DNA from: Halorubrum lipolyticum DSM 21995
GTDB taxonomy: Archaea > Halobacteriota > Halobacteria > Halobacteriales > Haloferacaceae
Length of the DNA: 64,000 nucleotides
NCBI RefSeq assembly: GCF_000337375.1
Contig: NZ_AOJG01000025.1
Location: forward strand, 56,166 to 120,165
Direction: 5' to 3'
Made by a program: the position numbers and the translations under genes. Position 1 is the stretch's first letter. Each line of letters opens with the position of its first letter. The notes beneath the pieces are model-generated. The model was given only the letters and a program-made list of their open reading frames with translations, was not told where the DNA came from and made no database searches. Shown in pieces: positions 1 through 64,000 of this stretch.

Positions 1-15
1 CCCTCGCGCCATCAG

Positions 16-34
16 AGATGTGTATAAGAGACAG
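16..34 (+). other. Nextera transposon mosaic-end adapter (artefact)
   Basis: The 19 bases are exactly the Tn5/Nextera mosaic end AGATGTGTATAAGAGACAG. It sits at the extreme contig edge, and everything up to base 34 should be treated as library adapter, not genome. Translation across it yields the spurious N-terminal peptide MCIRDR on the plus strand and a C-terminal VSYTHL on the minus strand, both well-known adapter signatures in databases. Confidence 0.97.
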
Positions 35-35
35 G

Positions 36-410
36 ATCTGGAGCATCGACGACGACGCCGAGCGGCAGACCGCGCGACGCGAGTCGCAGACGGCCGACTA
101 CTTCCTCGGCGGCATTAACGCGATCGCGCGGACGGGAGAACTGGTCGCCGCCGACCTGTCCGGCAGCCGCGTCGGGGCGTACCCGTTCGCCGCCGGCAAC
201 GTGGTCATCGTCACGGGCACGAACAAGATCGTTCCCACCCTCGACGACGCGCTCGACCGGCTGGAGTCGGTCGCGTACCCGCTCGAGAACGAGCGCGCGC
301 AGGAGGCGTACGGCGTCGAGTCGTCGATCGCCAAGCAGCTCATCTACCGCCGCGAGACCGAGGAGGGCCGGACGACGGTCGTCCTCGTGCGCGAGCAGCT
401 CGGGTACTGA
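36..410 (+). CDS. LUD-domain (lactate utilisation-type) protein, 5' truncated
   Basis: This is the C-terminal ~124 residues of a LUD-domain protein (LutB/LutC superfamily, PF02589). Visible family features are ADYFLGGINAIARTGELV, then SGSRVGA, then VVIVTGTNKIVPTLDDAL and a C-terminal stretch with NERAQEAYG. That is the usual order in single-domain lactate utilisation proteins of about 200 residues, so roughly the first 80 residues are missing. They are lost because the contig begins here, directly after a sequencing adapter. Any start codon proposed inside the first 34 bases is artefactual. Unlike many bacterial relatives, the tail lacks an obvious cysteine-rich motif. The lactate cluster at 4.1-8.8 kb is separate, so this is a second LUD gene of unknown substrate. 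Confidence 0.8.
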   Translation: MWSIDDDAERQTARRESQTADYFLGGINAIARTGELVAADLSGSRVGAYPFAAGNVVIVTGTNKIVPTLDDALDRLESVAYPLENERAQEAYGVESSIAKQLIYRRETEEGRTTVVLVREQLGY

Positions 411-685
411 CCACGGAAGACGCCTCGGCGTCGAAGCGGCGAGGCGGCACGCGTTCTTTCCCCCCAGTTTTCGCGTCCGTGAGCGGCGGCGCTGATCGCG
501 GTGGCGAGCCGGGAGGGACCCACGCGAACGACGCGAGCGTGGGTCAGTCGCACCCAGTGGGTGCGACGGGATTCGAACCTCACTCGCACGATCGCCTCGC
601 TCCGCTCGGCGCTGCGTGCTCCCTGGTTCGAATCCCTCCCGACCGGTTCCCTCACCGCCTCGCTGTCGCTCGGCGGTTCGGTGCA
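411..685. other. tRNA trailer region with hairpins and tRNA-like fragments
   Basis: No gene is seen here. The stretch holds two perfect hairpins: ACCCACGC (518-525) with GCGTGGGT (537-544), and GTCGCACCC (547-555) with GGGTGCGAC (559-567) around a 3-nt loop. It also holds pieces resembling a tRNA T-arm: a direct-orientation fragment at 567-579 and an inverted 16-nt copy at 625-640 of the tRNA-Lys segment 692-707. Because tRNA-Lys is on the minus strand, this is its 3' trailer. It may be scarring from past integrations at the tRNA, or a processing/termination region. Confidence 0.6.
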
Positions 686-759
686 CGGGCCGGGAGGGAT
701 TCGAACCCCCGACCGTCCGGTTAAAAGCCGGACGCTCTCCCTAACTGAGCTACCGGCCC
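686..759 (-). tRNA. tRNA-Lys (anticodon TTT)
   Basis: On the minus strand the gene runs from 759 to 686. The acceptor stem is GGGCCGG/CCGGCCC with discriminator G at 686, the D-arm contains TAGCTCAGTTAGGGAGAGC, and the anticodon stem CCGGC/GCCGG encloses a loop reading TTT. The T-arm carries GGGGGTTCGAATCCCTC. CCA is not encoded, as usual in haloarchaea, and no intron is visible. Confidence 0.95.
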
Positions 760-870
760 AGACACGAATCCGTAGGAAGAGACCACGGATAAACGTTTAG
801 AAACCGCGTGCGGCGAGGGGATCGCCCGCCGACCCGAAACGGTTTCTCGAGGCGCGCCGTCGCCGACCGC

Positions 871-2208
871 ATGGACTTCGACATGCGCGCGTTCGCCGCC
901 GACTGCTGCCGGTTCGCCTCGACGGCCGGCGAGGAGGCGGCCGCCGCCGAGTTCGTCGAGCGCGAACTCGACGCGCTGGGGTTCGAGACGTACGCGTGGG
1001 ACGCCGATCCGGATCTCCTCGCCGACCACCCTTCCTTCCCGGGCGACCTCGACGAGTCGGACGTGGCGGGCCGGCGGAGCGTCGCCGGCGTGCTCGCGCT
1101 CGGCGGCGCCGACGGAGATCCGAGCCGGGACGCCCCCGCGGTCGTCTTAAACGGTCACATCGACGTAGTGCCGGCCGAGCCCGCCGAGTGGTCGAGCGAC
1201 CCGTTCGAGCCGGTGTGGGGAGAAGCGTGGGAGGGGGCGGGTGACGAGAGCGGGGAAAACGCCGGCGAGACCCTCACCGCCCGCGGCGCCGCGGACATGA
1301 AGTCGGGGGTCGCGGCGTGCGTCGGCGCGGCGCTCGACGTGCGAGCGGCGGTCGCCGCCGGCGCGGTCGACCTCCCGGACGCGGGGCTCCGCGTCGTCGT
1401 CGAGGCGGTCGCCGGCGAGGAGGACGGCGGGTACGGCGCCGCGACCGCGGCGCTCGCGAACCCCTACCCCTTCGAGCGCGACGCCGCGATCGTCGCGGAG
1501 CCGACGGAGCTTCGCCCCGTGGTCGCCTGCGAGGGGTCGCTGATGGCGCGGCTGGAGCTGACCGGAAGAAGCGCCCACGCCGCCACGCGCTGGCGCGGCG
1601 AGGACGTGCTGCCGCGGTTCGAGGCGGTCCGGGAGGCGTTCGCGGAGTTAGAGACGGAGCGCGGCGAGGCGGTGAGGCACCCCTTATATACGGCGTTCCC
1701 GGTGCCGTGGCCGGTGGTGTGCGGGACGGTCGAGGCGGGCTCGTGGGCGTCGACGGTGCCGGCGACGCTGACCGCCGAGTTCCGGATCGGCGTGGCGCCC
1801 GGCGAGACGGTCGACGAGGTGGGGGCGGCGTTCCGCGCGCGGCTTGCCGAGGTGGTCGCCGAGGACGAGTGGCTGCGCGAGCACCCGCCGACGTTCGAGC
1901 GGTTCTCGGTGCAGTTCGAGCCCGCGGAGGTCGCCGTCGACGAGCCGATCGTCGAGGCGGCGCGGGCGGGGCTGGTCGACGCCGGGCTCCCGGACGCGGA
2001 GCCGACGGGCGCGACGTACGGCGCCGACTCGCGGCATTACGTCGCGGCGGGGATCCCGACGGTGCTGCTGGGTCCCGGGAGCATCACCGAGGCGCACTAC
2101 CCGGACGAGACGATCGCGTGGGAGGAGGTCGAGCGCGGGCGAGAGGCGATCGCGGCGGCGGTCGGCCGGTTCGCGGAGAGCTACTCCGCGTCCGACTCGG
2201 CGAAGTAG
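871..2208 (+). CDS. M20-family metallopeptidase (ArgE/DapE/ACY1-like)
   Basis: This is a cytoplasmic zinc-dependent amidohydrolase or peptidase of 445 residues, the usual M20 length. Metal and catalytic motifs are in order: HID at residues 96-98, the bridging aspartate in GAADMKSG at D142, the EED at 183-185 giving the catalytic base and next ligand, and the late histidine in EAHYPDE at H409. The ATG at 871 was chosen because the upstream extension to 808 is arginine-rich and not family-like. A 27-residue insertion with GDESGENAGE lies between the HID and GAADMKSG motifs. The 3' end overlaps the convergent gene at 2181-2849 by 28 nt. Substrate (acetylornithine, succinyl-diaminopimelate or another N-acyl amino acid) cannot be set from sequence, and no arginine or lysine genes adjoin it. 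Confidence 0.9.
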   Translation: MDFDMRAFAADCCRFASTAGEEAAAAEFVERELDALGFETYAWDADPDLLADHPSFPGDLDESDVAGRRSVAGVLALGGADGDPSRDAPAVVLNGHIDVVPAEPAEWSSDPFEPVWGEAWEGAGDESGENAGETLTARGAADMKSGVAACVGAALDVRAAVAAGAVDLPDAGLRVVVEAVAGEEDGGYGAATAALANPYPFERDAAIVAEPTELRPVVACEGSLMARLELTGRSAHAATRWRGEDVLPRFEAVREAFAELETERGEAVRHPLYTAFPVPWPVVCGTVEAGSWASTVPATLTAEFRIGVAPGETVDEVGAAFRARLAEVVAEDEWLREHPPTFERFSVQFEPAEVAVDEPIVEAARAGLVDAGLPDAEPTGATYGADSRHYVAAGIPTVLLGPGSITEAHYPDETIAWEEVERGREAIAAAVGRFAESYSASDSAK

Positions 2209-2849
2209 TCGTCGAGCGCCTCCGCGACGAGGGCGCCCGGCTCGACGTTCCGGTTCGAGGCGCGGCGCCTGAGCTCCACGTAGGCGTCGAGCGGGAGCCG
2301 GATCCCGACGTGACCGAGCTCGACGCCCGCCTCGCGGACCGCGGTCTCGACGTCGCTCCCGTCGTTGACGGCGGAGGCGATCGAGCGCACCTCCCGGACC
2401 GTGAGGTCGCCGTCGATGGTCGCCCACGCCAGCAGGTAGCGGTCGGTCCCTCCGAGCCGCGCGACGTGTTTCGCCGCGCTCGGCGCGATCCGCCCGCTCG
2501 CGACCTGTCTGCGGATCGCCTGCGGGAGGTCGTGGACGCGGGCCCACTTGCGGATGAACGCCACCGAGACGCCGTCGCCGGCGCGTTCGGCGGCCGCCTT
2601 GTACGAGCCGACGCCGCGGACGAGCGCGGCGCAGGCGGCCGCTCCGCGGAGCATCAGCACGTGGTCTTCGTCGCCGACGTCGCCGGCCGCGAAGCGGGCG
2701 ACCGTCTCGGCCGCCTCGGCGACGCTGTCCGGATCGTCGGGGTCGAACCCGACCGCCTCGGCGGCGCGCTCGCCCGTCACCGCCGGATCCGACCGGACGA
2801 CGGGCTCGCCGACGGGAGAGCGTCTGTCCGCGGGTGACTCCTCGTTCAT
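2181..2849 (-). CDS. Haloarchaeal conserved protein with ParB-like helix-turn-helix
   Basis: A 222-residue acidic protein that I do not recognise as a named enzyme. The middle third looks like the DNA-binding helical domain of ParB/KorB proteins: GSYKAAAERAG, then VSVAFIRKWARVHDLPQAIRRQVASG followed by RIAPSAAKHVARLG. This matches the usual spacing of a ParB HTH plus an 'is it in the plasmid core' helix. The C-terminal ~50 residues (GIRLPLDAYVELRRRASNRN) resemble a ribbon-helix-helix or membership in a haloarchaeal DUF. There is no ParA partner beside it, although a MinD-like gene lies ~12 kb away. It overlaps the M20 gene tail-to-tail. A regulatory or nucleoid role is only inferred. Confidence 0.75.
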   Translation of the reverse strand: MNEESPADRRSPVGEPVVRSDPAVTGERAAEAVGFDPDDPDSVAEAAETVARFAAGDVGDEDHVLMLRGAAACAALVRGVGSYKAAAERAGDGVSVAFIRKWARVHDLPQAIRRQVASGRIAPSAAKHVARLGGTDRYLLAWATIDGDLTVREVRSIASAVNDGSDVETAVREAGVELGHVGIRLPLDAYVELRRRASNRNVEPGALVAEALDDYFAESDAE

Positions 2850-3012
2850 ACCCTACCTCACCGGGTGCGCGCACATAAGCGGCCGGCACCGGGGCAGGTT
2901 TCGCTGCCGACGACGACGGCCGGAGCGCCGGATCCGCAGCGCTTCGAGACGGCGAACCGGCGCGTACGGCCGACGCGGAGGGGTTTTTACCGGCCGACCG
3001 AGACCTCACGGC

Positions 3013-4134
3013 ATGGACGAACGCGTACGCGAGCACGCGGAGGTGCTCGTCGACTGGAGCGCGCGGGTCGAGGACGGCGACGACGTGGTCGTGAGCGTCG
3101 CCGAGGACGCCCACGAGCTGGGCGTCGCGGTCGCCGAGGCGCTCGGCGAGCGGGGCGCGAACGCCACGACGCTGTACGGATCGGCGGAGCTCTCGCGAGC
3201 GTATTTAAAGGGGAGCGAGCGGGGCGAGCGCGACTTCGACGACGAGCAGGCCGTCGACCGCGCGATCTTCGAGGCCGCGGACGCCTACCTCCGGATCGGC
3301 GGCGGGCGCAACACCACCGCGACCGCGGACGTGTCGAGCGAGACGCGGCAGGCGTACGCGAAGGCGAGAGCGGACGTGCGCGAGGCGCGGATGGACACCG
3401 ACTGGGTGTCGACGGTCCACCCCACGCGCTCGCTCGCCCAGCAGGCCGGGATGGCCTACGAGGAGTACCAGGACTTCGTCTACGACGCCGTGTGCCGCGA
3501 CTGGGAGGCGCTCGCCGACGAGATGGCGGCGATGAAAGACGCCCTCGACGCCGGCGAGGAGGTCCGGATCGTCACCGAGCGCGACGACGCCCCCGACACC
3601 GACGTCTCGATGTCGATCGCGGGCCGGACCGCGGTCAACTCGGCCGCCTCCGTGGCGTACGACTCCCACAACCTCCCGAGCGGCGAGGTGTTCACCGCCC
3701 CTTACGACACCGAGGGAGAGGCGTTCTTCGACGTACCGATGACGATCGACGCGACCCGCGTCCGGGACGTGCACCTCGTCTTCGAGGACGGCGAGGTCGT
3801 CGACTTCTCGGCCGGCGCCGGCGAGGACGCGCTCGCGAGCGTGCTCGACACCGACCCCGGCGCCCGGCGGCTCGGCGAACTGGGTATCGGGATGAACCGC
3901 GGTATCGACCGGTTCACGGACTCGATCCTCTTCGACGAGAAGATGGGCGACACGGTCCACCTCGCGGTGGGACGCGCCTACGACGCCTGCCTGCCCGACG
4001 GCGAGTCCGGCAACGACAGCGCGGTCCACGTCGACATGATCAGCGACGTGAGCGAGGACTCGCGGCTGGAGATCGACGGCGAAGTCGTCCAGCGGAACGG
4101 CACGTTCCGGTGGGAAGACGGGTTCGAGGACTGA
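3013..4134 (+). CDS. M29-family aminopeptidase
   Basis: A 373-residue metal-dependent aminopeptidase of the AmpS/PepS/T type (MEROPS M29), typical in length. Family landmarks are the N-terminal VSVAEDAHELGVAVAEAL Rossmann-like segment, HPTRSLAQQAGM, the catalytic NLPSGEVFTAP with E225, and the C-terminal AVHVDMI with H339 and D341 as metal ligands. The ATG at 3013 lies about 22-30 nt after a TATA-like GTTTTTACC (2983-2991), giving a short or nearly leaderless mRNA. It is convergent with the lutBA fusion gene. The likely role is cytoplasmic turnover of short peptides. The protein is strongly acidic like its neighbours. Confidence 0.9.
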   Translation: MDERVREHAEVLVDWSARVEDGDDVVVSVAEDAHELGVAVAEALGERGANATTLYGSAELSRAYLKGSERGERDFDDEQAVDRAIFEAADAYLRIGGGRNTTATADVSSETRQAYAKARADVREARMDTDWVSTVHPTRSLAQQAGMAYEEYQDFVYDAVCRDWEALADEMAAMKDALDAGEEVRIVTERDDAPDTDVSMSIAGRTAVNSAASVAYDSHNLPSGEVFTAPYDTEGEAFFDVPMTIDATRVRDVHLVFEDGEVVDFSAGAGEDALASVLDTDPGARRLGELGIGMNRGIDRFTDSILFDEKMGDTVHLAVGRAYDACLPDGESGNDSAVHVDMISDVSEDSRLEIDGEVVQRNGTFRWEDGFED

Positions 4135-4149
4135 TCGAGAGGGCGTCGG

Positions 4150-6360
4150 CTACCGCCCGTCGAGCAGCCGCACCGGGTGCGCGGGTCGGCGCGTGAGCAG
4201 CGCGTCGAGCTGTTCGAGACACGACGTGCCGCTGGCGACGACGGTTCGGTCCGCGGTGTCGTCCGTCGTGAACTGGTCGACGAGCGACTCGCCGACGTCC
4301 ACGCTGAGCTCGTAGTACTCGGACTTGTAGCCGAAGCTGCCGGCCATCCCGCAACACTCCACGTCGGAGGTCGTCACGTCGAAGCCGGCGTCTTCGAGGA
4401 CGGCCGTCGTGTACGGCTCTAGGTCGAGCGTGCGCTGCTGACAGTGGCTGTGGTAGGCGACGCGCTCGCCGTCGCCGTCCGGGAGCGCGTCGACGTCCGC
4501 GCCGTTCTCCAACAGCCCGTAGACGTACTCCATGATCTCGTAGCTGTGCCCGTCCAGCGCCTCGTAGCTGTCCTCCTCGAGGAGCCGCTCGTACTCCCGG
4601 TTGAACATCGCGAGGTCCGAGGGCTCGATGACGACGACGTCGCGGCCGGCGGCGACGGCGGGCGCGAGCGCGTCGTAGACTGCCTCGGCGTTCGACTGCG
4701 CGGTCGCCACCATCCCCTGCGAGAGCGGCGCGCGACCGCTCTCGCCGGCGGCCGGGATGTCGACGCGAACGTCGAGCGCTTCGAGGACGCGGACGGCGGC
4801 CTTCCCGCGCTCGGTGCGCACGTAGTTCGTGTACGCGTCCGGGTAGAGCGCGACCCGCCGGCGCGCCTCGTCGGGGCCCACGCGCGGCCCGCGCGCTTCG
4901 AACCAGTCGACGAGAGATTCGCGCTCGAACCGCGGGAGCTCGCGGCGGCTGTCGACGCCGAGGGTCCGCTCCATCAGCGAGCGGGCCGGACCGGCCTGCG
5001 CGACCCAGTTCGAGAGGGGCGCGAACGCCGATCCGAGCTTCGCCAGCGTGTCGAAGTTCCCGAACAGGCGTTTCTGCGGGTCGACGCCGCCGGGCTCTTC
5101 GTCGGGGGTGAGCCCCTCGACGAGGAAGTCGAGGTCGCCGTCCTTCCCGCGGTTGATGCGGTCGCGGACGACGGTGTTGATCCACGGGATGTCGATCTTC
5201 ACCGGACACTGGTTCACACACCGGCTACACCCCGTACAGAGGTCGTTGAACTCGGCGGCGCTGTCCTCCCCGTGGACGCCCGCCTCCCAGCCGGTGGCGA
5301 TGCCGCCGGAGTACGTCTCGCCGCCGAAGGCGTGCCCGCCGACGTGCTGGAAGTTCGCACAGGAGTTCGCGCACGCCGAACACCGGATGCAGTACAGGGT
5401 CTCCCGGAGCTGGTCGTCCTCGCGCATCTCCATGCGGCCGTTGTCGATGAGCACGAGGTGGAAGTCGCGGTCGTCGCCGGGACCGAGTTCCCGGTCGTCG
5501 CCGGGACCGCCCTCATCGCCCCCGCCGAAGGTCGGCGAGTCGCCGGGCGGCGTGAAAAGCGAGACGTAAGAGGTGATGTCCTGTCCGGTCCCCGACCGCC
5601 CGATGAGCTCCACGAACGGCTGGAGGTCCTCGACGCTCGGGACGACCTTCTCGACGCCGGCGACCGCGACGTGGGTGTCGGTCGCCTGCACGCATTTGCG
5701 GGCGTTGCCCTCGCTCGTGACTAAGGCGAGCGTGCCGGTGTCGGCCGTGACGAAGTTCGCGCCCGTCATCCCGACCTCGGCGTCGAGGATCTTCTCGCCG
5801 AGGTACTCGCGGGCGAACCGCGTCAGCTCCTCGGCGGTTTCGAGCGGCTCCTCCGGCTCGAACACCTCGTTGAACAGGGCCGCGATCTCCTCGCGGGACT
5901 TGTGGATCGCCGGGGCGACGATGTGCGAGGGCGCCTCGTCGGCGATCTGCAGGACGAACTCGGCGAGGTCGGTCTCCCAGACGTTCGCGCCGCTGGCTTC
6001 GAGGGCGTCGTTCACCTCGATCTCCTCGCTGGTCATCGACTTCGATTTCACCGCGTTCCGGCCGTCGACGACCTCCGTGATGTATCGGTTCGCGTCGGCC
6101 GCGTCGTCGGCGACGTACACGGTACCGCCGTTGTCCTCGATCGCCTCGGTGACCTCGTCGACGAGCTCGGGAAGGCGCTCGATGGCGTCCTCCTTGATGG
6201 CGCGGGCCTCGTCTTTGAGAGCCTCGTAGTCGTCGAGGTCCGCGGTGGACTCGTACCGTCCCTCGTTGAACACCCGGGTGTTCTCGTGGACGCTGTCGCC
6301 CTCGGTGTCGAGGAGGTGGCGGATGTGTTCGGCCTTCCGCCGACGGTTGTCGGCGCTCAT
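4150..6360 (-). CDS. Lactate oxidation iron-sulfur protein, LutB-LutA fusion
   Basis: A 736-residue protein that joins two parts usually encoded separately. Residues ~60-290 are a LUD domain. C324/C327/C330/C334 and C375/C378/C381/C385 bind two 4Fe-4S clusters in the manner of LutB. The last ~250 residues carry two cysteine-rich CCG-type motifs (SHCQQRT and VECCGMAG) typical of LutA/GlpC/HdrB proteins. In bacteria LutA, LutB and LutC together oxidise L-lactate to pyruvate, passing electrons to the membrane. The start ATG at 6360 directly abuts the TAG stop of the upstream lutC-like gene, so they are co-transcribed. A low-complexity insert of acidic glycines (about residues 280-298) separates the LUD and ferredoxin parts. 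The divergent lactate permease supports the role. Confidence 0.9.
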   Translation of the reverse strand: MSADNRRRKAEHIRHLLDTEGDSVHENTRVFNEGRYESTADLDDYEALKDEARAIKEDAIERLPELVDEVTEAIEDNGGTVYVADDAADANRYITEVVDGRNAVKSKSMTSEEIEVNDALEASGANVWETDLAEFVLQIADEAPSHIVAPAIHKSREEIAALFNEVFEPEEPLETAEELTRFAREYLGEKILDAEVGMTGANFVTADTGTLALVTSEGNARKCVQATDTHVAVAGVEKVVPSVEDLQPFVELIGRSGTGQDITSYVSLFTPPGDSPTFGGGDEGGPGDDRELGPGDDRDFHLVLIDNGRMEMREDDQLRETLYCIRCSACANSCANFQHVGGHAFGGETYSGGIATGWEAGVHGEDSAAEFNDLCTGCSRCVNQCPVKIDIPWINTVVRDRINRGKDGDLDFLVEGLTPDEEPGGVDPQKRLFGNFDTLAKLGSAFAPLSNWVAQAGPARSLMERTLGVDSRRELPRFERESLVDWFEARGPRVGPDEARRRVALYPDAYTNYVRTERGKAAVRVLEALDVRVDIPAAGESGRAPLSQGMVATAQSNAEAVYDALAPAVAAGRDVVVIEPSDLAMFNREYERLLEEDSYEALDGHSYEIMEYVYGLLENGADVDALPDGDGERVAYHSHCQQRTLDLEPYTTAVLEDAGFDVTTSDVECCGMAGSFGYKSEYYELSVDVGESLVDQFTTDDTADRTVVASGTSCLEQLDALLTRRPAHPVRLLDGR

Positions 6361-6867
6361 CTACGCGTCCTCCAGGAGAACGACGGTGACGTCTATCGGC
6401 CCGTGCGCCCCCTTCACGAGCGCGCCCATGTCCGCGGTGGCGCTCGGTCCGGTCGCGACGATTGCCTGCCCGGTGCCGCCGCGGATGTCCTCGGCGAGGC
6501 GGTCGAACGTCGCGTCCATGTCCGGCAGGACGTCGCTGGCGGCGATGACGGCGACGTGTTCGTCGGCGTAGAGGCTCACCGGCTCCTCGCCGTCGGCCCC
6601 GCCCTGAATGACCACGGAGCCGTAGTCGGCGATGCCGTATCCGGCGGCGGTGACGCCGGTCGCCGCGGCTTCGAGCTCCGCCACCGTCGGGTCCGTCTCC
6701 ACGGCGTCCGGCAGCGAGACGTTCTCGAACGGGAGCGGCGCGCCGACCGCCGGAGCGTCGAGGAGCGGGGCAAGCGCCGACTCGAACCGGTCGGCGGTCG
6801 TCCGGACGAGGTCGACGTCGATCTCGTCGAGGGACGACTCGAAGGTCGCGATTGGCTCGGCTGACAT
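6361..6867 (-). CDS. LUD-domain protein, LutC-like lactate utilisation subunit
   Basis: A 168-residue LUD-domain protein equivalent to LutC. It shows the expected core: GYGIADYGSVVIQGGADGEEPVSLYADEHVAVI, then PDMDATFDRLAEDI and GGTGQAIVATGPSATADMG. The chosen ATG at 6867 begins MSAEPIATFESS. A longer reading frame to 6912 would run through the palindromic promoter region and has no family support. It is first in a two-gene operon with the LutB-LutA fusion (TAG immediately followed by ATG) and is divergent from the lactate permease. The family transfers electrons during lactate oxidation, and the exact role of LutC is not settled. Confidence 0.88.
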   Translation of the reverse strand: MSAEPIATFESSLDEIDVDLVRTTADRFESALAPLLDAPAVGAPLPFENVSLPDAVETDPTVAELEAAATGVTAAGYGIADYGSVVIQGGADGEEPVSLYADEHVAVIAASDVLPDMDATFDRLAEDIRGGTGQAIVATGPSATADMGALVKGAHGPIDVTVVLLEDA

Positions 6868-6906
6868 AAACGGACGTTTATGAAACAGCCTAATGGGTGT
6901 TTCCCT

Positions 6907-6918
6907 CAACACGTGTTG
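6907..6918. promoter_or_regulatory. Palindromic candidate operator between lutC and lactate permease
   Basis: CAACACGTGTTG is a perfect 12-bp palindrome located 40-51 bp upstream of the lutC-like start and ~136 bp upstream of the permease start. A second, smaller inverted repeat AAACG-GA-CGTTT lies at 6868-6879 right at the lutC start. The position in a shared divergent promoter region suggests binding of a dimeric regulator of lactate use. Confidence 0.5.
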
Positions 6919-6926
6919 GTGATCGT

Positions 6927-6939
6927 ATACATAATGTAT
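6927..6939. promoter_or_regulatory. AT-rich palindrome in the lut/permease divergent promoter
   Basis: ATACATAATGTAT is a palindrome with one central base, in the AT-rich 6868-7053 spacer. It may be a second operator or part of overlapping TATA elements. A further TATA-like ATTACATATACC occurs at about 7003-7014, ~45 nt before the permease ATG. Confidence 0.4.
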
Positions 6940-7053
6940 TTTTATTATCGAATCTGCGTCCCGTACGGCGATGTTTGGCAGTTGATATCATTCAAAAAGA
7001 AAATTACATATACCTCGTTGTTAGACGACGAAATACGGTCGAGAACTCCAATC

Positions 7054-8766
7054 ATGACTAACGTGCTCACACTGGCGCTCGTCGGCGTCATCCCGATCGG
7101 TGTCGCGTTCGTCCTGCTCGCCGGGCTTCGGTGGTCGGCGGCCCGCGCGATGGGGGTCGGGTGGCTGCTCGCCGCGGGTATCGGACTGACGTACTGGAGC
7201 ATGGAACCCGACTGGCTGCTGGCGTCGGCCGTCTACGGCGTGCTACAGGCTGTCGACATCATTCTCATCGTCTTCGGCGCGATCCTCCTGATGAACTACC
7301 TCGAGGGGAGCGGCGCCATCGCCACCATCAGGTGGTACTTCGGGCAGATCGAAGAGGACAGACGCATTCAGGTGCTGCTCATCGGTCTCGGCTTCATGAC
7401 CATCATCGAGGGGGCGGCGGGGTTCGGCACGCCGGGCGCGCTGGCCGCGCCGCTGTTCATCGGTCTCGGGTTCCCGCCGCTGGCCGCCGCGGTGTTCGGG
7501 CTCTTCTTCAACGCCCCGAACCCGCCGTTCGGCGCGGCCGGAACGCCGGTGATCGGCGGGACCGGAGCGGTCATCGAACCGGCGCTGTCGGGCTCGGTGG
7601 GCGTCGCCGAGTTCCTCTCGATGGTCTCGGCGTGGTCCGGCGTCGTCACGGGGGTGACGTACGTGTTCTGGGGCCTGCTCGGCGTGTTCTTCCTGGCGTA
7701 TTGGTTCGGGGACGCCGACGGCGGGCGGAGCGTCGGCGAGGCCGTGCGGAGCACCCTCCCAGTCGCGCCGTTCGCGCTCCTGCTCGGCGCCATCACCGGC
7801 GGGACGCAGCTGGTGATCGCGTGGTTCATCGGCCCCGCGCTCCCCGACATCGCCGCCGGGTTCGTGGTGCTCGCGGTCGGCCTCGTGCTCGCGAACAACG
7901 ACGTCCTCATCCCGAACCGCGAGTGGGACTTCCCCGACGAGTCGACGTGGACCGACACGTGGCTCGGCGGCCTCGACCTCGACGAGATCGCCCGGGACCA
8001 GCCGAAAAAGGAGATGTCCGTGCTGTTGGCGTGGACGCCGTACCTCCTCGTCGCGCTCGCGCTCCTCGTCACGCGGTGGCCGGACCTCGCCGTCGCCGGC
8101 ACCGACGTGCTCGCGTGGATCCAGAGCTTCTCCGTCAGCATCGACTCGATCCTCGGGACGGAGCTCGGGTACACGCTCCAGTACCTCTATCTGCCGGGAA
8201 CGATGCCGTTCATTCCGATCGCGGTTCTCACCGGGCTCATCCACAAGATGGACACCGGCGAGATGGGGGCGGCGTGGCGGCGCTCGATCGAGCAGGTCGC
8301 GCCGGCCGCGCTCACGCTCATCATCGCCGTGTCGATGACGCAGGTGATGATCCAGTCGCAGACGAACACGGCCGGGCTCCTCGGCATGATGGAGGCGCTC
8401 AGCCGCGCGCTCGCGATGGGCGCCGGCGGCCTGCTCCCCATGGTCTCTCCGTGGGTCGGCGCCATCGGCTCCTTCATGACCGGGAGCAACACGTCCTCGA
8501 ACATCCTCTTCAGCGTGCTCCAGTTCAACGCCGCCGAGACGGTCGAACTCTCCCGGACGGTCGTCGTCAGCCTGCAGAACGTCGGCGGCGGCCTCGGGAA
8601 CATGGTCTCGGTGCTGAACATCGCCGCCATCTGCGGCGTCGTCGGGATCACCGGCCGCGAGGGCGACCTGCTGCGGAAGGCCATCGTTCCGATGACGCTG
8701 TTCGCGCTGTTCGCCGGCGTGTTCGGGATGCTGCTGACGTACGTGCTGGTTCCCGGCCTGTTCTGA
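7054..8766 (+). CDS. L-lactate permease (LctP/LldP family)
   Basis: A 570-residue polytopic membrane protein with about 13-14 hydrophobic segments, the normal size for lactate permeases (TC 2.A.14). Recognisable family stretches are EGAAGFGTPGALAAPLFIGLGFPP, GAAGTPVIGGTGA, and near the C-terminus MVSPWVGAIGSFMTGSNTSSN followed by LQNVGGGLGNM. The ATG at 7054 (MTNVLTLALVG) starts just before the first membrane helix. A longer frame from 6880 would translate promoter DNA. It is divergent from the lutC-lutBA operon, so uptake and oxidation of lactate are probably co-controlled through the palindromes between them. Confidence 0.95.
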   Translation: MTNVLTLALVGVIPIGVAFVLLAGLRWSAARAMGVGWLLAAGIGLTYWSMEPDWLLASAVYGVLQAVDIILIVFGAILLMNYLEGSGAIATIRWYFGQIEEDRRIQVLLIGLGFMTIIEGAAGFGTPGALAAPLFIGLGFPPLAAAVFGLFFNAPNPPFGAAGTPVIGGTGAVIEPALSGSVGVAEFLSMVSAWSGVVTGVTYVFWGLLGVFFLAYWFGDADGGRSVGEAVRSTLPVAPFALLLGAITGGTQLVIAWFIGPALPDIAAGFVVLAVGLVLANNDVLIPNREWDFPDESTWTDTWLGGLDLDEIARDQPKKEMSVLLAWTPYLLVALALLVTRWPDLAVAGTDVLAWIQSFSVSIDSILGTELGYTLQYLYLPGTMPFIPIAVLTGLIHKMDTGEMGAAWRRSIEQVAPAALTLIIAVSMTQVMIQSQTNTAGLLGMMEALSRALAMGAGGLLPMVSPWVGAIGSFMTGSNTSSNILFSVLQFNAAETVELSRTVVVSLQNVGGGLGNMVSVLNIAAICGVVGITGREGDLLRKAIVPMTLFALFAGVFGMLLTYVLVPGLF

Positions 8767-8868
8767 TCGCCGGGGTGGTTTTTTGATTGTTCGGCGCTGG
8801 TGGAACGCTTGACTGCAGATACAGCTCGGCTCTCTAGCGATCAGTACAGAGACAGCAATGAGCAATAG

Positions 8869-9292
8869 CGGGAGTGGGTGAAGTAGATCGGTCGATCCGT
8901 TGTTTATAACTGATCGAGCGACGTTGCTGTCGGCTATTTATAAGCGATCGACGACTCCGTAGTGAACACTTCCAAAGCCCCAGCCGCGAGGCCACAGTAC
9001 GCTCGTTGCGCTCCTCGCTCGCTCCGCTCGCTGCGGTGCTTCCGTCGTCTACTGTGGCCTCGCGGCTGCCCCTTTGAGTCCCGCCCGACCGCCCCGCACC
9101 TCACGCCTCCCCAGCCTCGTCGGTCGTCCTCCGCGTTGCTCCGGCCGACCGACTCCCTCGTGCGGGCGGTTCGCGCCCTCCGGGCGCTCACCGGCGCACG
9201 CCACCGCCGTGTTCATTTATAAGTGATCGTCGACGTCGCTCACGACTTTTAAATATCCCATCACTACCGCCAATCTGCAAGACCCGCTCTCG
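8869..9292 (-). mobile_element. MITE-like repeat element, copy 1 (424 bp)
   Basis: The unit is bounded by imperfect 23-bp terminal inverted repeats at 8869-8891 and 9270-9292 (16 of 23 positions match), beginning CGGGAGTGGGT and CGAGAGCGGGT read inward. It shares both ends and its core with the unit at 42011-42484. Inside is the conserved hairpin core described separately. No transposase frame is present, and I see no clear target-site duplication. It occupies the gap between the permease and pheT, which otherwise contains no gene. Confidence 0.65.
8972..9222 (-). ncRNA. Candidate structured RNA core, copy 1
   Basis: The long stem pairs AGCCGCGAGGCCACAGTA (8982-8999) with 9050-9067, perfectly over 18 bp. 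It is preceded by CAAAG (8973-8977) pairing with CTTTG (9072-9076) across a conserved C-rich internal loop. The second hairpin is 9119-9126/9146-9153, the third 9168-9192. On the minus strand a TTATAAAT box at 9215-9222 precedes the core. A plus-strand TATA at ~8937-8944 also exists, so the transcribed strand is uncertain. The long stem, hairpin 2 and hairpin 3 differ in sequence from the other copies but remain paired. Confidence 0.55.
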
Positions 9293-9384
9293 ATCGCGCA
9301 CAGCACTTCCGGGCGATCGTGATCGCGTCGAGGCGTCTCACCCGATCTGACGCGGGAGAGACGGGGAAAACGACCGACTCCGTC

Positions 9385-11121
9385 TCAGCGCAGCGCGTCG
9401 AGGTGGAACTCGAAGGCCGCGACGGGCACCTCGAGGTCGTGTTCGGCGAGCACGGCGGGGTGGACCTCGCCGATCACGCCGACCTCGTCGCCGTCGATCA
9501 CGACGGCGGCGGTTCGACCGTCGATGAAGGAGGGGTGCTCGGTGCGCGGGGTTTCCAACTCCGCGCCGAAGTCGTCGCACACCGCCTGCAGTCGGCCCTT
9601 CGCGGCCTCGTAGGAGGCGTCGCGCCGGGCGACCGCGCCGGCGACGTGGCGGCGCTCGGCGACGTTCGTGTTCTCCGCGTCGTCGCGCTCGGCCGCGAAG
9701 CCGACCTCCGCCACGTCCTGCGGGTACGCGTTGTGGGTGTTCCGCTCGAGCAGCATGATCAGCGAGGGGACCGCCCACGTGCGGAGCTGGGTGTACTCCT
9801 CGCTGTAGGGTTCCGTGATCGCGACGGGGTCGCCGCCGCCGAACGCGTCGCTTCCCGCGTCCAGGTTCATCCGGTCGTAGTTCTCGGTCCCGCTCGTCAT
9901 GTGGAAGTTGAGCAGGTCCTCGAAGCCGAGCCCGACGAGGCTCGTCCGGACCGCGTCCTCCAGCCGCGAGCGCTCGTGGCGGCCGCCGACCGTCCCCACG
10001 TCGGGGTAGCGCGGCTCAAGGTTGTCGAAGCCGTAGGCGCGTCCCACGTCGTCGACCAGATCGAGGGGGTGGAGCACGTCGACGCGGTACGGCGGGACCT
10101 CCACCTCGTAGGTCACGTCCCCGTCGAGGGCGTAGGAGGCGTCGAGCCCGGCGCGCTCGAAGCAGTCGACGACCTCCTCGGGCTCGAACTCGACGCCGAG
10201 CAAGGTCTCGATGCGGTCGTGGCCCACCGACTTCTCGTCGACGTCGAGGTTCGGGCGGACGAGCTCCGCGCCGTACTCGCTCGGGGCGGTCGCGCCGTCG
10301 TCGTAGTTCACCTCGACCTGCTCGATCGTCGCGCCGCGGGCCGACAGCGCGTAGCAGACGATGTTGCACATCCGGTCGATCGTCCACTGGTCGGTGCCGG
10401 TGAGCTCGACGAACAGCTCGCGGGAGCCCGTCGTCACCTCGGTCCGCTTCCCGTTGATGACCGGCGGGAACGAGAAGAGGCCGAGCTCGTCGTAGATCGC
10501 GGGATAGCGGTTCAGATCCTCGACGAGGTCGGCGTAGGTCTGCCCGGTGGCGTGCTCTTCGAGCACCTCGGTCGGTGTCAGCTCGTCGTTCGCGTCCAGC
10601 GGGACGAACGACACCCCGTCGGGGTCGACGCCGCGGTAGGTGATCGACGGCTCCGCGCCCTCCTGTAACGGCGCGCCCTTGACCATCGCGAGGTCGTGGA
10701 TTCCGATCGCGCCCTTCGCGCGGCCGCGCCCCATCGTCGCGTGGAGCTTTTCTTGTAGTTGGATCAGCGAGTCGAGCGCGCCCTCGTCGAGGTCGACGCC
10801 GCGGACCACGGCGCCGGTGACGTACGGGCGCTCGTCGGGGACCGACTCGTCGACCTCGATCGTCCACTCGGGGTCGTTCGTCTCGGGGACGTAGACGCCG
10901 CGGTCGTCGCCGTAGTGGTAGCGCAGCGAGCGCGCGACGCCCTCGACGGAGAGCCGGTCGAGCCGGTCGGGCGCGAACTCGAACTGGAGGAGGCCGTCGT
11001 CGGTCTCCCCCTCGAACTCCAAGCCGAGGCCGAACAGGTCCTCTTTGAACTCCTCGTCGCTCGTGTCGGTGCGGCCGGTGAGCCCGCGCAGCTCGTCGGT
11101 GTCGATGTCGACGACGGGCAT
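9385..11121 (-). CDS. pheT: Phenylalanine--tRNA ligase subunit beta
   Basis: A 578-residue archaeal-type PheT, which pairs with PheS in an alpha2-beta2 enzyme charging tRNA-Phe. It begins MPVVDIDTDELRGLTG, contains the B3/B4 editing-domain segment with GRGRAKGAIGIHDLA, and the B5 domain around HPLDLVDDVGRAYGFDN. The C-terminal catalytic-like domain ends AAFEFHLDAL. The start ATG at 11121 overlaps the pheS stop by one base (CATCA in plus-strand view, i.e. ATGA), indicating translational coupling. It is shorter than bacterial PheT (~800 residues), as normal for archaea. The MITE-like repeat unit lies 92 nt beyond its stop. Confidence 0.97.
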   Translation of the reverse strand: MPVVDIDTDELRGLTGRTDTSDEEFKEDLFGLGLEFEGETDDGLLQFEFAPDRLDRLSVEGVARSLRYHYGDDRGVYVPETNDPEWTIEVDESVPDERPYVTGAVVRGVDLDEGALDSLIQLQEKLHATMGRGRAKGAIGIHDLAMVKGAPLQEGAEPSITYRGVDPDGVSFVPLDANDELTPTEVLEEHATGQTYADLVEDLNRYPAIYDELGLFSFPPVINGKRTEVTTGSRELFVELTGTDQWTIDRMCNIVCYALSARGATIEQVEVNYDDGATAPSEYGAELVRPNLDVDEKSVGHDRIETLLGVEFEPEEVVDCFERAGLDASYALDGDVTYEVEVPPYRVDVLHPLDLVDDVGRAYGFDNLEPRYPDVGTVGGRHERSRLEDAVRTSLVGLGFEDLLNFHMTSGTENYDRMNLDAGSDAFGGGDPVAITEPYSEEYTQLRTWAVPSLIMLLERNTHNAYPQDVAEVGFAAERDDAENTNVAERRHVAGAVARRDASYEAAKGRLQAVCDDFGAELETPRTEHPSFIDGRTAAVVIDGDEVGVIGEVHPAVLAEHDLEVPVAAFEFHLDALR

Positions 11122-12629
11122 CAGTAGCTCACCTCCGCGTCCCGCAGGAACTCGATGTCGGCCAGCGTCCCGTGGAGGTCGCGGATGTCCTCCGCGCCCG
11201 TCGTCAGCATCGCGAGCCGTTCGAGGGCGAGCCCCCACGCCATCACGTCGCAGTCGACGCCGAGCGGGCCGGTGACCTCCTCGCGGAACACCCCCGAGTT
11301 ACCGATCTCGATCTCCTCGCCCGTCTCCGGGTGCTCGCCGAACAGCTCGAAGGAGGGCTCGGTGTACGGGTTGTAGTGGGGCTTGAACCGGATGTCGGTG
11401 ATCCCGAACTGCCGGTAGAACTCCTCGAAGGTGCCCATCAGGTCGCGCACCGAGAGGTCCTCGGCCATCACCCACCCCTCGATCTGGAAGAACTCCAGCA
11501 GGTGCGTCGGGTCGAGCGTGTCGTTGCGGTACACCTTCTCGACGGAGAAGTAGCGCTGCGGGGGCTCGAGCTCCGCGCCCGCGATCCCGGAGAGGTACCG
11601 CATCGAGAGCGACGTGGTGTGCCCTCGGAGAGCAATCTCGCGGGCGAACTCCTCGGACCACGGCGAGTGGTAGCCGTCGCCGTCCTCGCCCCACCCGTCG
11701 CGGTGGGCCGACTCGACGCGGCGAATCAGCTCTTCGGGGATGTCTTCCATCGGGTCCACGTCGAGCGCGAACCGGTCCCAGTGGGTCCGGGCCGGGTGGT
11801 CCTGCGGCATGAACAGGCAGTCGTTGATCCAGAAGTCGCTGTCGGCGTGGGGGCCTTCCATCTCCTGGAATCCCATGCCGACGAGCACGTCCTTCACGCG
11901 GTCCGCGGTGCGGCGGAGCACGTGTTTCCGGCCGCCGGAGACCGCCGGCGCGTCGGCCTCGACGTTGTACTCCGAGAACTCCACGTCGCGCCACTCGCCG
12001 CTCGCGAGCAGCTCCGGCGTGACCTGTGCGACCGTCTCCGCCGCCTCGACGCCCGTCATCAGCGCGTCGACGCCGTCGTCGGTGAGCGTCACCGATCGGG
12101 TGACCGACTCGCCGCGCTCGACGAGCCCGCGCGAGTCCAGCTGGCCGAGGACCGAGTCGTCGACCGCGGGGTCCTCTCCCGCCGCGAGCGCCGAGAGCGC
12201 GGCCGCCTCGGAGTCGGCGTCGGGATCGGCGTCGGGATCGACCGTCAGCTCGCCCGAGTCGATCGACCCGAAGCCCTTGCGCGCGAAGTTCGAGAGCGCG
12301 ATGTCGACCTCGGGGCCGTCGAGGTCGGCCTCGCCGATGACTCGTCCCATCGAGACCGCGGACTCGTCGGCACCGAGCGCGACCCCGGCGCGGTAGAGCC
12401 GCGTCTCGGGGAGCCCGTCGTCGACGTACCGCCGCCCCTCGTCGGTGACGGCGAGCGTCTCGGCGGCGGTCTCACCGACGGAGCAGAGCCCCTCGTCGCG
12501 GAGATCGAAGGCCGCGCCGGTGACCGTCTCCGGTTTCAGTCCGGTCTCCGCCGCGATCTCGTCTATCGTCCGTTCGTCCGTCGCGCTCGCGGCCTCGAGG
12601 ACCGCGAGCTGTCGTTCCGGGAGTCGCAT
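11121..12629 (-). CDS. pheS: Phenylalanine--tRNA ligase subunit alpha
   Basis: A 502-residue archaeal PheS catalytic subunit. The N-terminal ~200 residues contain winged-helix DNA/tRNA-binding repeats (RLPERQLAVLEAASATDERTIDEIA). The class II synthetase core has motif 2 around QYF-type SVEKVYRNDTLDPTHLLEFFQIEG, and motif 3 as GLALERLAML. The ATG at 12629 (MRLPERQLAVLE) matches the start of homologues; the extension to 12677 does not. It is the first gene of a pheST operon, with overlap into pheT. The upstream 290 nt hold a short Phe-rich ORF that may be a leader. Confidence 0.97.
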   Translation of the reverse strand: MRLPERQLAVLEAASATDERTIDEIAAETGLKPETVTGAAFDLRDEGLCSVGETAAETLAVTDEGRRYVDDGLPETRLYRAGVALGADESAVSMGRVIGEADLDGPEVDIALSNFARKGFGSIDSGELTVDPDADPDADSEAAALSALAAGEDPAVDDSVLGQLDSRGLVERGESVTRSVTLTDDGVDALMTGVEAAETVAQVTPELLASGEWRDVEFSEYNVEADAPAVSGGRKHVLRRTADRVKDVLVGMGFQEMEGPHADSDFWINDCLFMPQDHPARTHWDRFALDVDPMEDIPEELIRRVESAHRDGWGEDGDGYHSPWSEEFAREIALRGHTTSLSMRYLSGIAGAELEPPQRYFSVEKVYRNDTLDPTHLLEFFQIEGWVMAEDLSVRDLMGTFEEFYRQFGITDIRFKPHYNPYTEPSFELFGEHPETGEEIEIGNSGVFREEVTGPLGVDCDVMAWGLALERLAMLTTGAEDIRDLHGTLADIEFLRDAEVSY

Positions 12630-12737
12630 TCGAGTTGTCTCTATAGCCGTCTGGCTGGTTGGTAACGGTTCCGGCACGTCGCCGCCGATCCGCGCGGTTT
12701 CACCGCTCGGCCGCGGGACGGATCCGCCGCGCGCGAC

Positions 12738-12812
12738 TCACCCGAAAACGAACCCGAACGCGTCGCCGTCGATCCCGCTGGCGATGCCCGACCCGATGCG
12801 TTCGAGTGACAT
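12738..12812 (-). CDS. Possible Phe-rich leader ORF upstream of pheST
   Basis: A 24-codon ORF on the pheS strand reads MSLERIGSGIASGIDGDAFG and then four residues FVFG before TGA at 12740-12738. Three phenylalanines fall within the last six codons, ending 108 nt before the pheS start. A stem CGCGCGG/CCGCGCG can form between the ORF and pheS. This resembles the logic of bacterial pheM/pheS attenuators, but such control is not established in archaea. It may instead be a small conserved protein or chance. Confidence 0.35.
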   Translation of the reverse strand: MSLERIGSGIASGIDGDAFGFVFG

Positions 12813-12888
12813 GGTACCGAGTGGCTATCGATCGAACAGAGCCGTTTCGCTCGCCGTCAAAATTTCAGTATCGATACGCACGGGGAGG

Positions 12889-12902
12889 CATTTATATGCA
12901 CG
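12889..12902. promoter_or_regulatory. TATA-like element before the HalOD1 gene
   Basis: GCATTTATATGCAC lies 19-32 bp before the HalOD1 ATG at 12921, the usual TATA distance for haloarchaeal genes with a very short leader. It is nearly symmetric and could also serve minus-strand transcription towards pheST. Confidence 0.5.
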
Positions 12903-12920
12903 TCCGACGCCGAAACGGGT

Positions 12921-13223
12921 ATGAGCAGCGCAACGGCGGATTCGCGGGGTCACGGGCGGGTTTCGGAGCACGTCCGCGTCGAACACGGGGGCGCGGGTCC
13001 GTCACCGAGCCGGGCCGTCATCGAGGCCGTCGCCGGCGCCGCCGGCATCGACCCGATCGACCTCGGCGACGAGGCGGGGATCGTCCTCTACGATCACGTC
13101 GAGCCGGACGCGCTGGACGCGCTCGTGTCCCACGCCGGAACCGACGTCGACGTCTCGCTTTCCGTCGCCGGCTACGAGGTCAGCGTCGACGCGACGGCGG
13201 TCGTCGTCGAGCCGACCCGCTGA
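12921..13223 (+). CDS. HalOD1 output-domain protein
   Basis: A 100-residue acidic protein made almost entirely of a HalOD1 domain, a haloarchaeal output domain often found after receiver or sensor domains. Matching parts are SRAVIEAVAGAAGIDPIDL, then DHVEPDALDALVSH and the closing VSLSVAGYEVSVDATAVVVE strand pair. It stands alone, with no attached receiver domain. Function in signalling or gene control is inferred only from the family. It is transcribed from its own TATA-like element and is convergent with the M48-like gene 27 bp away. Confidence 0.85.
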   Translation: MSSATADSRGHGRVSEHVRVEHGGAGPSPSRAVIEAVAGAAGIDPIDLGDEAGIVLYDHVEPDALDALVSHAGTDVDVSLSVAGYEVSVDATAVVVEPTR

Positions 13224-13250
13224 CGGCCCAAATCGACCGATATCGGCGTC

Positions 13251-13958
13251 TCACGACGCCTCTGCCCCTTCTCGCTCCCGCAACGCCGCGATCCGATCGC
13301 CGAGCGGCGGCTGCACCTCGAACCACGTCGACCAGTCGCCGGTCGCCGGTTCGACTCCGCGGATCGCCGCCGCGCGCTCGAACGCGTCGGCGACCCGATC
13401 CGCGCCGACCGCGTCCGCGGCGCGGTCGTCGGCCGCGTACTGCACCCGCCGCCCGACCCAGAACGCCGCGAGGCCGACGGCGACGAGCGACGCGAAGCCC
13501 GCGTCGAACGGAACCGTCGCGGTGACGATCGCCGCCAACACGCCGACCACCGCGGCGATCGCGATCGCGCGGAACTCGCCGTAGTACGTCTCGACGCGAC
13601 CGGCCTCGGCCGCGAGCAGGCCGATCGCGATATCGTCGTCAAGATCGTCGAGCACGGCCTCCGAGAGGAACAGCACCCGCCGACGGGGCGGGCCGCGGAC
13701 CGCGACCTCGACGGGGCCGACGCCCTCGCGCCCGGGTTCCCCTCCGGCTTCGCCGCCGACTTCGCCCTCGCCGCGCCGCTCGATCGCGATCCGGTCCACG
13801 TCGAGTCCCGCGGTCTCGCGGAGGGAGTCGAGGCGGCCGCGCTCGGCGTCGGTCGGCTCCCGGAGGTCGCGGAATCGGTCGGCCGCGTACAGGGGGCCGA
13901 TCTCGACGGCGAGAAACGTCAGGACCGCGACGCCGGCGAGCAGGGCGGCCGTGATCAT
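13251..13958 (-). CDS. M48-like membrane protein lacking the zinc motif
   Basis: A 235-residue membrane protein with one N-terminal helix (residues ~3-25) and two helices at about residues 150-185. The layout and the stretch RRVLFLSEAVLDDLDDDIAIGLLAAEAGRVETYY match M48/HtpX peptidases. At the place where HEXXH should lie, the sequence is AAEAGRV, so both zinc-binding histidines are gone. The C-terminal part (RAADAVGADRVADAFERAAAIRGVEPATG, then HPPLGDRI-like PPLGDRIAALREREG) is still M48-like. I infer a non-proteolytic relative. It stands alone between HalOD1 and the minD-like gene. Confidence 0.75.
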   Translation of the reverse strand: MITAALLAGVAVLTFLAVEIGPLYAADRFRDLREPTDAERGRLDSLRETAGLDVDRIAIERRGEGEVGGEAGGEPGREGVGPVEVAVRGPPRRRVLFLSEAVLDDLDDDIAIGLLAAEAGRVETYYGEFRAIAIAAVVGVLAAIVTATVPFDAGFASLVAVGLAAFWVGRRVQYAADDRAADAVGADRVADAFERAAAIRGVEPATGDWSTWFEVQPPLGDRIAALREREGAEAS

Positions 13959-14033
13959 CGTCCGCGGGTCCGTCCCGGAGCGGTAAAAAGGCGCGATTTC
14001 GCGGTCAAGCGTCGAAAAGCGGGCCGCCGCCCG

Positions 14034-14684
14034 TCAACGGGGAACTCGTCGAGCGAGTTCTCGGACCGCCTTCGCTGCGGCGCTGTCGCGCGCGGCGTTC
14101 ACGACCGGTCGCTCTTCGGCGACAGAGCGGCCGACGCGCGGATCGGCGGGGACGACCGACGCGGGCGCGCCGAGCGTGTCGGCGATCGCGTCGGTCGGCG
14201 GCTCCTCGGTCACTCGGTTGACGGCGCAGCCGACGAGTCCCGCGTCGAGCTCGCGGGCGAGTTCCCGAGTCCGGATCGCGTCCGCCAGCGCGAACGCCCG
14301 CGGCGACACGACGAGCAGGCAGGCGTCCGCGACCGCGAGCGGGACCCCTGCGTCCGCCCGTCGGCCCGCGGGACAGTCGAGCACGACGGCGCCGCGCTCC
14401 CGTTCGATCGCTGCCACCGCTGATTCGAGCCGCCGGAGGTCGGCCGCCCGCGCGCCGGCGAGCGTCCGGCCGCAGGGGACGATGTCGACCGGGCCGGCGC
14501 GCAGCGTCTCGATCGGGTCGGCCTCGCCGGCGAGCACGTCGTGGAGGTCCGGACCGCGGCCGCCGGGCAGGTCCGCCATCCCGAGGTCGGCGTCGACGAC
14601 GACCGCGTCGAGCGCGGCGGCGACGTTGTACGCGAGCGTCGTCTTCCCGACGCCGCCCTTCCCGCCGGCGACCGCGAGGATCAC
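14034..14684 (-). CDS. MinD/ParA-family P-loop ATPase
   Basis: A 216-residue deviant-Walker ATPase. It begins VILAVAGGKGGVGKTTLAYN, with the signature lysines of KGGVGKT, and continues with VVVDADLGMADLP and AVVLDCPAG. The GTG start at 14684 overlaps the TGA of the upstream gene by three bases (GTGA), so the two are coupled. A frame from 14939 would run inside the upstream gene and is rejected. The C-terminus (AVRELARRVPR) may help membrane or partner association. Haloarchaea have several MinD paralogues affecting polar structures; this one's target is unknown and probably linked to the coupled partner. Confidence 0.9.
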   Translation of the reverse strand: MILAVAGGKGGVGKTTLAYNVAAALDAVVVDADLGMADLPGGRGPDLHDVLAGEADPIETLRAGPVDIVPCGRTLAGARAADLRRLESAVAAIERERGAVVLDCPAGRRADAGVPLAVADACLLVVSPRAFALADAIRTRELARELDAGLVGCAVNRVTEEPPTDAIADTLGAPASVVPADPRVGRSVAEERPVVNAARDSAAAKAVRELARRVPR

Positions 14685-15571
14685 GCGAGTCGCTCCAGCG
14701 CCTCGACCGGCGCGTCGGTCGCCTCCGCGCGCGCCGCCAGCGCCGCCGCGCGCTCGCTCAGTTCGCTGAGCCGCTTCGCGTCTGCGGCGACCCGCTCGTC
14801 GAGCCCTGAGAGCGCCGCGACGCCGTCGGCCTCCGCGACCGCCGCCGTCGCGGTCGCCAAGTCGGCGTCGGTCAGCCGCTCCGCCCGATCGATCCGTTCC
14901 TCGACCGCGTCCAGTCGCGCCCCGACCGCGTCCGACCACCCCGTCGTCTCTCCCGGCGGGGGCGCAGGGGCGTCTGGGTCGCTGGCCGGTTCATCGCTGT
15001 CGACCGCGTCAGCGCCGTTTCCGGCGGCGTGGTCCGAGCGGCTCGACCGACCTTTCGAGTCCGCCTCGCCGGCCCCAGTCGCCTCGCCGAGCCCGGTCGC
15101 CTCGCCGGCCCCAGTCGCCTCGCCGAGCCCGGTCGCCTCGCCGGCCCCAGTCGCCTCGCCGAGCCCGGTCGCCCCGCTCGCGATCGCGTCTCTCGGCGGT
15201 CGGGAGTCGCCGAGCCGCCGGAGGGCGTCAGCCGTCGCGGACGCGGGTCCGTCGGCCCTCCCACCGGGTCCAGCATCTCCCGACTGCTCCGTCGGATCGA
15301 CCGCCTCCACCTCGGCGACCTCGACCGGCGGATCGACCGGCGGGGCGCGGGTCGCGAAGCCGAGCGCCCGCCGTTCGCCGGGTCCGAGGCGCAGCGTCAC
15401 GCCCGACTCGTCCCACCCGGTCTCCGGAAGGCCGCCCCGGCGGGGCGGGAGCACGGGGCCGTCGAGCCGGCTCTCGATCCGAACGCGTCGGGGGACGGCG
15501 CCGCCGTTGCGAACGCGACACCGAACCAGCGACACGCCGCCTTCCCGGTCGACGTCCCACGAGAGGTTCAT
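14681..15571 (-). CDS. Haloarchaeal protein coupled to MinD, repeat linker
   Basis: A 296-residue protein I cannot name. The first ~95 residues form a compact beta-rich domain (MNLSWDVDREGGVSLVRCRV, then VRIESRLDGPVLPPRRGGLPE and LGPGERRALGFATRAPP). The centre is a low-complexity linker with three repeats of GLGEATGAGEAT encoded by a 36-bp DNA repeat. The C-terminal ~90 residues are predicted coiled coil (VGARLDAVEERIDRAERL through LSELSERAAALAARAEA). Its TGA overlaps the GTG of the MinD-like gene. A scaffold or MinD-partner role is inferred from the coupling and the coiled coil. Confidence 0.8.
   Translation of the reverse strand: MNLSWDVDREGGVSLVRCRVRNGGAVPRRVRIESRLDGPVLPPRRGGLPETGWDESGVTLRLGPGERRALGFATRAPPVDPPVEVAEVEAVDPTEQSGDAGPGGRADGPASATADALRRLGDSRPPRDAIASGATGLGEATGAGEATGLGEATGAGEATGLGEATGAGEADSKGRSSRSDHAAGNGADAVDSDEPASDPDAPAPPPGETTGWSDAVGARLDAVEERIDRAERLTDADLATATAAVAEADGVAALSGLDERVAADAKRLSELSERAAALAARAEATDAPVEALERLA
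15063..15170. repeat. Three perfect 36-bp tandem repeats
   Basis: The unit starting GCCTCGCCGGCCCCAGTC is present three times without change (15063-15098, 15099-15134, 15135-15170). Each unit is itself two 18-bp halves that differ at a few bases. It lies in frame within the linker of the coiled-coil gene, so copy-number change would lengthen or shorten the protein by 12 residues without a frameshift. Confidence 0.95.
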
Positions 15572-15667
15572 ACGCCGGGTGCCGCGGTATCGCTTTTAAA
15601 TTGCGGGGCGACGAGCGCGTGAGCGCGACGGGAGACCGCTTATTATCCGGGAGGGCGTCCGCCCCGT

Positions 15668-16831
15668 ATGAACGAGCCGGCGGTGTTCGATCGCGTGGTG
15701 ACCGCGCTCGACGAGCGGAACTACGAGCCGCTGGTTCACGTTCCCGAGGCGCACAGCGACGCGTACGCGGACGTGCTCGACCGCTGTCGCCGCCACGAGA
15801 TAACGATCCGCGGGCGGTACCCCGACGTGCTCGGGTTCACCGAGTCCGACCGCGTGTTCGCGATCGAAGTGAAGGGCTCGACGAACCTCCTTCGGGGAAT
15901 CGGACAGGCGCTGACCTACCAGCAGGGCGCGCACGTGTCGTATCTCGCCGGTCACGGCGACGCCGTGCGGCCGCACGCCGACCTGCTCCGTGCGAAGGGT
16001 GTCGGCGTCATCGGCGTCGAGGAGGACGGAGCGACCGCGTGGCGCTCGCCGCCGAGCGCGGAGTCGACCGCGGAGGTCGCGGACATCGAGGGGCAGCTGT
16101 CGCTCCGGCTCCGCGGGAACGAGTTCGGCGGCGACATCACGACGCTGAGCCTCGCACAGCCCTTGAACTACTTCGCGCCGGTCGTCGCGATCGACCGGTA
16201 CGGCCCCCTCGCGCGCGACGAGCTCGTGGACGCGATCGCCGACGAGTACGGCTTCGGCGCCGGCGGCGAGACGGTCGCGAGCGCGCGCACCCTCGGACTG
16301 GTCTCGACGGGATCGCCTCACGAACTGACCTCGCAGGGAGAGCTGGCCGCGACGGTGCTCCGCGGCTACGGGATCGAGGACCTCGACGACCTCCGGCTGA
16401 CGAAGGAGGACGTCGCTCGACGCACCGTCGCCGAGGTCCACCCGCCGCTCGCGGTCCTCCTCCGGAACTCCTTCGTCAGACACCCCGAGTTCGGGCTGCT
16501 GCTCGACGCGCTCCGCAAGGAGGGGCCGCGCGTACACTTCCTCGATCTCGTCGAGCGGCTCGTCCGCGAGTACCCGAACGTCTTCCTGAGCGCGTTCTGC
16601 ACGACGCGCGGCGCGGCTCGCGCCCGGGAGCTGATCGAGCGCGGCGAGACCGCCCGGCTCTATCGGGACCGAGGCGTCTGGACCGACGTGATCCGGACTA
16701 ACGTCCTGTTCAACTTCGTCCAGCAGCTGAAACACGTCGGCGTCCTCGCGCCCGAGACGCGCAGTCACAGCGGCGCGATCGCCGACTACGACCCCGACGC
16801 GAAGCCGTGGATCGTCGCGGACGCGGAGTGA
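15668..16831 (+). CDS. PD-(D/E)XK nuclease-like protein of unknown role
   Basis: A 387-residue protein. Residues ~40-95 carry a nuclease-type core: D53 in YPDVLGFTESDRVFAIEVKG, then E67-V-K69 and Q80ALTYQ, the pattern expected for catalytic D, ExK and the helix-borne Q of restriction-like folds. The middle (residues ~160-245) resembles winged-helix domains (ARDELVDAIADEYGFG and LTSQGELAATVLRGYG). The C-terminal ~130 residues are helical. It is divergent from the minD pair. There is no methylase beside it. It could act in repair, defence or as an inactive DNA binder; I infer only the fold. Confidence 0.75.
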   Translation: MNEPAVFDRVVTALDERNYEPLVHVPEAHSDAYADVLDRCRRHEITIRGRYPDVLGFTESDRVFAIEVKGSTNLLRGIGQALTYQQGAHVSYLAGHGDAVRPHADLLRAKGVGVIGVEEDGATAWRSPPSAESTAEVADIEGQLSLRLRGNEFGGDITTLSLAQPLNYFAPVVAIDRYGPLARDELVDAIADEYGFGAGGETVASARTLGLVSTGSPHELTSQGELAATVLRGYGIEDLDDLRLTKEDVARRTVAEVHPPLAVLLRNSFVRHPEFGLLLDALRKEGPRVHFLDLVERLVREYPNVFLSAFCTTRGAARARELIERGETARLYRDRGVWTDVIRTNVLFNFVQQLKHVGVLAPETRSHSGAIADYDPDAKPWIVADAE

Positions 16832-17100
16832 GGTCGGTTCGAGAACTCGGCCGCCTGCCGTTCGGCGACACCGGGTGCCCAGTGACGGCTTGGTAGAGCC
16901 CCGCCCAGTGCGGTCGCGGCGACGGTTAACCCGAGCGTGCTGAGCGCAGTCATCTGGATGGTGAGTCCGCGCGTCAGTGCAAGCTCCGCGAGCACCGCCT
17001 CCGAGTCACCGGGACCGGTCGAAGCCATGCGTTAGTGTCACTCAGTCATTCATTAACGGTACAACTCTGGAGCGTCGCCTCGTCGGAGACCAGATCCTGA

Positions 17101-17913
17101 TCACGTGACGAGAATCAGAACGGTGGAGACGCCGACGAGCGCCACGTGGAACGCGGCGTGTGCGATCATTGCGGTTTCGAGCGACCGTCGCCAGAACAGC
17201 CAACCGAGCGCGACGCCGACGATAGCGTTCAAGAGGACCGTTCGGACGATCAGCGGAATCGTTAGCTCGAACGTCGCGGCGAGCGCGGGTAGGTGACCGA
17301 CGCCGAACGCGACGGCACTCACGGCGATGGCAATCCACATGATCGTCGCCGAGGGCGACTCGGTCGCATTCCCGAGCCTGTTTCGCCCCCACCAGAGGAC
17401 GTACGCGAGGGGCGCCATGACCCCCCAGCGGAGGAGAATCTCCTCCGTGATACCCCCGTAGAACAGCCGCATCGGAACCGACGCGAAGAGTTCGCTCAGC
17501 GCTTCCGTATCCGTTAGGGTCACCCCGGCGGGGAACCCCGCGAACTGTGCGAACGCGACGTCCAAGACGGCGACGACGGCGAACAGCCCACCGCCGACCG
17601 CTGCTGCGAGTGGCAACGAGTCGCGTCGCTCGCCCCATTCCGACGTACCGGTGGCCGCCCAGGCGAACACGTGGGAACTGAGATCGATGCGCGGGGCCGT
17701 AACCGCGCCGAGGACGACGAACACGATCAGCAAGAGTGTGGAATTCGCCGCTGCGAGCACTACTAGCGTCGGATACGAGAGCGTCGAAAGTTCGGGAATC
17801 TCTCGAAGCGTCGGGACGGAAGCGATGGCGAGAGCGATCACGCCGACCATTCCCAGCGCGAACAACGCGATCACACCGCGTGTGGAGGGCCTCCAGCTCG
17901 GGGAAGCAGTCAT
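17101..17913 (-). CDS. CPBP-family intramembrane glutamic endopeptidase
   Basis: A 270-residue membrane protein with about 7-8 helices. The ABI/CPBP protease motifs are clear: E157-E158-x3-R162 in GGITEEILLRWG, H207 in FGVGHLPA, and H252/H256 in MIAHAAFHVAL. Such proteins process prenylated or peptide-like substrates; in bacteria some give immunity to or mature bacteriocins. Its ATG overlaps the TAA of the DUF4260 gene (TAATG), so it is second or third in an operon with it. This is the first gene of the accessory region that follows. Confidence 0.9.
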   Translation of the reverse strand: MTASPSWRPSTRGVIALFALGMVGVIALAIASVPTLREIPELSTLSYPTLVVLAAANSTLLLIVFVVLGAVTAPRIDLSSHVFAWAATGTSEWGERRDSLPLAAAVGGGLFAVVAVLDVAFAQFAGFPAGVTLTDTEALSELFASVPMRLFYGGITEEILLRWGVMAPLAYVLWWGRNRLGNATESPSATIMWIAIAVSAVAFGVGHLPALAATFELTIPLIVRTVLLNAIVGVALGWLFWRRSLETAMIAHAAFHVALVGVSTVLILVT

Positions 17914-18320
17914 TACGAGACTTCCTCTCCCGGTTTCAATAAAAGAGTATTGCGCTCGGTGGACGGTGCAGGGCGGGCCGGGTAGAGAGATGCGCGCTTG
18001 AATCCGAATTCGAATTTAAGTCCATAGCCGAAGAGGCGGTCAGCGCCGATGTGGCCGCCCCAAATCAGTGCGATGAGGAACGCCGTTCGACCGTCGGCCC
18101 AGAAGCCGAGACCGCCGAGAGCCAACGGTAGTGTGTCTGTGTGAATAACGCTGTAGCTCAGTGCGCCTACCCGTGAACCGGGGAGATAGCCGAGCATGGA
18201 CAGGTCGAGGCCCAGCGCGAGGACGATCAGTAACCAAATTGGTCCGTCAAGGGTGACGTACCCGCCCAATGCGATTCCCAGCGCGGCTAGTCCCTCAACA
18301 CGCAGGAACGTTTTACTCAA
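17913..18320 (-). CDS. DUF4260 membrane protein
   Basis: A small four-helix membrane protein of the DUF4260 family. Signature stretches are VEGLAALGIALGGY, LDLSMLGYLPGSRVGALSYS, and IWGGHIGADRLFGYGLKFEFGF. I place the start at a TTG (18320-18318), giving 135 residues beginning (M)SKTFLRVEGLAALG, which fits the family N-terminus and makes an 8-nt overlap with the upstream gene's stop. A start at ATG 18398 would add 26 residues inside the upstream gene. Function is unknown. It is translationally linked to the CPBP gene by TAATG. Confidence 0.75.
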   Translation of the reverse strand: MSKTFLRVEGLAALGIALGGYVTLDGPIWLLIVLALGLDLSMLGYLPGSRVGALSYSVIHTDTLPLALGGLGFWADGRTAFLIALIWGGHIGADRLFGYGLKFEFGFKRASLYPARPAPSTERNTLLLKPGEEVS

Positions 18321-19089
18321 CTCCAAGTTCTCGCGCAGCGGCCGCCGAGATCGTGACCCCGGCGTCAGCCGTGGTAACGCGCTCGGTAAGTACGTCATCG
18401 AGTATGTCTCGGAGTTCCGCGATGAACGAGCTCGGGCGTTCGACCTGAACGCGCGTTGTCGATTTCCCGGCGTAGTTCAGCCCACGGTGTCGAACGTAGA
18501 TCCGCACAAACGACCGCCGAACCGACCGAGGTACGTCCCATACGACCGCCGGGAGATGGTCGAGCGTCGTCTTCACGCCGGTCGGGGCGTCCATCGCGAC
18601 GAGACACCGACCGAGGACCGTTCCGTCGCAGGTAGGCACGACCTCGGGTGCCCGCCCGTCGATGTCGGCGTTTCGGGTCCGCGTCTCGACGCCGACGCGC
18701 TCGAAGGCGTCGCGAATCTCCGCGACGTTCACCCGTTTCCCGGGTGTCACCGCGGGGAGGTAACTCTCGGTCGCGATGCTCCCGCCGGCGAGGACGTGCG
18801 CGAGTAGCGCGACGAGTGAGGCGGCGGTCTCCCCGTCGGGGTCCGGATCGATCCACCCGCGGTCGATTGCCGCGTTGATTCCCCGAACCGGGTCGGGAAC
18901 GGCGTCTTTGAGCCACCCACGGACGCGTCCAGCGGGGAGATCGAGCGCGCGCCCGACGCGGACCCGACCGGCGTTCGGGTGCTCGGCGGCGTACTCGCGG
19001 ACGCGGCGGTAATCGCGGACTTTCTCCCACGGGTCCGGATACACGCGATCGCTGTATGTGCGAGCGAGAGCCGCTGCCGTGGGGACCAT
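18313..19089 (-). CDS. Haloarchaeal HTH protein, possibly homing-endonuclease-derived
   Basis: A 258-residue protein. The N-terminal third looks like a DNA-binding HTH: EYAAEHPNAGRVRVGRALDLPAGRVRGWLKD. The remainder (LPAVTPGKRVNVAEIRDAFERVG, then VVPTCDGTVLGRCLVAMDAPTG and VPRSVRRSFVRIYVRHRG) resembles haloarchaeal proteins with a LAGLIDADG-like fold often annotated as hypothetical. I could not see a clean LAGLIDADG dodecapeptide. It begins the operon leading to the DUF4260 and CPBP genes and may regulate them. The identification is tentative. Confidence 0.65.
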   Translation of the reverse strand: MVPTAAALARTYSDRVYPDPWEKVRDYRRVREYAAEHPNAGRVRVGRALDLPAGRVRGWLKDAVPDPVRGINAAIDRGWIDPDPDGETAASLVALLAHVLAGGSIATESYLPAVTPGKRVNVAEIRDAFERVGVETRTRNADIDGRAPEVVPTCDGTVLGRCLVAMDAPTGVKTTLDHLPAVVWDVPRSVRRSFVRIYVRHRGLNYAGKSTTRVQVERPSSFIAELRDILDDVLTERVTTADAGVTISAAAARELGVE

Positions 19090-19262
19090 ACACGTGATTC
19101 TGCGACAACAGATTTGAACTCATGCCTCAAATTTTCACACATGATACCCACGCCATTAAGTACATATACCGGATCACCATCCCTCCAAATAGCCAGCGAC
19201 CCGAAGGACTCGCTCCGGCATCGGTTCCGGATCGGGATCCTCGGCCCCAGCTGGGTTCAATC

Positions 19263-19688
19263 ATGAAACCAAGCAACCCGCTCAAAGGAGAAAATCGCGC
19301 CGTCAGTCCCGTAATCGGGGTCATCCTCATGGTCGCGATCACTGTCATTCTGGCCGCCGTCATCGGGACGTTCGTCCTCGGACTCGGCGATCAGTTAGGA
19401 GACACCGCGCCGCAGGCGAGTTTTGATGTTACGGACGTGAATTCTTCGAATGGAAACATTACCTTCGCCAAAACTGGCGGCCAGACGATCGATGCCGGTG
19501 ATCTCACCTTATCGATTGCCGGAGACCGCTACGAAGACGCGTTACCTGATGAAGACTGGCAAAGCGGGGAGGAAAAAGTAGGAAATTACTCCGACACCGA
19601 TACCTATACCGATGAGGAAACAGTCCGAATCATTCACGATCCGAGTGGCAGCGCGATCTTCGAGGAAACCGTGGATTTTAGCACCTAA
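19263..19688 (+). CDS. Type IV pilin-like protein (PilA/DUF1628 type)
   Basis: A 141-residue archaeal pilin-like protein. The N-terminus [19 protein letters not shown] has the prepilin peptidase site before VSPVIG, and is followed by a ~22-residue hydrophobic helix ([21 protein letters not shown]). This class is cleaved by PibD and either assembled into pili or anchored. The rest is an acidic, Thr/Asp-rich extracellular domain ending EETVDFST. The ATG at 19263 is chosen because the upstream extension shows no family similarity. Codons are less GC-rich than in the core genes. There are no assembly genes nearby, so it relies on a machine encoded elsewhere. Confidence 0.9.
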
Positions 19689-19945
19689 AATCCAGTAGGC
19701 TGCGATTTGATTATCTGATTCATCGGCAAGAAGATTTTATTTGTGTCCGATATCGCAACCCTAGCACATCGGTGTTGAACTGGTGAATTGTCGCTGGGTC
19801 TAATTTGTCACGAGCGTCGCGAATACTCTTTTTGACTGAATCAGTGCGCGAGCGCGACGTCGATTACCACGCTCGTCGACCACTTGGGCGTCTGCGCGTA
19901 ACCGACGCGATCGACTCGATCCGCGGCAACGAGGGTGAGTAACTG
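19689..19945. other. Non-coding spacer with decayed gene end
   Basis: No intact gene. A plus-strand frame ending TAA at 19940-19942 reads ...YHARR, then LGRLRVTDAIDSIRGNEGE, and looks like the tail of a lost protein. It has no start, and nothing upstream continues it. Confidence 0.35.
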
Positions 19946-20382
19946 ATGAACCGCAACACAAGCAAACTCGGAGGTTCGCCCTCGCTCTCGCGCTCGTCGT
20001 CCTGGTCCCCGGGCTCGGCCTCGGTCTTTCCGGCGTCGCGGCACAGTCCGACTCGACGACGCCCGTCGAGACGTGGGCGGCCGACCGCGATCCGATCGAG
20101 CGCGACTCTCCCGAGGGTGACGGGCTCAAGTTCGACGCGACCGACGAGAAGGACGGCCGGCCGTGGGACGTGCAGGGCTCGATGACGAACGGCGTCCGCC
20201 CAACGTTCAAGTTCTGGGAGGATCAGCACCGGACGCTCGGTCGCGAGGGCGGTGGCTACGTCTTAGTGTGGTACCGAGCCGAGGGACGAGAGATCACGGT
20301 CGTGCACGTCTCTCGCTGCGCGCGGCTGATCCTGCGAAAGCGGAGGAGTATCTTAGAATTTGTGGCCGTAGCCACACCCTGA
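19946..20382 (+). pseudogene. Frameshifted secreted-protein remnant
   Basis: An ATG at 19946 starts MNRNTSKL, then a shift near 19971 brings in a typical signal peptide RFALALALVVLVPGLGLG, LSGVAAQS, followed by an acidic domain (RPWDVQGSMTNGVRPTFKFW, then YVLVWYRAEGREITVVHVSR). In the signal-peptide frame there is a stop just upstream and no start codon, so the gene is broken. The sequence after VVHVSR (CARLILRKRRSILEF) is unlike a normal domain end, which suggests the 3' end is also lost. The product was probably exported; its family is not recognised. Confidence 0.6.
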
Positions 20383-20716
20383 ACCGTCAACCGACCCCCC
20401 CGTCGGTTCGACGGCGATGTCGAGCTCGTCGACGTGGATCCCGTTCGCTTGGCAGAACACGATCGGCTCGTCCGTGCGCTCGTCGAGCGCCTTCCGCCCG
20501 GCGTTCTGCACCGCGTTCGTCGCGGCGCCCACGCCGTTGCGGACGCCTCCACGCGCCGCATGCAGCGCCTCGACGACCTGCTCGGCGACGTGGTGCGACC
20601 GGAATGCGACCGAACCACGGCGGGACGTGGCTGCCGCATTCCAGACAGACAGCGGACGGTGTCTCCACGGTATCGCCTGTGGCGGCGTCGAGAGGGAGAT
20701 CTCGCGCCCGCCACGG
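20353..20716 (-). pseudogene. Frameshifted zinc-ribbon-like protein remnant
   Basis: On the minus strand one frame reads GDTVETPSAVCLECGSHVPP then WFGRIPVA, with C-x2-C and following H. After a one-base shift a second frame continues HHVAEQVVEALHAARGGVRN, then GVGAATNAVQNAGRKALDER, DEPIVFCQANGIHVDELD and ends GCGYGHKF-stop at 20353. Neither frame alone has a start and full length. It overlaps the ends of its two broken neighbours. The original protein is not recognised; it may have come from a virus or plasmid. Confidence 0.5.
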
Positions 20717-21499
20717 AGAAGACCCAGATAGACGCGATTCGCGTCTTCGTGATGTGGTTAGAGGGCATCGACGCCGTCGTCGACGATCTCCACACGAAGG
20801 TGCGGTCGCCCGTGTTGCGTGACGTGCAGAACGTCCGCGACGTGATGCTCGAGTCCGATCGTGCCGAAGAGAGTCTCGAGTACCTCTCGAAGTACGAATA
20901 CGCCTCGCGGCCTCACGTCGTGCTCACGCTGATGTGGCACACGATGATGCGGACCGGCACGGTCCACTCGCTCGACGCCGACGACTGCGATCCGGACGGG
21001 CGGTACATCGGCGTCGTCCATCGGCCTGAGACCGGAACGACGATCAAGAATGGATCGGTGGAGAACGGTTGATCGCGTTATCGAACGAGGTGTGTCGGCT
21101 GCTCGATGACTGGATAGCGAATCGGCGACCCGATGTCGACGACGAGTTCGGCAGGCGACCACTCGTGTCAACGTCGAAGGGACGCGCGCACCGATCGACG
21201 CGTCGGGGGATTGCTACAGGGACACAAGGCCCTGCGTTTCCACTGGAGAGTGCCTCCACGATCGTGATCCAGACGATTGTGACGCGATGGAGTATACCGC
21301 CGCATTCGACTGTCCGTCGAGCGTCAGTCCACACGCCCTTCGGCGTGGTGGGATCACTCACCACCTGAACAGCGATGTTTCGAAAGAGGTTGTCAGCGAT
21401 TGTGCGAACGTGACACCTGGTGTTCTCGACGAACACTACGACCGCCGAAGCCAGCGCGAAAGGATGGAACAGCGACGGGGGTATCCCGACAATATTTAA
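20713..21499 (+). pseudogene. Tyrosine-recombinase integrase, broken by two frameshifts
   Basis: The three frames together spell a haloarchaeal XerC/D-like integrase. Frame 1 (to ~21060) has the core-binding end and the first catalytic arginine in LTLMWHTMMRTGTVHSLDAD. Frame 2 (~21062 to ~21200) continues ERLIALSNEVCRLLDDWIAN, and RRPLVSTSKGRAHRST. Frame 3 (~21200-21499) holds HALRRGGITHHLN with the H-x2-R motif and GVLDEHYDRRSQRERMEQR with the nucleophile tyrosine. All catalytic residues survive, so decay is recent or the shifts are sequencing errors. The N-terminal SAM-like domain upstream of ~20713 is not visible. Confidence 0.8.
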
Positions 21500-21505
21500 T
21501 TTGAC

Positions 21506-21522
21506 GTAGCTGTTATTGCTAC
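21506..21522. promoter_or_regulatory. Inverted repeat before the ribbon-helix-helix gene
   Basis: GTAGC (21506-21510) and GCTAC (21518-21522) are separated by 7 bp, 20 bp before the antitoxin-like start at 21542. This is the expected place and form of an operator bound by the dimeric RHH protein itself. An AT-rich TATA-like stretch AATATTTAAT lies just upstream at 21491-21500. Confidence 0.5.
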
Positions 21523-21541
21523 ACAATTTCAACACAGCAGT

Positions 21542-21820
21542 ATGTCCGAAGACAGTTCACCGCCCGAAAAAACGACCGTCAACATTCGGATGACGGAGAT
21601 GTTTCTCGCCGATGTCGACGCAACGTGGGAAGACCTCGGGTACAACAGCCGTAGCGAGTTCATCCGCGATGTACTTCGTGACGCGGTGAAACATCCCGAA
21701 TTCAACCGCGCGGATCTCAAGGCGATCGCTGCAAGCGAAGTCGACGTTAAGGAAGGTCAAACACACTCCAGCGAGGATATCAAAGCAGAGTATGGACGTG
21801 AAGATGCGAGTGATCGATGA
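21542..21820 (+). CDS. Ribbon-helix-helix (CopG/ParD-like) antitoxin or regulator
   Basis: A 92-residue protein whose first ~50 residues form an RHH DNA-binding domain: KTTVNIRMTEMFLADVDATW gives the strand and helix A, and GYNSRSEFIRDVLRDAVKHP gives helix B. The acidic tail (ASEVDVKEGQTHSSEDIKAE) would be the toxin-binding part in a ParD/RelB-like antitoxin. The TGA overlaps the ATG of a following short frame (ATGA), as in toxin-antitoxin pairs, but that partner is only a stub. The inverted repeat before the gene is a likely autoregulatory operator. Confidence 0.8.
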   Translation: MSEDSSPPEKTTVNIRMTEMFLADVDATWEDLGYNSRSEFIRDVLRDAVKHPEFNRADLKAIAASEVDVKEGQTHSSEDIKAEYGREDASDR

Positions 21821-21903
21821 GCGAGAAATGGGACCGGGAGCTCATTGACTGGTCGAAGCGACAACTCAACGTAAGTGATTGTCTGGAGGCACGAACGCAG
21901 TGA
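21817..21903 (+). pseudogene. Stump of the antitoxin's partner gene (28 codons)
   Basis: The ATG overlaps the antitoxin stop by four bases. The frame reads MSEKWDRELIDWSKRQLNVS and then DCLEARTQ before TGA. Length and context suggest the first residues of a RelE/ParE- or PIN-like toxin whose remainder has been deleted. The residues are too few to name the family. If real, this is an orphan antitoxin. Confidence 0.45.
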
Positions 21904-21915
21904 CTCAACTATCGT

Positions 21916-21929
21916 GTTCTTCGAAGAAC
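21916..21929. promoter_or_regulatory. 14-bp perfect palindrome upstream of the large helicase gene
   Basis: GTTCTTCGAAGAAC is a perfect palindrome, 88 bp before the start of the 1,671-residue gene and just after the toxin stump. It could be an operator for the defence gene or a small terminator hairpin for the antitoxin transcript. The 22-bp following are AT-rich with TATA-like GATATATCC near 21973. Confidence 0.4.
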
Positions 21930-22017
21930 CGCAGAGTAGGCTCTTCCTAATACCACTACACTAGCTAGAAAGATATATCCATACTGGCCTATCTATACAT
22001 TCCATCCGACTTCTATC

Positions 22018-25000
22018 ATGAGTGAGCAGACGTTTGTATGCGACGAGTGCCAGCGGACACTGCCGCAATGGATGAAGCACGAGGGCCGTACCTGTACGCA
22101 GTGCGCTGATAATGCGGATGTTAACTGGGACGAGCCAGCCACATCTGGGGATGCCAATGACACGGCAGACTCGGGCAATCCGGAAGGCGAGGGCACTGTC
22201 GGCTCACTCCTTGATACCCCTTCGGAGCAGGAAGCTAACGATACCGCGTCTGACTCGGAGACGGCCACAGGGAGCCACATCGTGGCGCCGATGTGGGACA
22301 CTACCCTCGATACTGAGGCATTCGAGCGTGCGACCGATCAGACGGCCACCACAACAGACGAGACCGAGACGGCGTCCAACCCTCTCGATAAGAAAATCAA
22401 CAGTTGGAAGGAACAGCTCCTGGATTTGACGCGACGGAGCAACCTCGTCAATTTCTCGGCAACGAAAACGAAGTCACTTCCGTTCCATCGTGCTGACCCA
22501 CTCACGGTTGCGAACACGATCTTCGACCGTGACCCCCTCTATATTCGCCGTTCAGCACAAGACGAAGAGGGTGGTTCCCCCGCAGATCCGGCCACGTTAG
22601 CCGCCGACGAGGTGGCGTCTATCCGGGCGAACGGCGCGACGGAGAACTCACTCAATAACATTCGCCTGCGGGAGAAACGCTTCCTCCGCGAACGGGGCGT
22701 TGACTCGCTTTTCATCGCGTTCGGGACACTCCGATGGTACGACGTCGACCATAGCGACTCGGAGCTCCGTACGCCGCTCTTTCTCGTCCAAGTCACGCTC
22801 GACGAAGAGACGAACCGAAACGCCGACCGCCACGACTACGAGATCACAAGCGAAGATGCCGAGATACAGATTAATCCCGCGCTTCGGAAGCTACTGAGCG
22901 CGGAACGCGGTATTCACCTCGCGCCGGATGAGGCCTTCTCGCTTGACGAACTGGAAACGGCGTTCGCATACCTTGATGACGTTATCAGCGGATTTGAACG
23001 CTGGCGTATCGCGCCCGAAGTAATACTGGGTATCTTCGACTTCTCGAAGTTCGGCCTCTACGCCGACCTCGAAGAAAATCGGGAGGCCATCAAAGACGAT
23101 CCATTAGTCAAAGCGATTAACGGCAATCCCGACGCGTTGCCCGAGCCCGCTGCCACGCCGAGTGCGGAGGAACTCGACGAACAGGTGTCGCCTGCCGATA
23201 CGTATCAGGTGCTCGACGCCGATTCGAGCCAGCAAGAGGCTATCGAAGCAGCCAAGCGCGGCGTGAGTTTCGTCCTTCAGGGCCCACCCGGGACGGGCAA
23301 GAGTCAGACAATTTCGAACATCATCGCGGAGAAGATGGCCGCCGACGAGACCGTCCTGTTCGTCAGCGAGAAACAGGCCGCACTCGACGTTGTCAAAGAC
23401 CGCTTAGACGATAATGATCTCGGGCGTTTCTGTTTGGAGGCCCACGGCGAGAAAGCGAGCAAGAAACAGGTGCTCGAAGATCTCGGTCGCGAGCTCAATG
23501 CCGATCCACTCCAACACCCGCGTGAACGGGATCGTGTCGTCAACAAACTGGAAACGACGAGACGAACGCTCAATCAGTATAAAGACAAGCTGTTCTACCA
23601 ACCTGAGGGCCAAGACATAACACCGTATGAAGCGTTTGGGATCGTCTCCAAACGGGATGACTGCCCGCGCATCGATGCCTCGTTTGAACAGCCAACTGAG
23701 TACAGTCAATCAGACATCCAGGCGATTGAAGAGCAACTCGCATCGCTGGCAGCCTACGAAGACGAGTTCAACCGTGATGGGAACCATCCCTGGCAGCACG
23801 TCGCTATCTCACGCTGGCAGATTGATACCGCCGAGTCAGTCGAGACGACGATCTCGGAGGCTATTACGACGCTTGAGGACCTGAAACGCACACGGGAGGC
23901 CGCTGAATCGTTCCTCGACACGTCGCTGTCCTCAATAGCGGACCTGCGTGCGGCTGATGATCTCGTTACGTTACTGGGAGACATGCCGGACGTGGCCCTG
24001 ACGCCAGAACACCTTGAACGAGACTTCTACGCGCGTGACGATCGTCTTCAGTCCCTCGCCGCGAAGAGCCGTGAACTCACCGAGAAGCGAAGTGACCTCA
24101 CTGAACACTACGAGGAATCGATCTTTAGTACGGATGCCACCGAACTTCACGGCGAGTTGAGTGGTTACGGTATACTCCGATACGTGAGTCCCTCGTATCG
24201 GCGGCTCAAGAAACGCATTCTCTCACACGCAGCTGATGGCTACCGGCCGGGTATCGAGGGACTCCGATCGGACACGAAGGCGTTGATGCGCGTCGATGCC
24301 CTCGCGGACGAAGTTGAGGAGTACGATGCGATGACTGACCAGCTTGGTCATCTCTACGATGGGCCGACGACGGATTGGGAGACAGTATTGGACACCCAGA
24401 CGTGGGTGGCTGCCATCGCAGCCAACGATCTCGTAGACGCAGACGTCCTAGATGAGTTAGTCCTCGAACGCGATGCCGACGAGACAGCTGCGCTTGCGAC
24501 GCGCCTCGATGGAGTCCTTACTGACTGGGAGACTGCAAGAAACGATCTCGCGGATGTCTTCGATCTCGACGCGGTTTCGATTAACGACGCCGATATCGAA
24601 ACGGCAGCCATGGGTGCGGTCGAATCCTGGTTTACCACTCGATACGATACTATCGAAGAACTACAGTCGTGGATTCAGTATCAAGACACACGCGACGATG
24701 TTCTGGAGAGTCCGGCGGGCGAATTCCTAGAGCGATACCTCGCGGAAGGTCACGCAGCCGAGACGCTCATCGATACCTTCAAGCGGAACTTCTACACGGA
24801 GTGGCTCAACGAGGTGTACTCTCAGACCGGTTTCGACTCGTTCAGTGCGACGGAGTACAACGATTTACTCGAAGAGTTCCGGCATCTCGACCAACAGCAG
24901 CGCGAGTACGCAAAAGCCGAGATTCAACATCGCGTCACGAATCGACGCCCGCAAACGGAACTCAAGCATGCGAGTAGCTCCGAACAGGTAACGCTGCGTC

Positions 25001-27033
25001 GCGAAGTCCAGAAGAGTCGCAAGCACATGCCGCTACGCGAACTCTTCGATGAGGTGTCGACGCTCGTCACGACACTCAAGCCCTGTTTCATGATGAGCCC
25101 CCTCTCGGTTGCCCAGTACGTGCGACATGGTTCGATTGAATTCGATACGGTCATCTTCGACGAGGCGTCACAAATCATGCCACAGGACGCCATTAGCAGT
25201 GTTATTCGCGGTGAGCAGGTAATCATCGCGGGCGACAGCAAACAGCTCCCCCCGACATCGTTCTTCCAAGCGGATGTCGAAACCGCCCGTGGTGTGCGCG
25301 AGGACCTCGAGAGCATTTTGGATGAGGCCTCAACGGTTCTTCCCGAGAAGCGGTTGCTCTGGCACTACCGCAGCCGGACGAACGAGCTTATCGAGTTCTC
25401 CAACGCGAAATACTACAACGGCGCACTTCGGACGTTCCCGGATAACAACGCCGACGACGCGATGGGTGTTGACTTCGTCTACGTCGAGGATGGTCTCTAC
25501 GATCGAGGTGGCTCGAGCACGAACCAACCGGAGGCGGACCGCGTCCTCGAATTGGTACGTGAGCATCTTCAGGAACGGCCCAATAAGAGCCTCGGTGTCG
25601 TTGCGTTCAGTTCTGCACAAGCACAGGCCATTCGAGATACTATCGAGGAAGCGCGTGGCCAAGACCCCGAGTTGGATGCGTTCGTCTCGGAGGATGACGC
25701 CCTCGAGGGCTTCTTCGTGAAACCACTGGAGAACGTCCAGGGAGACGAGCGGGACGCGCTCATCTTCAGCGTCGGCTACGGACCGGATGAGGCCGGCAAG
25801 ATCTCGATGAACTTCGGCCCGCTCAATCAGACGGGCGGCGCACGCCGACTGAACGTAGCCGTGACGCGTGCCAAAGAGCACATCCAAGTGGTCTCCTCGC
25901 TTCAGCCGGGCGATATCGACCTCCAGCGCACGGATAAAGGCGGTGTTGAGGACTTCAAACACTATCTCGAGTACGCAAAGCACGGTGACGACGCACTGAC
26001 TCGCTCGGACTCAGAGACACAGTTCCTCCAGTTCGACTCCGAGTTCGAAGAGGCCGTCTACACAGCACTGGAGAATCGCGGCTTAGATGTCTCGACACAG
26101 GTCCAAAGCTCCGGATACAGCATTGACCTCGCAATCAGGCATCCGGACAAACCGGGCAAGTACGTCCTCGGTATCGAGTGTGACGGCGCCGCCTACCATT
26201 CCTCGAAAACTGCCCGTGACAGAGACCGGACGCGCCAGGCCGTGCTAGAGGATCTCGGATGGACGATTCACCGCATCTGGTCGCCTGATTGGGCCTCGAA
26301 CAAGGGCCGCGAAATCGAAGCCATCGAATCGAAGGTCGAGAAACTCATCGCGGATAGTCCCGTCGCTGATGGTGGCGTCTCGACGGAGGTAGCGGAGGTC
26401 ACTGTCGATGCCATCCCAAAAGACGAACGAAGTGGTATCCAAGAATACACCACTGACTGGCAGGAACCACAGGTTACGACACGCCGTGACAAGTCCTTCG
26501 ACGAGGTGTCGACGCGGCGCGTTGCGTCGACGCTTGTGAACGTCGTCGACGAATTCGGGCCTGAAAAACGAGATACCATATTCCGAGCCGTCATTAGTCG
26601 GTGGAATATCACCCGTCTCGGGAAGAATATCCGCCAGTCACTCAACAAGACAGCGCGCAAGCAAAACCGACGGGATGCGGTGTGTCTTCACGACGGCTTT
26701 ATCTGGCCCGGTGAGCGCCCCAACACGATTACACTCCGAACTAACACTGGGACTGCGAGTCGGTCTGCTGATGAGATTCCCCTCGAAGAGCTCGCACGGG
26801 CAGGCCATCTGATACTCGACGCAGGTACCCGGATGACACGCGAGGATCTCGTACTCGAGATCGCACGTCTCTACGGCTATCAGCGTACTGGCTCCAAGAT
26901 TAGGGCACATATCAACGATGCCGTCGACATTCTGATCTCCGAGGACTGTGCGAAACTCGGTGCGTCCGGCGAGACAATCGAATTTATCGATGTTGACGCG
27001 GACCGTATTCTGCTTAACCGAATTTACGGCTAA
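22018..27033 (+). CDS. DUF4011-SF1 helicase-nuclease (DUF3320) defence-type protein
   Basis: A 1,671-residue protein. Residues ~5-33 are a zinc ribbon (CDEC ... CTQC). A DUF4011 domain follows from ~residue 122 (KKINSWKEQLLDLTRRSNLV). The split SF1 helicase has Walker A GPPGTGKSQT with K428 and Walker B FDEASQ with D1048/E1049; between them lies a ~600-residue helical insertion. A restriction-like MTES_1575/Vsr-type nuclease occupies ~1340-1440 with D1370, E1387 and D1389 in GYSIDLAIRH ... LGIECDGAAYH. The last ~200 residues match a DUF3320-like end. Proteins of this architecture occur in bacterial defence islands and have been tested as antiviral. It is single-gene, less GC-rich than core genes, with a palindrome upstream. 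Confidence 0.88.
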   Translation: MSEQTFVCDECQRTLPQWMKHEGRTCTQCADNADVNWDEPATSGDANDTADSGNPEGEGTVGSLLDTPSEQEANDTASDSETATGSHIVAPMWDTTLDTEAFERATDQTATTTDETETASNPLDKKINSWKEQLLDLTRRSNLVNFSATKTKSLPFHRADPLTVANTIFDRDPLYIRRSAQDEEGGSPADPATLAADEVASIRANGATENSLNNIRLREKRFLRERGVDSLFIAFGTLRWYDVDHSDSELRTPLFLVQVTLDEETNRNADRHDYEITSEDAEIQINPALRKLLSAERGIHLAPDEAFSLDELETAFAYLDDVISGFERWRIAPEVILGIFDFSKFGLYADLEENREAIKDDPLVKAINGNPDALPEPAATPSAEELDEQVSPADTYQVLDADSSQQEAIEAAKRGVSFVLQGPPGTGKSQTISNIIAEKMAADETVLFVSEKQAALDVVKDRLDDNDLGRFCLEAHGEKASKKQVLEDLGRELNADPLQHPRERDRVVNKLETTRRTLNQYKDKLFYQPEGQDITPYEAFGIVSKRDDCPRIDASFEQPTEYSQSDIQAIEEQLASLAAYEDEFNRDGNHPWQHVAISRWQIDTAESVETTISEAITTLEDLKRTREAAESFLDTSLSSIADLRAADDLVTLLGDMPDVALTPEHLERDFYARDDRLQSLAAKSRELTEKRSDLTEHYEESIFSTDATELHGELSGYGILRYVSPSYRRLKKRILSHAADGYRPGIEGLRSDTKALMRVDALADEVEEYDAMTDQLGHLYDGPTTDWETVLDTQTWVAAIAANDLVDADVLDELVLERDADETAALATRLDGVLTDWETARNDLADVFDLDAVSINDADIETAAMGAVESWFTTRYDTIEELQSWIQYQDTRDDVLESPAGEFLERYLAEGHAAETLIDTFKRNFYTEWLNEVYSQTGFDSFSATEYNDLLEEFRHLDQQQREYAKAEIQHRVTNRRPQTELKHASSSEQVTLRREVQKSRKHMPLRELFDEVSTLVTTLKPCFMMSPLSVAQYVRHGSIEFDTVIFDEASQIMPQDAISSVIRGEQVIIAGDSKQLPPTSFFQADVETARGVREDLESILDEASTVLPEKRLLWHYRSRTNELIEFSNAKYYNGALRTFPDNNADDAMGVDFVYVEDGLYDRGGSSTNQPEADRVLELVREHLQERPNKSLGVVAFSSAQAQAIRDTIEEARGQDPELDAFVSEDDALEGFFVKPLENVQGDERDALIFSVGYGPDEAGKISMNFGPLNQTGGARRLNVAVTRAKEHIQVVSSLQPGDIDLQRTDKGGVEDFKHYLEYAKHGDDALTRSDSETQFLQFDSEFEEAVYTALENRGLDVSTQVQSSGYSIDLAIRHPDKPGKYVLGIECDGAAYHSSKTARDRDRTRQAVLEDLGWTIHRIWSPDWASNKGREIEAIESKVEKLIADSPVADGGVSTEVAEVTVDAIPKDERSGIQEYTTDWQEPQVTTRRDKSFDEVSTRRVASTLVNVVDEFGPEKRDTIFRAVISRWNITRLGKNIRQSLNKTARKQNRRDAVCLHDGFIWPGERPNTITLRTNTGTASRSADEIPLEELARAGHLILDAGTRMTREDLVLEIARLYGYQRTGSKIRAHINDAVDILISEDCAKLGASGETIEFIDVDADRILLNRIYG

Positions 27034-27371
27034 GTTGTACCGGCATTGTTTCGCTAACCCAAAATCTCGTTTATAGCCAAGGGACTCTGTTGAACCCCTA
27101 CAAATTCGCCACCATCTATGAAATGTGAGATCACCCAGAAATAACAATTTATTGTTATATTTTCCCAAATGAGGCAAACAACTTATAAAATCGTTTCGTG
27201 ATTTGAGACGAAAGGTAGTATTTCCAACAGACTTGCCGCCGCATATGTCTGGTCTCGGATCTATTCTAATTTTGCGTTGGTTGAATCCTCAGTCGATGAT
27301 ATCTCTAGATATGATATTCCAGAATATAATTATTCAGAATATTTTTATCTCACACCCGCTAACTCAGCGCC
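27034..27371. promoter_or_regulatory. AT-rich gap with short direct repeats before the AAA ATPase
   Basis: No gene is visible in these 338 bp. CAGAATAT occurs at 27320-27327 and again at 27335-27342, 15 bp apart, followed by TATA-like ATTTTTATC about 25 nt before the ATG at 27372. A partial palindrome GATATCTCTAGATAT lies just before at about 27298-27312. This is far more AT-rich than any core spacer, in keeping with acquired DNA. Confidence 0.45.
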
Positions 27372-28763
27372 ATGACAGACTTCGTGAACCGCTCGGAGGA
27401 GTTAGATCGGCTTCACAGCCTTTTCGACTCGGGGAACGCGGATCTCGCTGTCGTGTACGGGCGGCGACGGCTGGGAAAGACGAGACTCGTCAAGAAGGCG
27501 CTTGAGAGCCGAGAGAACGCGGTCTTCTATCAAGCACGACAGAAGACGCGGGAGCTCCAACTGGAACAGTTCGTCGAGGCTGCGGCTGACACAGTTCCTG
27601 GTATCGAAGATATTCGTCCCGATTGGGAGCGGCTGTTCAGGTATCTGGCCGACCAGAACGCGATCGTCGTCCTCGACGAGTTTCCGTACCTGATCGAACA
27701 GGATGAGAGTCTTCCGTCAGTGTTACAGGCGTTGTTCGACCACGAGTTCGACGAGTCGGAGACGACCTTCGTTCTGGTCGGATCGTCGATCAGCATGATG
27801 GAGGAAGCGACCCTGCTCGGAGACAGCCCGTTATATGGGCGAACGTCCCTCACACTCGATATCCGTGAACTCTCGTTCGACGCCGTGACGGAGTTTCTAC
27901 CAGACGATGCGACGGCGGACGAGGTCGTTCGCGCGTGGAGCGTGTTCGGTGGCGTTCCCTACTACCTCGAGGAACTCGACGCCGATCGGTCGCTCGGCGA
28001 GAACATCCAGCAGACGGTGCTGACTCGTCACGGGTCACTCCGCAACGAGCCGGAGCACGTCCTCCGGATGGAATTGACGGAGCCGACGCGCTACTTCTCG
28101 ATCCTCGAAGCGATCGCCGGCGGGGCGACCGGCCGCAACGAGATCGCCGGCGTGACCGGTATCGACTACAACCAACTATCGACGTATTTGGACCGTCTTT
28201 CTCGGCTTCGGCTCATCGAGCGGCATGTTCCAGTGACTGAGAAACCCGAACGGTCCAAGCGAAGCCAGTACCGGCTGCGTGACCCCTTGTTCCGGTTCTG
28301 GTTCCGGTTCCTGTACGGGAGTTCGGATCGCTACGATCAGTTCGGCGACGGGACCTACGAACGACTCGTCGAACCGGACATGGCCGACTTCGTCGCTCCC
28401 GCGTTCGAGCAACTGTGCTGTGAGTCCCTGTGGACGCTGTACGACGAGACGCCGATCGTCGATGTCGGGCAGTGGTGGTATCAGGACCACGAGATCGACG
28501 TCGTCGGACTCACTGACGAAAACACACTCGTCGTGGGCGAGTGTAAGTATCAAGAATCGCCGCTCGACTACAGCGCGCTGGCATCGCTGGAGACACACGT
28601 TGAGGAACTCCGATGGCAGCCGTCGGGCGGTGGCAAGCGGACCGTCGAATACGCGCTGTTCTCTCGGAGCGGGTTTACTGACAGCATCCGCGAAGCTGCC
28701 GCCGATCGCGACGATGTACGTCTTTACACGATCGACGACATCGTCGCCGCGCTCGGAGAGTAG
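27372..28763 (+). CDS. Archaeal AAA+ ATPase with DUF234-type nuclease-like tail
   Basis: A 463-residue protein of the archaeal 'ATP-binding protein' class (STAND/MNS-like). Walker A is GRRRLGKT at residues 30-37, Walker B IVVLDEFPYL, and a winged helix follows at ~residue 235-285 (ILEAIAGGATGRNEIAGVTG). The C-terminal DUF234-like domain has D376 in HEIDVVGL and E390-C-K392 in VVGECKYQ, an intact restriction-like catalytic pattern. Members are common in archaeal mobile regions. Role (defence, toxin-like effector or regulation) is unknown; here it sits between a defence helicase and an R-M pair. Confidence 0.85.
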   Translation: MTDFVNRSEELDRLHSLFDSGNADLAVVYGRRRLGKTRLVKKALESRENAVFYQARQKTRELQLEQFVEAAADTVPGIEDIRPDWERLFRYLADQNAIVVLDEFPYLIEQDESLPSVLQALFDHEFDESETTFVLVGSSISMMEEATLLGDSPLYGRTSLTLDIRELSFDAVTEFLPDDATADEVVRAWSVFGGVPYYLEELDADRSLGENIQQTVLTRHGSLRNEPEHVLRMELTEPTRYFSILEAIAGGATGRNEIAGVTGIDYNQLSTYLDRLSRLRLIERHVPVTEKPERSKRSQYRLRDPLFRFWFRFLYGSSDRYDQFGDGTYERLVEPDMADFVAPAFEQLCCESLWTLYDETPIVDVGQWWYQDHEIDVVGLTDENTLVVGECKYQESPLDYSALASLETHVEELRWQPSGGGKRTVEYALFSRSGFTDSIREAAADRDDVRLYTIDDIVAALGE

Positions 28764-28864
28764 TTACTCTCCAAACGCCATCTCAACAAGACTAATCAAG
28801 TACCGAGAGAGACTGCTACTCCAACGAGACAGTTTTTTGCTAATACCGAGGAGATCTATGCTAA

Positions 28865-29734
28865 ATGGTGGAGCCGATCTTAAAATGGGCAGGTGGGAAG
28901 CGCCAGCTTCTCTCAGAGATCACGGCGCTGTTTCCGATCTCATATGAGGCGTATCACGAACCGTTCGTAGGAGGTGGCGCTGTGTTTTTTCATCAGGATC
29001 CTGACGATGGGACAGTAAACGATCTGAACACGCGGTTAACAACGTTTTATGAGATCGTTCGAGACCAACCGGACGCCCTCATTGCCGAGAACAAGACACA
29101 CGAGCATACGGAGGAATACTACTACGACGCTCGTTCGGAGTTCAATACGCTCCTTACCCAGTCGACTCTAACACAGGACGAGAGGATCCGAGAGGCGAGC
29201 TTACTATTATACTTGAATCGGACGTGTTTCAACGGATTGTACCGGGAGAACAGTGACGGCGAATTCAACGTCTCTTTCGGACGCTATTCAAATCCAGATT
29301 GGGTACAAGAGCAGCGGATTCGGAAGGCATCACGTGTCCTCCAAGACACAGTAGTTTTTAATACGGATTTCAGCTACGTCGTCGATGAGGCTTCCAGCGG
29401 CGATCTTGTGTATTTTGATCCGCCGTACGAACCGGTATCGAAAACCGCGGATTTCAATTCATATCAGGCGGCTGGATTCGATCGAGAGGACCAACGGCGG
29501 CTTCGTGATACCATCATAGAACTCACAGAGATGGGTGTATCTGTGATCCTCTCTAATTCGCCGCCGGTCACGGAATTATACAAAGACTACGACGTATTCT
29601 CGATCAGCTACGTAGACGCCACTCGTGCCATAAATAGCGATGCTAGCAGCCGCGGGGAAGTCTCGGAAGTACTCATTACAAACGTTCCACCAGATGAGCA
29701 ACGGCGAAAGACCCTCTCCGACTTTACTGAATGA
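28865..29734 (+). CDS. DNA N6-adenine methyltransferase (Dam/DpnM class)
   Basis: A 289-residue type II N6-adenine methylase of the D12/alpha class. The AdoMet site starts LKWAGGKRQLL (residues 6-16), followed by FVGGGAVFF and the catalytic DPPY at 185-188 (VYFDPPYEPV). NRTCFNGLYRENSDGEFNVS is the usual segment before the DPPY motif. Family members mostly modify GATC, but the site cannot be read directly. The gene ends 15 bp from the end of the convergent Mrr-type endonuclease, the standard tail-to-tail layout of an R-M pair. Codons are less GC-rich than in core genes. Confidence 0.92.
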   Translation: MVEPILKWAGGKRQLLSEITALFPISYEAYHEPFVGGGAVFFHQDPDDGTVNDLNTRLTTFYEIVRDQPDALIAENKTHEHTEEYYYDARSEFNTLLTQSTLTQDERIREASLLLYLNRTCFNGLYRENSDGEFNVSFGRYSNPDWVQEQRIRKASRVLQDTVVFNTDFSYVVDEASSGDLVYFDPPYEPVSKTADFNSYQAAGFDREDQRRLRDTIIELTEMGVSVILSNSPPVTELYKDYDVFSISYVDATRAINSDASSRGEVSEVLITNVPPDEQRRKTLSDFTE

Positions 29735-29749
29735 GTCGTCGAAAATCCC

Positions 29750-30787
29750 TCAGCGTGGCGTCGAGGCTAGAACGTATTGTTGCTGGGCTCCTCGGCCGCT
29801 CGTAGTGATTTCTGGAAGGCGAACAAGCCACTGTCCGACGGTTCGGGCACGTCGACGAGTGGTTGAGTCCGAGAGATCTGTTTCGGCAGCGAGGATCTCC
29901 GTAATATCACTTCGGGAGAGAGTACCGTCTACTTCCAGCTGAGCGTATACGCGGGAGATGATCTCGACATCACGGATCTGTTGTGTGAGAAGATCATCTG
30001 CGGATTCTCGATTGCCACGATCGAGGTACGTGAGGTATTCCTCACCGAGGCGAGTGAGTCCCCAACGGCGGATCGTGTGGTTGTCGACTTCGACCTCCTG
30101 TTCTTTGTGGAGAAACTGGAGAAGCCACGCGGCAATACCGTAATAATCCGCTTGCCTCGGATCAAACGTGTCCGTATCTGTCTGTCTTCGGACGTAGTCT
30201 GCGATATTGGGTTTAGTGTCGGAACCCACTCCAACCGCTTGGATAACAGTGCGTATCACCTCAAAATTGTCCGCCTGTGGTACTTCTAGTGACGGAATCG
30301 TGTCGGTGCGCTCCGGCTTCTCGAACGCGCTCCAGAACGTGGGATCGAGTTCGTATGACTCGTCGTCTGTAACGACGCCGATACTGCTCTCGATCATGAT
30401 GTCCGTGAGCCGGTCACCGTCGATCAACCGAATGAAATCTTGGTTTGCGCTTGTCTCGGCGCCAGACGTGAACGAGGATGTCGTGATCACCGTTCCGATG
30501 TGATACTGTTGCTCTGAGAGTGCGCCTTTAAATCCGCGGAGGGTGCGGGCTCCGACTGTGTTTCCAGAAGCATATTGTTTCGCTTGAATGCCAAGCCGCG
30601 CGTGGAACAGTTCTCGATCGATGACCGCGTGAATATCAATTCCACCATCGCCACGGAATGGCGTTAGCTCAAGTTCACGAGTTGGCTCCGCACGCTCGAT
30701 CACCATTTTACAGAGCTGTTCAAACTGCTCGTGGTCAATCTGTAACCCCTTATCAAGCAGTTCCTCTTTTGTCGTCGATACTCTCAT
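29750..30787 (-). CDS. Mrr-type restriction endonuclease
   Basis: A 345-residue protein. Residues ~18-115 are an Mrr_cat domain: FEQLCKMVIERAEP, then D47/D51 in FRGDGGIDIHAVID and Q68-A-K70 in LGIQAKQYASG, followed by ARTLRGFKGALSEQQYHIG. This is an intact D-(D)-QxK nuclease pattern. The C-terminal half is alpha-helical with winged-helix character (IADYVRRQTDTDTFDPRQAD, then RWGLTRLGEEYLTYLDRG) and probably recognises DNA. It faces the Dam-type methylase, so I infer a type II R-M system. A methyl-directed role like E. coli Mrr is an alternative. Confidence 0.85.
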   Translation of the reverse strand: MRVSTTKEELLDKGLQIDHEQFEQLCKMVIERAEPTRELELTPFRGDGGIDIHAVIDRELFHARLGIQAKQYASGNTVGARTLRGFKGALSEQQYHIGTVITTSSFTSGAETSANQDFIRLIDGDRLTDIMIESSIGVVTDDESYELDPTFWSAFEKPERTDTIPSLEVPQADNFEVIRTVIQAVGVGSDTKPNIADYVRRQTDTDTFDPRQADYYGIAAWLLQFLHKEQEVEVDNHTIRRWGLTRLGEEYLTYLDRGNRESADDLLTQQIRDVEIISRVYAQLEVDGTLSRSDITEILAAETDLSDSTTRRRARTVGQWLVRLPEITTSGRGAQQQYVLASTPR

Positions 30788-30858
30788 TCAGGATCGAAGT
30801 TCTCATCGCTGAATAAAAATCCTCTCGCCAAAGCGACCAGTATGTTACAGCGGCTGGA

Positions 30859-31899
30859 TCAATCTTTGGTTGAGAAATCTAGCTCCGAATACTCGTACGC
30901 GTAGCACTTGATCCCGTTCTCCTCACAGTGCGTCGCAAGCTCTCCCGGCGATACATCCTCCTCCTCGAAATCACCCAAGAACGCGACTGTCACGTTGTCA
31001 TAGCCACGGTCCTCAGAGCCTTCGACCACGACGGCCGTGTTCGGATCGCTGTGGCTGGTCTTGATTACCTGGTCCCCCGGCACATATGGGTTCTCCGCGA
31101 ACGCGAGGTTCTCGTGTTTGTACGTCCAGAGCTTGATGTCCTGGTCGTCACAGTACGACGCGAGGATCGCGGGGTGATAATCGCGCCACGCACCTGGTCC
31201 CTCGTCGAGCGAACTCGGGAACGCGACCCGTACCGCCTCTCCGTCCATTTCGTGTCCGAACGCCCCGGTGTTCTGCTCCGGCGGTAACACTTCGACGACG
31301 ATCCCCACCGACGGCTCCGCGTCGCCGGCCTTCACCACTCGATCCCCCGGTGAGAACGGATTCTCCGGCTTCTGATTCATGTGGGCGGTGTTAGGCCCGA
31401 GATCGATCAGTTCGTTCATCGGTCGTGCCGCGAGGTGGTCGAGCTTCTCCGGAGAATCGCCCGAGAAGGCCGCCTCGGTTTCGACCTTCGACTTTAGGGT
31501 CTCGAGGCGCTCCCACCCGAGTAGCATCAGACTGTCCTCGTTGTCCCGGTGCCAGACCATCACCACGATGTCATCGTCGGGGTCCCGTTCGACCAGCGAC
31601 TCGGGAAGAAAGGCAGAGACGTCCCGTGAGGACTTCACGTCGACCGTGTAGCCGAACACCTCGAAGTCGTGTCCGGAGAAGCTCTCGGGGTTACACCGCC
31701 GGATCGCCTCCTCGTTTTCCCACTCCCACATCTCGACGGGGAGGTACTCGCGACAGAACTGCTCAAACGCGAGCTCGCCGAGGTTACCGATCCGCTTGAC
31801 GTCCAGGTCGTCGGCTCCCTGAATGACTGCCTGGTGGTGGGCTCGCTCGTGATCGATCTCGTCCGGGGTGAACCGATACATTACCTGAGTCTCAGACAC
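30859..31899 (-). CDS. PD-(D/E)XK protein with two tandem C-terminal modules
   Basis: A 346-residue protein I cannot assign to a named family. Residues ~30-160 have an intact nuclease pattern: E42 in NLGELAFEQF, D78 in SGHDFEVF, and D87-V-K89 in YTVDVKSSRD. Two related C-terminal modules follow, ~179-267 (NPFSPGDRVVKAGDAEPSVG ... LWTYKHENLAF) and ~269-344 (NPYVPGDQVIKTSHSDPNTA ... CYAYEYSELDF). Each starts with a small beta segment like KOW/SH3 or Tudor folds and ends in YxxE-LxF. The gene is 71 bp upstream of the Mrr gene on the same strand, so it may be a third part of that R-M locus. I infer a DNA-reading role for the modules. Confidence 0.75.
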   Translation of the reverse strand: MSETQVMYRFTPDEIDHERAHHQAVIQGADDLDVKRIGNLGELAFEQFCREYLPVEMWEWENEEAIRRCNPESFSGHDFEVFGYTVDVKSSRDVSAFLPESLVERDPDDDIVVMVWHRDNEDSLMLLGWERLETLKSKVETEAAFSGDSPEKLDHLAARPMNELIDLGPNTAHMNQKPENPFSPGDRVVKAGDAEPSVGIVVEVLPPEQNTGAFGHEMDGEAVRVAFPSSLDEGPGAWRDYHPAILASYCDDQDIKLWTYKHENLAFAENPYVPGDQVIKTSHSDPNTAVVVEGSEDRGYDNVTVAFLGDFEEEDVSPGELATHCEENGIKCYAYEYSELDFSTKD

Positions 31900-31975
31900 C
31901 GTATAGAAATATCTTCAGAGTGAAATATCAAATCAAGGAACTAGAGAGGGCAGCATCCGGCGCGAACTGGTTTGA

Positions 31976-32038
31976 CGGGTCGCGGCGGACGACCGAGATG
32001 CGAACCGAGAGGTCTACGACGCCCTCGAAGACGAGTAG
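31976..32038 (+). pseudogene. 20-residue tail of a truncated gene
   Basis: The frame RVAADDRDANREVYDALEDE, ended by TAG, is acidic and looks like the C-terminus of an ordinary haloarchaeal protein. A stop immediately precedes it, and no upstream part exists. It sits at the point where less GC-rich island DNA meets the tRNA-Arg trailer, and is best read as the 3' remnant of a gene cut by island insertion. Confidence 0.45.
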
Positions 32039-32177
32039 CCGGCGCTGTTACGGGTTCACGGGTCCAACTGTTGCTACCCGTCGGGGAGAGCGATACGGCG
32101 CGACGGGATCCACGCGAGCAAACGCAGTGAGCGAGCGTGGGGCCAGTCGCGCCCGTGAGTGAGCGAAGCGAAGCGAA

Positions 32178-32250
32178 CGGGCGCGACGGGATTTGAACCC
32201 GCGGCATCTTGGTCCGGAACCAAGTGCTCTGTCCGCTGAGCTACGCGCCC
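32178..32250 (-). tRNA. tRNA-Arg (anticodon CCG)
   Basis: Read on the minus strand from 32250, acceptor stem GGGCGCG/CGCGCCC with discriminator G, D-arm TAGCTCAGCGGACAGAGC, anticodon stem CTTGG/CCAAG around a loop with CCG, and T-arm GCGGGTTCAAATCCCGT. No CCA and no intron. It stands at the right edge of the defence island, a typical integration target. Its trailer repeats 13 nt of its own end (32097-32109 equals 32180-32192). Confidence 0.95.
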
Positions 32251-32277
32251 TCACGACCGGATATCCGCGGCGAGCGT

Positions 32278-34953
32278 TTAACGCTTCTGACTGCGGCCGT
32301 CCGGACCGGTCCGTGGTGAGGTGTCGCTGGCGTCGGCGACGGGTTCGCTCCGCCGAGACGCCGCCGCGAGCGCCGGGCTCCACTCGAAACGGTCTCCATC
32401 GGCGTCGTCGACGGTCCCCCCATCGGTACGCGCGTCCTCGGCCGAGCGGTCGACGCCGTCGGGGGGTCCGCGGTCGCTTCCGCTCTCGCTCCCGGACTCG
32501 ACCCCGCCGAGCGCCCGGCCGATCCACAGCAGGTCGGGGCGACGCTCGACGACGGCGGCCCAGGCGACGAGCGCCGGCGGCAACACCACCAGTGAGGCGA
32601 GGTACGCGAGCGAGATGCTCGCGGCGGTCAGGAGGCCGAACTGGCCGAGGATCGGGGTGATCGCGAGCACGAGGACGCCCGTGCCGAGCGCGGTGGTCGC
32701 CATCGTGCCGGTGAGCGCGCCGCCGGTGCCTCGGAGGGTGGTCTCGATCGCGGCGTCGGCGTCGCCGAGCGCGACGTACTCGTCGTGGAAGCGGTGGGCG
32801 ACGTGGACCGTGTAGTCGACGCCGAGCCCGATGGTGATCGAGAGGATCGTCGCCGTGAGCGCGTTGAAGGGGATCCCGGCCAGCCGCATCGTCGCCGTGA
32901 GCGCCGCGACGGTGACGGCCACGGGGAGGAGCGTGACGAGCCCGAGCGCCGGGCTCCCGAGGAACAGCCGGAACAGGACGATGAGCAGCAGCGCCGAGAG
33001 GCCCAAGGCGGCCGACAGCGAGACGATCGCCGAGTCGAAGATCGTTTCGCTCACGGCTTGGAAGACGACGATCTGGCCGGTCGCGGTGGCGTCCCCGCGG
33101 TAGCGGTCGGCCACCGCGCGGGCGTCGGCGGTGATTTCGGCGTCGGCGGCGTCGGACTCCACGTCGTACACCACGCGCGTGGACCGGTCGTCGTCCGCGA
33201 GGTACTCGCCGGTGAAGTCTGCGTAGCCCGAGTCCCGCAGCTCGCCGTAGATCCGGTCGAGGTTCCGATTCGGGGGGCCGTCGTCGAGCGCCGACTCGTC
33301 GACGAGCCGTTCGAACTCGGGGTTCTCGTCGGCGTAGCCGTCGATCGCGTCGGTCACGCCGGTGGCGCTGGCGCGCCCGTCCGTCTCGACGAACGTGTCC
33401 GGGGGGTCGCGCTCGGCGCGGTCGAGGCCCCGGAGGGCGGCGTCGCCGGTCATCCGCCGCTCGACGTAGACGGTCACGGTGTCGTCCTCGCTCGTGGCGA
33501 AGTTGTCGGAGAGGAAGTCGATCGTCTCGGTCGCGGTGTACTCGCCGGGCTGCATCGGACCGGGGAAGTAGTCGACGTAGCCTGGCTGCTCGCTCGGCGG
33601 CAGGAAGTCGTCGTCGTCGAACGTGGTGTCGACGCCCGCGCCGTACCCGGCCGCGCCGGCGGTCAGGAGGAGGACGACGACGAGGAAGACGGCGGGCGCG
33701 GGCCGGGAGATCGCGGACAGCGACGGGAGCAGCCGCCCGAGCGCGGAGTCCTCGGAGCCGAGCGGGCGAGAGCCGAACTCGGGGAGCGACCGCTCGGCGC
33801 GCCAGCGGTCGACGAGCAGCTTCGCCGCCGGCAGGAAGCCGACGAAGATGACGAGGGTGAAACAGATGCCGATGCCGGCGACGAGCCCGAACTCCTGGAG
33901 CGGGTCGAGCGAGCTGGTCAGGTTCGCGAGGAAGCCGATGATCGTCGTCCCCGCGATGATCGAGTACGCGACCGTCAGCTGGCCGAGCGCGTCGCGCATC
34001 GCGGTCGTCGGTTCGGCCCCCTCTGCGCGCTCCTCGCGGTAGCGGTTCACCGTGTGGATCCCGAAGTCGATCCCGATCGCGAGCAGGAGGACGGGCACCG
34101 CGATCAGCACGTCGGAGAAGGCGATGCCGGCGTAGCCGGTGAACCCGAACGTCCAGACCACGGTCATCAGCAGCGCGACGCCGCCGAGCACGAAGTCGAA
34201 CGGGTCCCGGTACGCGTACGCCAACAGCCCCAGGATGACGGCGAGCGCCGCGGGAACGACGATCGCCAGCGAGTCGAAGATCACCTGCGCGAACTCGTTG
34301 TCGACGATGCCGCCGCCGAAGACCGTGACGTCGCCCGGGGCGCGCTCGGCGACCTCGCGCGCCTCCAGCTGGAGCGACTGGGTATCGGCCGACGCGGGGA
34401 ACGAGTGCGTGACGACGCCGAGCGCCGCGGAGGCGGTCTGTGACTCGCTGTTGTAGTCGTCGGAGAGCAGCGTGGCGAACCCGGGGTCCTCGGCGGCCGC
34501 GTCGACCGCGTCGTCGATTTCGCCCGTGCTCGCGCGCTCGACCGCGTCGCGGGCGTCGCCGGCGGTCTCCGCGTCCTCGTCGAGTTCGGCCGCCACGTCC
34601 ATCGCCGCGGCGGACACCTCGGTGACGCGGAGGTCGTCTCTGTCTTCCAGCCGCTCGGCCGTCTCCAACATCGCGAGCAGCCCGCGTCGGTCGAGGACGT
34701 TTCCGTCCCGCTGAATCAGCTGCGTCGTCGGCTCGTCGCCGCCGAACGCGGGCTCGAACTGCTCGTTCACTCGGTCGAGGGCGTCGGCCTCGTCGATCCC
34801 CTCGGTGAACTGGTCGCTGCCCGCCTCGGACTCGAGGAGGGCCATCCCGGGCGCGAACAGCACCGTGACGAGCAGGCAGGCGACGACGACCCGCTTCGGT
34901 CGGTCGACGACCCGGTCGGTTATCGCCCGGAAGACGCGCTCTGCGCCCGGCAT
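32278..34953 (-). CDS. MMPL/RND-superfamily transporter
   Basis: An 891-residue membrane transporter of the MMPL/HAE2-like class. It has the standard two-fold plan: a first helix, a large extracellular loop (~residues 45-200), five helices, then a second helix, loop (~residues 450-620) and five more helices. Signature segments are GIDFGIHTVNRYREER and GLGVDYTVHVAHRFHDEY, the two conserved GxxxD[YF] helices that relay protons. A ~90-residue acidic tail follows. Its ATG directly follows the TAG of the upstream COG1361-type gene, so they are one operon. Substrate is unknown; lipid or envelope components are usual. A divergent TrmB regulator likely controls the pair. Confidence 0.93.
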   Translation of the reverse strand: MPGAERVFRAITDRVVDRPKRVVVACLLVTVLFAPGMALLESEAGSDQFTEGIDEADALDRVNEQFEPAFGGDEPTTQLIQRDGNVLDRRGLLAMLETAERLEDRDDLRVTEVSAAAMDVAAELDEDAETAGDARDAVERASTGEIDDAVDAAAEDPGFATLLSDDYNSESQTASAALGVVTHSFPASADTQSLQLEAREVAERAPGDVTVFGGGIVDNEFAQVIFDSLAIVVPAALAVILGLLAYAYRDPFDFVLGGVALLMTVVWTFGFTGYAGIAFSDVLIAVPVLLLAIGIDFGIHTVNRYREERAEGAEPTTAMRDALGQLTVAYSIIAGTTIIGFLANLTSSLDPLQEFGLVAGIGICFTLVIFVGFLPAAKLLVDRWRAERSLPEFGSRPLGSEDSALGRLLPSLSAISRPAPAVFLVVVLLLTAGAAGYGAGVDTTFDDDDFLPPSEQPGYVDYFPGPMQPGEYTATETIDFLSDNFATSEDDTVTVYVERRMTGDAALRGLDRAERDPPDTFVETDGRASATGVTDAIDGYADENPEFERLVDESALDDGPPNRNLDRIYGELRDSGYADFTGEYLADDDRSTRVVYDVESDAADAEITADARAVADRYRGDATATGQIVVFQAVSETIFDSAIVSLSAALGLSALLLIVLFRLFLGSPALGLVTLLPVAVTVAALTATMRLAGIPFNALTATILSITIGLGVDYTVHVAHRFHDEYVALGDADAAIETTLRGTGGALTGTMATTALGTGVLVLAITPILGQFGLLTAASISLAYLASLVVLPPALVAWAAVVERRPDLLWIGRALGGVESGSESGSDRGPPDGVDRSAEDARTDGGTVDDADGDRFEWSPALAAASRRSEPVADASDTSPRTGPDGRSQKR

Positions 34954-36777
34954 CTACCGGTTTCCGCCGAACCGGTCGCGGGCGCGCTGGCGGAGCCGCG
35001 AGAGCGCCCGGCTCACCCGGCCGCGCTTCCAGACCGCCGCGGCGCCGAGCGCGAGGGCGCTCAGCAGGGCGACGATCCCGACCGGCGACCGGAGCACGCT
35101 GCCGCCGTCGTCGGTCGCGACCTCGACGGGGAGCCGGTAGGTGTCCGAGAGCTGCTCGTCGCCGTCGGCGTCGTCGTACCGGAAGTCCATCGCGGCGGAG
35201 TAGGTCTTCGGCGCGGCCCCGCCGTCCGCGCTCACCTCGAAGCGCAGGGTCGTCTCCTCGCCCGGGTCCAGCGAGGTGACGAACGCCTCGTCGTCGTCCG
35301 AGCTGATGGGCTCGTCGACGAACAGCTTCGCCTGCACGTCCGAGACCGGCTCGGAGCCGGTGTTGCGGACGACCACGTCGTACCGAGCGGTCTCGCCCGG
35401 CGCGACCCCGGCAGTGCGGCCGGCGTCGGTCGCGTTGCCGTCGCTGGGGCTCGCGTTGCCGTCATCGCCGGTCTCGTTGCCGCCCTCGCTGCCGTCGTCG
35501 CTGCTCAGTTCGACCGGCGAGACGGCGAACGTCTCCTGTTCCGGGCGCACGTCGACGACGGCGTCGTACGCGTTGGAGACGATCACGTCGTCGTCGAGCC
35601 CGCGGTAGCGCACGGCGAGGTTGAGCGTCCGGTTGCCGGGGTTCGCGTCGGATCGGATCCCGGCGTCGAACGTCGCCGTCGCGGTCTCGCCGACCGCGAG
35701 GTCGCCGACGGTCACCCGCGTCTCGCGGGGGACGACGTTCTCGTCGGCCGGGATCGTGTCCGCCGCGACTCCCTCCGGCGCCGGCGCCTCGTTGTCGAAC
35801 GCGACGACGGCGTTCTCCACCGCACGCGGGCCGTCGTTGCGGACTTCGACCGCGAACGAGCCGTCCTTGCCGACCTCCAGCGAGCTCTCGAGACCGGTCA
35901 CGTCGAACGCCTGCCGCGAGAGCGGCGTCACGCCGGTCCGGACGGTCCGGGCGGCCGCGTCGGCGCGCTCGGCGTCCCGGTATTCCACGTCGAACTCCAG
36001 CGTCGAGGCCCGCGGCGTCGCCTCGGCCGCGGCGTCGAACCGGTAGGTGAACGTGCGGTTCTCTCCGGGCGCCCAGTCGTCGACGTACGTCTCGGTGGTG
36101 CCGGCCTCGGTGGTGAAGGTGAGGTCGGGGTCGACCGGCGTCGCCGCCACCGACGCCTCGCGGGCGGTCTCGTTCTGAACGTTCCGCATCGTCACGTTAA
36201 CGGCGCCGGTGTCGCCGGCCTGCACCGCGCCGTCGACGGCGGTGACCGCGAACTGCGCGCGGTCGGTTATCTCGACGTCGACGAAGACGGTCTCGGTCTC
36301 GACGCGCTCGTCGCGGAGGGTCGCGCCGTTGTCGTCCTCCGCGTTGTACACGTTCCGGTACTCCAGTCGGATCGGGACCTGGTACACGCCGGGCTCCGCG
36401 TCCTCGTCGGGGACGACGGTGAAGTCGATCGGACCGGTGACGCCCCGGGGCACGTCGCCGACCGTCTGTTCGCCGGTGCGCACGTCGAAGGGCACGTCGC
36501 GGTCGGTCTCGTCGCCGGAGAGGACCCGCGCGGTGGTCTCGTGGGCGGTCACCACCTCGCTCTCGAGGTCGTCGAACCCCTCCTCGCTCACGTCGCCGCG
36601 GTTGTTCAGGCTCACCTGCAGCGTCGACTCCTCGCCGGGGACGAACGCCGTCTCGGGCGCGAACGCCTCGATGTCGGGGTCGCCGCTGACCGTGTCGTTG
36701 GCGGCGACCAGCGCGGTGCCGGCCGTCAGCAGACAACAGACCAGCGCGACGACCGCCACCCTCCGGATGCGACTCAT
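34954..36777 (-). CDS. COG1361-type surface protein with Ig-like repeats
   Basis: A 607-residue secreted protein. An N-terminal signal peptide (AVVALVCCLLTAGTALVAAN) is followed by several ~110-residue Ig-like beta-sandwich repeats typical of COG1361 (S-layer-associated) proteins, each with PGE and VTV/VRN elements such as VEVRNDGPRAVENAVVAFDN. A Gly/Asn/Asp-rich linker lies at about 425-455. A C-terminal membrane helix (SPVGIVALLSALALGAAAVW) and a basic tail (RGRVSRALSRLRQRARDRFG) anchor it. COG1361 proteins often accompany MMPL exporters in archaea. It is coupled (TAG-ATG) to the exporter gene. Confidence 0.88.
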   Translation of the reverse strand: MSRIRRVAVVALVCCLLTAGTALVAANDTVSGDPDIEAFAPETAFVPGEESTLQVSLNNRGDVSEEGFDDLESEVVTAHETTARVLSGDETDRDVPFDVRTGEQTVGDVPRGVTGPIDFTVVPDEDAEPGVYQVPIRLEYRNVYNAEDDNGATLRDERVETETVFVDVEITDRAQFAVTAVDGAVQAGDTGAVNVTMRNVQNETAREASVAATPVDPDLTFTTEAGTTETYVDDWAPGENRTFTYRFDAAAEATPRASTLEFDVEYRDAERADAAARTVRTGVTPLSRQAFDVTGLESSLEVGKDGSFAVEVRNDGPRAVENAVVAFDNEAPAPEGVAADTIPADENVVPRETRVTVGDLAVGETATATFDAGIRSDANPGNRTLNLAVRYRGLDDDVIVSNAYDAVVDVRPEQETFAVSPVELSSDDGSEGGNETGDDGNASPSDGNATDAGRTAGVAPGETARYDVVVRNTGSEPVSDVQAKLFVDEPISSDDDEAFVTSLDPGEETTLRFEVSADGGAAPKTYSAAMDFRYDDADGDEQLSDTYRLPVEVATDDGGSVLRSPVGIVALLSALALGAAAVWKRGRVSRALSRLRQRARDRFGGNR

Positions 36778-36910
36778 ATCAGTTGTCCGCGGTAGGCCGC
36801 GCCGACGTAATACCCTTCGGGAACCGATAGAAACATTATATCAGTTTCCAGTAATTTATTTAACGCCGATCTGTGGCCGAATACCGGTATGAGGCGCCGA
36901 AATTCGCGTT

Positions 36911-36939
36911 TATCTCGAGATCCGGTGTTCGTATCTCGA
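36911..36939. promoter_or_regulatory. Direct repeats between trmB-like and exporter genes
   Basis: TATCTCGA occurs at 36911-36918 and 36932-36939, 21 bp apart, i.e. two helical turns on the same face. It lies in the 217-bp divergent spacer, ~55-85 bp before the TrmB-family start, and is a candidate site for that regulator. The first copy overlaps a small palindrome TCTCGAGA. Confidence 0.45.
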
Positions 36940-36963
36940 AACCGACTCTCGTTTCAGCGCCAC

Positions 36964-36975
36964 TCATTTATATAC
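36964..36975 (+). promoter_or_regulatory. TATA element of the TrmB-family gene
   Basis: CATTTATATACT ends about 19 bp before the ATG at 36995, giving a nearly leaderless transcript. Confidence 0.55.
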
Positions 36976-36994
36976 TCTCGGCGTAGGTCGTCGC

Positions 36995-37801
36995 ATGGAG
37001 TCGCTTCGCGACCTGGGGCTGTCGAGCTACGAGGAGCGGGCGTACCGCGGACTGCTCGGGCTCGGCACCGGGACCGCCGCCGACGCGGCCGCCGAGAGCG
37101 ACGTGCCGAAGGGGCGCATCTACGACGCGCTCGGCGGACTGGAGTCCCGCGGGCTCGTCCGCGTCCAGAGCGACCGCGAGCCGAAGCGGTACGCGCCCGT
37201 CGAGCCCGCGGTCGCCGTCGACCGGCTCGTCGAGACCAAACGGCGGGAGCTGGAGCGCCGGATCGAGACGTACGAGTCGGGGAGGGACGAGCTGGTCGAC
37301 CAGCTGGCCGACGCGGAGACGGCCGACGACCGGTTCTGGACCGCCGCCGTCGGCGCCGACGACTCGCTCGACCTGCTCTTCGAGCGGGTCGACGCCGCGG
37401 CGGAGTCGATCGTCGTCGTCGCCACCGAGGTCTCCTCGCAGTTCGAGGTGGACCGCGAGGGACCGGTCCTCCTCGACCGGCTGCTGTCGGCGATCCGCCG
37501 CGGCGTCGACGTCTCCGTGCTGCTGTCGCCGGCGATGTTCGAGGACGCGCTGACCGCGATCGACGAGGACCGTGCGGTGCTCGCGATGGCGCAGGGCGCG
37601 TTCACGCTCCGCGTCACCGACGACGTGTACGGGAACTTTTACCTCATCGACGGCGAGGAGGTGTGTCTGGAGGTGTCCGACCCGCTCGCGCCCGACCGCC
37701 TCTTCGGCATGCTCGACCTGCGCGACCGGGGGTTCGCGACCCGCGTGAGCGACGGGTTCGCCGACGCGTGGGAGGCGGCCCTGGTCGTCGAGGATATTTA
37801 A
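36995..37801 (+). CDS. TrmB-family transcriptional regulator
   Basis: A 268-residue regulator. The N-terminal winged helix is clear: GLSSYEERAYRGLLGLGTGT, then SDVPKGRIYDALGGLESRGL and VQSDREPKRYAPVEP. A coiled-coil linker (ETKRRELERRIETYES) joins it to a C-terminal PLD-like ligand domain (DSLDLLFERVDAAAESIVVV, and LRVTDDVYGNFYLIDGEEVC). TrmB proteins sense sugars or other ligands. It is divergent from the COG1361-MMPL operon and probably controls it through the direct repeats in the spacer; the ligand is unknown. Confidence 0.9.
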   Translation: MESLRDLGLSSYEERAYRGLLGLGTGTAADAAAESDVPKGRIYDALGGLESRGLVRVQSDREPKRYAPVEPAVAVDRLVETKRRELERRIETYESGRDELVDQLADAETADDRFWTAAVGADDSLDLLFERVDAAAESIVVVATEVSSQFEVDREGPVLLDRLLSAIRRGVDVSVLLSPAMFEDALTAIDEDRAVLAMAQGAFTLRVTDDVYGNFYLIDGEEVCLEVSDPLAPDRLFGMLDLRDRGFATRVSDGFADAWEAALVVEDI

Positions 37802-37937
37802 GCGTCGGAACGGATGACTCTCCGTGACGATGACAGGAGATCGCCCGCAGTCGCCGGAATTCGCCGTCGATTATCTCCGCCGATAATTTGGGGGCGCACC
37901 TTTATTCGATCGCGTTCGAAGGGGCGACAGAGCTAGC

Positions 37938-39551
37938 GTGACCCTTCGCCCGACCGACCGCCCGGCGGCCGCAACACCCGACACCCGCGACGGTGACCGC
38001 CGGGAGTCGGGCGATCCGCCGGCCGACGGCTCCGTTCGCGATCCGACGGTCCCGGAGGGCGAGACCGACGCCGACGAGGGGGCCGGTCCCGTCGCGTCGC
38101 CCGTCGCCGGCGCCGACCGGTTCGTCGCGGCCGTCGCGGTCGACGGCGAGGTGCTGTTCGCCGGCCCCTCGGTGCCCGCGGTGCTCGGGGTCGAGCGGGC
38201 GGCGCTCGTCGGCGAGAACCTGCTGGACCGCGTTCACCCGAACGACCGCGAGCCAGTCTCCGACGCGCTCTCCGCGGTCGCGACCGACCGCGTCGTCACC
38301 CACCGGATCCGCCGCGCGAACGGCGGGTTCGTCTGGGTCGAGTCCGTCGTCGACGAGGAGTTGGCCCCCGAGTTCGGCGGCCGCGTCGTCACCGCGCGCC
38401 GCGTCGACTCCGAGGCGACCTTCCCGGAGCGGTTCCGGGAGTTCCTCGAGTACGGCACGGACCTCGTCACCGTCGTCGACGCCGACGGCCGGGTCCGGTA
38501 CGAGAGCCCGTCGGTCGAGGAGGTGCTCGGCTACGAGCGGGGGTCGACCGTGGGGCGCTCGCCGCTCGGCTACGTCCACCCCGACGACCGCGAGCGCGTG
38601 ACCGAGCGGTTCTACCGCGCGCTCAACGACCCCGACGCGACGCCCACGATGGAGTACCGCTACCGCACCGCCGACGGCGACTGGGTCTGGTTAGAGTCGC
38701 GGACCCGGTCGCTGCCGGCCGACACCGCGGTCGGCCGCCTGCTCATCAACTCCCGTGACGTGAGCGAGCGGAAGGCGCGCGAGCGCCGGCTCACCGACCG
38801 CAACGAGCGGCTCGACCGCTTCGCCAGCATCGTCTCTCACGACCTCCGGAACCCGCTGTCCGTGATCCGGGCGTCGATGGAGATGGCGAAGCTGAAAGGC
38901 GACACCGAGCCCCTCGAGCGCGGCGAGCGCGCCGCCGACCGGATCGACCAGCTGGTCTCGGAGCTGCTGACGCTCGCCAGGCAGGGCTCCGGGATCGACG
39001 AGCCGACCGAGTTCGCGCTCGGCGGCGTCGCCCGCGAGGCGTGGGAGACCGCCGGGAGCGCGGACGCGACCCTCGTCGTCGGCGCGGACGCCCGAGTGCG
39101 CGGCGACCGCGGCCGCCTGCGACAGGTGTTCGAGAACCTGTACCGGAACGCGACGGAGCACGCCGCGTCGGACGCCGGCGCCGACAGCGGTCCGACCGGT
39201 GCCGACGCGGCGGCCCCGTCGACCGACGGCGGCGAGGACGACCCACTCACCGTCGTCGTGACCGCGACAGACGGGGGGTTCCTCGTCGCCGACGACGGAC
39301 CGGGGATCGACCCGACGCACCGCGAGGCGGTGTTCGACCCCGGCTTCACGACCCGCGAGGACGGGACGGGCTACGGGCTCGACATCGTCCGCGAGGTCGT
39401 CGAGTCGCACGGGTGGACGGTCGAGCTCCGGGGCGACGGCGCCGATCCGACGTGTCCGGACGCCGTGACGGTCCCCGACGGGGCGTGCTTCGTCGTCAGC
39501 GGCCCGGGCCCCGACGCGGCCGAGTCGGGCGCGCCGTGGATCGACGGATGA
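37938..39551 (+). CDS. PAS-domain sensor histidine kinase
   Basis: A 537-residue soluble kinase starting at GTG 37938. An acidic, low-complexity N-terminus (~50 residues) precedes two PAS domains (~55-150 and ~155-285), the second with a WVWLESR end. HisKA follows with the phosphorylated H301 in RFASIVSHDLRNPLSVIRAS, then HATPase_c with N-box NLYRNATEHA, G1 DDGPGID, and GTGYGLDIVREVV. A ~25-residue spacer in HATPase (DAGADSGPTGADAAAPSTDG) is unusually long. No response regulator is adjacent, so its partner is elsewhere. No transmembrane helix is seen, so it senses a cytoplasmic signal. Confidence 0.93.
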   Translation: MTLRPTDRPAAATPDTRDGDRRESGDPPADGSVRDPTVPEGETDADEGAGPVASPVAGADRFVAAVAVDGEVLFAGPSVPAVLGVERAALVGENLLDRVHPNDREPVSDALSAVATDRVVTHRIRRANGGFVWVESVVDEELAPEFGGRVVTARRVDSEATFPERFREFLEYGTDLVTVVDADGRVRYESPSVEEVLGYERGSTVGRSPLGYVHPDDRERVTERFYRALNDPDATPTMEYRYRTADGDWVWLESRTRSLPADTAVGRLLINSRDVSERKARERRLTDRNERLDRFASIVSHDLRNPLSVIRASMEMAKLKGDTEPLERGERAADRIDQLVSELLTLARQGSGIDEPTEFALGGVAREAWETAGSADATLVVGADARVRGDRGRLRQVFENLYRNATEHAASDAGADSGPTGADAAAPSTDGGEDDPLTVVVTATDGGFLVADDGPGIDPTHREAVFDPGFTTREDGTGYGLDIVREVVESHGWTVELRGDGADPTCPDAVTVPDGACFVVSGPGPDAAESGAPWIDG

Positions 39552-39642
39552 CCGCGGTCGCTTCGGCTCCGCCGGCGTCGCCGCGCTCCGCACCGCCGCG
39601 CCGTCCCGTCGCGTTTATTTCTCGCCGCCGCTAACCTGACCC

Positions 39643-40116
39643 GTGACCCCCGTCGACGCGACCGTGCGTCCGGTCGAGCGCGCCGACCTGCTCGCCGTGG
39701 TGCGGATCGAGCGCGCGTGCTTCTCGGATCCGTGGCCGTACGACGCCTTCGAGCGGCTGCTCGACGAGCCCGCGTTCCTCGTCGCGGAGCGCGACGGGGC
39801 GGTCGTCGGCTACGTCGTCGCGGATTCCACCCCAAACCACGGGCGCGACATCGGCCACGTGAAGGACCTCGCGGTCCACCCCGAGGCGCGCGAGCGGGGG
39901 ATCGGCCGGACGCTGCTCCGGTCCGCGCTCGCGCGGCTCCACGCGGTCGGCGTCGCCGTCGTGCGGCTCGAGGTCCGCGAGAGCAACGCGACCGCCCGCT
40001 CGCTGTACGCGGACGAGGGGTTCGACCCGATCCGCCGCATCTCGAACTACTACCGGGACGGCGAGGACGCGCTCGTGTTAGTCGTCGACCTCGCGGAGTG
40101 GACGGCGGGTGAGTGA
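39643..40116 (+). CDS. rimI: Ribosomal protein S18-alanine N-acetyltransferase-like (RimI)
   Basis: A 157-residue GNAT acetyltransferase starting at GTG 39643. The family's acetyl-CoA binding motif is HPEARERGIGRTLLRSALAR, preceded by FSDPWPYDAFERLLDEPAFL, which is characteristic of RimI/Naa10-like enzymes, and followed by RLEVRESNATARSLYADEGF. RimI-like proteins acetylate N-termini; the archaeal substrate range is broad. It precedes pepF in the same direction but is probably separately expressed. Confidence 0.88.
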   Translation: MTPVDATVRPVERADLLAVVRIERACFSDPWPYDAFERLLDEPAFLVAERDGAVVGYVVADSTPNHGRDIGHVKDLAVHPEARERGIGRTLLRSALARLHAVGVAVVRLEVRESNATARSLYADEGFDPIRRISNYYRDGEDALVLVVDLAEWTAGE

Positions 40117-40141
40117 GCCGACCACTTCTCGCGCGGACTTC

Positions 40142-40153
40142 CGCTTTTAATAA
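40142..40153 (+). promoter_or_regulatory. TATA-like element before pepF
   Basis: GCTTTTAATAAG lies about 32-43 bp before the ATG at 40185, slightly further than usual, implying a short leader. Confidence 0.45.
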
Positions 40154-40184
40154 GTCTTAGTGCCCTGGGGGCCAACCCCGCGGT

Positions 40185-41984
40185 ATGAGTTCGGTTCCCG
40201 AGCGCGCGGAGATCGACGAGGCGTACAAGTGGGACCTCCGGAGCGTCTACGCGGACGACGAGGAGTGGGAAGCCGCCTACGAGGCGGTCTCGGAGCGGAT
40301 CGAGGAGCTGGCGGCGTACGAGGGGCGCGTCGCCGACGACGCCGCGACCCTGCTCGAGCTGCTGGAGCTGCGCGAGGAGATCTTCCGCGACCTCCAGCAG
40401 GTGATGACGTACGCACAGCTCCGCAGCGCCGAGGACACCCGGAACCAGGAGTACCAGGCGATGTCCGCGAGGGCGTCCTCGCTCGGTTCCGAGGCGTCGA
40501 GCGCGATCTCTTACCTCGAGCCGGAGCTCCAGTCGCTCACCGACGAAGAGGTCGAGTCCTTCGTCGACGCCGAGCCCGCCCTCGCCGAGTACGAGCACTA
40601 CCTCGACGACGTGTTGCGGATGAAAGCGCACACGCGCTCGGCCGAGGTCGAGGAGGTGCTCGCGGACCTGTCGGAGGTCACCGACGCGCCGAGCGAGATC
40701 TACTCGATGCTGACGAACGCCGACATGACCTACGGCGTCGTCGATGACCCCGACGGCGAGGCGGTGGAGATCACGCAGTCGAACTTCACGAAGCTCCAGA
40801 CGAACCCGGACCGCGAGTTCCGCGAGCGCGTCCACGAGACGTTCTACGGCGAGTGGGCGAGCGTCCGCAACACGGTCGGCACATCCCTCGAGAAGGCCGT
40901 CCGCGAGCACGCGACGAGCGCCGAGATCCGCGGCTACGACTCCGCGCGCGAGGCCGCGCTCGACGGCTCGAACGTCCCGGTCGAGGTGTACGACACCCTC
41001 GTCGACAGCGTCGACGACAACCTCGGCGTGCTCCACCGGCACGCTGAGCTCAAGGAGGAGGCGCTCGGCGTCGACCAGCTCCAGAGTCACGACCTCTACA
41101 TGTCGCTGACGGGCGATCAGGGCCCCGACGTGGCGTACGACCAGGCCCGCGAGTGGGTGATCGAGGCGGTCGCGCCGCTGGGCGAGGCGTATCAGGAGCG
41201 GATGGCCGAGGGGCTCGACTCGCGGTGGGTCGACGCCTACGAGAACCGCGGGAAGCGCTCGGGCGCGTTCTCCTCCGGGACGTACGACACCCAGCCGTTC
41301 ATCATGATGAACTACCAGGACGACATCGCCTCGATGTTCACGCTCGCGCACGAGCTGGGCCACTCGATGCACTCGGAGCTGGCCGGCGACGCCCAGCCGT
41401 GGCACGACGCGAGCTACGAGATCTTCGTCGCGGAGATCGCCTCCACCGTCAACGAGACCCTGCTCACCCACCACCTGCTCGACACGGTCGACGACGACGA
41501 GCTTCGCACGCACGTCCTCGACGAGTACCTCGAGCGCTTCCGGTCGACCCTCTTCCGCCAGACGATGTTCGCGGCCTTCGAACAGCGGATCCACGAGCGC
41601 GTGGAGGCCGGCGACGCGCTCACCCCCGACGCCTTCGACGAGATCTACGCCGACCTCAAGGGCGACTACTACGCGCCAGCCGAGCTCACCGGCGGCATCG
41701 AGCGCGAGTGGGAGCGGATCCCGCACTTCTACTACGACTTTTACGTGTACCAGTACGCGACCGGCATCTCCGCCGCGGCCGCCATCGTCGAACGCGTCCT
41801 CGACGAGGGCGAGCCCGCCGCGGCCGACTACCGCGAGATGCTCCGAGCGGGCGGCTCGGACTACCCCCTCGACGTCGTCGAACTCGCGGGGATCGACATG
41901 GCCTCGCCCGACCCGATCGAGTCGGCCGTCGGGGTCTACGACGACTACCTCGACGAGATCGCGGCGCTGCTGGATCTGGAGTAG
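40185..41984 (+). CDS. pepF: Oligoendopeptidase F (M3B)
   Basis: A 599-residue cytoplasmic metallopeptidase of the M3B family. The zinc site is H389-ELGH-393 in TLAHELGHSMHSEL, with the third ligand glutamate in EIFVAEIASTVNE. N-terminal helical domains carry ERAEIDEAYKWDLRSVYADD and MTYAQLRSAEDTRN as in bacterial PepF. The C-terminus contains HFYYDFYVYQYATGISAA, part of the substrate-binding loop. It degrades peptides of roughly 7-17 residues. It is followed by a repeat unit and not in an evident operon. Confidence 0.95.
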   Translation: MSSVPERAEIDEAYKWDLRSVYADDEEWEAAYEAVSERIEELAAYEGRVADDAATLLELLELREEIFRDLQQVMTYAQLRSAEDTRNQEYQAMSARASSLGSEASSAISYLEPELQSLTDEEVESFVDAEPALAEYEHYLDDVLRMKAHTRSAEVEEVLADLSEVTDAPSEIYSMLTNADMTYGVVDDPDGEAVEITQSNFTKLQTNPDREFRERVHETFYGEWASVRNTVGTSLEKAVREHATSAEIRGYDSAREAALDGSNVPVEVYDTLVDSVDDNLGVLHRHAELKEEALGVDQLQSHDLYMSLTGDQGPDVAYDQAREWVIEAVAPLGEAYQERMAEGLDSRWVDAYENRGKRSGAFSSGTYDTQPFIMMNYQDDIASMFTLAHELGHSMHSELAGDAQPWHDASYEIFVAEIASTVNETLLTHHLLDTVDDDELRTHVLDEYLERFRSTLFRQTMFAAFEQRIHERVEAGDALTPDAFDEIYADLKGDYYAPAELTGGIEREWERIPHFYYDFYVYQYATGISAAAAIVERVLDEGEPAAADYREMLRAGGSDYPLDVVELAGIDMASPDPIESAVGVYDDYLDEIAALLDLE

Positions 41985-42010
41985 TCGAGAGAAAGCGGAG
42001 CGATCGATGT

Positions 42011-42484
42011 CGGGAGTGGGTATAGCAAATTTGTGAAGCAGTTATTTATAAACGATTGAGTGATGTTGCTGGCAGCTGTGTATCGGTGATCGATTCCGCG
42101 GTGAATACTTCCAAAGCCCCAGCCGGTGAGGCGGGCGCACGCTCGCTGTGCGCCTCAGTCGCTCGTTCCACTCGCTCCCTGCGGTGTCGCCGGCGGCTTC
42201 GCAGCCGGCTGCTCGTGGCGCGTAGCGCCACGCTGCTTGCGTCGCCTGCGCCCGCCTCACCGGCTGCCCCTTTGAGTCCCACCCGACCGCACAGCACCTC
42301 ACACCTCCCCAGCCTCGTCGCTGGCGGCTGTCGCCGCCAGCGACTCCCTCGTGCGGACTGCTCGCGCCCGGTGGGCGATCGCAGGCGCACGCCACCGCCG
42401 CATTCATTTCTAAGCGATCATCGCTATCACTCAGCTCCGTTTACATACGTTCTTGTCACCACCGATCTGCAATACCTACTCCCG
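42011..42484 (-). mobile_element. MITE-like repeat element, copy 2 (474 bp)
   Basis: Terminal inverted repeats lie at 42011-42033 and 42462-42484 (18 of 23 match), opening CGGGAGTGGGT and CGGGAGTAGGT read inward. GAGCGAT is also shared just outside each end, so the inverted repeat may extend beyond. The unit fills most of the pepF-TPR gap (41985-42627), which otherwise holds no gene. It contains copy 2 of the hairpin core. No transposase and no clear target duplication are seen. Confidence 0.65.
42111..42412 (-). ncRNA. Candidate structured RNA core, copy 2
   Basis: The long stem pairs 42121-42139 with 42247-42265 perfectly over 19 bp; its sequence differs from copy 1 but both arms changed together. 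Hairpin 2 is GTCGCTGGCGGC (42317-42328) with GCCGCCAGCGAC (42333-42344). Hairpin 3 pairs CGCCC (42365-42369) with GGGCG (42373-42377). The long-stem loop carries an extra hairpin CGTGGCGC/GCGCCACG near 42215-42232. The minus-strand TATA is weakened to TTAGAAAT (~42405-42412). Confidence 0.55.
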
Positions 42485-42627
42485 TAATCGCTCAGTTCGC
42501 ACCCTTCAGCGTCGGGTGTTTCACTCTCCTCCGTCTCTGAAGAAGGAGCGATCAACAGACCCGGCCACGCCCTCGCCGCGACGCTCCGACGCAACCCTTA
42601 CGCGTCGTGACCGTCAAAACCGGGTAT

Positions 42628-43530
42628 ATGACCGACGAACGCGACGACGACCGCCACGAGTTCTCCGCCGGGCAGGGCGTCGACGCCGGCTACGAGGAGT
42701 TCACCCTCGACCCCGAGGAGATCGACGCCGACCCGAACACGGTCGACCCCGTCGACTCCCGCGTCCTCACCGATATCATGGACAAGCGGAACGTCGAGAG
42801 CGACGCCGTCGACGTCGAGCGGCTGATCGACGTGGGGCTCTCGTACATGGGGATCAACCGCTTCGAGGAGGCGACCGAGACGTTCGAGCGCGCCGCCAGC
42901 TTCGCCGAGGAGGACTCCCTGGAGGCCCAGGAGGCGTGGGTGAACAAGGGCGCGGCCCACGCCGAACTGGAGGAGTACGATCAGGCGATCGGCGCCTACG
43001 AGGAGGCGCTGCGGATCGACGGCGACTCCGAGCACGCCGCGACCGCCGAGACCAACCTGGCGTACGCGCTCTGGGAGTCGGGCCGGGGCGAGCAGGCGCT
43101 CGAACACGCCGAGCGCGCCGTCGAGACCGACCCGCGCTTCGCGGAGGCGTGGTACAACCGGGGGTTCCTGCTGGTCGAGCGCGGGCTCGCCGAGGACGCC
43201 GTCACCTGCTTCGACAACGCGATCCGCCTCGGCTACCGGAGCGCGGGCGTCCTCGAAGAGAAGGCGCGCGCCCTCGAGGAGGCGGGCGAACACGAGCAGG
43301 CCGAGGAGGTCGCCGACCGCGCCGACGAGATCCGCCGCGAGGCGGAAGAGCAGATGGTCGAGGAACAGACCGGGCAGGCGCCCGGGCCGGGCGGGCAGGC
43401 CGCACAGGGCGGGCGACCCGGGGCCGGCGGGCAACCCGGCGCCGGCGGTCGCGGCGGTCGCGGCGGACGGGGCGGCGCGCGCGAGGAGCCGGAGCGAGAG
43501 CTCCAGGGTGAGGGACCCGAGGGCTTTTAA
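42628..43530 (+). CDS. Tetratricopeptide-repeat protein
   Basis: A 300-residue acidic protein with four or five TPR units (residues ~60-230), such as IDVGLSYMGINRFEEATETF, AWVNKGAAHAELEEYDQAIG and AWYNRGFLLVERGLAEDAVT. A coiled-coil segment (QAEEVADRADEIRREAEEQM) and a Gly/Ala/Pro/Gln-rich tail of about 55 residues follow. The ATG at 42628 is chosen, after TATA-like sequence; an in-frame GTG at 42607 is less likely. Its TAA is immediately followed by the DUF424 start, so they are coupled. TPRs mediate protein contacts; the partner is unknown. Confidence 0.9.
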   Translation: MTDERDDDRHEFSAGQGVDAGYEEFTLDPEEIDADPNTVDPVDSRVLTDIMDKRNVESDAVDVERLIDVGLSYMGINRFEEATETFERAASFAEEDSLEAQEAWVNKGAAHAELEEYDQAIGAYEEALRIDGDSEHAATAETNLAYALWESGRGEQALEHAERAVETDPRFAEAWYNRGFLLVERGLAEDAVTCFDNAIRLGYRSAGVLEEKARALEEAGEHEQAEEVADRADEIRREAEEQMVEEQTGQAPGPGGQAAQGGRPGAGGQPGAGGRGGRGGRGGAREEPERELQGEGPEGF

Positions 43531-43830
43531 ATGCTCCTCCGCGAGCGCGAGACCGCCGAGGGACGGCTCGTCTCCGTCTGCGACGCCGACTGCCTCGGCG
43601 AGACGTACGACAACGGGCGCGCGACGATCACCGTCAGCGAGGAGTTCTACGGCGGCGACGACGCCGTCGAGGCGACCGCCGAGGAGGTCGTTGCGGGGCT
43701 CCACCGCGCGCAGGTCGCGAACATCGTCGGCACCGAGGCCGTCGGCGTCGCCGTCGAGGCCGGGCTCGTCGACGAGGAGACCGTCCTGGAGTTCGAGGAG
43801 ACCCGACACGCACAACTGCTCTGGCTGTGA
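43531..43830 (+). CDS. DUF424 family protein
   Basis: A 99-residue archaeal protein of the DUF424 family, conserved widely but uncharacterised. Matching features are VSVCDADCLGETYDNGRATI, then a short variable loop, AEEVVAGLHRAQVANIVGTE and AVGVAVEAGLVDEETVLEFE. The start ATG follows the TPR gene's TAA with no gap. Structural relatives suggest RNA binding in translation, but this is not shown for this protein. Confidence 0.88.
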   Translation: MLLRERETAEGRLVSVCDADCLGETYDNGRATITVSEEFYGGDDAVEATAEEVVAGLHRAQVANIVGTEAVGVAVEAGLVDEETVLEFEETRHAQLLWL

Positions 43831-43848
43831 CCGATCGGCGATGACACG

Positions 43849-44160
43849 ATGAAGCGACTGACGAGAGCCGAGTTGGCAGAACGAGTGGGGCCGCGACCGC
43901 CGTCGGACGCGTTCTGGAGCCGTGTGATCGCGGCCGAACGAGGGACGATCAGCGTCGGCCCCGAGGTCGTCGGCGACACCGACCGGCGGGCGCGAGAGAA
44001 CCGGCGGCGGCGCGGCGAGTCCGGCGACGACGGCCTCCTGTCGCCGGGCGACATGATCGACGTCGGCGAGGCGTCGTTCGTCGTCGTCGCCGTCGACGAG
44101 ACCCGAGCCGGCGGCCGACGGTATCGGATCGAGCTGGTCGAGCCGCGACGGGGCGATTGA
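43849..44160 (+). CDS. Small haloarchaeal conserved protein
   Basis: A 103-residue basic-acidic protein, not recognised beyond being haloarchaeal in style. The N-terminus MKRLTRAELAERVGPRPPSD is helical. The C-terminal half (LLSPGDMIDVGEASFVVVAV, GGRRYRIELVEP) resembles a small beta barrel. It starts 18 bp after DUF424 and probably shares its mRNA. Confidence 0.7.
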   Translation: MKRLTRAELAERVGPRPPSDAFWSRVIAAERGTISVGPEVVGDTDRRARENRRRRGESGDDGLLSPGDMIDVGEASFVVVAVDETRAGGRRYRIELVEPRRGD

Positions 44161-44221
44161 AAAGGGCGTCGTCGCCGCCCGCCCCAGAGCGAACCGACGA
44201 CCCCAGAGCGAACCGCCCGCG

Positions 44222-45343
44222 CTACAGGTCCGCGACGTCCTCGATGGCGTCGGTGAGTTCCTTCACGCTCTCGACGGTGTGTTCGCCCATGTGACCGATG
44301 CGGAACGTCTCCTCGCCGAGCTGCGAGCCGTAGCCGTTCGAGAAGGCCATGTCGTACTCCTCGCTGACTTCCTCGATCGTCGCGGCGACGTCGATCCCCT
44401 GCGTGTTCTCGATGCAGGCGACCGTCTGGGACTCGTAGCCCTCCTCGGGGAACATCGCGAAGTGCTCGTCCGCCCAGTCGTGGACGTATTCCATCATCTC
44501 GCGGTGGCGCTCGTCGCGGGCGCGGTGGCCCTCCTCGAGCATGTGTTTCATCTGCTTGCGGTACGCCAACATGATCGGGATGGCGGGCGTCGAGTGGGTC
44601 TGGCCCTTCCGGTCGTAGTAGTCGATGGTGCGCCGGAAGCCGCCGTACCACGAGGAGTCGCCCTTCTCGACCTCGCGGTCGTAGGCGTCCTGACTGACGA
44701 CGCAGACCGCGAGCCCCGGCGGCATCGCGAACGCCTTCTGCGTGGACGCGAAGATCACGTCGATGCCGTGGCCGTCGATGTCGACGTAGTCGCCGCCGAG
44801 CGCGGAGACGGCGTCGACGACGAAGTAGGTGTCCGGGTACTCACTGATCACGTCGCCGATCTCCTCGATCGGGTTGCGGACGCCGGTCGACGACTCGTTC
44901 ATCACGGTCGCGACCACGTCGTAGTGCTTGTCCGTCGATTCGAGGTGCTCGCGGATGTCCCCGGGCTTGACCGCCTCGCCCCACTCGTACTCCAGCCGGT
45001 CCACGTCTTTCCCGAGCCGCTCGGCGACGTTGGCGTGGCGCTCGCTGAAGCTCCCGCAGGTCGGCACTAAGATGTTCTCGTCGACGAGGTTCAGCGTCGA
45101 CGCCTCCCAGAACTCGGTGCCGGACGCGGTGAGGACGACCACGTCGTTGTCGGTACCGAGGAACGTCTTCGTGTCCTCGACGATGGTGGTGTACAGGTCG
45201 GTCATCCGGTCCATCCGGTGGCCGAACGTCGACTCCGTCATCGCCTCGATGACGTCGTCGCGGACCTCGGTCGGACCGGGGATGTACAGCGTCTTGTCGT
45301 CGTAGTCGTCGCGGTATTCGCGTTTTGTCGTCACGGGATCCAC
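44222..45343 (-). CDS. Class V PLP aminotransferase (serine-pyruvate/alanine-glyoxylate type)
   Basis: A 373-residue pyridoxal-phosphate enzyme. YIPGPTEVRDDVIEAM and FGHRMDRM are typical of the SgaA/AGXT-like group. The PLP pocket includes VVLTASGTEFWEAS and VDAVSALGG, and the Schiff-base lysine is in ASTQKAFAMPPG. The C-terminus has SNGYGSQLGEETFRIGHMGE. Likely substrates are alanine, serine or aspartate with glyoxylate or pyruvate; a role in serine or phosphonate metabolism is possible. The gene is isolated, converging on the DUF424 cluster. Confidence 0.9.
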   Translation of the reverse strand: MDPVTTKREYRDDYDDKTLYIPGPTEVRDDVIEAMTESTFGHRMDRMTDLYTTIVEDTKTFLGTDNDVVVLTASGTEFWEASTLNLVDENILVPTCGSFSERHANVAERLGKDVDRLEYEWGEAVKPGDIREHLESTDKHYDVVATVMNESSTGVRNPIEEIGDVISEYPDTYFVVDAVSALGGDYVDIDGHGIDVIFASTQKAFAMPPGLAVCVVSQDAYDREVEKGDSSWYGGFRRTIDYYDRKGQTHSTPAIPIMLAYRKQMKHMLEEGHRARDERHREMMEYVHDWADEHFAMFPEEGYESQTVACIENTQGIDVAATIEEVSEEYDMAFSNGYGSQLGEETFRIGHMGEHTVESVKELTDAIEDVADL

Positions 45344-45428
45344 CTGATGGATCGTATCGCGTCGTGCGGGGGTATGTTCCTTGTGATACGCCGCAAAAGG
45401 GGACCGGCGTTCGGGTGTCGAACCCGTC

Positions 45429-45686
45429 CTATTTCCAGTGCCAGAAGTCGTTGCCGTCCTCTTCGACGGGGTCGGTGCGCTCGCGGAGGGCGGCGACGTC
45501 GTCGGCGGTGGGCTCGTGGTCGTCCGGGAGCCGCTCCATGCAGTCGAAACAGAGGAAGAACTCGGAGTCGTCGGTGAGCTCCAGGGTCATGCCCTGCGTC
45601 GACTCGAACGCGAAGTTCCACAGATCGCCGATCCCGCCGGCGATCCTGACGGACCGCTCGCAGACGTCACACGACTCCGTGGCCAT
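45429..45686 (-). CDS. Small zinc-binding haloarchaeal protein
   Basis: An 85-residue protein with CDVC near the N-terminus (residues 6-9) and CFDC (residues 46-49), consistent with one zinc site. GIGDLWNFAFESTQGMTLEL and TADDVAALRERTDPVEEDGN lie between and after. It ends DFWHWK. The family is not characterised. It is probably transcribed from a TATA in the third repeat copy's left end (TTTATAAA, ~45782-45790). Confidence 0.78.
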   Translation of the reverse strand: MATESCDVCERSVRIAGGIGDLWNFAFESTQGMTLELTDDSEFFLCFDCMERLPDDHEPTADDVAALRERTDPVEEDGNDFWHWK

Positions 45687-45819
45687 ACGTGGGGTAGCGA
45701 CTCCGAGCGGTAATGCGTGTCGACGAAGACGTGATCGCTAGCGAATCGGCGGTGAATGGTATCGGAACACCCGGTTGCTCGTTTATAAACAGGTGGCTGT
45801 GGATCGACGGTGATCACCT

Positions 45820-46078
45820 CCAAAGCCCCAGCCGCGAGGACTCGCGCGCCTTGCTGCGCTCCTCAGTCGCTCGTTGCACTCGCTCCTTGCGGTGCTTGCT
45901 ACGGCGTGCTTCGCCCTCGCGGCTGCCCCTTTGAGTCCCACCCACCGCAGCCTCACACCTCCCCAGCCTCGTCAGTCGCCCTCCGCGTTGCTCCGGGCGA
46001 CTGACTCCCTCGCACCGGCGGTTCGCGGCCCTCCGGGCCGCTCACCGGGGCGCGCCAACCGCATTTCTATTTATAAAC
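45820..46078 (-). ncRNA. Candidate structured RNA core, copy 3
   Basis: The same boxes as copies 1 and 2 are present. The outer long stem is AGCCGCGAGG (45830-45839) with CCTCGCGGCT (45915-45924), 10 bp. Hairpin 2 pairs GTCAGTCGCCC (45971-45981) with GGGCGACTGAC (45995-46005); hairpin 3 pairs GCGGCCC (46025-46031) with GGGCCGC (46035-46041). A perfect TATTTATAAA box at 46069-46078 reads as TATA on the minus strand, 10 bp after the ABC ATPase stop. No TIRs are seen here, so the core exists apart from the mobile-looking unit. It fills most of the 45687-46087 gap. Confidence 0.55.
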
Positions 46079-46087
46079 CGTCGTCAG

Positions 46088-47212
46088 TCAGCTCCTGTCG
46101 ACGCCGATAACGTGCGCGTCCTCCGGGTCGAAGCCGACGACGACCTCGCCGGAGAGGGGATCGCGCGTCCGGACGAGGAGGTCGCGACCGCCCCAGCCGA
46201 GGGTCACGCGCGTCGTCTCGCCGAGGAACTCCGCGCTCGCGACGGCCGCCCGGACGCGGCTCTCACCCTCGTCGATCCGCAGGTACTCGGGCCGGACCGA
46301 GAAGGTGAGCCGGTCGCCGGGCGCGATACCGTCGCCCCCCTCTCCGCCGACCGCGACCCGGAGGGTCTCGCCGCCGACGTCGACGCCGGCGACGCGGGGC
46401 GCGTCGTCGCGCTCGGCGGGAGCGAGGTCGGTGACCCGCCCCGCGAAGACGTTGTTGTCGCCGACGAACTCGGCGACGAACCGGCTCGACGGCTCGCGGT
46501 AGACGGTTCGCGGGGGCGCGACCTGCTCGGGCCTCCCGTCGCGCATCACCGCGACGCGGTCGGAGATCGCCAGCGCCTCCTCCTGGTCGTGGGTGACGTA
46601 GACGGTCGTGATTCCGAGCTCCGACTGGATCTGCCTGACCTGCACCCGCAGGCGCTCGCGGAGCTGCGCGTCGAGCGCGCTCATCGGCTCGTCGAGGAGG
46701 AGGAGATCGGGACCGGGCGCGAGCGCGCGAGCCATCGCGACGCGCTGCTGTTGCCCGCCCGAGAGGCTCTCCGGGTCGCGGTCGGCGGCGCCCGGAAGGT
46801 CGACCAGCTCGAGCAGTTCGTCGACGCGCTCGTCCCGGGTGACCCCCTCGGGCGGGTCGGCGAAGTTGAGGCCGTACCCGACGTTCTCGCCGACGGTCAT
46901 GTGGGGGAACAGCGCGTAGTTCTGGAAGACGACGCCTACGTCGCGGTCCTCTGGCGGCACGCCAGCGACCGACTCGCCGGCGAAGCGGACGGTGCCGGAA
47001 GAGGGCTCCTCGAAGCCCGCGATCAGCCGGAGCGTGGTCGTCTTCCCGCAGCCGGAGGGGCCGACCAGCGTGAAGAACTCCCCCTCGCGTACCCGGAGGC
47101 TCACGTCGTCGACGGCGGTGGCCTCCCCGTATCGCTTCGTCACCCCGTCGAGTTCGACGGCGGGGCGGGTGGCGGTGTCGTCGACCTCTTCCGCGCCCGG
47201 CTCAGAGCCCAC
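46088..47212 (-). CDS. ABC transporter ATP-binding protein (ThiQ/PotA-like)
   Basis: A 374-residue ATPase that starts at a GTG (47212-47210) overlapping the permease end by 11 bp. Walker A is GPSGCGKTTT, Walker B LLLLDEPMSALD, with signature LSGGQQQRVAMARAL. A C-terminal TOBE domain (~residues 290-374, e.g. FSVRPEYLRIDEGESRVRAA) is present, as in PotA/CysA/FbpC-like ATPases. It powers the permease and binding protein encoded upstream; the full set is thiB-thiP-thiQ-like, most likely thiamine uptake, though iron(III) cannot be excluded. Confidence 0.9.
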   Translation of the reverse strand: MGSEPGAEEVDDTATRPAVELDGVTKRYGEATAVDDVSLRVREGEFFTLVGPSGCGKTTTLRLIAGFEEPSSGTVRFAGESVAGVPPEDRDVGVVFQNYALFPHMTVGENVGYGLNFADPPEGVTRDERVDELLELVDLPGAADRDPESLSGGQQQRVAMARALAPGPDLLLLDEPMSALDAQLRERLRVQVRQIQSELGITTVYVTHDQEEALAISDRVAVMRDGRPEQVAPPRTVYREPSSRFVAEFVGDNNVFAGRVTDLAPAERDDAPRVAGVDVGGETLRVAVGGEGGDGIAPGDRLTFSVRPEYLRIDEGESRVRAAVASAEFLGETTRVTLGWGGRDLLVRTRDPLSGEVVVGFDPEDAHVIGVDRS

Positions 47213-49022
47213 GCGTCTCACCTCCGAGCCGCTCGATGACGACGAAGCTGAGCCCGGTGACGACCAGTAGGACGACGCCCATTGCGGTCGCCGGTCCGAG
47301 CCGACGCCCGATGAACCGTTCGATGGCGACCGGCATCGTGTACGCGTCGGCGCCGGTCGCGAGCACCACCGTCGCCGTGAACTCCCCGATCGAGATGGCA
47401 AAGGCGAACGCCGCGCCCGCGACGACGCCGGGCCAGACGAGAGGGAGCTCCACGTCCCGAATCACCCGCGCCCGCGACGCCCCGAGCGCCCGGGCCGACT
47501 CGATCAGCGAGCGGTCGAGCCCCTCCAGCCCGGGCGCGACCGTCCGGACGACGAAGGGGTAGCCCGCGACCGCGTGCGCGACGACGATGGCGACCGCGCC
47601 GGTCGCCGCGAACCGCCAGCCGGCGACCTCCACGCCGAAGACGAGTCCGCGGAGGAGCCCGAGCCCGACGACGATCCCGGACACCGCCAGCGGGGCCATC
47701 GCGGCCGCGTCGACCAGCTTCCGCCCGCGGTACCGCCGGGTCGTCAACACGGCGACGACGACCCCCATCGGGAGCGCGAGCAGGGTCGCGGCGCTCGCGA
47801 ACGTCAGCGAGTTGCGGATCGCGGGCCACGGCCGCACCTGAAACGCCGCCCCCGTCTGCTGGCGGTCGACCAGGAAGCGGTAGTGGTCGAGCGTGAGCGC
47901 GCCGTCCCCGCCCGTGACGCTCGCGAGCACCATCGAGGCGATGGGCGCGACGAAGACGAGCCCCGCGACGACGACGTAGGCGGCGAGGCCGAGCCGGGAG
48001 AGTACCTCGCTGATGGATGGAGAGTCGGGGAACGGGGACTTACGCGGGAGGGGCCGAACGCCCCGCGAGCTGACCGTGTTGCGCGCCTCGTAGCGCAGGT
48101 ACGCGAGCAGGACGCCCAGCGAGATGACGAGTTCGACGATCGCCAGCGCGGCCGCCTCGGCGTAGCTCAGGTCGCGGACGAGCCGGTAGACGAACACCTC
48201 GACGGTCGCCAGCTGGAACCCGCCGAGCGCGAGCACGATGGGGAAGGTCCCGAACGTGAACACGAAGGTGAGCGCCGCGCCCGTCAGCACGGCGGGGTAC
48301 ACCTGCGGCGCGACCACGTCGTAAAACGCCCGGACGGGCCCCGCGCCGAGGCTCCGGGCGGTCTCGACCGCGCTCGCGTCGACCGACTCCCACGCCGCGG
48401 TCGTCACCCGGGCGACGAGCGGCGCGTTATAAAAGGCGTGGGCGATCACGATCGCTTCGAGCGTGAACAGGAGGTCGACAGGCGGGAGGCCGAGCGCCCG
48501 CAAGACGGCGTTCAGCGTCCCGTTGTCACCGAACGTGGCGACGAAGCCGACCGCGACCATGATCGACGGCAGCACGAACGGGACGATCGTCAGCGACCGC
48601 AGCGTCCGGCGGCCGGGGAACTCGAAGCGTGCGAGCAGGTAGGCGGCCGGGAGCCCCAAGGCGACGCTGGCGACCGTCGACAGCGCGGCCTGATACGCGG
48701 TGAACCCGACGATCCCGAGCCGGCGCTCCGGTGAGAGGAAGTCCCGCGCGACCGCGAGCGGCGACTCGCCCGCGAACAAGCGGGCGAACTCCCCGAAGTA
48801 GAACGGGTCGCGCAGCAGCTCGGCGAACACCGAGAGCGTGACCGCGCCGTCGACGACGACCGCCTCGATCAGGACCGTACCGACCGGGTAGTAGAACGCG
48901 GCGACGAGCACGGCGCTCGTGACAACCGCGAGCGCGGTCAGGAGGCGTCCGCGAAGGCGTCGGGTGATCCGCTCACGGAGCGTACGACGACTGTCGGCGG
49001 CGCCGCGGCTGGCGTCTGCCAC
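47202..49022 (-). CDS. ABC transporter permease, fused two-half type (ThiP-like)
   Basis: A permease of 606 residues (from GTG 49022; a GTG at 49073 would add 17 and overlap the binding-protein gene). It contains two BPD_transp_1 units of six helices each, as in ThiP/FbpB. EAA-type loops are ETARSLGAGPVRAFYDVVAP and ESARALGASRARVIRDVELP. The binding-protein gene ends 7 bp before the chosen start. The ATPase gene overlaps its end. Fused permeases in this class import thiamine or ferric ions. Confidence 0.9.
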   Translation of the reverse strand: MADASRGAADSRRTLRERITRRLRGRLLTALAVVTSAVLVAAFYYPVGTVLIEAVVVDGAVTLSVFAELLRDPFYFGEFARLFAGESPLAVARDFLSPERRLGIVGFTAYQAALSTVASVALGLPAAYLLARFEFPGRRTLRSLTIVPFVLPSIMVAVGFVATFGDNGTLNAVLRALGLPPVDLLFTLEAIVIAHAFYNAPLVARVTTAAWESVDASAVETARSLGAGPVRAFYDVVAPQVYPAVLTGAALTFVFTFGTFPIVLALGGFQLATVEVFVYRLVRDLSYAEAAALAIVELVISLGVLLAYLRYEARNTVSSRGVRPLPRKSPFPDSPSISEVLSRLGLAAYVVVAGLVFVAPIASMVLASVTGGDGALTLDHYRFLVDRQQTGAAFQVRPWPAIRNSLTFASAATLLALPMGVVVAVLTTRRYRGRKLVDAAAMAPLAVSGIVVGLGLLRGLVFGVEVAGWRFAATGAVAIVVAHAVAGYPFVVRTVAPGLEGLDRSLIESARALGASRARVIRDVELPLVWPGVVAGAAFAFAISIGEFTATVVLATGADAYTMPVAIERFIGRRLGPATAMGVVLLVVTGLSFVVIERLGGETRGL

Positions 49023-49029
49023 GCCGCCG

Positions 49030-50331
49030 TCAGTTCCCGGCGAACTGCCGCTCCCAGTCTTCGACCCACTCACTGACCGAGCCTTGGAGCTCGTCGTACG
49101 TGAACGTCACCGGTTCGGCCGGCTCCTGCGCCAGCTCGGCGTAGTCGTCGGGGAGCTCGGCCGTGTCGGTCGCGGGGAACGCCACGTTGCGCTCGGCGAT
49201 CGCTCCCTGCACGTCCGGCTCCAGCATGAACGACATGAACTCGCGGGCGAGCTCGGGCTCGTCGGCGTCGGCGAAGACGGCCATCCCCTCCGGGTTGGCG
49301 TACGCCTGGTCGTTCAAAAACCGGATCTGGTGTTCCTCGAGGTCCTCGCCCTCCATGCTCGCGAACACCTGGTCGGTCGAGTAGGAGACGACCATCGGGG
49401 CCTCGCCCTCGCTCCACGCGGCGTAGGCGTCGTCCCACGAGCCGAGCACGCGCACGTCGTTGTCCTGGAGCGCCGCCCAGTAGTCGAGGTAGTCGTAGTC
49501 GGGGTCGCCGTCGCCGCCCTCGACCGCGCCGTCCGGCCCGTCGCCGAACCGGTGGACGGTGTGGAGGAGGAACGACCGCCCCGTCGTCGAGGCGCCGGGG
49601 TTCTGCGCGATGAGCGCGCCCGCGTGCTCGTCGTCGAGCAGGCCCTCGAACGTCTCCGGCGCCTCGGTCGCGGTCCCGTCGTACACGAGGCTCACGTAGC
49701 CGGTGTCGAAGGGGACCGCGCGGTCGAACGGGTCGAACAGCAGCCCCTCGCGCACGTCGTCGAACCCCTCGACGTCCCCGCGCTCGGCGAACAGGTCGTC
49801 GTCGAGCGTCTCGTCGACGCGCACCAGGTCCTCGGTGGTGAGCCCGACGTAGAGGTCGGCGTCGATCGACACCCCCGAACCGGCGCGCTCGACGTAGTAG
49901 TTCACCTCGTTGTCCGGGGTCGCCCACTCCAGCTCCGCGTCGACCCGCGACTCGAACGCCTCTTTGAGCCACTCGCCCGGGCTCACCGACGGCGCGTCGA
50001 TGAAGCTGCTGTAGGTCGCGACCGTCAGCGTGGGCGTCTCTTCGTCGTCGCCGTCGCTCCCGTCGCCGTCGTCGCCCTCTCCGTCATCGCCGTCGTCACC
50101 GTTCTCCCCGTCGTCGCCGTCGCTCCCGTCTGACTCGTCCCCGCCGTCCGTCGGCTCGGCGCTACACCCGGCGAGCGCGACGGCCCCCGCCGCGCCGCCG
50201 AGCGCGAGGAACCGTCGTCGAGTGGGTCGCCCGGTGCGCCGGTCGGCGCGTCGGCCGACGCCGCCGGGGGAGTCCGCCTGCCGGTCGTCGGGGGCGTCGC
50301 GCCGGTCCGTCTCGGTCGCGTCGTCGGTCAT
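49030..50331 (-). CDS. Thiamine-type ABC substrate-binding lipoprotein (ThiB-like)
   Basis: A 433-residue exported binding protein. A twin-arginine/lipobox signal RRRFLALGGAAGAVALAGC lies at about residues 38-56, followed by a very acidic linker (~57-100). The mature domain begins LTVATYSSFIDAPSVSPGEW, as in ThiB/TbpA, with GYVSLVYD and SYSTDQVFASMEGE. VAFPATDTAELPDDYAELAQ near the end matches ThiB. It is the first gene of the operon; a TATA-like stretch at 50354-50365 lies ~24 nt before the ATG. No thiamine riboswitch is visible. Confidence 0.9.
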   Translation of the reverse strand: MTDDATETDRRDAPDDRQADSPGGVGRRADRRTGRPTRRRFLALGGAAGAVALAGCSAEPTDGGDESDGSDGDDGENGDDGDDGEGDDGDGSDGDDEETPTLTVATYSSFIDAPSVSPGEWLKEAFESRVDAELEWATPDNEVNYYVERAGSGVSIDADLYVGLTTEDLVRVDETLDDDLFAERGDVEGFDDVREGLLFDPFDRAVPFDTGYVSLVYDGTATEAPETFEGLLDDEHAGALIAQNPGASTTGRSFLLHTVHRFGDGPDGAVEGGDGDPDYDYLDYWAALQDNDVRVLGSWDDAYAAWSEGEAPMVVSYSTDQVFASMEGEDLEEHQIRFLNDQAYANPEGMAVFADADEPELAREFMSFMLEPDVQGAIAERNVAFPATDTAELPDDYAELAQEPAEPVTFTYDELQGSVSEWVEDWERQFAGN

Positions 50332-50353
50332 TACCGAGTTGTTACACCCAGTG

Positions 50354-50365
50354 GTTACATAAGGG
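50354..50365 (-). promoter_or_regulatory. TATA-like element of the thiamine transporter operon
   Basis: On the minus strand CCTTATGTAAC lies about 24 nt before the ATG at 50331, giving a leaderless mRNA. Confidence 0.45.
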
Positions 50366-50577
50366 ATCCGTGTCGCCGGCGGTGGATGGTGGGGCGGGCG
50401 GTGAGCAGGCAGTGGGTTGGCGGGCGGTGGGACGGTGAGACGCTGGGGCGGGCGGTGAAGCGACGATCGGTGAACCGACGGAACGCGCGTGTTCGCTCGG
50501 TTCGCCGCGGATCCGGCGATATCAACCCCGATAGCGCCGCCGACACCGATTTACCGCGCGCCGACATTCATCCGTTC

Positions 50578-51423
50578 ATGAACGAGAGACCGACCGGGCG
50601 AGAAACCGCGGGGCCGAGCGAAAACGCGACTGGCGTCACGCGGCGACGCCTGCTCGCGGGCGGCGGGGCCGTCGCCGTCGCGGGGCTGGCGGGCTGTCTC
50701 GGCGGGCGCGACGGGCCGGTGCCGGCGCCGGAGGTGACGAGCGACCGGATCGACGACGGCTGGCGGCTCCTCGACGAGTCGGAGAGCACGGTGTTCGAGC
50801 AGTCGTACGGCCCGGTGACGGTGACCGCGCTCGAACACACCCGGATCTACGAGTACGTCTCGGTCGCCGAGGCGCTGTCGGAGACGTTCGGCGCGAGCGG
50901 GTCGCCGGTCGTCTTCTTCGCCACCCGGATCGACGTCCGACCGGCGATCGACGGCCTCCCGGCCGGGATCGGACGGGACCAGCTGATGGCCGAGGTGGAG
51001 ACCGCCGCGATCGACGCGTTCCGGTCGCAGCTGAACGCGAGCGGGATCGAGAACGTCGAGATCGTCGACGAGGGGACGAGCACCGTGCGGAGCGGCCACA
51101 CCGCGACCACGTGGCAGCTGACGGGCGAGTTCGCCGTCGACGGCGAACTGCCGCTTCCCGACGGGTCGACGACGAGCCTCGGCGAGACCGTCGACATCGA
51201 GTCGCGGCTGGGCGTCTGGCACGACGGCACCGACGTGTTGGTCGCGGGCGGCGCGTATCCGGCGGAGCCGCTCACGCAGGTGATAGACGAGGCCCTCCCG
51301 AACGCGATCGACGCCGAGACCTTCCTCGAAGAGACAGTCGACGAGGAGACGAGAGCGGCGCTCGCGACCGAGCCCGGGGCCTTCGACGAGGAGATCTCGG
51401 CGCTGCTCATCTCGGTGGAGTGA
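50578..51423 (+). CDS. DUF6517-type Tat lipoprotein
   Basis: A 281-residue exported protein. The Tat motif TRRRLLAGGGAVAVAGLAGC places the lipobox cysteine at about residue 41. The mature part (VFEQSYGPVTVTALEHTRIY, then GSPVVFFATRIDVRPAIDGL) matches the haloarchaeal DUF6517 family, function unknown. The ATG at 50578 is chosen; upstream in-frame sequence to 50386 is repetitive and has no signal-peptide logic. It is divergent from the thiamine-type operon. Confidence 0.85.
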   Translation: MNERPTGRETAGPSENATGVTRRRLLAGGGAVAVAGLAGCLGGRDGPVPAPEVTSDRIDDGWRLLDESESTVFEQSYGPVTVTALEHTRIYEYVSVAEALSETFGASGSPVVFFATRIDVRPAIDGLPAGIGRDQLMAEVETAAIDAFRSQLNASGIENVEIVDEGTSTVRSGHTATTWQLTGEFAVDGELPLPDGSTTSLGETVDIESRLGVWHDGTDVLVAGGAYPAEPLTQVIDEALPNAIDAETFLEETVDEETRAALATEPGAFDEEISALLISVE

Positions 51424-51488
51424 GCGCCGGGGGTCACGTCGAGGCTCGAACCGACCCGTTTAATCGGCGCGCGCGGCTCTGTCCCGGT

Positions 51489-52244
51489 ATGAGCGGCTTC
51501 CCTTCCTTCGAGGTGATCCCCGCCGTCGACGTGCAGGACGGCGAGGTCGTCCAGCTGGTCGGCGGCGAGCGCGGCACGGGCAAGCGGTACGGCGACCCGG
51601 TCGAGGCCGCCGAGCGGTGGATCGAGTCGGGCGCCGAGACGCTCCACCTCGTCGACCTCGACGGCGCGTTCGAGGGCGAGCGCGTCAACGCCGACGCGAT
51701 CGAGGCGGTGGTGGAGGCGGTGGGCGGCGACGCGGTCGACGACCGCGTCGGCCTCCAGCTCGGCGGCGGCATCCGGACCGCGGCGGGCGCGCGCGACCTC
51801 CTCGACCTGGGGCTCGATCGCGTGATATTGGGCACTGCAGCGGTCGAGACGCCCGAGATCGTCGCCGAGATCGACGAGACGCACCCCGGCAGCGTGGTCG
51901 TCAGCCTCGACGCGAAGGACGGCGAGGTCGTCGTGAGCGGGTGGACCGAGGGGACCGGGCTCGACCCCGCCGAGGCCGCGACGCGCTACGAGGAGCTGGG
52001 CGCGGGCGCAATCTTATTCACGAACGTCGACGTGGAGGGACAGCTGGAGGGGATCGACCGCGAGGCGGTCGCGAGCGTCGTCGACGCGGTCGACATCCCC
52101 GTGATCGCCTCCGGTGGGGTGACGACGACCGACGACGTGGCGGATTTAAAAACGGCCGGCGCGGCCGCGGTCGTCGTCGGCACCGCGCTGTACGAGGGAC
52201 GGTTCACGCTGCGAGAGGCGCAGGCGGCCGCGGACGAGGCCTGA
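51489..52244 (+). CDS. hisA: Phosphoribosylformimino-AICAR ribotide isomerase (HisA)
   Basis: A 251-residue TIM-barrel isomerase of histidine biosynthesis. FEVIPAVDVQDGEVVQLVGG contains the first catalytic aspartate (in AVDVQDG), DLDGAFEG follows, LGGGIRTAAGARDLLDLG is the phosphate loop, and VDVEGQLEGIDREAV and ASGGVTTTDDVADL close the barrel. The ATG at 51489 is the family start. A TATA-like CGTTTAATC lies ~30 nt upstream. hisB lies ~2.4 kb away on the same strand, separated by an unrelated pair on the other strand. Confidence 0.96.
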   Translation: MSGFPSFEVIPAVDVQDGEVVQLVGGERGTGKRYGDPVEAAERWIESGAETLHLVDLDGAFEGERVNADAIEAVVEAVGGDAVDDRVGLQLGGGIRTAAGARDLLDLGLDRVILGTAAVETPEIVAEIDETHPGSVVVSLDAKDGEVVVSGWTEGTGLDPAEAATRYEELGAGAILFTNVDVEGQLEGIDREAVASVVDAVDIPVIASGGVTTTDDVADLKTAGAAAVVVGTALYEGRFTLREAQAAADEA

Positions 52245-52264
52245 ACCGCGACCGTCCCCGCCGA

Positions 52265-53080
52265 TCATTCCTCCGGCCGCTCGCGCTGGACGACTAACAC
52301 CGGGCCGAGGAAGCGCTCGGCGACCTGTTCCGACGGCATCCCGAAGACGAAGGTGGTGACCGACGGGTCCGTTTCGCCCATCACGACCGCGTCGTGCGAC
52401 TCGGCTCGGCCCGCGATGGCGTCGATCGAGGCGTCCGCGTCCTCGACGAGCGTCTCGATCCGGTCGGGAGCGATCCCGCGCTCGACGAGGTCGGCTTTCA
52501 CTCCGTTTAAAAACGACTCTCCGTCGTCGGGGGTCTCGCCCTCGTCGAGGGCGTGGTAGAGCGTCACGTCGACGCCCCCGTCGGCGAACAGCCCGGCGAC
52601 GAGCCGCGTGTTCCGCCCGACGCCGACCGTCCCACGGAGCGCGACGAACACCGAGTCGACGCACTCCGTGCTGTTCGGAACCAACACCGCGAGGCAGCCG
52701 TACTCGTAGATCAGCCGGTCGATCGTGATCTCCTCGTCGTGGGTGAACACGAGCCGCGTCTCGACCTCGGCGCCGGCCGCGGCGAGGCGGTCGGCGAACT
52801 CGTCGAGCTTCGACATCGCCGTCTCGCCGAACTGCTCGCGCGCTTGCTCGGCCGCGGTCTGCTCGGGAATCGCGTGATACCCGAGCAGCACGACGTGCGC
52901 GTTCGCGAGCAGCTCCGGCGTGCCGTTCGGAAGCGACTCGCCCTCCAACACCGCGAGCGGGACCAGCACCGACGGTCGGTCGATCGCTGGGGGTTGTTCG
53001 GTCGCCGGATCCCTTTCGGTCGCCGGATCCTCTCCGCTCTCGGGCTGTGCCCCGCCGTCGTCCGCGGGTGTCTCGGTCAT
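52265..53080 (-). CDS. UspA-like protein coupled to the amino-acid permease
   Basis: A 271-residue protein with an acidic, repetitive N-terminus (~35 residues) and two degenerate Usp-like halves (LVPLAVLEGESLPNGTPELL ... YHAIPEQT; and VTLYHALDEGE ... SHDAVVMGETDPSVTTFVFG). The usual GxxGS ATP loop is replaced by GETDPS. Its ATG overlaps the TGA of the upstream permease by four bases (ATGA). Haloarchaeal APC permeases are often paired with such proteins, which probably regulate transport. Confidence 0.82.
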   Translation of the reverse strand: MTETPADDGGAQPESGEDPATERDPATEQPPAIDRPSVLVPLAVLEGESLPNGTPELLANAHVVLLGYHAIPEQTAAEQAREQFGETAMSKLDEFADRLAAAGAEVETRLVFTHDEEITIDRLIYEYGCLAVLVPNSTECVDSVFVALRGTVGVGRNTRLVAGLFADGGVDVTLYHALDEGETPDDGESFLNGVKADLVERGIAPDRIETLVEDADASIDAIAGRAESHDAVVMGETDPSVTTFVFGMPSEQVAERFLGPVLVVQRERPEE

Positions 53081-54531
53081 CAGAAGTCACCTTTGAGTTC
53101 GACGTCCGTCCCGTAGTACCGGTACCAGCCGTAGGCGGCGAGCATGACGGCGGCCCCGACGGCGATCGACGCCAGTTGCATGAACGCGATCAGCGCGAAG
53201 CTCGCGAGCCCGCCGACGGCGGCGACCGCGAATCCGGCCGGACAGCGGAACGAGGGGGCGTACCAGGGCGGCCGCTCCCGGCGGAGCTGTATCAGCGCGA
53301 CGCAGATCAGCCCGTACATCACGAGGTGGAGGAAGGAGGCGACCTCCGCGAGCAGCGCCACCTGTCCGGTCGCAGCCAACACGACGATCGGACCGCCGGC
53401 GAGGCCGAGGGCGACGTGCGGTGTGCCGTACGCGAGGTTGAGCCGGCTCGCGTCCTCGGGGATGATCCCGTCGCGGCTCACCGCGTACACCGCGCGGGAG
53501 GCGCTGAGGATCGAGGCGTTCGCGCTGGAGAAGGTTGCCAACAACCCGGCGACGACGATCGCCAGCGCGCCCGGGAGCCCGACGAACGACCGGGCGACCT
53601 CGACCATCGCGGTCTCGCCGAACTCGCCGAGCCGGACGCTGCCGAACGCGCTCGTCGCGACGAAGATGGTGACGACGTAGAAGACGCCGACGAGGAGCAC
53701 CGAACCGACCATCGCCAGCGGCAGGTTCCGGCTCGGCTCCGTGATGTCGCCCGCGACGGTCGCGACCTGCGCGAACCCGAGGTACGAGGTGAAGACGAGC
53801 GCCGCCGTCTGGAGCACCGGGAGCGCCCCGCCGGGCGGGAAGAACCGCTCCGGGGTGCTCTCGGCGCCGAAGACGCCGAGCGCGTCGAGCGAGCCGTAGC
53901 TCAAAAAGAGCGTGAGGATGACTAAGAGGAGGATCACGATCCCGTTCTGGAGCGCCGCGGTGTTCTCGGTCCCGAAGAGGCTGAGGGCCGTGAGCCCGAC
54001 GCCGAAGGCGACGCCGAGGGGGATCGCCGGGTCGATCGGGAGCGCGATCCCCGCTTCGAGGAACACCTGTCCGGCGTAGCTGCCGAGCCCGACGAGGTAG
54101 AACGCGGAGGCGAACACGAGCCCGAGCCAGAGCCCGATCCCGACGATCGCGCCGGCGGCGCTGCCGAGCCCGCGCGAAATGAAGAAGTAGCCACCGCCGC
54201 TGCGGGGCATCGCGGTGGCGAGCTCCGACGCCGGCAGGGCGACGAGGAGGGCGATCACCGCTCCGATCGCGAACGAGAGCGACGCCGCCGGGCCGGCGTT
54301 CTCGGCCGCCAGCCCCGGGAACACGAAGATCCCCGCGCCGATCATCGTCCCCACGCCGATCGCGAGGCCCCCGACGAGCCCGATCGTCCGTTCGAGCTCC
54401 CCCTCTCCGGTGTCGGCGTCGACGACGTCGGCGACGGCGTCCGGGACCTCGACGCCGGCGGGCGATGCGTCGGTGCCGGAGCCCGTCGCGTTCGACGGAC
54501 CGGACCCCTCGGGGGGCGCTGAATCGTCCAT
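53080..54531 (-). CDS. APC-family amino-acid permease
   Basis: A 483-residue permease with about 12 helices. The start ATG at 54531 gives [19 protein letters not shown]; a longer frame is not family-like. [20 protein letters not shown] is the classical TM1 motif. [20 protein letters not shown] marks TM3, and [20 protein letters not shown] a later helix region. It shares an mRNA with the UspA-like gene. Substrate is unknown; a cationic or branched-chain amino acid is possible. Confidence 0.92.
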
Positions 54532-54637
54532 ACCGTGCCGAGACGATTCGCTGACGTGACAAATATCCACCGCCGAACCGGGGACCGTCGCCCGACACAC
54601 CCGCAACCGACTTACGAATCCCCCGCGACGAGCCGGT

Positions 54638-55234
54638 ATGAGCGACCACGACCGGACCGCGGCCGTCACCCGCGAGACGAGCGAGACGACGATCGAGCTC
54701 ACCCTCGCGGTCGACGGCGACGGCGACAGCGAGGTCGACACCGGGATCGGGTTTTTCGACCACATGCTCGAATCGTTCGCGAAACACGGCCTCTTCGATC
54801 TGACGGTCGCCTGCGACGGCGACCTCGACATCGACGACCACCACACGGTCGAGGACGTGGCGATCTGCCTCGGCGAGGCGTTCGACGAGGCGCTCGGCGA
54901 CAAGCGAGGAATCCGGCGGTACGCCGACCGACGGGTCCCCCTCGACGAGGCGGTCGCGAGCGTCGTCGTCGACGTGGCCGGCCGCCCGTACTACGACTTC
55001 TCGGGCGAGTTCTCCCAGGAGTCGGTCGGCGGGTTCACGAGCGTCATGGCCGATCACTTCGCGCTGTCGCTCGCGCACAACGCCGGGCTGACGCTCCACG
55101 CCGCGGTCGAGACGGGCGACAACGCGCACCACGAGGTGGAGGCCCTTTTTAAATCCCTCGCGCGGGCCCTCGACGACGCGACGCGGCTCGACGAGCGCCG
55201 GAGCGACACGCCGAGTACGAAAGGCGAGTTGTGA
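54638..55234 (+). CDS. hisB: Imidazoleglycerol-phosphate dehydratase (HisB)
   Basis: A 198-residue enzyme of histidine biosynthesis. Signature motifs are [34 protein letters not shown], and the second His cluster [18 protein letters not shown], all binding the paired manganese ions. It starts at ATG 54638. The monofunctional form (no phosphatase domain) is usual in archaea. It is followed by hel308 98 bp downstream. Confidence 0.97.
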
Positions 55235-55331
55235 GCGGAGCGTCCGGGGACGAGGGCCGCGAACGACCGCCGGCCCCCGCCCACGACTGCGTTCCGACGG
55301 TTTAAATCGGGTCGGGACCCACCCTCCACCA

Positions 55332-57779
55332 ATGCAACCGAGTTCGCTCTCCGGGCTCCCCGCGGGCGTCGGCGAGGCGCTCGAAGCGGAGGGCGTCGCC
55401 GAGCTGTACCCGCCACAGGAGGCCGCCGTCGAGGCCGGCGTCGCCGACGGCGAGAGCCTCGTCGCCGCGGTGCCGACGGCCTCCGGGAAGACCCTGATCG
55501 CCGAGCTCGCCATGCTGTCCGCGGTCGAGCGCGGCGGCAAGGCCTTATATATCGTCCCGCTGCGCGCGCTCGCCAGCGAGAAGAAGACCGAGTTCGAGCG
55601 CTGGGAGGAGTTCGGCGTCACCGTCGGCGTCTCCACCGGCAACTACGAGTCCGACGGCGAGTGGCTGGCGACCCGCGACATCATCGTCGCCACCTCGGAG
55701 AAGGTCGACTCGCTCATCCGCAACGGCGCCCCGTGGATCGACGACCTCACCTGCGTCGTGAGCGACGAGGTCCACCTCGTCGACGACCCGAACCGCGGCC
55801 CGACCCTCGAGGTGACCCTCGCGAAGCTCCGGCGGGTGAACCCCGGGCTCCAGACGGTCGCGCTCTCGGCGACCGTCGGCAACGCGGACGTGATCGCCGA
55901 CTGGCTCGACGCCGAGCTCGTCGAGTCCGACTGGCGCCCCATCGACCTCCGGATGGGCGTCCACTTCGGCAACGCGATCGACTTCGCGGACGGGAGCAAG
56001 CGCGAGGTGCCCGTGGAGCGCGGCGAAGACCAGACCGCCCGGCTCGTCGCCGACGCGCTCGACACCGAAGAGGACGGCCAGGGCGGCTCCTCGCTCGTCT
56101 TCGTCAACTCCCGTCGCAACGCCGAGTCCTCCGCCCGGAAGCTCACGGACGTCACCGGCCCTCGGCTCACCGACGACGAGCGCGATACGCTCCGCGAGCT
56201 CGCCGAGGAGATCCGCTCCGGCTCCGACACCGACACCGCCGCAGACCTCGCGGACGCGGTCGAGCAGGGGTCGGCGTTCCACCACGCGGGGCTCCGGAGC
56301 GAGGACCGCGCCCGCGTCGAGGACGCGTTCCGCGACCGGCTGATCAAGTGCATCTCCGCGACGCCGACGCTCGCCGCCGGCGTCAACACCCCCGCCCGCC
56401 GGGTGATCGTCCGCGACTGGCGCCGGTACGACGGGGAGTTCGGCGGGATGAAACCCCTCGATGTGCTGGAGGTACACCAGATGTGCGGGCGTGCGGGACG
56501 CCCGGGGCTCGACCCGTACGGCGAGGCGGTGCTGCTCGCGAACGACGCGGACACGAAAGAGGAGCTGTTCGAGCGGTACCTCTGGGCCGACCCCGAGCCG
56601 GTTCGATCGAAGCTCGCCGCCGAACCCGCGCTTCGGACCCACGTGCTCGCCACCGTCGCCTCCGGGTTCGCTTCCACTCGTGACGGCCTCCTCTCCTTCC
56701 TCGACAACACCCTCTACGCGACCCAGACCGACGACGAGGGGCGGCTCGCGGCCGTCACCGACACCGTCCTCGACTACCTCGCCGTCAACGACTTCGTCGA
56801 GCGCGAGCGCGACGGCGGGAGCGGGAGCCTGACCGCGACCGGCATCGGCCACACCGTCTCGCGGCTCTACCTCGACCCGATGAGCGCGGCCGAGATGATC
56901 GACGGGCTCCGGTCGGTCGCTCGGGACGCCGACGGCGCGACCGCGGGCGCCGAGGGAGCGACCGGCGAGTTCGTCAGGACCGGCGACGACGGCGACGAGC
57001 CCGGGTTCGGGACCTACACGCGGCCCGGGGAGGAGGAATCGGCAGAGCAAGAGGAGACCGACGAAGAGCCGACGGAGCCCCCCGAAGTCACGCCCCTCGG
57101 CCTCTACCACCTCGTCAGCCGCACGCCCGACATGTACGAGCTCTACCTGAAGTCGGGCGACCGCGAGACGTACACCGAGCTCTGCTACGAGCGGGAGACG
57201 GAGTTCCTCGGCGACGTGCCCTCCGAGTACGAGGACGTGCGCTTCGAGGACTGGCTCGCGTCGCTGAAGACCGCCCGCCTGCTGGAGGACTGGGCGAACG
57301 AGGTCGACGAGGACCGGATCACGGAGCGGTACGGCGTCGGCCCTGGCGATATCCGCGGGAAGGTCGACACCGCCGAGTGGCTCTTGCGCGCGGCCGAGAC
57401 CCTCGCGAGAGACGTGGAGGGCGTCGACGGCGACGTCGTCGTCGCGGTCCGCGAGGCCCGCAAGCGGATCGAGTACGGCGTCCGCGAGGAGCTCCTGGAC
57501 CTGGCCGGCGTCCGCAACGTCGGCCGGAAACGCGCCCGGCGGCTGTTCGAGGCCGGAATCGAGACCCGCGCCGACCTCCGCGAGGCCGACAAGCCGGTCG
57601 TCCTCGGCGCGCTCCGCGGTCGCGAGCGCACCGCCGAGCGGATCCTCGAACACGCCGGCCGCGAGGACCCCTCGATGGACGACGTGCGGCCGGACAAGTC
57701 GGCCTCCGCGGCCGCGACCGCCGGCTCCGGGAGCGACGGGGACGGGGACGGACAGGCGAGCCTGGGTGATTTCCGATGA
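55332..57779 (+). CDS. hel308: ATP-dependent DNA helicase Hel308
   Basis: An 815-residue SF2 helicase that unwinds lagging-strand forks and D-loops in archaea. LYPPQ at residues 25-29 is the Q-motif, PTASGKT with K53 is Walker A, DEVH at 145-148 is Walker B, SATVGN is motif III. Motif VI is [10 protein letters not shown]. The C-terminal helical ratchet domain and HhH region ([20 protein letters not shown]) follow, then a flexible tail with [16 protein letters not shown], ending like a PIP box-type QASLGDF that may bind PCNA. A 60-residue acidic insert lies at about 535-595. The stop overlaps cgi121 (ATGA). A TATA-like GTTTAAAT is near 55299. Confidence 0.96.
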
Positions 57780-58372
57780 CCGACGCCGACGCCGGCGCGG
57801 GCGACGCCCCCGCCTCGCCGGCGACCCCGCCCCACCGGCTCGTCGCGGGGACAGTCGCCATCGACGACCTCGACGCGTTCCTCGCGACGCTCGACGAGGT
57901 CGCGGCGGAGACGGGCGCGGTCGTGCAGGCGTTCGACGCGGACCTGATCGTCTCGGCCGCGCACCTCTGCGAGGCGACCCGCCTCGCCGCCCGCGCGATC
58001 GCCCGCGACGAGGCCGTCGCCCGCGATCCGGGCGTCGAGGTCATGCTGTACGCGGCCGGCAGCCGGCAGATCGACCGCGCGTTCGCGCTCGGCGTCTCAG
58101 AGGGAGAGCAGCGAACGGTCGTCCTCGTCGCGGACTTCGGTGCGGTTCCGGGCGCGGACCGACCTGCCGCGGACCTCGACGCGGCCGCTGCGTCGGTGGA
58201 AGACCTGCTCGAGCCGGCGACGGGGGCTTCGGCCGAAGGGTTCGACCCGTCGTGCGACGCGGAACGCGTCCGGGAGTTCTACGAGGTCGGCGACCGCGAG
58301 ATGGCCGCGACCGCCGGAGGACTCGCCGACATCGTCCGCGAGCGCGTCGCGCTCCTCGACGTCGAGAAGTAG
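57776..58372 (+). CDS. cgi121: KEOPS complex subunit Cgi121
   Basis: A 198-residue Cgi121/TPRKB-like protein, part of the KEOPS complex that makes N6-threonylcarbamoyladenosine at A37 of ANN-decoding tRNAs. Its core contains [20 protein letters not shown], then [20 protein letters not shown] and [20 protein letters not shown]. The last residues ([20 protein letters not shown]) form the second helix pair. The ATG overlaps the stop of hel308 by four bases, so expression is coupled. A role in tRNA delivery to Kae1-Bud32 is known in archaea. Confidence 0.92.
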
Positions 58373-58562
58373 GTCGAACCCCTTCGCTTCGGCTGGAAAA
58401 CGCGGTACGTGGTGGGGTTTTCGTTCCAGTCGAAACGCGAACAGGGCGGACCGTAGCGGGGCGGGTCGCGGGTCCCCGAGGAGTCGAGACGCCGGTCCGA
58501 CGGCGGTCGGGTCGTGGCTCCGACGAGAGTCGGTCGGCGCGGACCGAAGCGAACCGCGAGAA

Positions 58563-58635
58563 TAGTCCATCCTGGATTCGAACCAGGGTCGTTGCCCCCA
58601 GAAGGCAACAGGATTGGCCACTACCCCAATGGACT
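58563..58635 (-). tRNA. tRNA-Gln (anticodon CTG)
   Basis: On the minus strand it starts AGTCCATTGGGGTAGTGGCC, with acceptor AGTCCAT/ATGGACT and discriminator A at 58563. The anticodon stem TTGCC/GGCAA encloses loop TTCTGGG with CTG. The T-arm holds CCTGGTTCGAATCCAGG. No intron and no CCA. A 190-nt spacer (58373-58562) after cgi121 contains nothing else I can support. Confidence 0.93.
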
Positions 58636-58826
58636 GCGTGCACTCACCGATAGCCAGTGGGTCTTTGTAAGCGTTGCGCGTCGCGGGCCCTCTGTCACGG
58701 GTTCACAGGCCTTCGGGAGCGGGGCGGGGGCGAGTGCCGAGGGGGACGAGGGAGTTCCGCCCGAGACCGATCTCCGAACGTGCGTATATCGATGCGCTTT
58801 AGCCGGTCGGATAGCCACGAACCTGT

Positions 58827-59435
58827 ATGTACGTCGGACGATTCGTCGTCGTCGCCCCCGGTATCGGCGCCTACCGCGTCTCCTCGCGCTCGTTCCCGAA
58901 CCGCCGCGTGACGGATCGGGAGGGAACGCTCACCGTCGGCCCGACGCCCGACGCGCCCGAGACGGACAACCCGTACGTCTCGTACAACTGCGCGCGCGCG
59001 GTCCGGACGCCGACCGACGAGCCGCTCGCGGTCGTCGGCAACGGCTCCCACGTCGACCCGATCGCGGAGAAGCTCGAGCTCGGGTACCCCGCCCGCGACG
59101 CGCTGGCGACGCCCCTGCTCGCGCTCGACTTCGAGAAGGACGACTACGACACGCCCCGGATCGCCGGCGTCGTCGCCGCCGAGACCGCGACGATCGGCGT
59201 CGTCCGCCGCGACGGCCTCGTCGTCGAGGCGGTCGACGAGCCGACGATCGTCGCCACCTACGAGACCGATAGCCCCGAGCCGTACGGATTCGCGGCCGCG
59301 GACGCCGAGACGCTCGACGCCGCGACGGCCGCGACGGAGGTCCTCGGCGCCGACTTCGAACACCCGGTGTGCGCCGCGGGCGCGACGGTCGACGCCGACG
59401 GCGTGACGCTGGCGTTCGACAACGACGCGGAGTAG
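58827..59435 (+). CDS. purO: Archaeal IMP cyclohydrolase (PurO)
   Basis: A 202-residue archaeal-type IMP cyclohydrolase, closing the last ring in purine biosynthesis in place of bacterial PurH. Characteristic parts are [44 protein letters not shown], and [20 protein letters not shown]. It ends [17 protein letters not shown]-like GCGCTTTAG lies upstream near 58793. It stands alone. Confidence 0.95.
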
Positions 59436-59510
59436 ACCGCCCGAAGCGGGTCCGCCCGACCGCCTTTCCGGCTCCCCTCGCCTTTTGAGCCCCGCGAGCG
59501 ATACGCGGAC

Positions 59511-61649
59511 ATGGAGCGCGTCACTGCGACCGATTACCACGACATCGCGAAACCCGCGGACCCGCGGCTCTCCCCCGACGGCGACCGCGTCGCCTTCCTG
59601 CGACGGGAACCCGTCGACGACGAGACCACCGAGTCGACGGTGTCCCTCGCCGATCTCGCTGACCGCGACGGCGGCGCCCCGCGTCGGCTCACGCTCGCCG
59701 AGGGTACCGACGCGGAGCCGCGCTGGAGCCCGTCCGGCGACCGGATCGCGTTCACCTCGACGCGGGGCGCCGCCGACGACCGTCAGCAGCTGTGGGTACT
59801 CCCGCTCGCCGGCGGCGAGGCCCGGCGGCTCACCGACGCCGTCGGCGGCGTCTCCGAGATCGCGTGGTCGCCCGACGGCGAGCGGCTCGCCTTCGTCCAG
59901 TCGGTGACGGCCGACGACCGCGAGACCGACCGGGACCTGTCGGTCCCCGAGGGATACGAGCCCGACGACCACCCCGACCCGCGCGTCGTCGACCGCACCG
60001 TCTACCGGACCGGACAGCGCTACGTCGACGGTCGGCGCTCGCACGTCTACGTCGTCGACGCCGACGCGCCGGTCGACGGCGCGACCGGCGGCGACCCGGC
60101 CGCGGGGGTCGAGCGCGTCACCGACGGCGACGCCGACTTCGGTGCGCCCGAGTGGGGAGACGCGGAGACCCTCTACTTCACCGAGCGGGTCGGCGACGAC
60201 CCCGACGACTCGGTCGAGATCGCGATCCGCGCACGCGACTTCGAGACGGGCGAGACCGAGCGTGTCCACGCGACCACGGGGTGGGACGCCGCGCTGGCGG
60301 CGACCGACGACGGCCGAGTCGCGTTCACTCACGCCGAGCCCGAGCGGGTCTCCATGCGGCAGACGGATCTGCGCGTGCTCGACCGCGAGAGCGGCGCGGT
60401 GACCGACCTCACGGCGGATCTCGACCGCGGAGTCGGTCGCGCGGTCGCCCCTCAGTGGGGACCCGACGACGCGACGCTGTACTTCGCGACCCCGGACGAG
60501 GGGGCGACCGCCCTCTGGCACGTCCCCGGCGACGGGAGCGAGACGCCCGAGCGGCTCTGTCGCCCCGGCGCGGTGTCGGGCGGGACAGTCGGCGGCGACG
60601 CGGGCGCCGGCCCCGAGGAGGTGACCGTCGCGTTCGCCGCCAGCGAGTGGGACCACCCGGGCGACGCCTTCGTCTACGACGCGGGGACCGGCGAGACGAC
60701 GCGGGTGACGGAGCTCAACGCCGACTACCTCACCGAGCGCGAGATCGGTGAACCCGAGGAGGTCCGCTTCGAGTCAGACGGGACGGAGATACAGGGGTGG
60801 GTGTTGACGCCGCCGGAATTCGATCCGGGCGACGGCGCCGAAAACCAGTTCCCCCTCGCGGTCGAGATCCACGGCGGCCCGCACGCGATGTGGTCGACGG
60901 CGGGGACGATGTGGCACGAGTTCCAGACGCTCGCGGCTCGCGGGTACGTCGTCTTCTGGTCGAACCCGCGCGGCTCGACCGGCTACGGCGAGGCGTTCAT
61001 GCAGGCGATCGAGCGCGACTGGGGCGCGGTCACGCTCACGGACGTGATGGCGGGCGTCGAGACGGTCGCGGAGCGCCCGTACGTCGACGAGACGAACGCC
61101 TTCGTCACCGGCGGCTCCTTCGGCGGGTTCATGACCGCGTGGACGGTGGGCCAGACCGACTACTTCCGCGCGGCCGTCTCCCAGCGCGGCGTCTACGACC
61201 TCACCGGCTTCTACGGCTCGACGGACGCGGCGTACAAGCTCGTCGAGGGCGACTTCGACACCGTCCCGTCCGAGGAGCCCGGATGGCTGTGGGCGCAGTC
61301 GCCGACCGGCCACGCCCACGAGGTCGACACGCCGACGCTCCTCGTTCACTCCGAGGACGACACCCGGACGCCGATCTGCACGGCGGAGCTGTACCACCGG
61401 ATCCTCCGGAAGAACGGCGTCGACACGCGGTTCGTGCGCTACCCGCGCGAGGGCCACGAGCTCTCTCGCTCGGGCGAGCCGGCCCACGTCGTCGACCGCA
61501 TCGAGCGGATCGCCCGCTGGTTCGACGGCTACTCCGAGCACCACGACGCGCCGCGCGCGCTCGACCGCCCCGACGAGGAGGGGTTGAGCGGCGGGGACGG
61601 GGATGAAGGGGACGGAACAGAGGGAGAAAGGGAAGCCCGCGAGGAGTGA
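59511..61649 (+). CDS. S9 family serine peptidase (acylaminoacyl-peptidase-like)
   Basis: A 712-residue S9C peptidase. The first ~430 residues are a beta-propeller with LSPDGDRVAFLRRE- and WSPDGERLAFVQ-type repeats. The alpha/beta hydrolase follows: oxyanion segment VEIHGGPHAMWS, catalytic S536 in GGSFGGFMTAW, aspartate in LLVHSEDDTRTP and H649 in REGHELSR. A ~35-residue Gly/Asp/Glu-rich tail (DEEGLSGGDGDEGDGTEGER) is added. It likely releases acylated residues or short peptides in the cytoplasm. Confidence 0.92.
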   Translation: MERVTATDYHDIAKPADPRLSPDGDRVAFLRREPVDDETTESTVSLADLADRDGGAPRRLTLAEGTDAEPRWSPSGDRIAFTSTRGAADDRQQLWVLPLAGGEARRLTDAVGGVSEIAWSPDGERLAFVQSVTADDRETDRDLSVPEGYEPDDHPDPRVVDRTVYRTGQRYVDGRRSHVYVVDADAPVDGATGGDPAAGVERVTDGDADFGAPEWGDAETLYFTERVGDDPDDSVEIAIRARDFETGETERVHATTGWDAALAATDDGRVAFTHAEPERVSMRQTDLRVLDRESGAVTDLTADLDRGVGRAVAPQWGPDDATLYFATPDEGATALWHVPGDGSETPERLCRPGAVSGGTVGGDAGAGPEEVTVAFAASEWDHPGDAFVYDAGTGETTRVTELNADYLTEREIGEPEEVRFESDGTEIQGWVLTPPEFDPGDGAENQFPLAVEIHGGPHAMWSTAGTMWHEFQTLAARGYVVFWSNPRGSTGYGEAFMQAIERDWGAVTLTDVMAGVETVAERPYVDETNAFVTGGSFGGFMTAWTVGQTDYFRAAVSQRGVYDLTGFYGSTDAAYKLVEGDFDTVPSEEPGWLWAQSPTGHAHEVDTPTLLVHSEDDTRTPICTAELYHRILRKNGVDTRFVRYPREGHELSRSGEPAHVVDRIERIARWFDGYSEHHDAPRALDRPDEEGLSGGDGDEGDGTEGEREAREE

Positions 61650-61671
61650 AGCCGGATACTCGAGAGAGACG

Positions 61672-62076
61672 CTACTCGCCGTCGTCTGGGTCGTCGGGGT
61701 CGTCCGAGTCGTCCGGGTCGAACGCGTCGATCGCGGCGTGGACGCCCTCGACCCACTCGTCTAAGGCGCCGTGGAGTCGCTCTTTCGCCTCCGGGACCGG
61801 GATGGCGGTGTACTGGTAGACGTACCCGCCCGAGTCGAGCAGGCGGCGGCGGCGCTCGACGAGCCCCTTCTCCCGCAGCGTCGACAGCGACCGGTTCACG
61901 TTCGACCGGTCTCGGTCGAGGGTCTGGGCGAGTTCGGCGACGGTGCTCCCCGGGTGATCGAGCAGCGTCAGGTACGTCCGGCTCTCGTGGTCCCGGACGC
62001 CGAACACGCAGGAGAGCACGTGCTCGAAGGAGGGAGACACGTCGCCGACGAGGTCCTCGATCTCGGGGTCGCTCAT
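61672..62076 (-). CDS. TrmB/MarR-like HTH regulator
   Basis: A 134-residue winged-helix regulator. CVFGVRDHESRTYLTLLDHP, then GSTVAELAQTLDRDRSNVNR and SLSTLREKGLVERRRRLLDS form the DNA-binding domain, like short TrmB proteins common in haloarchaea. There is no ligand domain; the tail is an Asp/Pro repeat (DDSDDPDDPDD). Targets are unknown. Its gene converges with the S9 peptidase gene 22 bp away. Confidence 0.88.
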   Translation of the reverse strand: MSDPEIEDLVGDVSPSFEHVLSCVFGVRDHESRTYLTLLDHPGSTVAELAQTLDRDRSNVNRSLSTLREKGLVERRRRLLDSGGYVYQYTAIPVPEAKERLHGALDEWVEGVHAAIDAFDPDDSDDPDDPDDGE

Positions 62077-62197
62077 GGGCGCCGTTCGACTGCGGTCGGG
62101 TTAAAAGTCGTCATCGCGGCGGCGAGTCGGCGGGGCAGACAGTCGGCGGGGCGGCGAGTCGGCGAGACGGCGGGCGGTGAGGCGACGAGACGGCGGC

Positions 62198-62440
62198 TCA
62201 GCGATCGGGGTCCGCGTATCCCATCCGGTCGATACAGCCGCGCATCTCGGTCTCGTCCGCGTGCCGGTGGAGGTTCGTGGGCGTGTCGCAGTGATACGTC
62301 TCCCCGTCGTAGCGGAGCACGACCTCGTGTCGCCCGCCGGCGACCTCGACGTCGACGAGGATCCGGCGCCCGTCGTTGAGCGCGTCGATGATCTCGTCGG
62401 GCGACAGCTCGCCGGCCTCGACCCGGAGTACCTCGGTCAT
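62198..62440 (-). CDS. Small haloarchaeal conserved protein
   Basis: An 80-residue protein beginning MTEVLRVEAGELSPDEIIDA. The centre (GRRILVDVEVAGGRHEVVLR) is beta-rich and is followed by YHCDTPTNLHRHADETEMRG, with a Cys and three His that could bind metal. Haloarchaeal homologues exist in my recall, but the function is unknown. Confidence 0.75.
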   Translation of the reverse strand: MTEVLRVEAGELSPDEIIDALNDGRRILVDVEVAGGRHEVVLRYDGETYHCDTPTNLHRHADETEMRGCIDRMGYADPDR

Positions 62441-62490
62441 AGGCCCTCTTCGCGGGTCGCCGAATTAAAACCGTGCCTGTCCGGCCGACC

Positions 62491-63177
62491 TCACGTCATC
62501 GTCGAGTCCGGGCCGCCCTCTTCCTCCGGCGGCTCGACCCCCTCGGCGGCGGCCACGTCCTCGGTCCGCTTCTCGGCCTCGACGTGCCAGCGGTCGATCT
62601 CGGACTCGTAGTCGGCGAGGATGTCGCTCACCTCGGCTTTCAGCTCGTCGTCGTTGACGTTCACCTCGAAGACGAACGTCTCGCCGTTCTCGCCGCGGCC
62701 GACCTCCTGGACGTTGGCGCTGACGAGTTCGTTGTCGAAGTAGTACGGTGCCATCTGGGTCATCACCTTCCGGTAGACGGTGTCTTCCACCTTCCGGAGC
62801 GCCTTGCGACTCGCCGAGTCGGCGGCGCGCGCGACGTGGCCGATCGACTCGCCCCAGCTCTCCATCGCGCTCTCGGTGTCGTTCTCCTCGACCTTCTCGT
62901 AGGACTCGGTGAGCTTCTCGCCGGCCGTCTGGAGGTCGTCGCCGGGCGATTTACCGGCCTGTTCGCCCTCTCCTTCGCCGACGGACGCCTGTTCGGCGGT
63001 CTTCGCCGACACGTCCTCGTCGATACGCTCGTGAGACTTGGGGCGCCAGTCGTCGAACTCGTGGAACGGGTCGCCGTCGGCGCCGGTCTCTCGGAGCGCC
63101 AGGGCGATCCGCTCGCCGTGCTCGACCACGTCTCCCCAGTCCCCGCGCATCTTGAAGCCGGAGATGCTCTCTTCCAT
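62491..63177 (-). CDS. DUF5828 family protein
   Basis: A 228-residue acidic protein of the haloarchaeal DUF5828 family. The N-terminus MEESISGFKMRGDWGDVVEH is diagnostic. Helical repeats follow (GEKLTESYEKVEENDTESAM, AADSASRKALRKVEDTVYRK), then a beta segment (ENGETFVFEVNVNDDELKAE) and a helical end. No function is known. Confidence 0.85.
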   Translation of the reverse strand: MEESISGFKMRGDWGDVVEHGERIALALRETGADGDPFHEFDDWRPKSHERIDEDVSAKTAEQASVGEGEGEQAGKSPGDDLQTAGEKLTESYEKVEENDTESAMESWGESIGHVARAADSASRKALRKVEDTVYRKVMTQMAPYYFDNELVSANVQEVGRGENGETFVFEVNVNDDELKAEVSDILADYESEIDRWHVEAEKRTEDVAAAEGVEPPEEEGGPDSTMT

Positions 63178-63306
63178 CGCTTGCTCTCGCTACGGCGCGA
63201 ACGCGTATAAGTTTCCCCGACCGCGTGAACCGCTATTCCTCGTGCGAGAACCGGCGGTCGGTCGGGCCGACGACCGATTCCGCCGGAGAGGAGTCCTCAC
63301 AGCGGC

Positions 63307-63513
63307 TCAGTTCGAGTTGGCGTCGGCGGCGAGCTCGCCCTGCGTCTGGCCCGCGTCCTCGCCCTCGCCGAGCTCGGGCTGTTCGCCGTCGTCGGGGGTC
63401 GGCGTGTGGGGGCCGTCACCGAGCGCGCCCAAGACGAGGTACAGCATCGCGATGACCATGAGGAGGGTCATGACCGTCGCGACGATCCCCACTGCGGACA
63501 CGTACTGGAACAT
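63307..63513 (-). CDS. Small single-helix membrane protein
   Basis: A 68-residue protein with one N-terminal membrane helix ([20 protein letters not shown]) and an acidic Pro/Gly-rich tail ([20 protein letters not shown]). The ATG at 63513 is chosen; a longer frame to 63669 would overlap the upp start region and is basic and atypical. Family unknown. Confidence 0.72.
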
Positions 63514-63595
63514 GATGCGCGGTCGGCGGGCGCGACGTATCAACGTATCGGCTTCCACCGATCGAGCGGCCCGACGAACCGGCGAGTTTCGCCAT

Positions 63596-63604
63596 CTTTT
63601 AAGC
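63596..63604 (+). promoter_or_regulatory. TATA-like element of upp
   Basis: TCTTTTAAG lies about 24-32 bp before the ATG at 63628, the usual position for a haloarchaeal promoter. Confidence 0.5.
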
Positions 63605-63627
63605 CGAACGCGGCGCTTCTCCCGACA

Positions 63628-64000
63628 ATGACTATCGAAGACCGCGACGACGCGCACCTCATCACGCACGCGCTGGCGAAGGACACCCTCTCGCGGCTCC
63701 GCGACGTCGAGACCGAGCAGGTCGCCTTCCGGAAGGGGCTCGTGAAGCTCGGTCGGATCTGCGGCTACGAGATCATCGACGGCGCGATGGAGACGGAGTA
63801 CGTCCCCGTCCAGACGCCGCTTCAGGAGACGACCGGCGAGCGCGTGAAGGGGCTCGACGACGTGGTCATCATCAACGTGCTCCGGGCGGCCACCCCGTTC
63901 GTCGAGGGGCTCCTCAAGGCGTTCCCGCGCGCGAAGCAGGGCGTCATCTCTGCCGGTCGCGACGAGGAGGCCGGGATGACCGACGACGGCGAGTTCCCGA
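63628..64000 (+). CDS. upp: Uracil phosphoribosyltransferase, cut by window end
   Basis: The first 124 residues of a UPRTase, which salvages uracil to [41 protein letters not shown], then [15 protein letters not shown] and [20 protein letters not shown] match the family. The catalytic PRPP loop lies beyond the window. The gene is complete at its 5' end and open at 64000. Confidence 0.95.

Follow-up and report, generated by a model that had tools for sequence, protein, structure and literature searches.

REP/BIME sequences with RAYT are short imperfect intergenic palindromes of which one strand is recognised as single-stranded DNA, and the BOX elements of pneumococcus and Correia/NEMIS-type elements are modular dispersed bacterial repeats with variable stems. 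Within the haloarchaea, one account (PMC3119063) describes palindrome-associated transposable elements (PATEs) of Haloquadratum walsbyi, with 177 and 194 copies in two strains. The repeat family reported here, three copies of which lie in the window analysed (64,000 nucleotides of Halorubrum lipolyticum DSM 21995), resembles PATEs (PMC3119063) in being haloarchaeal, transposase-free and multi-copy, in containing palindromes, and in losing parts of the core through recombination. The palindromes of PATEs receive insertions of small elements, much as extra hairpins nest here. The differences are that the repeat consists of three ordered hairpins with conserved G-rich boxes and an order-wide spread, and that the palindromes of PATEs show a relationship to IS605-type transposons (PMC3119063), whereas the boxes here were found at 0/8 TnpB loci of this genome and 0/20 Y1 loci of the genus (boxes alone compared, within ~3.2-3.4 kb). 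Both families are too short to encode a transposase; cores here measure ~250-500 bp, and the best tandem-unit frame has stops in 61/271. PATEs lack terminal inverted repeats, which are present in type 1 copies here and were not seen in type 2.

The likeness to other families is also partial. Short imperfect palindromes in intergenic gaps are shared with REP/BIME, but the present repeat is longer and its genome yields no Y1 transposase match despite ~95 copies. The strand-specific hairpin recognition of REP/RAYT may have a counterpart in the wobble bias towards the minus strand described below. BOX and Correia/NEMIS-type repeats are similarly modular and dispersed, with variable stems, but they are bacterial and the comparison is by description, not by sequence. 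Type 1 copies bear inverted ends (AGCGGGAGTGGGTAT) as MITEs do; type 2 copies have none, and neither a parent transposon nor a target duplication was found.

The first-pass annotation had described one order of elements at 8972-9222, 42111-42412 and 45820-46078, with stems that change between copies yet remain paired. Direct reading and a script agree on both points. CAAAGCCCCAGCCG lies at 8973, 42112 and 45821, GCCCCTTTGAGTCCC[AG]CCC at 9068, 42266 and 45925, and CCTCCCCAGCCTC at 9106, 42304 and 45958, and a TTTATAA-like box lies at 9216, 42407 (as TTTCTAA) and 46070. The arms of hairpin 2 pair exactly in all three copies: GTCGGTCG.. with ..CGACCGAC in copy 1, GTCGCTGGCGGC.. with ..GCCGCCAGCGAC in copy 2, and GTCAGTCGCCC.. 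with ..GGGCGACTGAC in copy 3. The covariance model R1 recovers the copies at E-values of 7.5e-23, 1.1e-21 and 2.7e-21 and gives nothing else in the window with E <0.16. Because its training alignment includes all three (L001, L004 and one listed under its own name), only the absence of a fourth copy is informative.

The core of copy 1 runs from box 1 to the right TTTATAA (8972..9222; minus strand taken as folded; R1 match 9068-9207). On the minus strand it comprises hairpin P1 (8973..9076), with an outer CAAAG/CTTTG helix, a CCC/CCC internal loop (GGG/GGG on minus) and a long stem; box A (9068..9086; GGGYGGGACTCAAAGGGGC); box B (9106..9118; GAGGCTGGGGAGG); hairpin 2 (9119..9153); and hairpin 3 (9160..9200), with a TC/TC internal loop (GA/GA on minus). 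Its left inverted end, AGCGGGAGTGGGT (type 1), is at 8867..8879 on the plus strand. Inverted ends of this kind flank copies 1 and 2, outside the stretches first noted. Copy 2 (core 42111..42413, minus; R1 match 42266-42398) lies in a type 1 span of 42009..42484 between its two inverted ends, to which no strand is assigned. Its P1 (42112..42274) has extra small hairpins nested inside, followed by box A (42266..42284), box B (42304..42316), hairpin 2 (42317..42344) and hairpin 3 (42351..42390, TC/TC broken on one side), all on minus. Copy 3 (core 45820..46078, minus; R1 match 45925-46061) has P1 at 45821..45933, box A at 45925..45943, box B at 45958..45970, hairpin 2 at 45971..46005 and hairpin 3 at 46012..46054, again on minus. 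A decayed upstream unit adjoins it.

The three copies do not represent separate loci of a single RNA; they belong to a dispersed repeat family that is present or absent site by site. A 14-base box has 99 matches in the genome (51 + 48, at most one mismatch), 79 of them exact, against 0 for the reversed pattern in the same genome; its recurrence is not chance. A few matches probably reflect duplicated assembly around single Ns, and another (L104) resembles coding sequence, so the true places number roughly 95. Across Halorubrum, 49/52 genomes have matches (0-164 per genome) and 3/52 have none at all; across the order, 270/392 genomes and 70/95 genera are positive. About two thirds of the haloarchaea examined carry the family between genes, and a single genome frequently holds dozens of copies. 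Model matches from other genera had been suspected of being composition artefacts; among 25 inspected, box B was found in 23 and box A in 17, so eight are incomplete or doubtful (L319, L323, L324, L326, L333, L334, L336, L337). Rfam 15 holds no covariance model that matches the repeat (the search returned tRNAs only), and searches of open-access literature turned up no published description.

Selection on structure had been suggested from the three copies, and a larger alignment of 226 copies, picked by boxes and not by pairing, supports it with strong covariation. The top 6 of 630 column pairs are all predicted pairs, with z up to 10.6. A second test gave a score of 0.338 versus 0.160 for shuffled alignments, with 0/500 shuffles reaching it, the structure being predicted from the same alignment. 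Among 269 listed P1 outer helices, CAAA/TTTG occurs in 197, GAAA/TTTC in 35 and CGAA/TTCG in 5. Part of the compensating change, however, is whole-hairpin replacement between copies and not stepwise paired mutation. P1 types assort freely with hairpin 2 types (p 0.56), and at the 45.8 kb site the stems differ among species and are mostly still paired.

Such replacement lends something to an explanation by mutation alone, in which template switching that corrects imperfect palindromes, together with gene conversion, would maintain pairing while structure is not selected. One hairpin interior is inverted (L011), one box has become a full palindrome (L197), and a few hairpin 3 versions are perfect palindromes. 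This process should nonetheless erase internal mismatches, yet particular ones persist within stems, namely GA/GA and GGG/GGG on the minus strand. The hairpin 3 TC/TC loop is kept in 104/119 parsed distinct hairpins (17/136 went unparsed, and the parser gave TC/TC a bonus). GGGG is retained on both P1 sides in 17/17 copies from other genera having box A, boxes being the search key. Nor does mutation alone predict the one-strand wobble bias that is seen, and we regard it as improbable.

That bias also bears on which strand folds. G.U exceeds A.C on the minus strand in P1 (123 vs 42; 60 vs 37 in distinct contexts alone), these being non-independent events, and the P1 bias in the first count stemmed from two positions. 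Hairpin 2 gives 21 vs 4 in a single register, where 68/195 segments were unpaired and contributed nothing, and the hairpin 3 triplet gives 14 vs 1. Strand-symmetric mutation would yield equal numbers, so the inequality favours minus. A further count in A1 (109 vs 11) was set aside, the A1 structure having been predicted on the minus strand. The folded strand is therefore probably minus, opposite to the one first written. On that strand the element would read hairpin 3, with its tandem GA/GA loop, then hairpin 2, then the G-rich box GAGGCTGGGGAGGYGTGAGG, the box GGGYGGGACTSAAAGGGGC and P1, the last with its outer SAAAG/CTTTS helix, GGG/GGG loop and long stem. The GGG/GGG loop, placed between this covarying helix and the long stem and completed by a preceding GGGYGGGACT, might form a G-quadruplex in mid-P1, though the arrangement seems rather unlikely. 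The haloarchaeal cytoplasm contains molar potassium chloride, which would favour it. If it does form, such a duplex-quadruplex-duplex knob, present in dozens to >100 copies per genome throughout an archaeal order, would represent a nucleic-acid element of a new kind, and may be a mark read by a mobilising or organising protein.

A folded minus strand could alternatively be transcribed, its RNA acting as a dispersed trans-acting ncRNA family or, in cis, as part of mRNA 3' ends. The wobble bias and the tandem GA/GA pairs are compatible with RNA, and the folding energy of copy 3 is -131.6 kcal/mol on minus versus -109.2 on plus. A TATA-like box occurs in the 50 nt preceding the folded strand in 81/133 Halorubrum copies (4/133 in shuffled sequence). 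In 60/81 of these, however, the box is merely 6-9 nt from the structure. Archaeal transcription starts ~26 nt downstream of a TATA box, and a transcript begun there would lack the outer stem of hairpin 3, which covaries; on this spacing the box was not taken as a promoter of the folded strand. In other genera, 1/25 copies has a TATA-like box in the same 50 nt interval. Each strand folds more stably than shuffled sequence, with z-scores that do not favour minus (-3.55, against -3.97 for plus), and Halorubrum copies have no orientation bias relative to flanking genes (++ 23, -- 24). An RNA function is a tentative possibility, and the TATA spacing together with the lack of orientation bias leads us to lean towards single-stranded DNA as the recognised form. 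A protein-coding origin was also considered. Spacings in the tandem units are divisible by three in 65/70 (47 of them 57 bp) and box-to-box distances are not; all six tandem-unit frames have stops in part of the copies, and this origin was rejected.

Species differ in which copies they carry. Halorubrum halophilum (L109) lacks the stretch around copy 2 (41988..42570) at the corresponding position, an empty site. The site of copy 3 (45723..46078) is likewise empty in Halorubrum persicum (L110), but L109, L111, L112 and L117 have it filled; the borders of both sites are too diverged to call a target duplication. The gap preceding the gene at window position 42628 holds copies in the opposite orientation, with all three boxes in L113, L114 and L150 and with box 1 only in L112, L115 and L116, which suggests separate insertions or an inversion. 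Derivatives with parts deleted also occur. Taken together, the empty sites, the range of 0-164 matches per genome, the deleted derivatives and the mixed cassettes point to a non-autonomous mobile repeat whose fold is selected on one strand. We give about an even chance to the full reading, a non-autonomous dispersed haloarchaeal repeat of ~250-500 bp whose folded minus strand is recognised by a trans-acting protein and copied to new gaps. In this mechanism, a protein supplied in trans would bind the folded single minus strand and copy the element into new intergenic gaps; foldable copies alone would spread, and recombination between copies would swap whole hairpins and keep the family alike.

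Against mobility, a partner transposase or recombinase was looked for and not found, and no target duplication was established; retention in 70 genera and maintenance at old shared sites would also suit a host function. The repeats might instead serve the host in place, as insulators or terminators for convergent genes or as organisers of the chromosome. Many species keep the shared sites, and by raw count 54/116 Halorubrum copies lie between convergent genes; among 89 copies with gene context, 47 are convergent, 10 divergent and 32 tandem. The 32 tandem-gene copies show no strand preference, and they fit tolerated insertion equally well, as do the 3/52 genus genomes lacking any match. We judge a host role very unlikely.

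Should the mobile-repeat reading be right, the majority of haloarchaea harbour a large and old folded-repeat family that is missing from Rfam, breaks draft assemblies and mixes hairpin cassettes between loci. Its ~100 natural variants per genome would help to identify an archaeal protein that recognises the shape of nucleic acids and to test directly how repeats without their own transposase are spread, and the conserved G-tracts make the family well suited to the study of G-quadruplexes in potassium-rich cells.

As for a mobiliser, the Y1 transposase domain (PF01797) has no match in this genome (G000; draft, 99.4% complete) or in the copy-rich G018, and is absent from 11/52 genus genomes; with the 8 TnpB and 20 Y1 loci devoid of boxes, no IS605/RAYT link was found. 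Outer ends like GGCTCTGTTGA, which we take to be IS6-type, occur in 4/36 distinct type 1 ends (0.75 expected from shuffles; 6/43 before repeats were removed) and are absent from both IS240-type loci, weakly suggesting an IS6-like mobiliser. A viral or plasmid origin was set aside: no phage record matches, the sole viral contig (L376) has box A within apparent coding sequence, and relatives are carried by 13 haloarchaeal plasmid records.

The three hairpin blocks at 8972-9222, 42111-42413 and 45820-46078 (copies 1, 2 and 3) read, directly and by script, as the first-pass annotation had described them. They belong to a dispersed repeat that we favour interpreting as a non-autonomous mobile element recognised in trans as a folded single minus strand, the strand opposite to the one written in that annotation. 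Its dispersal, presence and absence among sites, folding constraint, strand bias and mixing are directly observed. The window (G000:C25:56166-120165) derives from a draft genome of 3.43 Mb in 41 contigs; for one of its genes, the nearest named relatives are Halorubrum species, with H. halophilum as the top locus (97% protein identity). Scanning the window with the covariance model R1 returned the three copies and no further match below E 0.16. The E-values of the three are not independent because all are among the 46 sequences from which R1 was built.

The conserved box GCCCCTTTGAGTCC has 99 matches in the own genome (at most one mismatch), compared with 0 for the backwards pattern. A 19-base box form is present in 49 of 52 genomes of the genus, with 0 to 164 matches each, and an exact 14-mer occurs in 34/35 same-genus genomes and 0/24 others. 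The exact 14-mer is too strict, since the box outside the genus mostly contains CTGAAAG rather than CTCAAAG, and there the pairing partner is altered correspondingly. Within the order, GGGYGGGACTSAAAGGGGC with one mismatch allowed occurs in 270 of 392 genomes, representing 70 of 95 genera, and reaches 186 matches in one genome (G065); the reversed control gave 2 matches in the table. In the proposed covariance model search of haloarchaeal genomes, R1 matched 117 of the 392 at E <=1e-3. At 1e-4 it matched 12/12 genomes, which had been preselected for strong matches. Among 25 R1 matches examined from these, box B is present in 23 and box A in 17; each match with box A also has the partner GGGGCTTTS downstream (one mismatch allowed). 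No Rfam family matches the repeat, and no paper on it was found among titles and abstract starts in an open-access literature library. Published work considered alongside concerns PATEs (PMC3119063), archaeal G-quadruplexes (PMC12873603, PMC7565180) and small RNAs of halite (PMC7002113).

Read 5' to 3' on the minus strand, the repeat core opens with a TTTATAA-like box, present in 81/133 Halorubrum copies (shuffled control 4/133) and in 1/25 copies of other genera. GCGGTGGCG separates this box from hairpin 3, which is followed by GYGCGAGGGA. Hairpin 2 and GAGGCTGGGGAGGYGTGAGG come next; CGAGGCTGGGGAGG, a part of the latter, is unchanged in 46/46 rows of alignment A1. A TGCGG-rich linker of variable length then leads to GGGYGGGACTSAAAGGGGC, the large hairpin P1 with its conserved tip, and GGGGCTTTS. 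Both tip motifs, AAGCACYGCA and GAGGAGCGCAGC (one mismatch each), are present in 121/226 copies. Small extra GC-rich hairpins, resembling movable units, lie inside or adjoin P1 and hairpins 2 and 3 (L009, L014, L102, window 42189-42233).

Covariation extends to a larger alignment. In 226 copies selected by boxes, not pairing, every one of the six highest of 630 column pairs by APC-corrected mutual information is a predicted pair, and predicted pairs account for 12 of the top 20 (best pair 0.69, background maximum 0.44). In A1, structure pairs rank as the top three of 9045 and make up 8 of the top 30; pairing is 95.2% versus 84.7% shuffled and the covariation score 0.338 versus 0.160 (0/500), with the structure derived from this same alignment. 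The outer four bases of P1 among 269 listed are CAAA/TTTG (197), GAAA/TTTC (35), CGAA/TTCG (5) and TAAA/TTTA (1), the remainder pairing incompletely, in some cases from a wrong partner picked by the script. The three-base helix of hairpin 3 (n=104) varies among GGT/ACC (22), TCC/GGA (22), TGC/GCA (20), TGT/ACA (7), GAC/GTC (5) and others, under a parser biased toward pairing by its requirement for two of three pairs.

A G.U on one strand is an A.C on the other, and strand-symmetric mutation would yield both equally. On the minus strand, P1 has 123 G.U versus 42 A.C, made up of 36:4 in the own genome, 65:25 in other Halorubrum and 22:13 in other genera. Copies have common ancestry, and by distinct sequence contexts the P1 count drops to 60 versus 37. 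The excess in an earlier P1 wobble count came from positions 3 and 11. Hairpin 2 gives 21 versus 4 (distinct sequences) and the hairpin 3 triplet 14 versus 1. Read on the minus strand, the TC/TC loop of hairpin 3 is GA/GA, a tandem mismatch that is stable. Folding energy gives no strand decision, because copy 3, folded alone, has a z of -3.55 for the minus strand and -3.97 for the plus strand.

Copy 2 is missing from the corresponding site of H. halophilum, and copy 3 is absent from the H. persicum site and present in four other loci. The gap before gene 42628 holds opposite-orientation copies with all three boxes in L113, L114 and L150 (Haloparvum), and opposite-orientation material with box 1 only in L112, L115 and L116. 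About 8/10 extra box-1 places examined lack large parts of the repeat, as judged by eye. Species differ at the 45.8 kb site in stems and hairpin cassettes, and pairing is mostly kept, with P1 broken in the H. halophilum locus L109. A single hairpin-2 sequence occurs in five own-genome copies with differing neighbours; there, P1 assorts freely with hairpin 2 (p 0.56) and nearly freely with hairpin 3 (p 0.08), and there is a weak association between hairpin 2 and hairpin 3 (p 0.03). Recombination between copies therefore plays a part. Of the compensating changes previously taken as a hallmark of structural selection, paired and covarying stems stand, and part of the signal reflects cassette swaps. 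The hairpin interior is inverted in L011, and box 1 has become a full palindrome in L197, forms expected of template switching at palindromes. Several draft contigs end inside copies (C4:10, C8:76, C10:40, C12:190 and C18:22 of G000), and several copies carry one N beside a duplicated stretch (contig-end or single-N loci include L005, L013, L015, L020 and L105). These repeats thus break assembly, and some duplicates are probably artefacts.

For the favoured mobile repeat, a trans-acting partner protein would recognise the folded minus strand, presumably as ssDNA, and the repeat would be copied. The own genome has no Y1 transposase match, and the repeat boxes are absent from 20 Y1 loci examined (among about a hundred matches) and from 8/8 TnpB loci.

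For 89 own copies, a home-made gene caller (both neighbours found for 91/95) placed the two flanking genes no more than 600 bp away; these genes are convergent for 47 copies, tandem for 32 (17 in one orientation, 15 in the other) and divergent for 10. In folded-strand coordinates, a wider Halorubrum set (n=116) gives ++ 23, +- 54, -- 24 and -+ 15; other genera (n=45), with less reliable border detection, give ++ 18, +- 9, -- 10 and -+ 8.

Two flank types occur. One has inverted ends AGCGGGAGTGGGTAT, with 16 two-ended copies in a subset of loci (<=3 mismatches); the other has one to three tandem units on the P1 side, usually 57 bp (47/70 spacings). Tandem units of 48-65 bp on the left of P1 carry TTATAA and box 1 in many copies (e.g., L038, L078; L143 13230-13617), and their spacings are multiples of three in 65/70, yet without an open frame. 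Beside box 1 in these units (e.g., L013) lies the ten-base palindrome GGTGAACACC, moderately kept (49-79% per base over 271 units) and a possible target of a dimeric DNA-binding protein. The inverted-end (type-1) flanks include longer decayed inverted ends (e.g., L022, L054, L212, window 42540-42567), and 4/36 distinct type-1 ends are GGCTCTGTTGA-like, versus 0.75 expected from shuffles.

Follow-up and report, generated by a model that had tools for sequence, protein, structure and literature searches.

Gene organization at the tRNA-Arg(CCG) island

The window, i.e., the whole stretch of 64,000 nucleotides of Halorubrum lipolyticum DSM 21995 analysed here, contains an open reading frame at positions 30859-31899 of the minus strand, which comprises 346 aa when counted from the GTG at 31899. 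Since near-invariant conservation in the family alignment begins at M7 (at least 90%) and Y8 (100%), and since the RefSeq start of the orthologue on pHLAC01 lies 18 nt downstream of the listed GTG, the true start is probably ATG 31881, giving a CDS of 340 aa (30859..31881, minus strand), to which the GTG would add six poorly conserved residues; residue numbers in the following refer to the 346-aa (GTG) version. Between Halorubrum copies, dS ranged from 0.28 to 0.63 against a dN of 0.014 to 0.062, so that the reading frame is real beyond chance. Alignment, HHalign, and the comparison of dN with dS also confirmed what an earlier note on this DNA had described, namely an E42/D78/D87-x-K89 nuclease core followed by two modules that each open with NP-x2-PGD-x-V.

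Directly downstream on the same strand, as that note had stated, and separated by a gap of 71 bp, follows a gene for an Mrr-type endonuclease (29750..30787, minus strand; Mrr_cat and DUF7226), a kind of neighbor that was only found in Halorubrum and Halobellus. Beyond it lie genes for a D12-class (Dam-like) adenine methyltransferase (28865..29734, plus strand), for a DUF234 archaeal ATPase (27372-28763, plus strand; PADLOC candidate PDC-S27, E 6e-48), and for a DUF4011/AAA helicase of 1671 aa that carries an MTES_1575 nuclease at its C terminus (22018-27033, plus strand; PADLOC candidate PDC-S37, 1480 bits), the ATPase gene being placed between the helicase and Dam genes. On its other side, the nuclease/barrel gene is the last one before a tRNA-Arg(CCG) gene (32178..32250, minus strand), whose 3' end faces it and at which a low-GC stretch of about 19-32 kb (mostly 51-61% vs. 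about 70% GC) stops. No convincing duplicated tRNA end that could serve as an att site was detected in the window. Many of the copies from Halorubrum and its close relatives adjoin the same tRNA-Arg(CCG), and the downstream cargo varies, including the Mrr-Dam pair, an McrB-like gene with a 460-aa partner, an SNF2 helicase, DUF4268, and other genes; in this clade, the gene thus often forms the constant border of a variable island. Apart from the window, the island site with defense-type cargo was recognized at L004, L005, L008, L010, L011, L130, L134, and L136.

The nuclease domain

Residues 7-169 (31393..31881, minus strand) form the nuclease domain. In an alignment of 68 distinct relatives, E42, D78, and K89 were conserved in all sequences and D87 in 67. 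An AlphaFold2 model built on 57 sequences (pLDDT 77, pTM 0.73) placed E42 on a helix and D78 and D87-x-K89 on strands, and model and alignment together agree with the arrangement of the PD-(D/E)XK superfamily, in which a helix contributes the E and neighboring strands contribute the D and the (D/E)xK motif. A Foldseek search with the model revealed NaeI (PDB 1iaw, E 0.025) as the best restriction-enzyme match to this part, and the viral matches included small phage proteins, one of them annotated as a restriction endonuclease. Hence, a PD-(D/E)XK-type fold is very probable for the N-terminal domain.

The description of the nuclease as unrecognized in the earlier note was supported. The protein matched no family in Pfam, NCBIfam, or PADLOC, no PD-(D/E)XK family of Pfam scored above threshold for the nuclease domain, and neither single-sequence nor profile searches returned a significant solved structure. 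Since Mrr_cat gave no match to the protein at E<=10, against 1.2e-22 for the neighboring Mrr, it does not belong to the Mrr family.

All four core positions are also kept in distant relatives that share only the nuclease (L122, L123, L124, and L126) and carry other C-terminal parts, which characterizes the nuclease as a movable unit. A shared nuclease core joined to a different C-terminal half was likewise seen at L121 (5092-7023) and L122 (5251-6318), and at L121 a gene with weak matches to ResIII/STAND NTPases is located 13 bp upstream. With dN/dS values between Halorubrum copies of 0-0.06 for the nuclease and 0.03-0.06 for module 1, both parts are under extreme purifying selection.

C-terminal barrels and exchange of module 2

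Module 1 (31096..31371, minus strand; residues 177-268) and module 2 (30862..31095, minus strand; residues 269-346) start with the common motif at N180 and N270, respectively, and HHalign identified them as homologs (probability 99.7%, E=2.4e-25). With the full model, Foldseek retrieved tandem Tudor, Agenet, Sgf29, ZGPAT, SETDB1, 53BP1, and Spt5 KOW structures, tandem Tudor/Agenet being the commonest, and module 1 alone (model pLDDT 77) matched CAP-Gly, Tudor, Agenet, KOW, and R67-type barrels. The matches are moderate, with best E-values of about 0.001 for the full length and 0.03 for the single module, and the TM scores of 0.58-0.76 are normalized by several small targets. They point to the small, strongly curved five-stranded barrel typical of the SH3-like/Tudor-KOW fold, and both modules are likely SH3-like barrels of the Tudor type, the second one diverged. 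The description of these modules as reader-like therefore holds at the level of the fold, as this barrel type occurs in many reader proteins, and the similarity to R67 dihydrofolate reductase, which merely shares the SH3-like barrel, does not turn them into a metabolic domain. As far as the model goes, the matches fit binders of nucleic acid, RNA polymerase, and protein, including methylated protein, equally. With regard to the aromatic cage of methyl-lysine/arginine Tudor readers, module 1 has four conserved aromatic residues (F227, W238, Y249, and Y260), two of which, W238 and Y249, are without counterparts in module 2 when compared at the sequence level.

That the modules are twins applies to the window protein, but not to the whole family: module 1 is present in every intact member, whereas six intact relatives, including the copy of Halfgib1, carry module 1 only. 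Intact one-module forms were proviral in 6/6 cases and two-module forms in 7/76 (Fisher p 5e-6, not corrected for relatedness); on the tree, the one-module forms need two changes, with long branches at L048, L049, and L050. A decayed stand-alone copy of a single module was noticed at L021 (18435-18743, minus strand), near an McrB-like locus.

Where present, module 2 differs from the rest of the protein in its evolution, with a dN/dS of 0.08-0.24 where measurable between Halorubrum copies. Compared with L008 or L010, the window was 94% identical in DNA across the nuclease and about 90% across module 1, but 67-68% identical over the remainder of the gene beyond the module boundary; against L011, identity fell about 20 codons past the boundary. 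Positive selection was considered as the cause of this divergence in Halorubrum and rejected, since the synonymous sites of module 2 are saturated or nearly so as well, which indicates allele exchange instead of rapid selection. Thus, module 2 is exchangeable between close Halorubrum copies, whose DNA identity declines from about 91% to 67% at the module boundary or close to it. As the strains with an exchanged gene end also differ in the cargo that follows, module 2 may have travelled together with flanking DNA.

Distribution and genomic context

A profile search assigned the protein over its full length (residues 7-344, E 5.1e-183) to PHROG 18072, an already known virus protein family of 'unknown function', to which our analysis adds the nuclease core, the duplicated barrels, the exchange of module 2, and the distribution in host islands. 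The family was matched in 125/391 Halobacteria genomes, all 29 positives in a phylum-wide draw of 393 genomes came from the same order, and the family is confined to Halobacteria. Its distribution is patchy, and several copies contain stop codons or are truncated. Scanning IMG/VR with the family profile resulted in no confirmed match, so that viral carriage is documented by Halfgib1 and the proviruses.

Overall, 88 distinct loci were compared and labeled genes scored within 8 kb; as the labels were partly chosen from recurring neighbors and the loci are related by descent, the following counts are descriptive. Fifteen loci lay in pleolipovirus proviruses and 39 had at least one labeled restriction or helicase/nuclease gene, with two loci showing both, so that 52 of the 88 had one setting, the other, or both, which supports a defense or mobile-element context. 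Among the remaining loci, five had a viral-type integrase only, and 31 were without any labeled defense, viral, or integrase gene. Outside Halorubrum and Halobellus, the neighbor was McrB-like, DUF4268, a Dcm restriction-modification pair, or none of them. Near the gene, DUF4268 was found in 12 of the 88 loci, the NTPase in 15, and an McrB-like gene in 14, although such genes are sparse across genomes: as a yardstick, 97 genomes contained 17 places with DUF4268, 27 with the NTPase, and about 85 with a loosely defined McrB-like gene. When the nearest neighbors were compared with far ones, the counts per PADLOC or Pfam family yielded no single decisive contrast and did not serve as main evidence. 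An apparent 'insertion' at L052 turned out to be a run of N and was discarded.

Nine loci (L008, L010, L012, L013, L016, L021, L141, L142, and L150) carried an McrB-like AAA_5 gene (1222 aa in L016) together with a gene for a 460-aa protein beside the family member. This 460-aa protein, which matched nothing in Pfam, NCBIfam, or PADLOC, is possibly an unrecognized McrC-like partner.

Fourteen pleolipovirus proviruses were sampled by strong NTPase matches (E < 1e-70), and the gene was located at most 2.6 kb from the viral NTPase in eight of them (G083, G016, G041, twice in G059, G028, G064, and G063), often between NTPase and integrase. In the induced provirus Halfgib1, it follows dcm. This dcm is paired with a divergent gene annotated as 'hypothetical', which PADLOC recognizes as a Type II restriction enzyme gene (E 3e-30), and the pair (L086:8994-11478) is a probable virus-borne restriction-modification system.

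Putative function

Based on its single-gene layout without a steady methyltransferase, its neighbor genes, and the precedent of HHPV4I, we tentatively read the protein as a stand-alone, Type IV-like endonuclease used by archaea and pleolipoviruses against competing DNA, which we put at a little below an even chance; a role in inter-element conflict in the wider sense is fairly likely. The N-terminal domain, judging from motif, fold, and selection, would cut nucleic acid, and the barrels would recognize a feature of the target and bring the nuclease there or license it. Module 1 may be the constant recognition or regulatory unit, and module 2 an exchangeable and dispensable add-on that might tune specificity. 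As there is no dedicated methyltransferase, self would be spared by the absence of the recognized feature from the host, e.g., hypermodified halovirus bases, and not by methylation.

No cognate methyltransferase was consistently adjacent to the gene, the Dam family of the window occurring in 8/88 loci, as expected for a Type IV enzyme; methyltransferases differ or are absent between loci, in contrast to a Type II system with its linked methyltransferase of matching specificity. Since none of the known modified-base domains (SRA, EVE/PUA, wH, and McrB-N) was found with Pfam, NCBIfam, and PADLOC, we use the term Type IV-like, outside any named Type IV family. Invariant or nearly invariant catalytic residues, predicted folds, low dN/dS, the NTPase, DUF4268, and McrB-like neighbors, and the patchy distribution are consistent with this reading; the unusually strong conservation of the nuclease for an arms-race gene, the moderate barrel matches, the lack of a known modified-base domain, and the 31/88 unlabeled loci speak against it. 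That the barrels recognize a DNA modification specifically is conceivable but doubtful. If so, and assuming an enzyme that is active in the hosts carrying it, Gm6ATC should not be the trigger unless the nuclease is gated, because a Dam-type gene co-resides in eight loci and Halorubraceae commonly methylate GATC. Co-residence with dcm argues in the same way against the m5C site of the Halfgib1 enzyme, and methylation of CTAG and CATTC, which is widespread in other hosts, would also be disfavored, provided that the enzyme is active there. Obvious candidate marks would be hypermodified halovirus bases such as preQ1, which makes up about 30% of G in the DNA of halovirus HVTV-1 (PMC6884629).

Two other explanations remain live. 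The barrels could bind a protein (RNA polymerase, an Spt5-like factor, chromatin, or a viral protein) upon which the nuclease acts, possibly as abortive infection. This would account for the absent protecting methyltransferase, and the tail matches Spt5 KOW and RNA-polymerase-bound proteins in Foldseek as well as Tudor folds; however, the sequence similarity of the module profile to the SPT5 KOW domain is weak and not significant (E=0.43), and no partner is consistently encoded nearby in the 88 loci, so that we regard such a gated effector as rather unlikely. At a similar, slightly lower level stands a nuclease that maintains the mobile element itself, acting when pleolipoviruses and integrative islands replicate, integrate, or are resolved and not against competitors. 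Its position near the NTPase in proviruses, often between NTPase and integrase, the tRNA-Arg(CCG) island edge in Halorubrum, and the strong constraint on the nuclease would fit, but 6/14 proviruses do without the gene, which is thus not core, 73/88 loci are not part of a recognizable pleolipovirus provirus and mostly have no related integrase within 8 kb, and many copies adjoin restriction genes.

That the nuclease, Mrr, and Dam make up a restriction system of three parts, as the earlier note had considered, is very unlikely. The order nuclease-Mrr-Dam does recur in several Halorubrum and Halobellus genomes and on pHLAC01, with Mrr and Dam being about 91-99% identical, but both are limited to this clade among the 88 loci (Mrr in seven, Dam in eight), and with 81 loci lacking the window-type Mrr, such a system was rejected as a general rule. 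Moreover, in several Halorubrum genomes the gene adjoins the same tRNA but is followed by other cargo, and a TATA-like TTTTTAT, which precedes the Mrr start by about 30 nt, is compatible with separate transcription. Finally, a reader of methylated chromatin proteins coupled to the nuclease, with methyl-lysine or methyl-arginine Tudor function, is highly improbable in spite of the predominance of tandem Tudor/Agenet matches, as module 2 lacks the counterparts of W238 and Y249 and methyl binding is not implied by the fold alone.

Carrying the Type IV-like reading further, the protein might be a hitherto undescribed exclusion nuclease common to pleolipoviruses and haloarchaeal islands, its specificity set by the barrels, the second of which would be swapped between strains in the manner of a restriction specificity domain and lost in some viral lineages; this extended version we consider unlikely rather than likely. 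If true, it would restrict DNA in a modification- or context-dependent manner by means of a fold not previously shown to act in such recognition, and if the barrels sense DNA marks, this fold would join the small set known from modification-dependent restriction enzymes. A testable role would thereby be assigned to a function-unknown family that occurs in about one third of the haloarchaeal genomes and in over half of the pleolipovirus proviruses sampled. A genetically tractable background is offered by H. lacusprofundi, whose type strain has pHLAC01 with the gene and whose strain ACAM34_UNSW is without it (PMC10544981). That the type strain resists HRTV-DL1 cannot be ascribed to the gene, since a matching CRISPR and further systems are encoded on the same plasmid, and the authors reporting the resistance favor CRISPR.

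Comparison with known systems

By its architecture, the protein is new within a known kind, the single-gene restriction-like nucleases, and its family, as far as catalogued, is PHROG 18072. A candidate for an enzyme that works alike is HHPV4I of betapleolipovirus HHPV4, for which m6A-dependent restriction has been proven (PMC10101028). Both combine a nuclease with recognition domains in a single gene, have no methyltransferase, and occur in pleolipoviruses, and HHPV4I is thought to exclude other viruses. HHPV4I is composed of SRA, wH, and HNH domains, in contrast to the PD-(D/E)XK-type core and SH3-like barrels found here, so that the two are not homologous by domain content; furthermore, where a host carries Dam, the window enzyme should respond to a mark other than Gm6ATC, unless it is gated. 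Mrr-type Type IV endonucleases similarly join a PD-(D/E)XK-type nuclease to another domain in a single gene, but the window protein has no Mrr_cat match and a different recognition fold. NaeI, a Type IIE enzyme, resembles the nuclease part in structure, whereas no sequence similarity was detected, the C-terminal domain is different, and no cognate methyltransferase occurs here. The combination of a TUDOR-type domain with PD-(D/E)XK in one polypeptide is also known from the TUDOR-containing Swi2/Snf2 helicase-restriction endonuclease of BREX and BREX-related systems (PMC12839542); those proteins are large helicases of multi-gene systems with a single N-terminal TUDOR domain, whereas the window protein has no helicase and carries its barrels as a C-terminal tandem.
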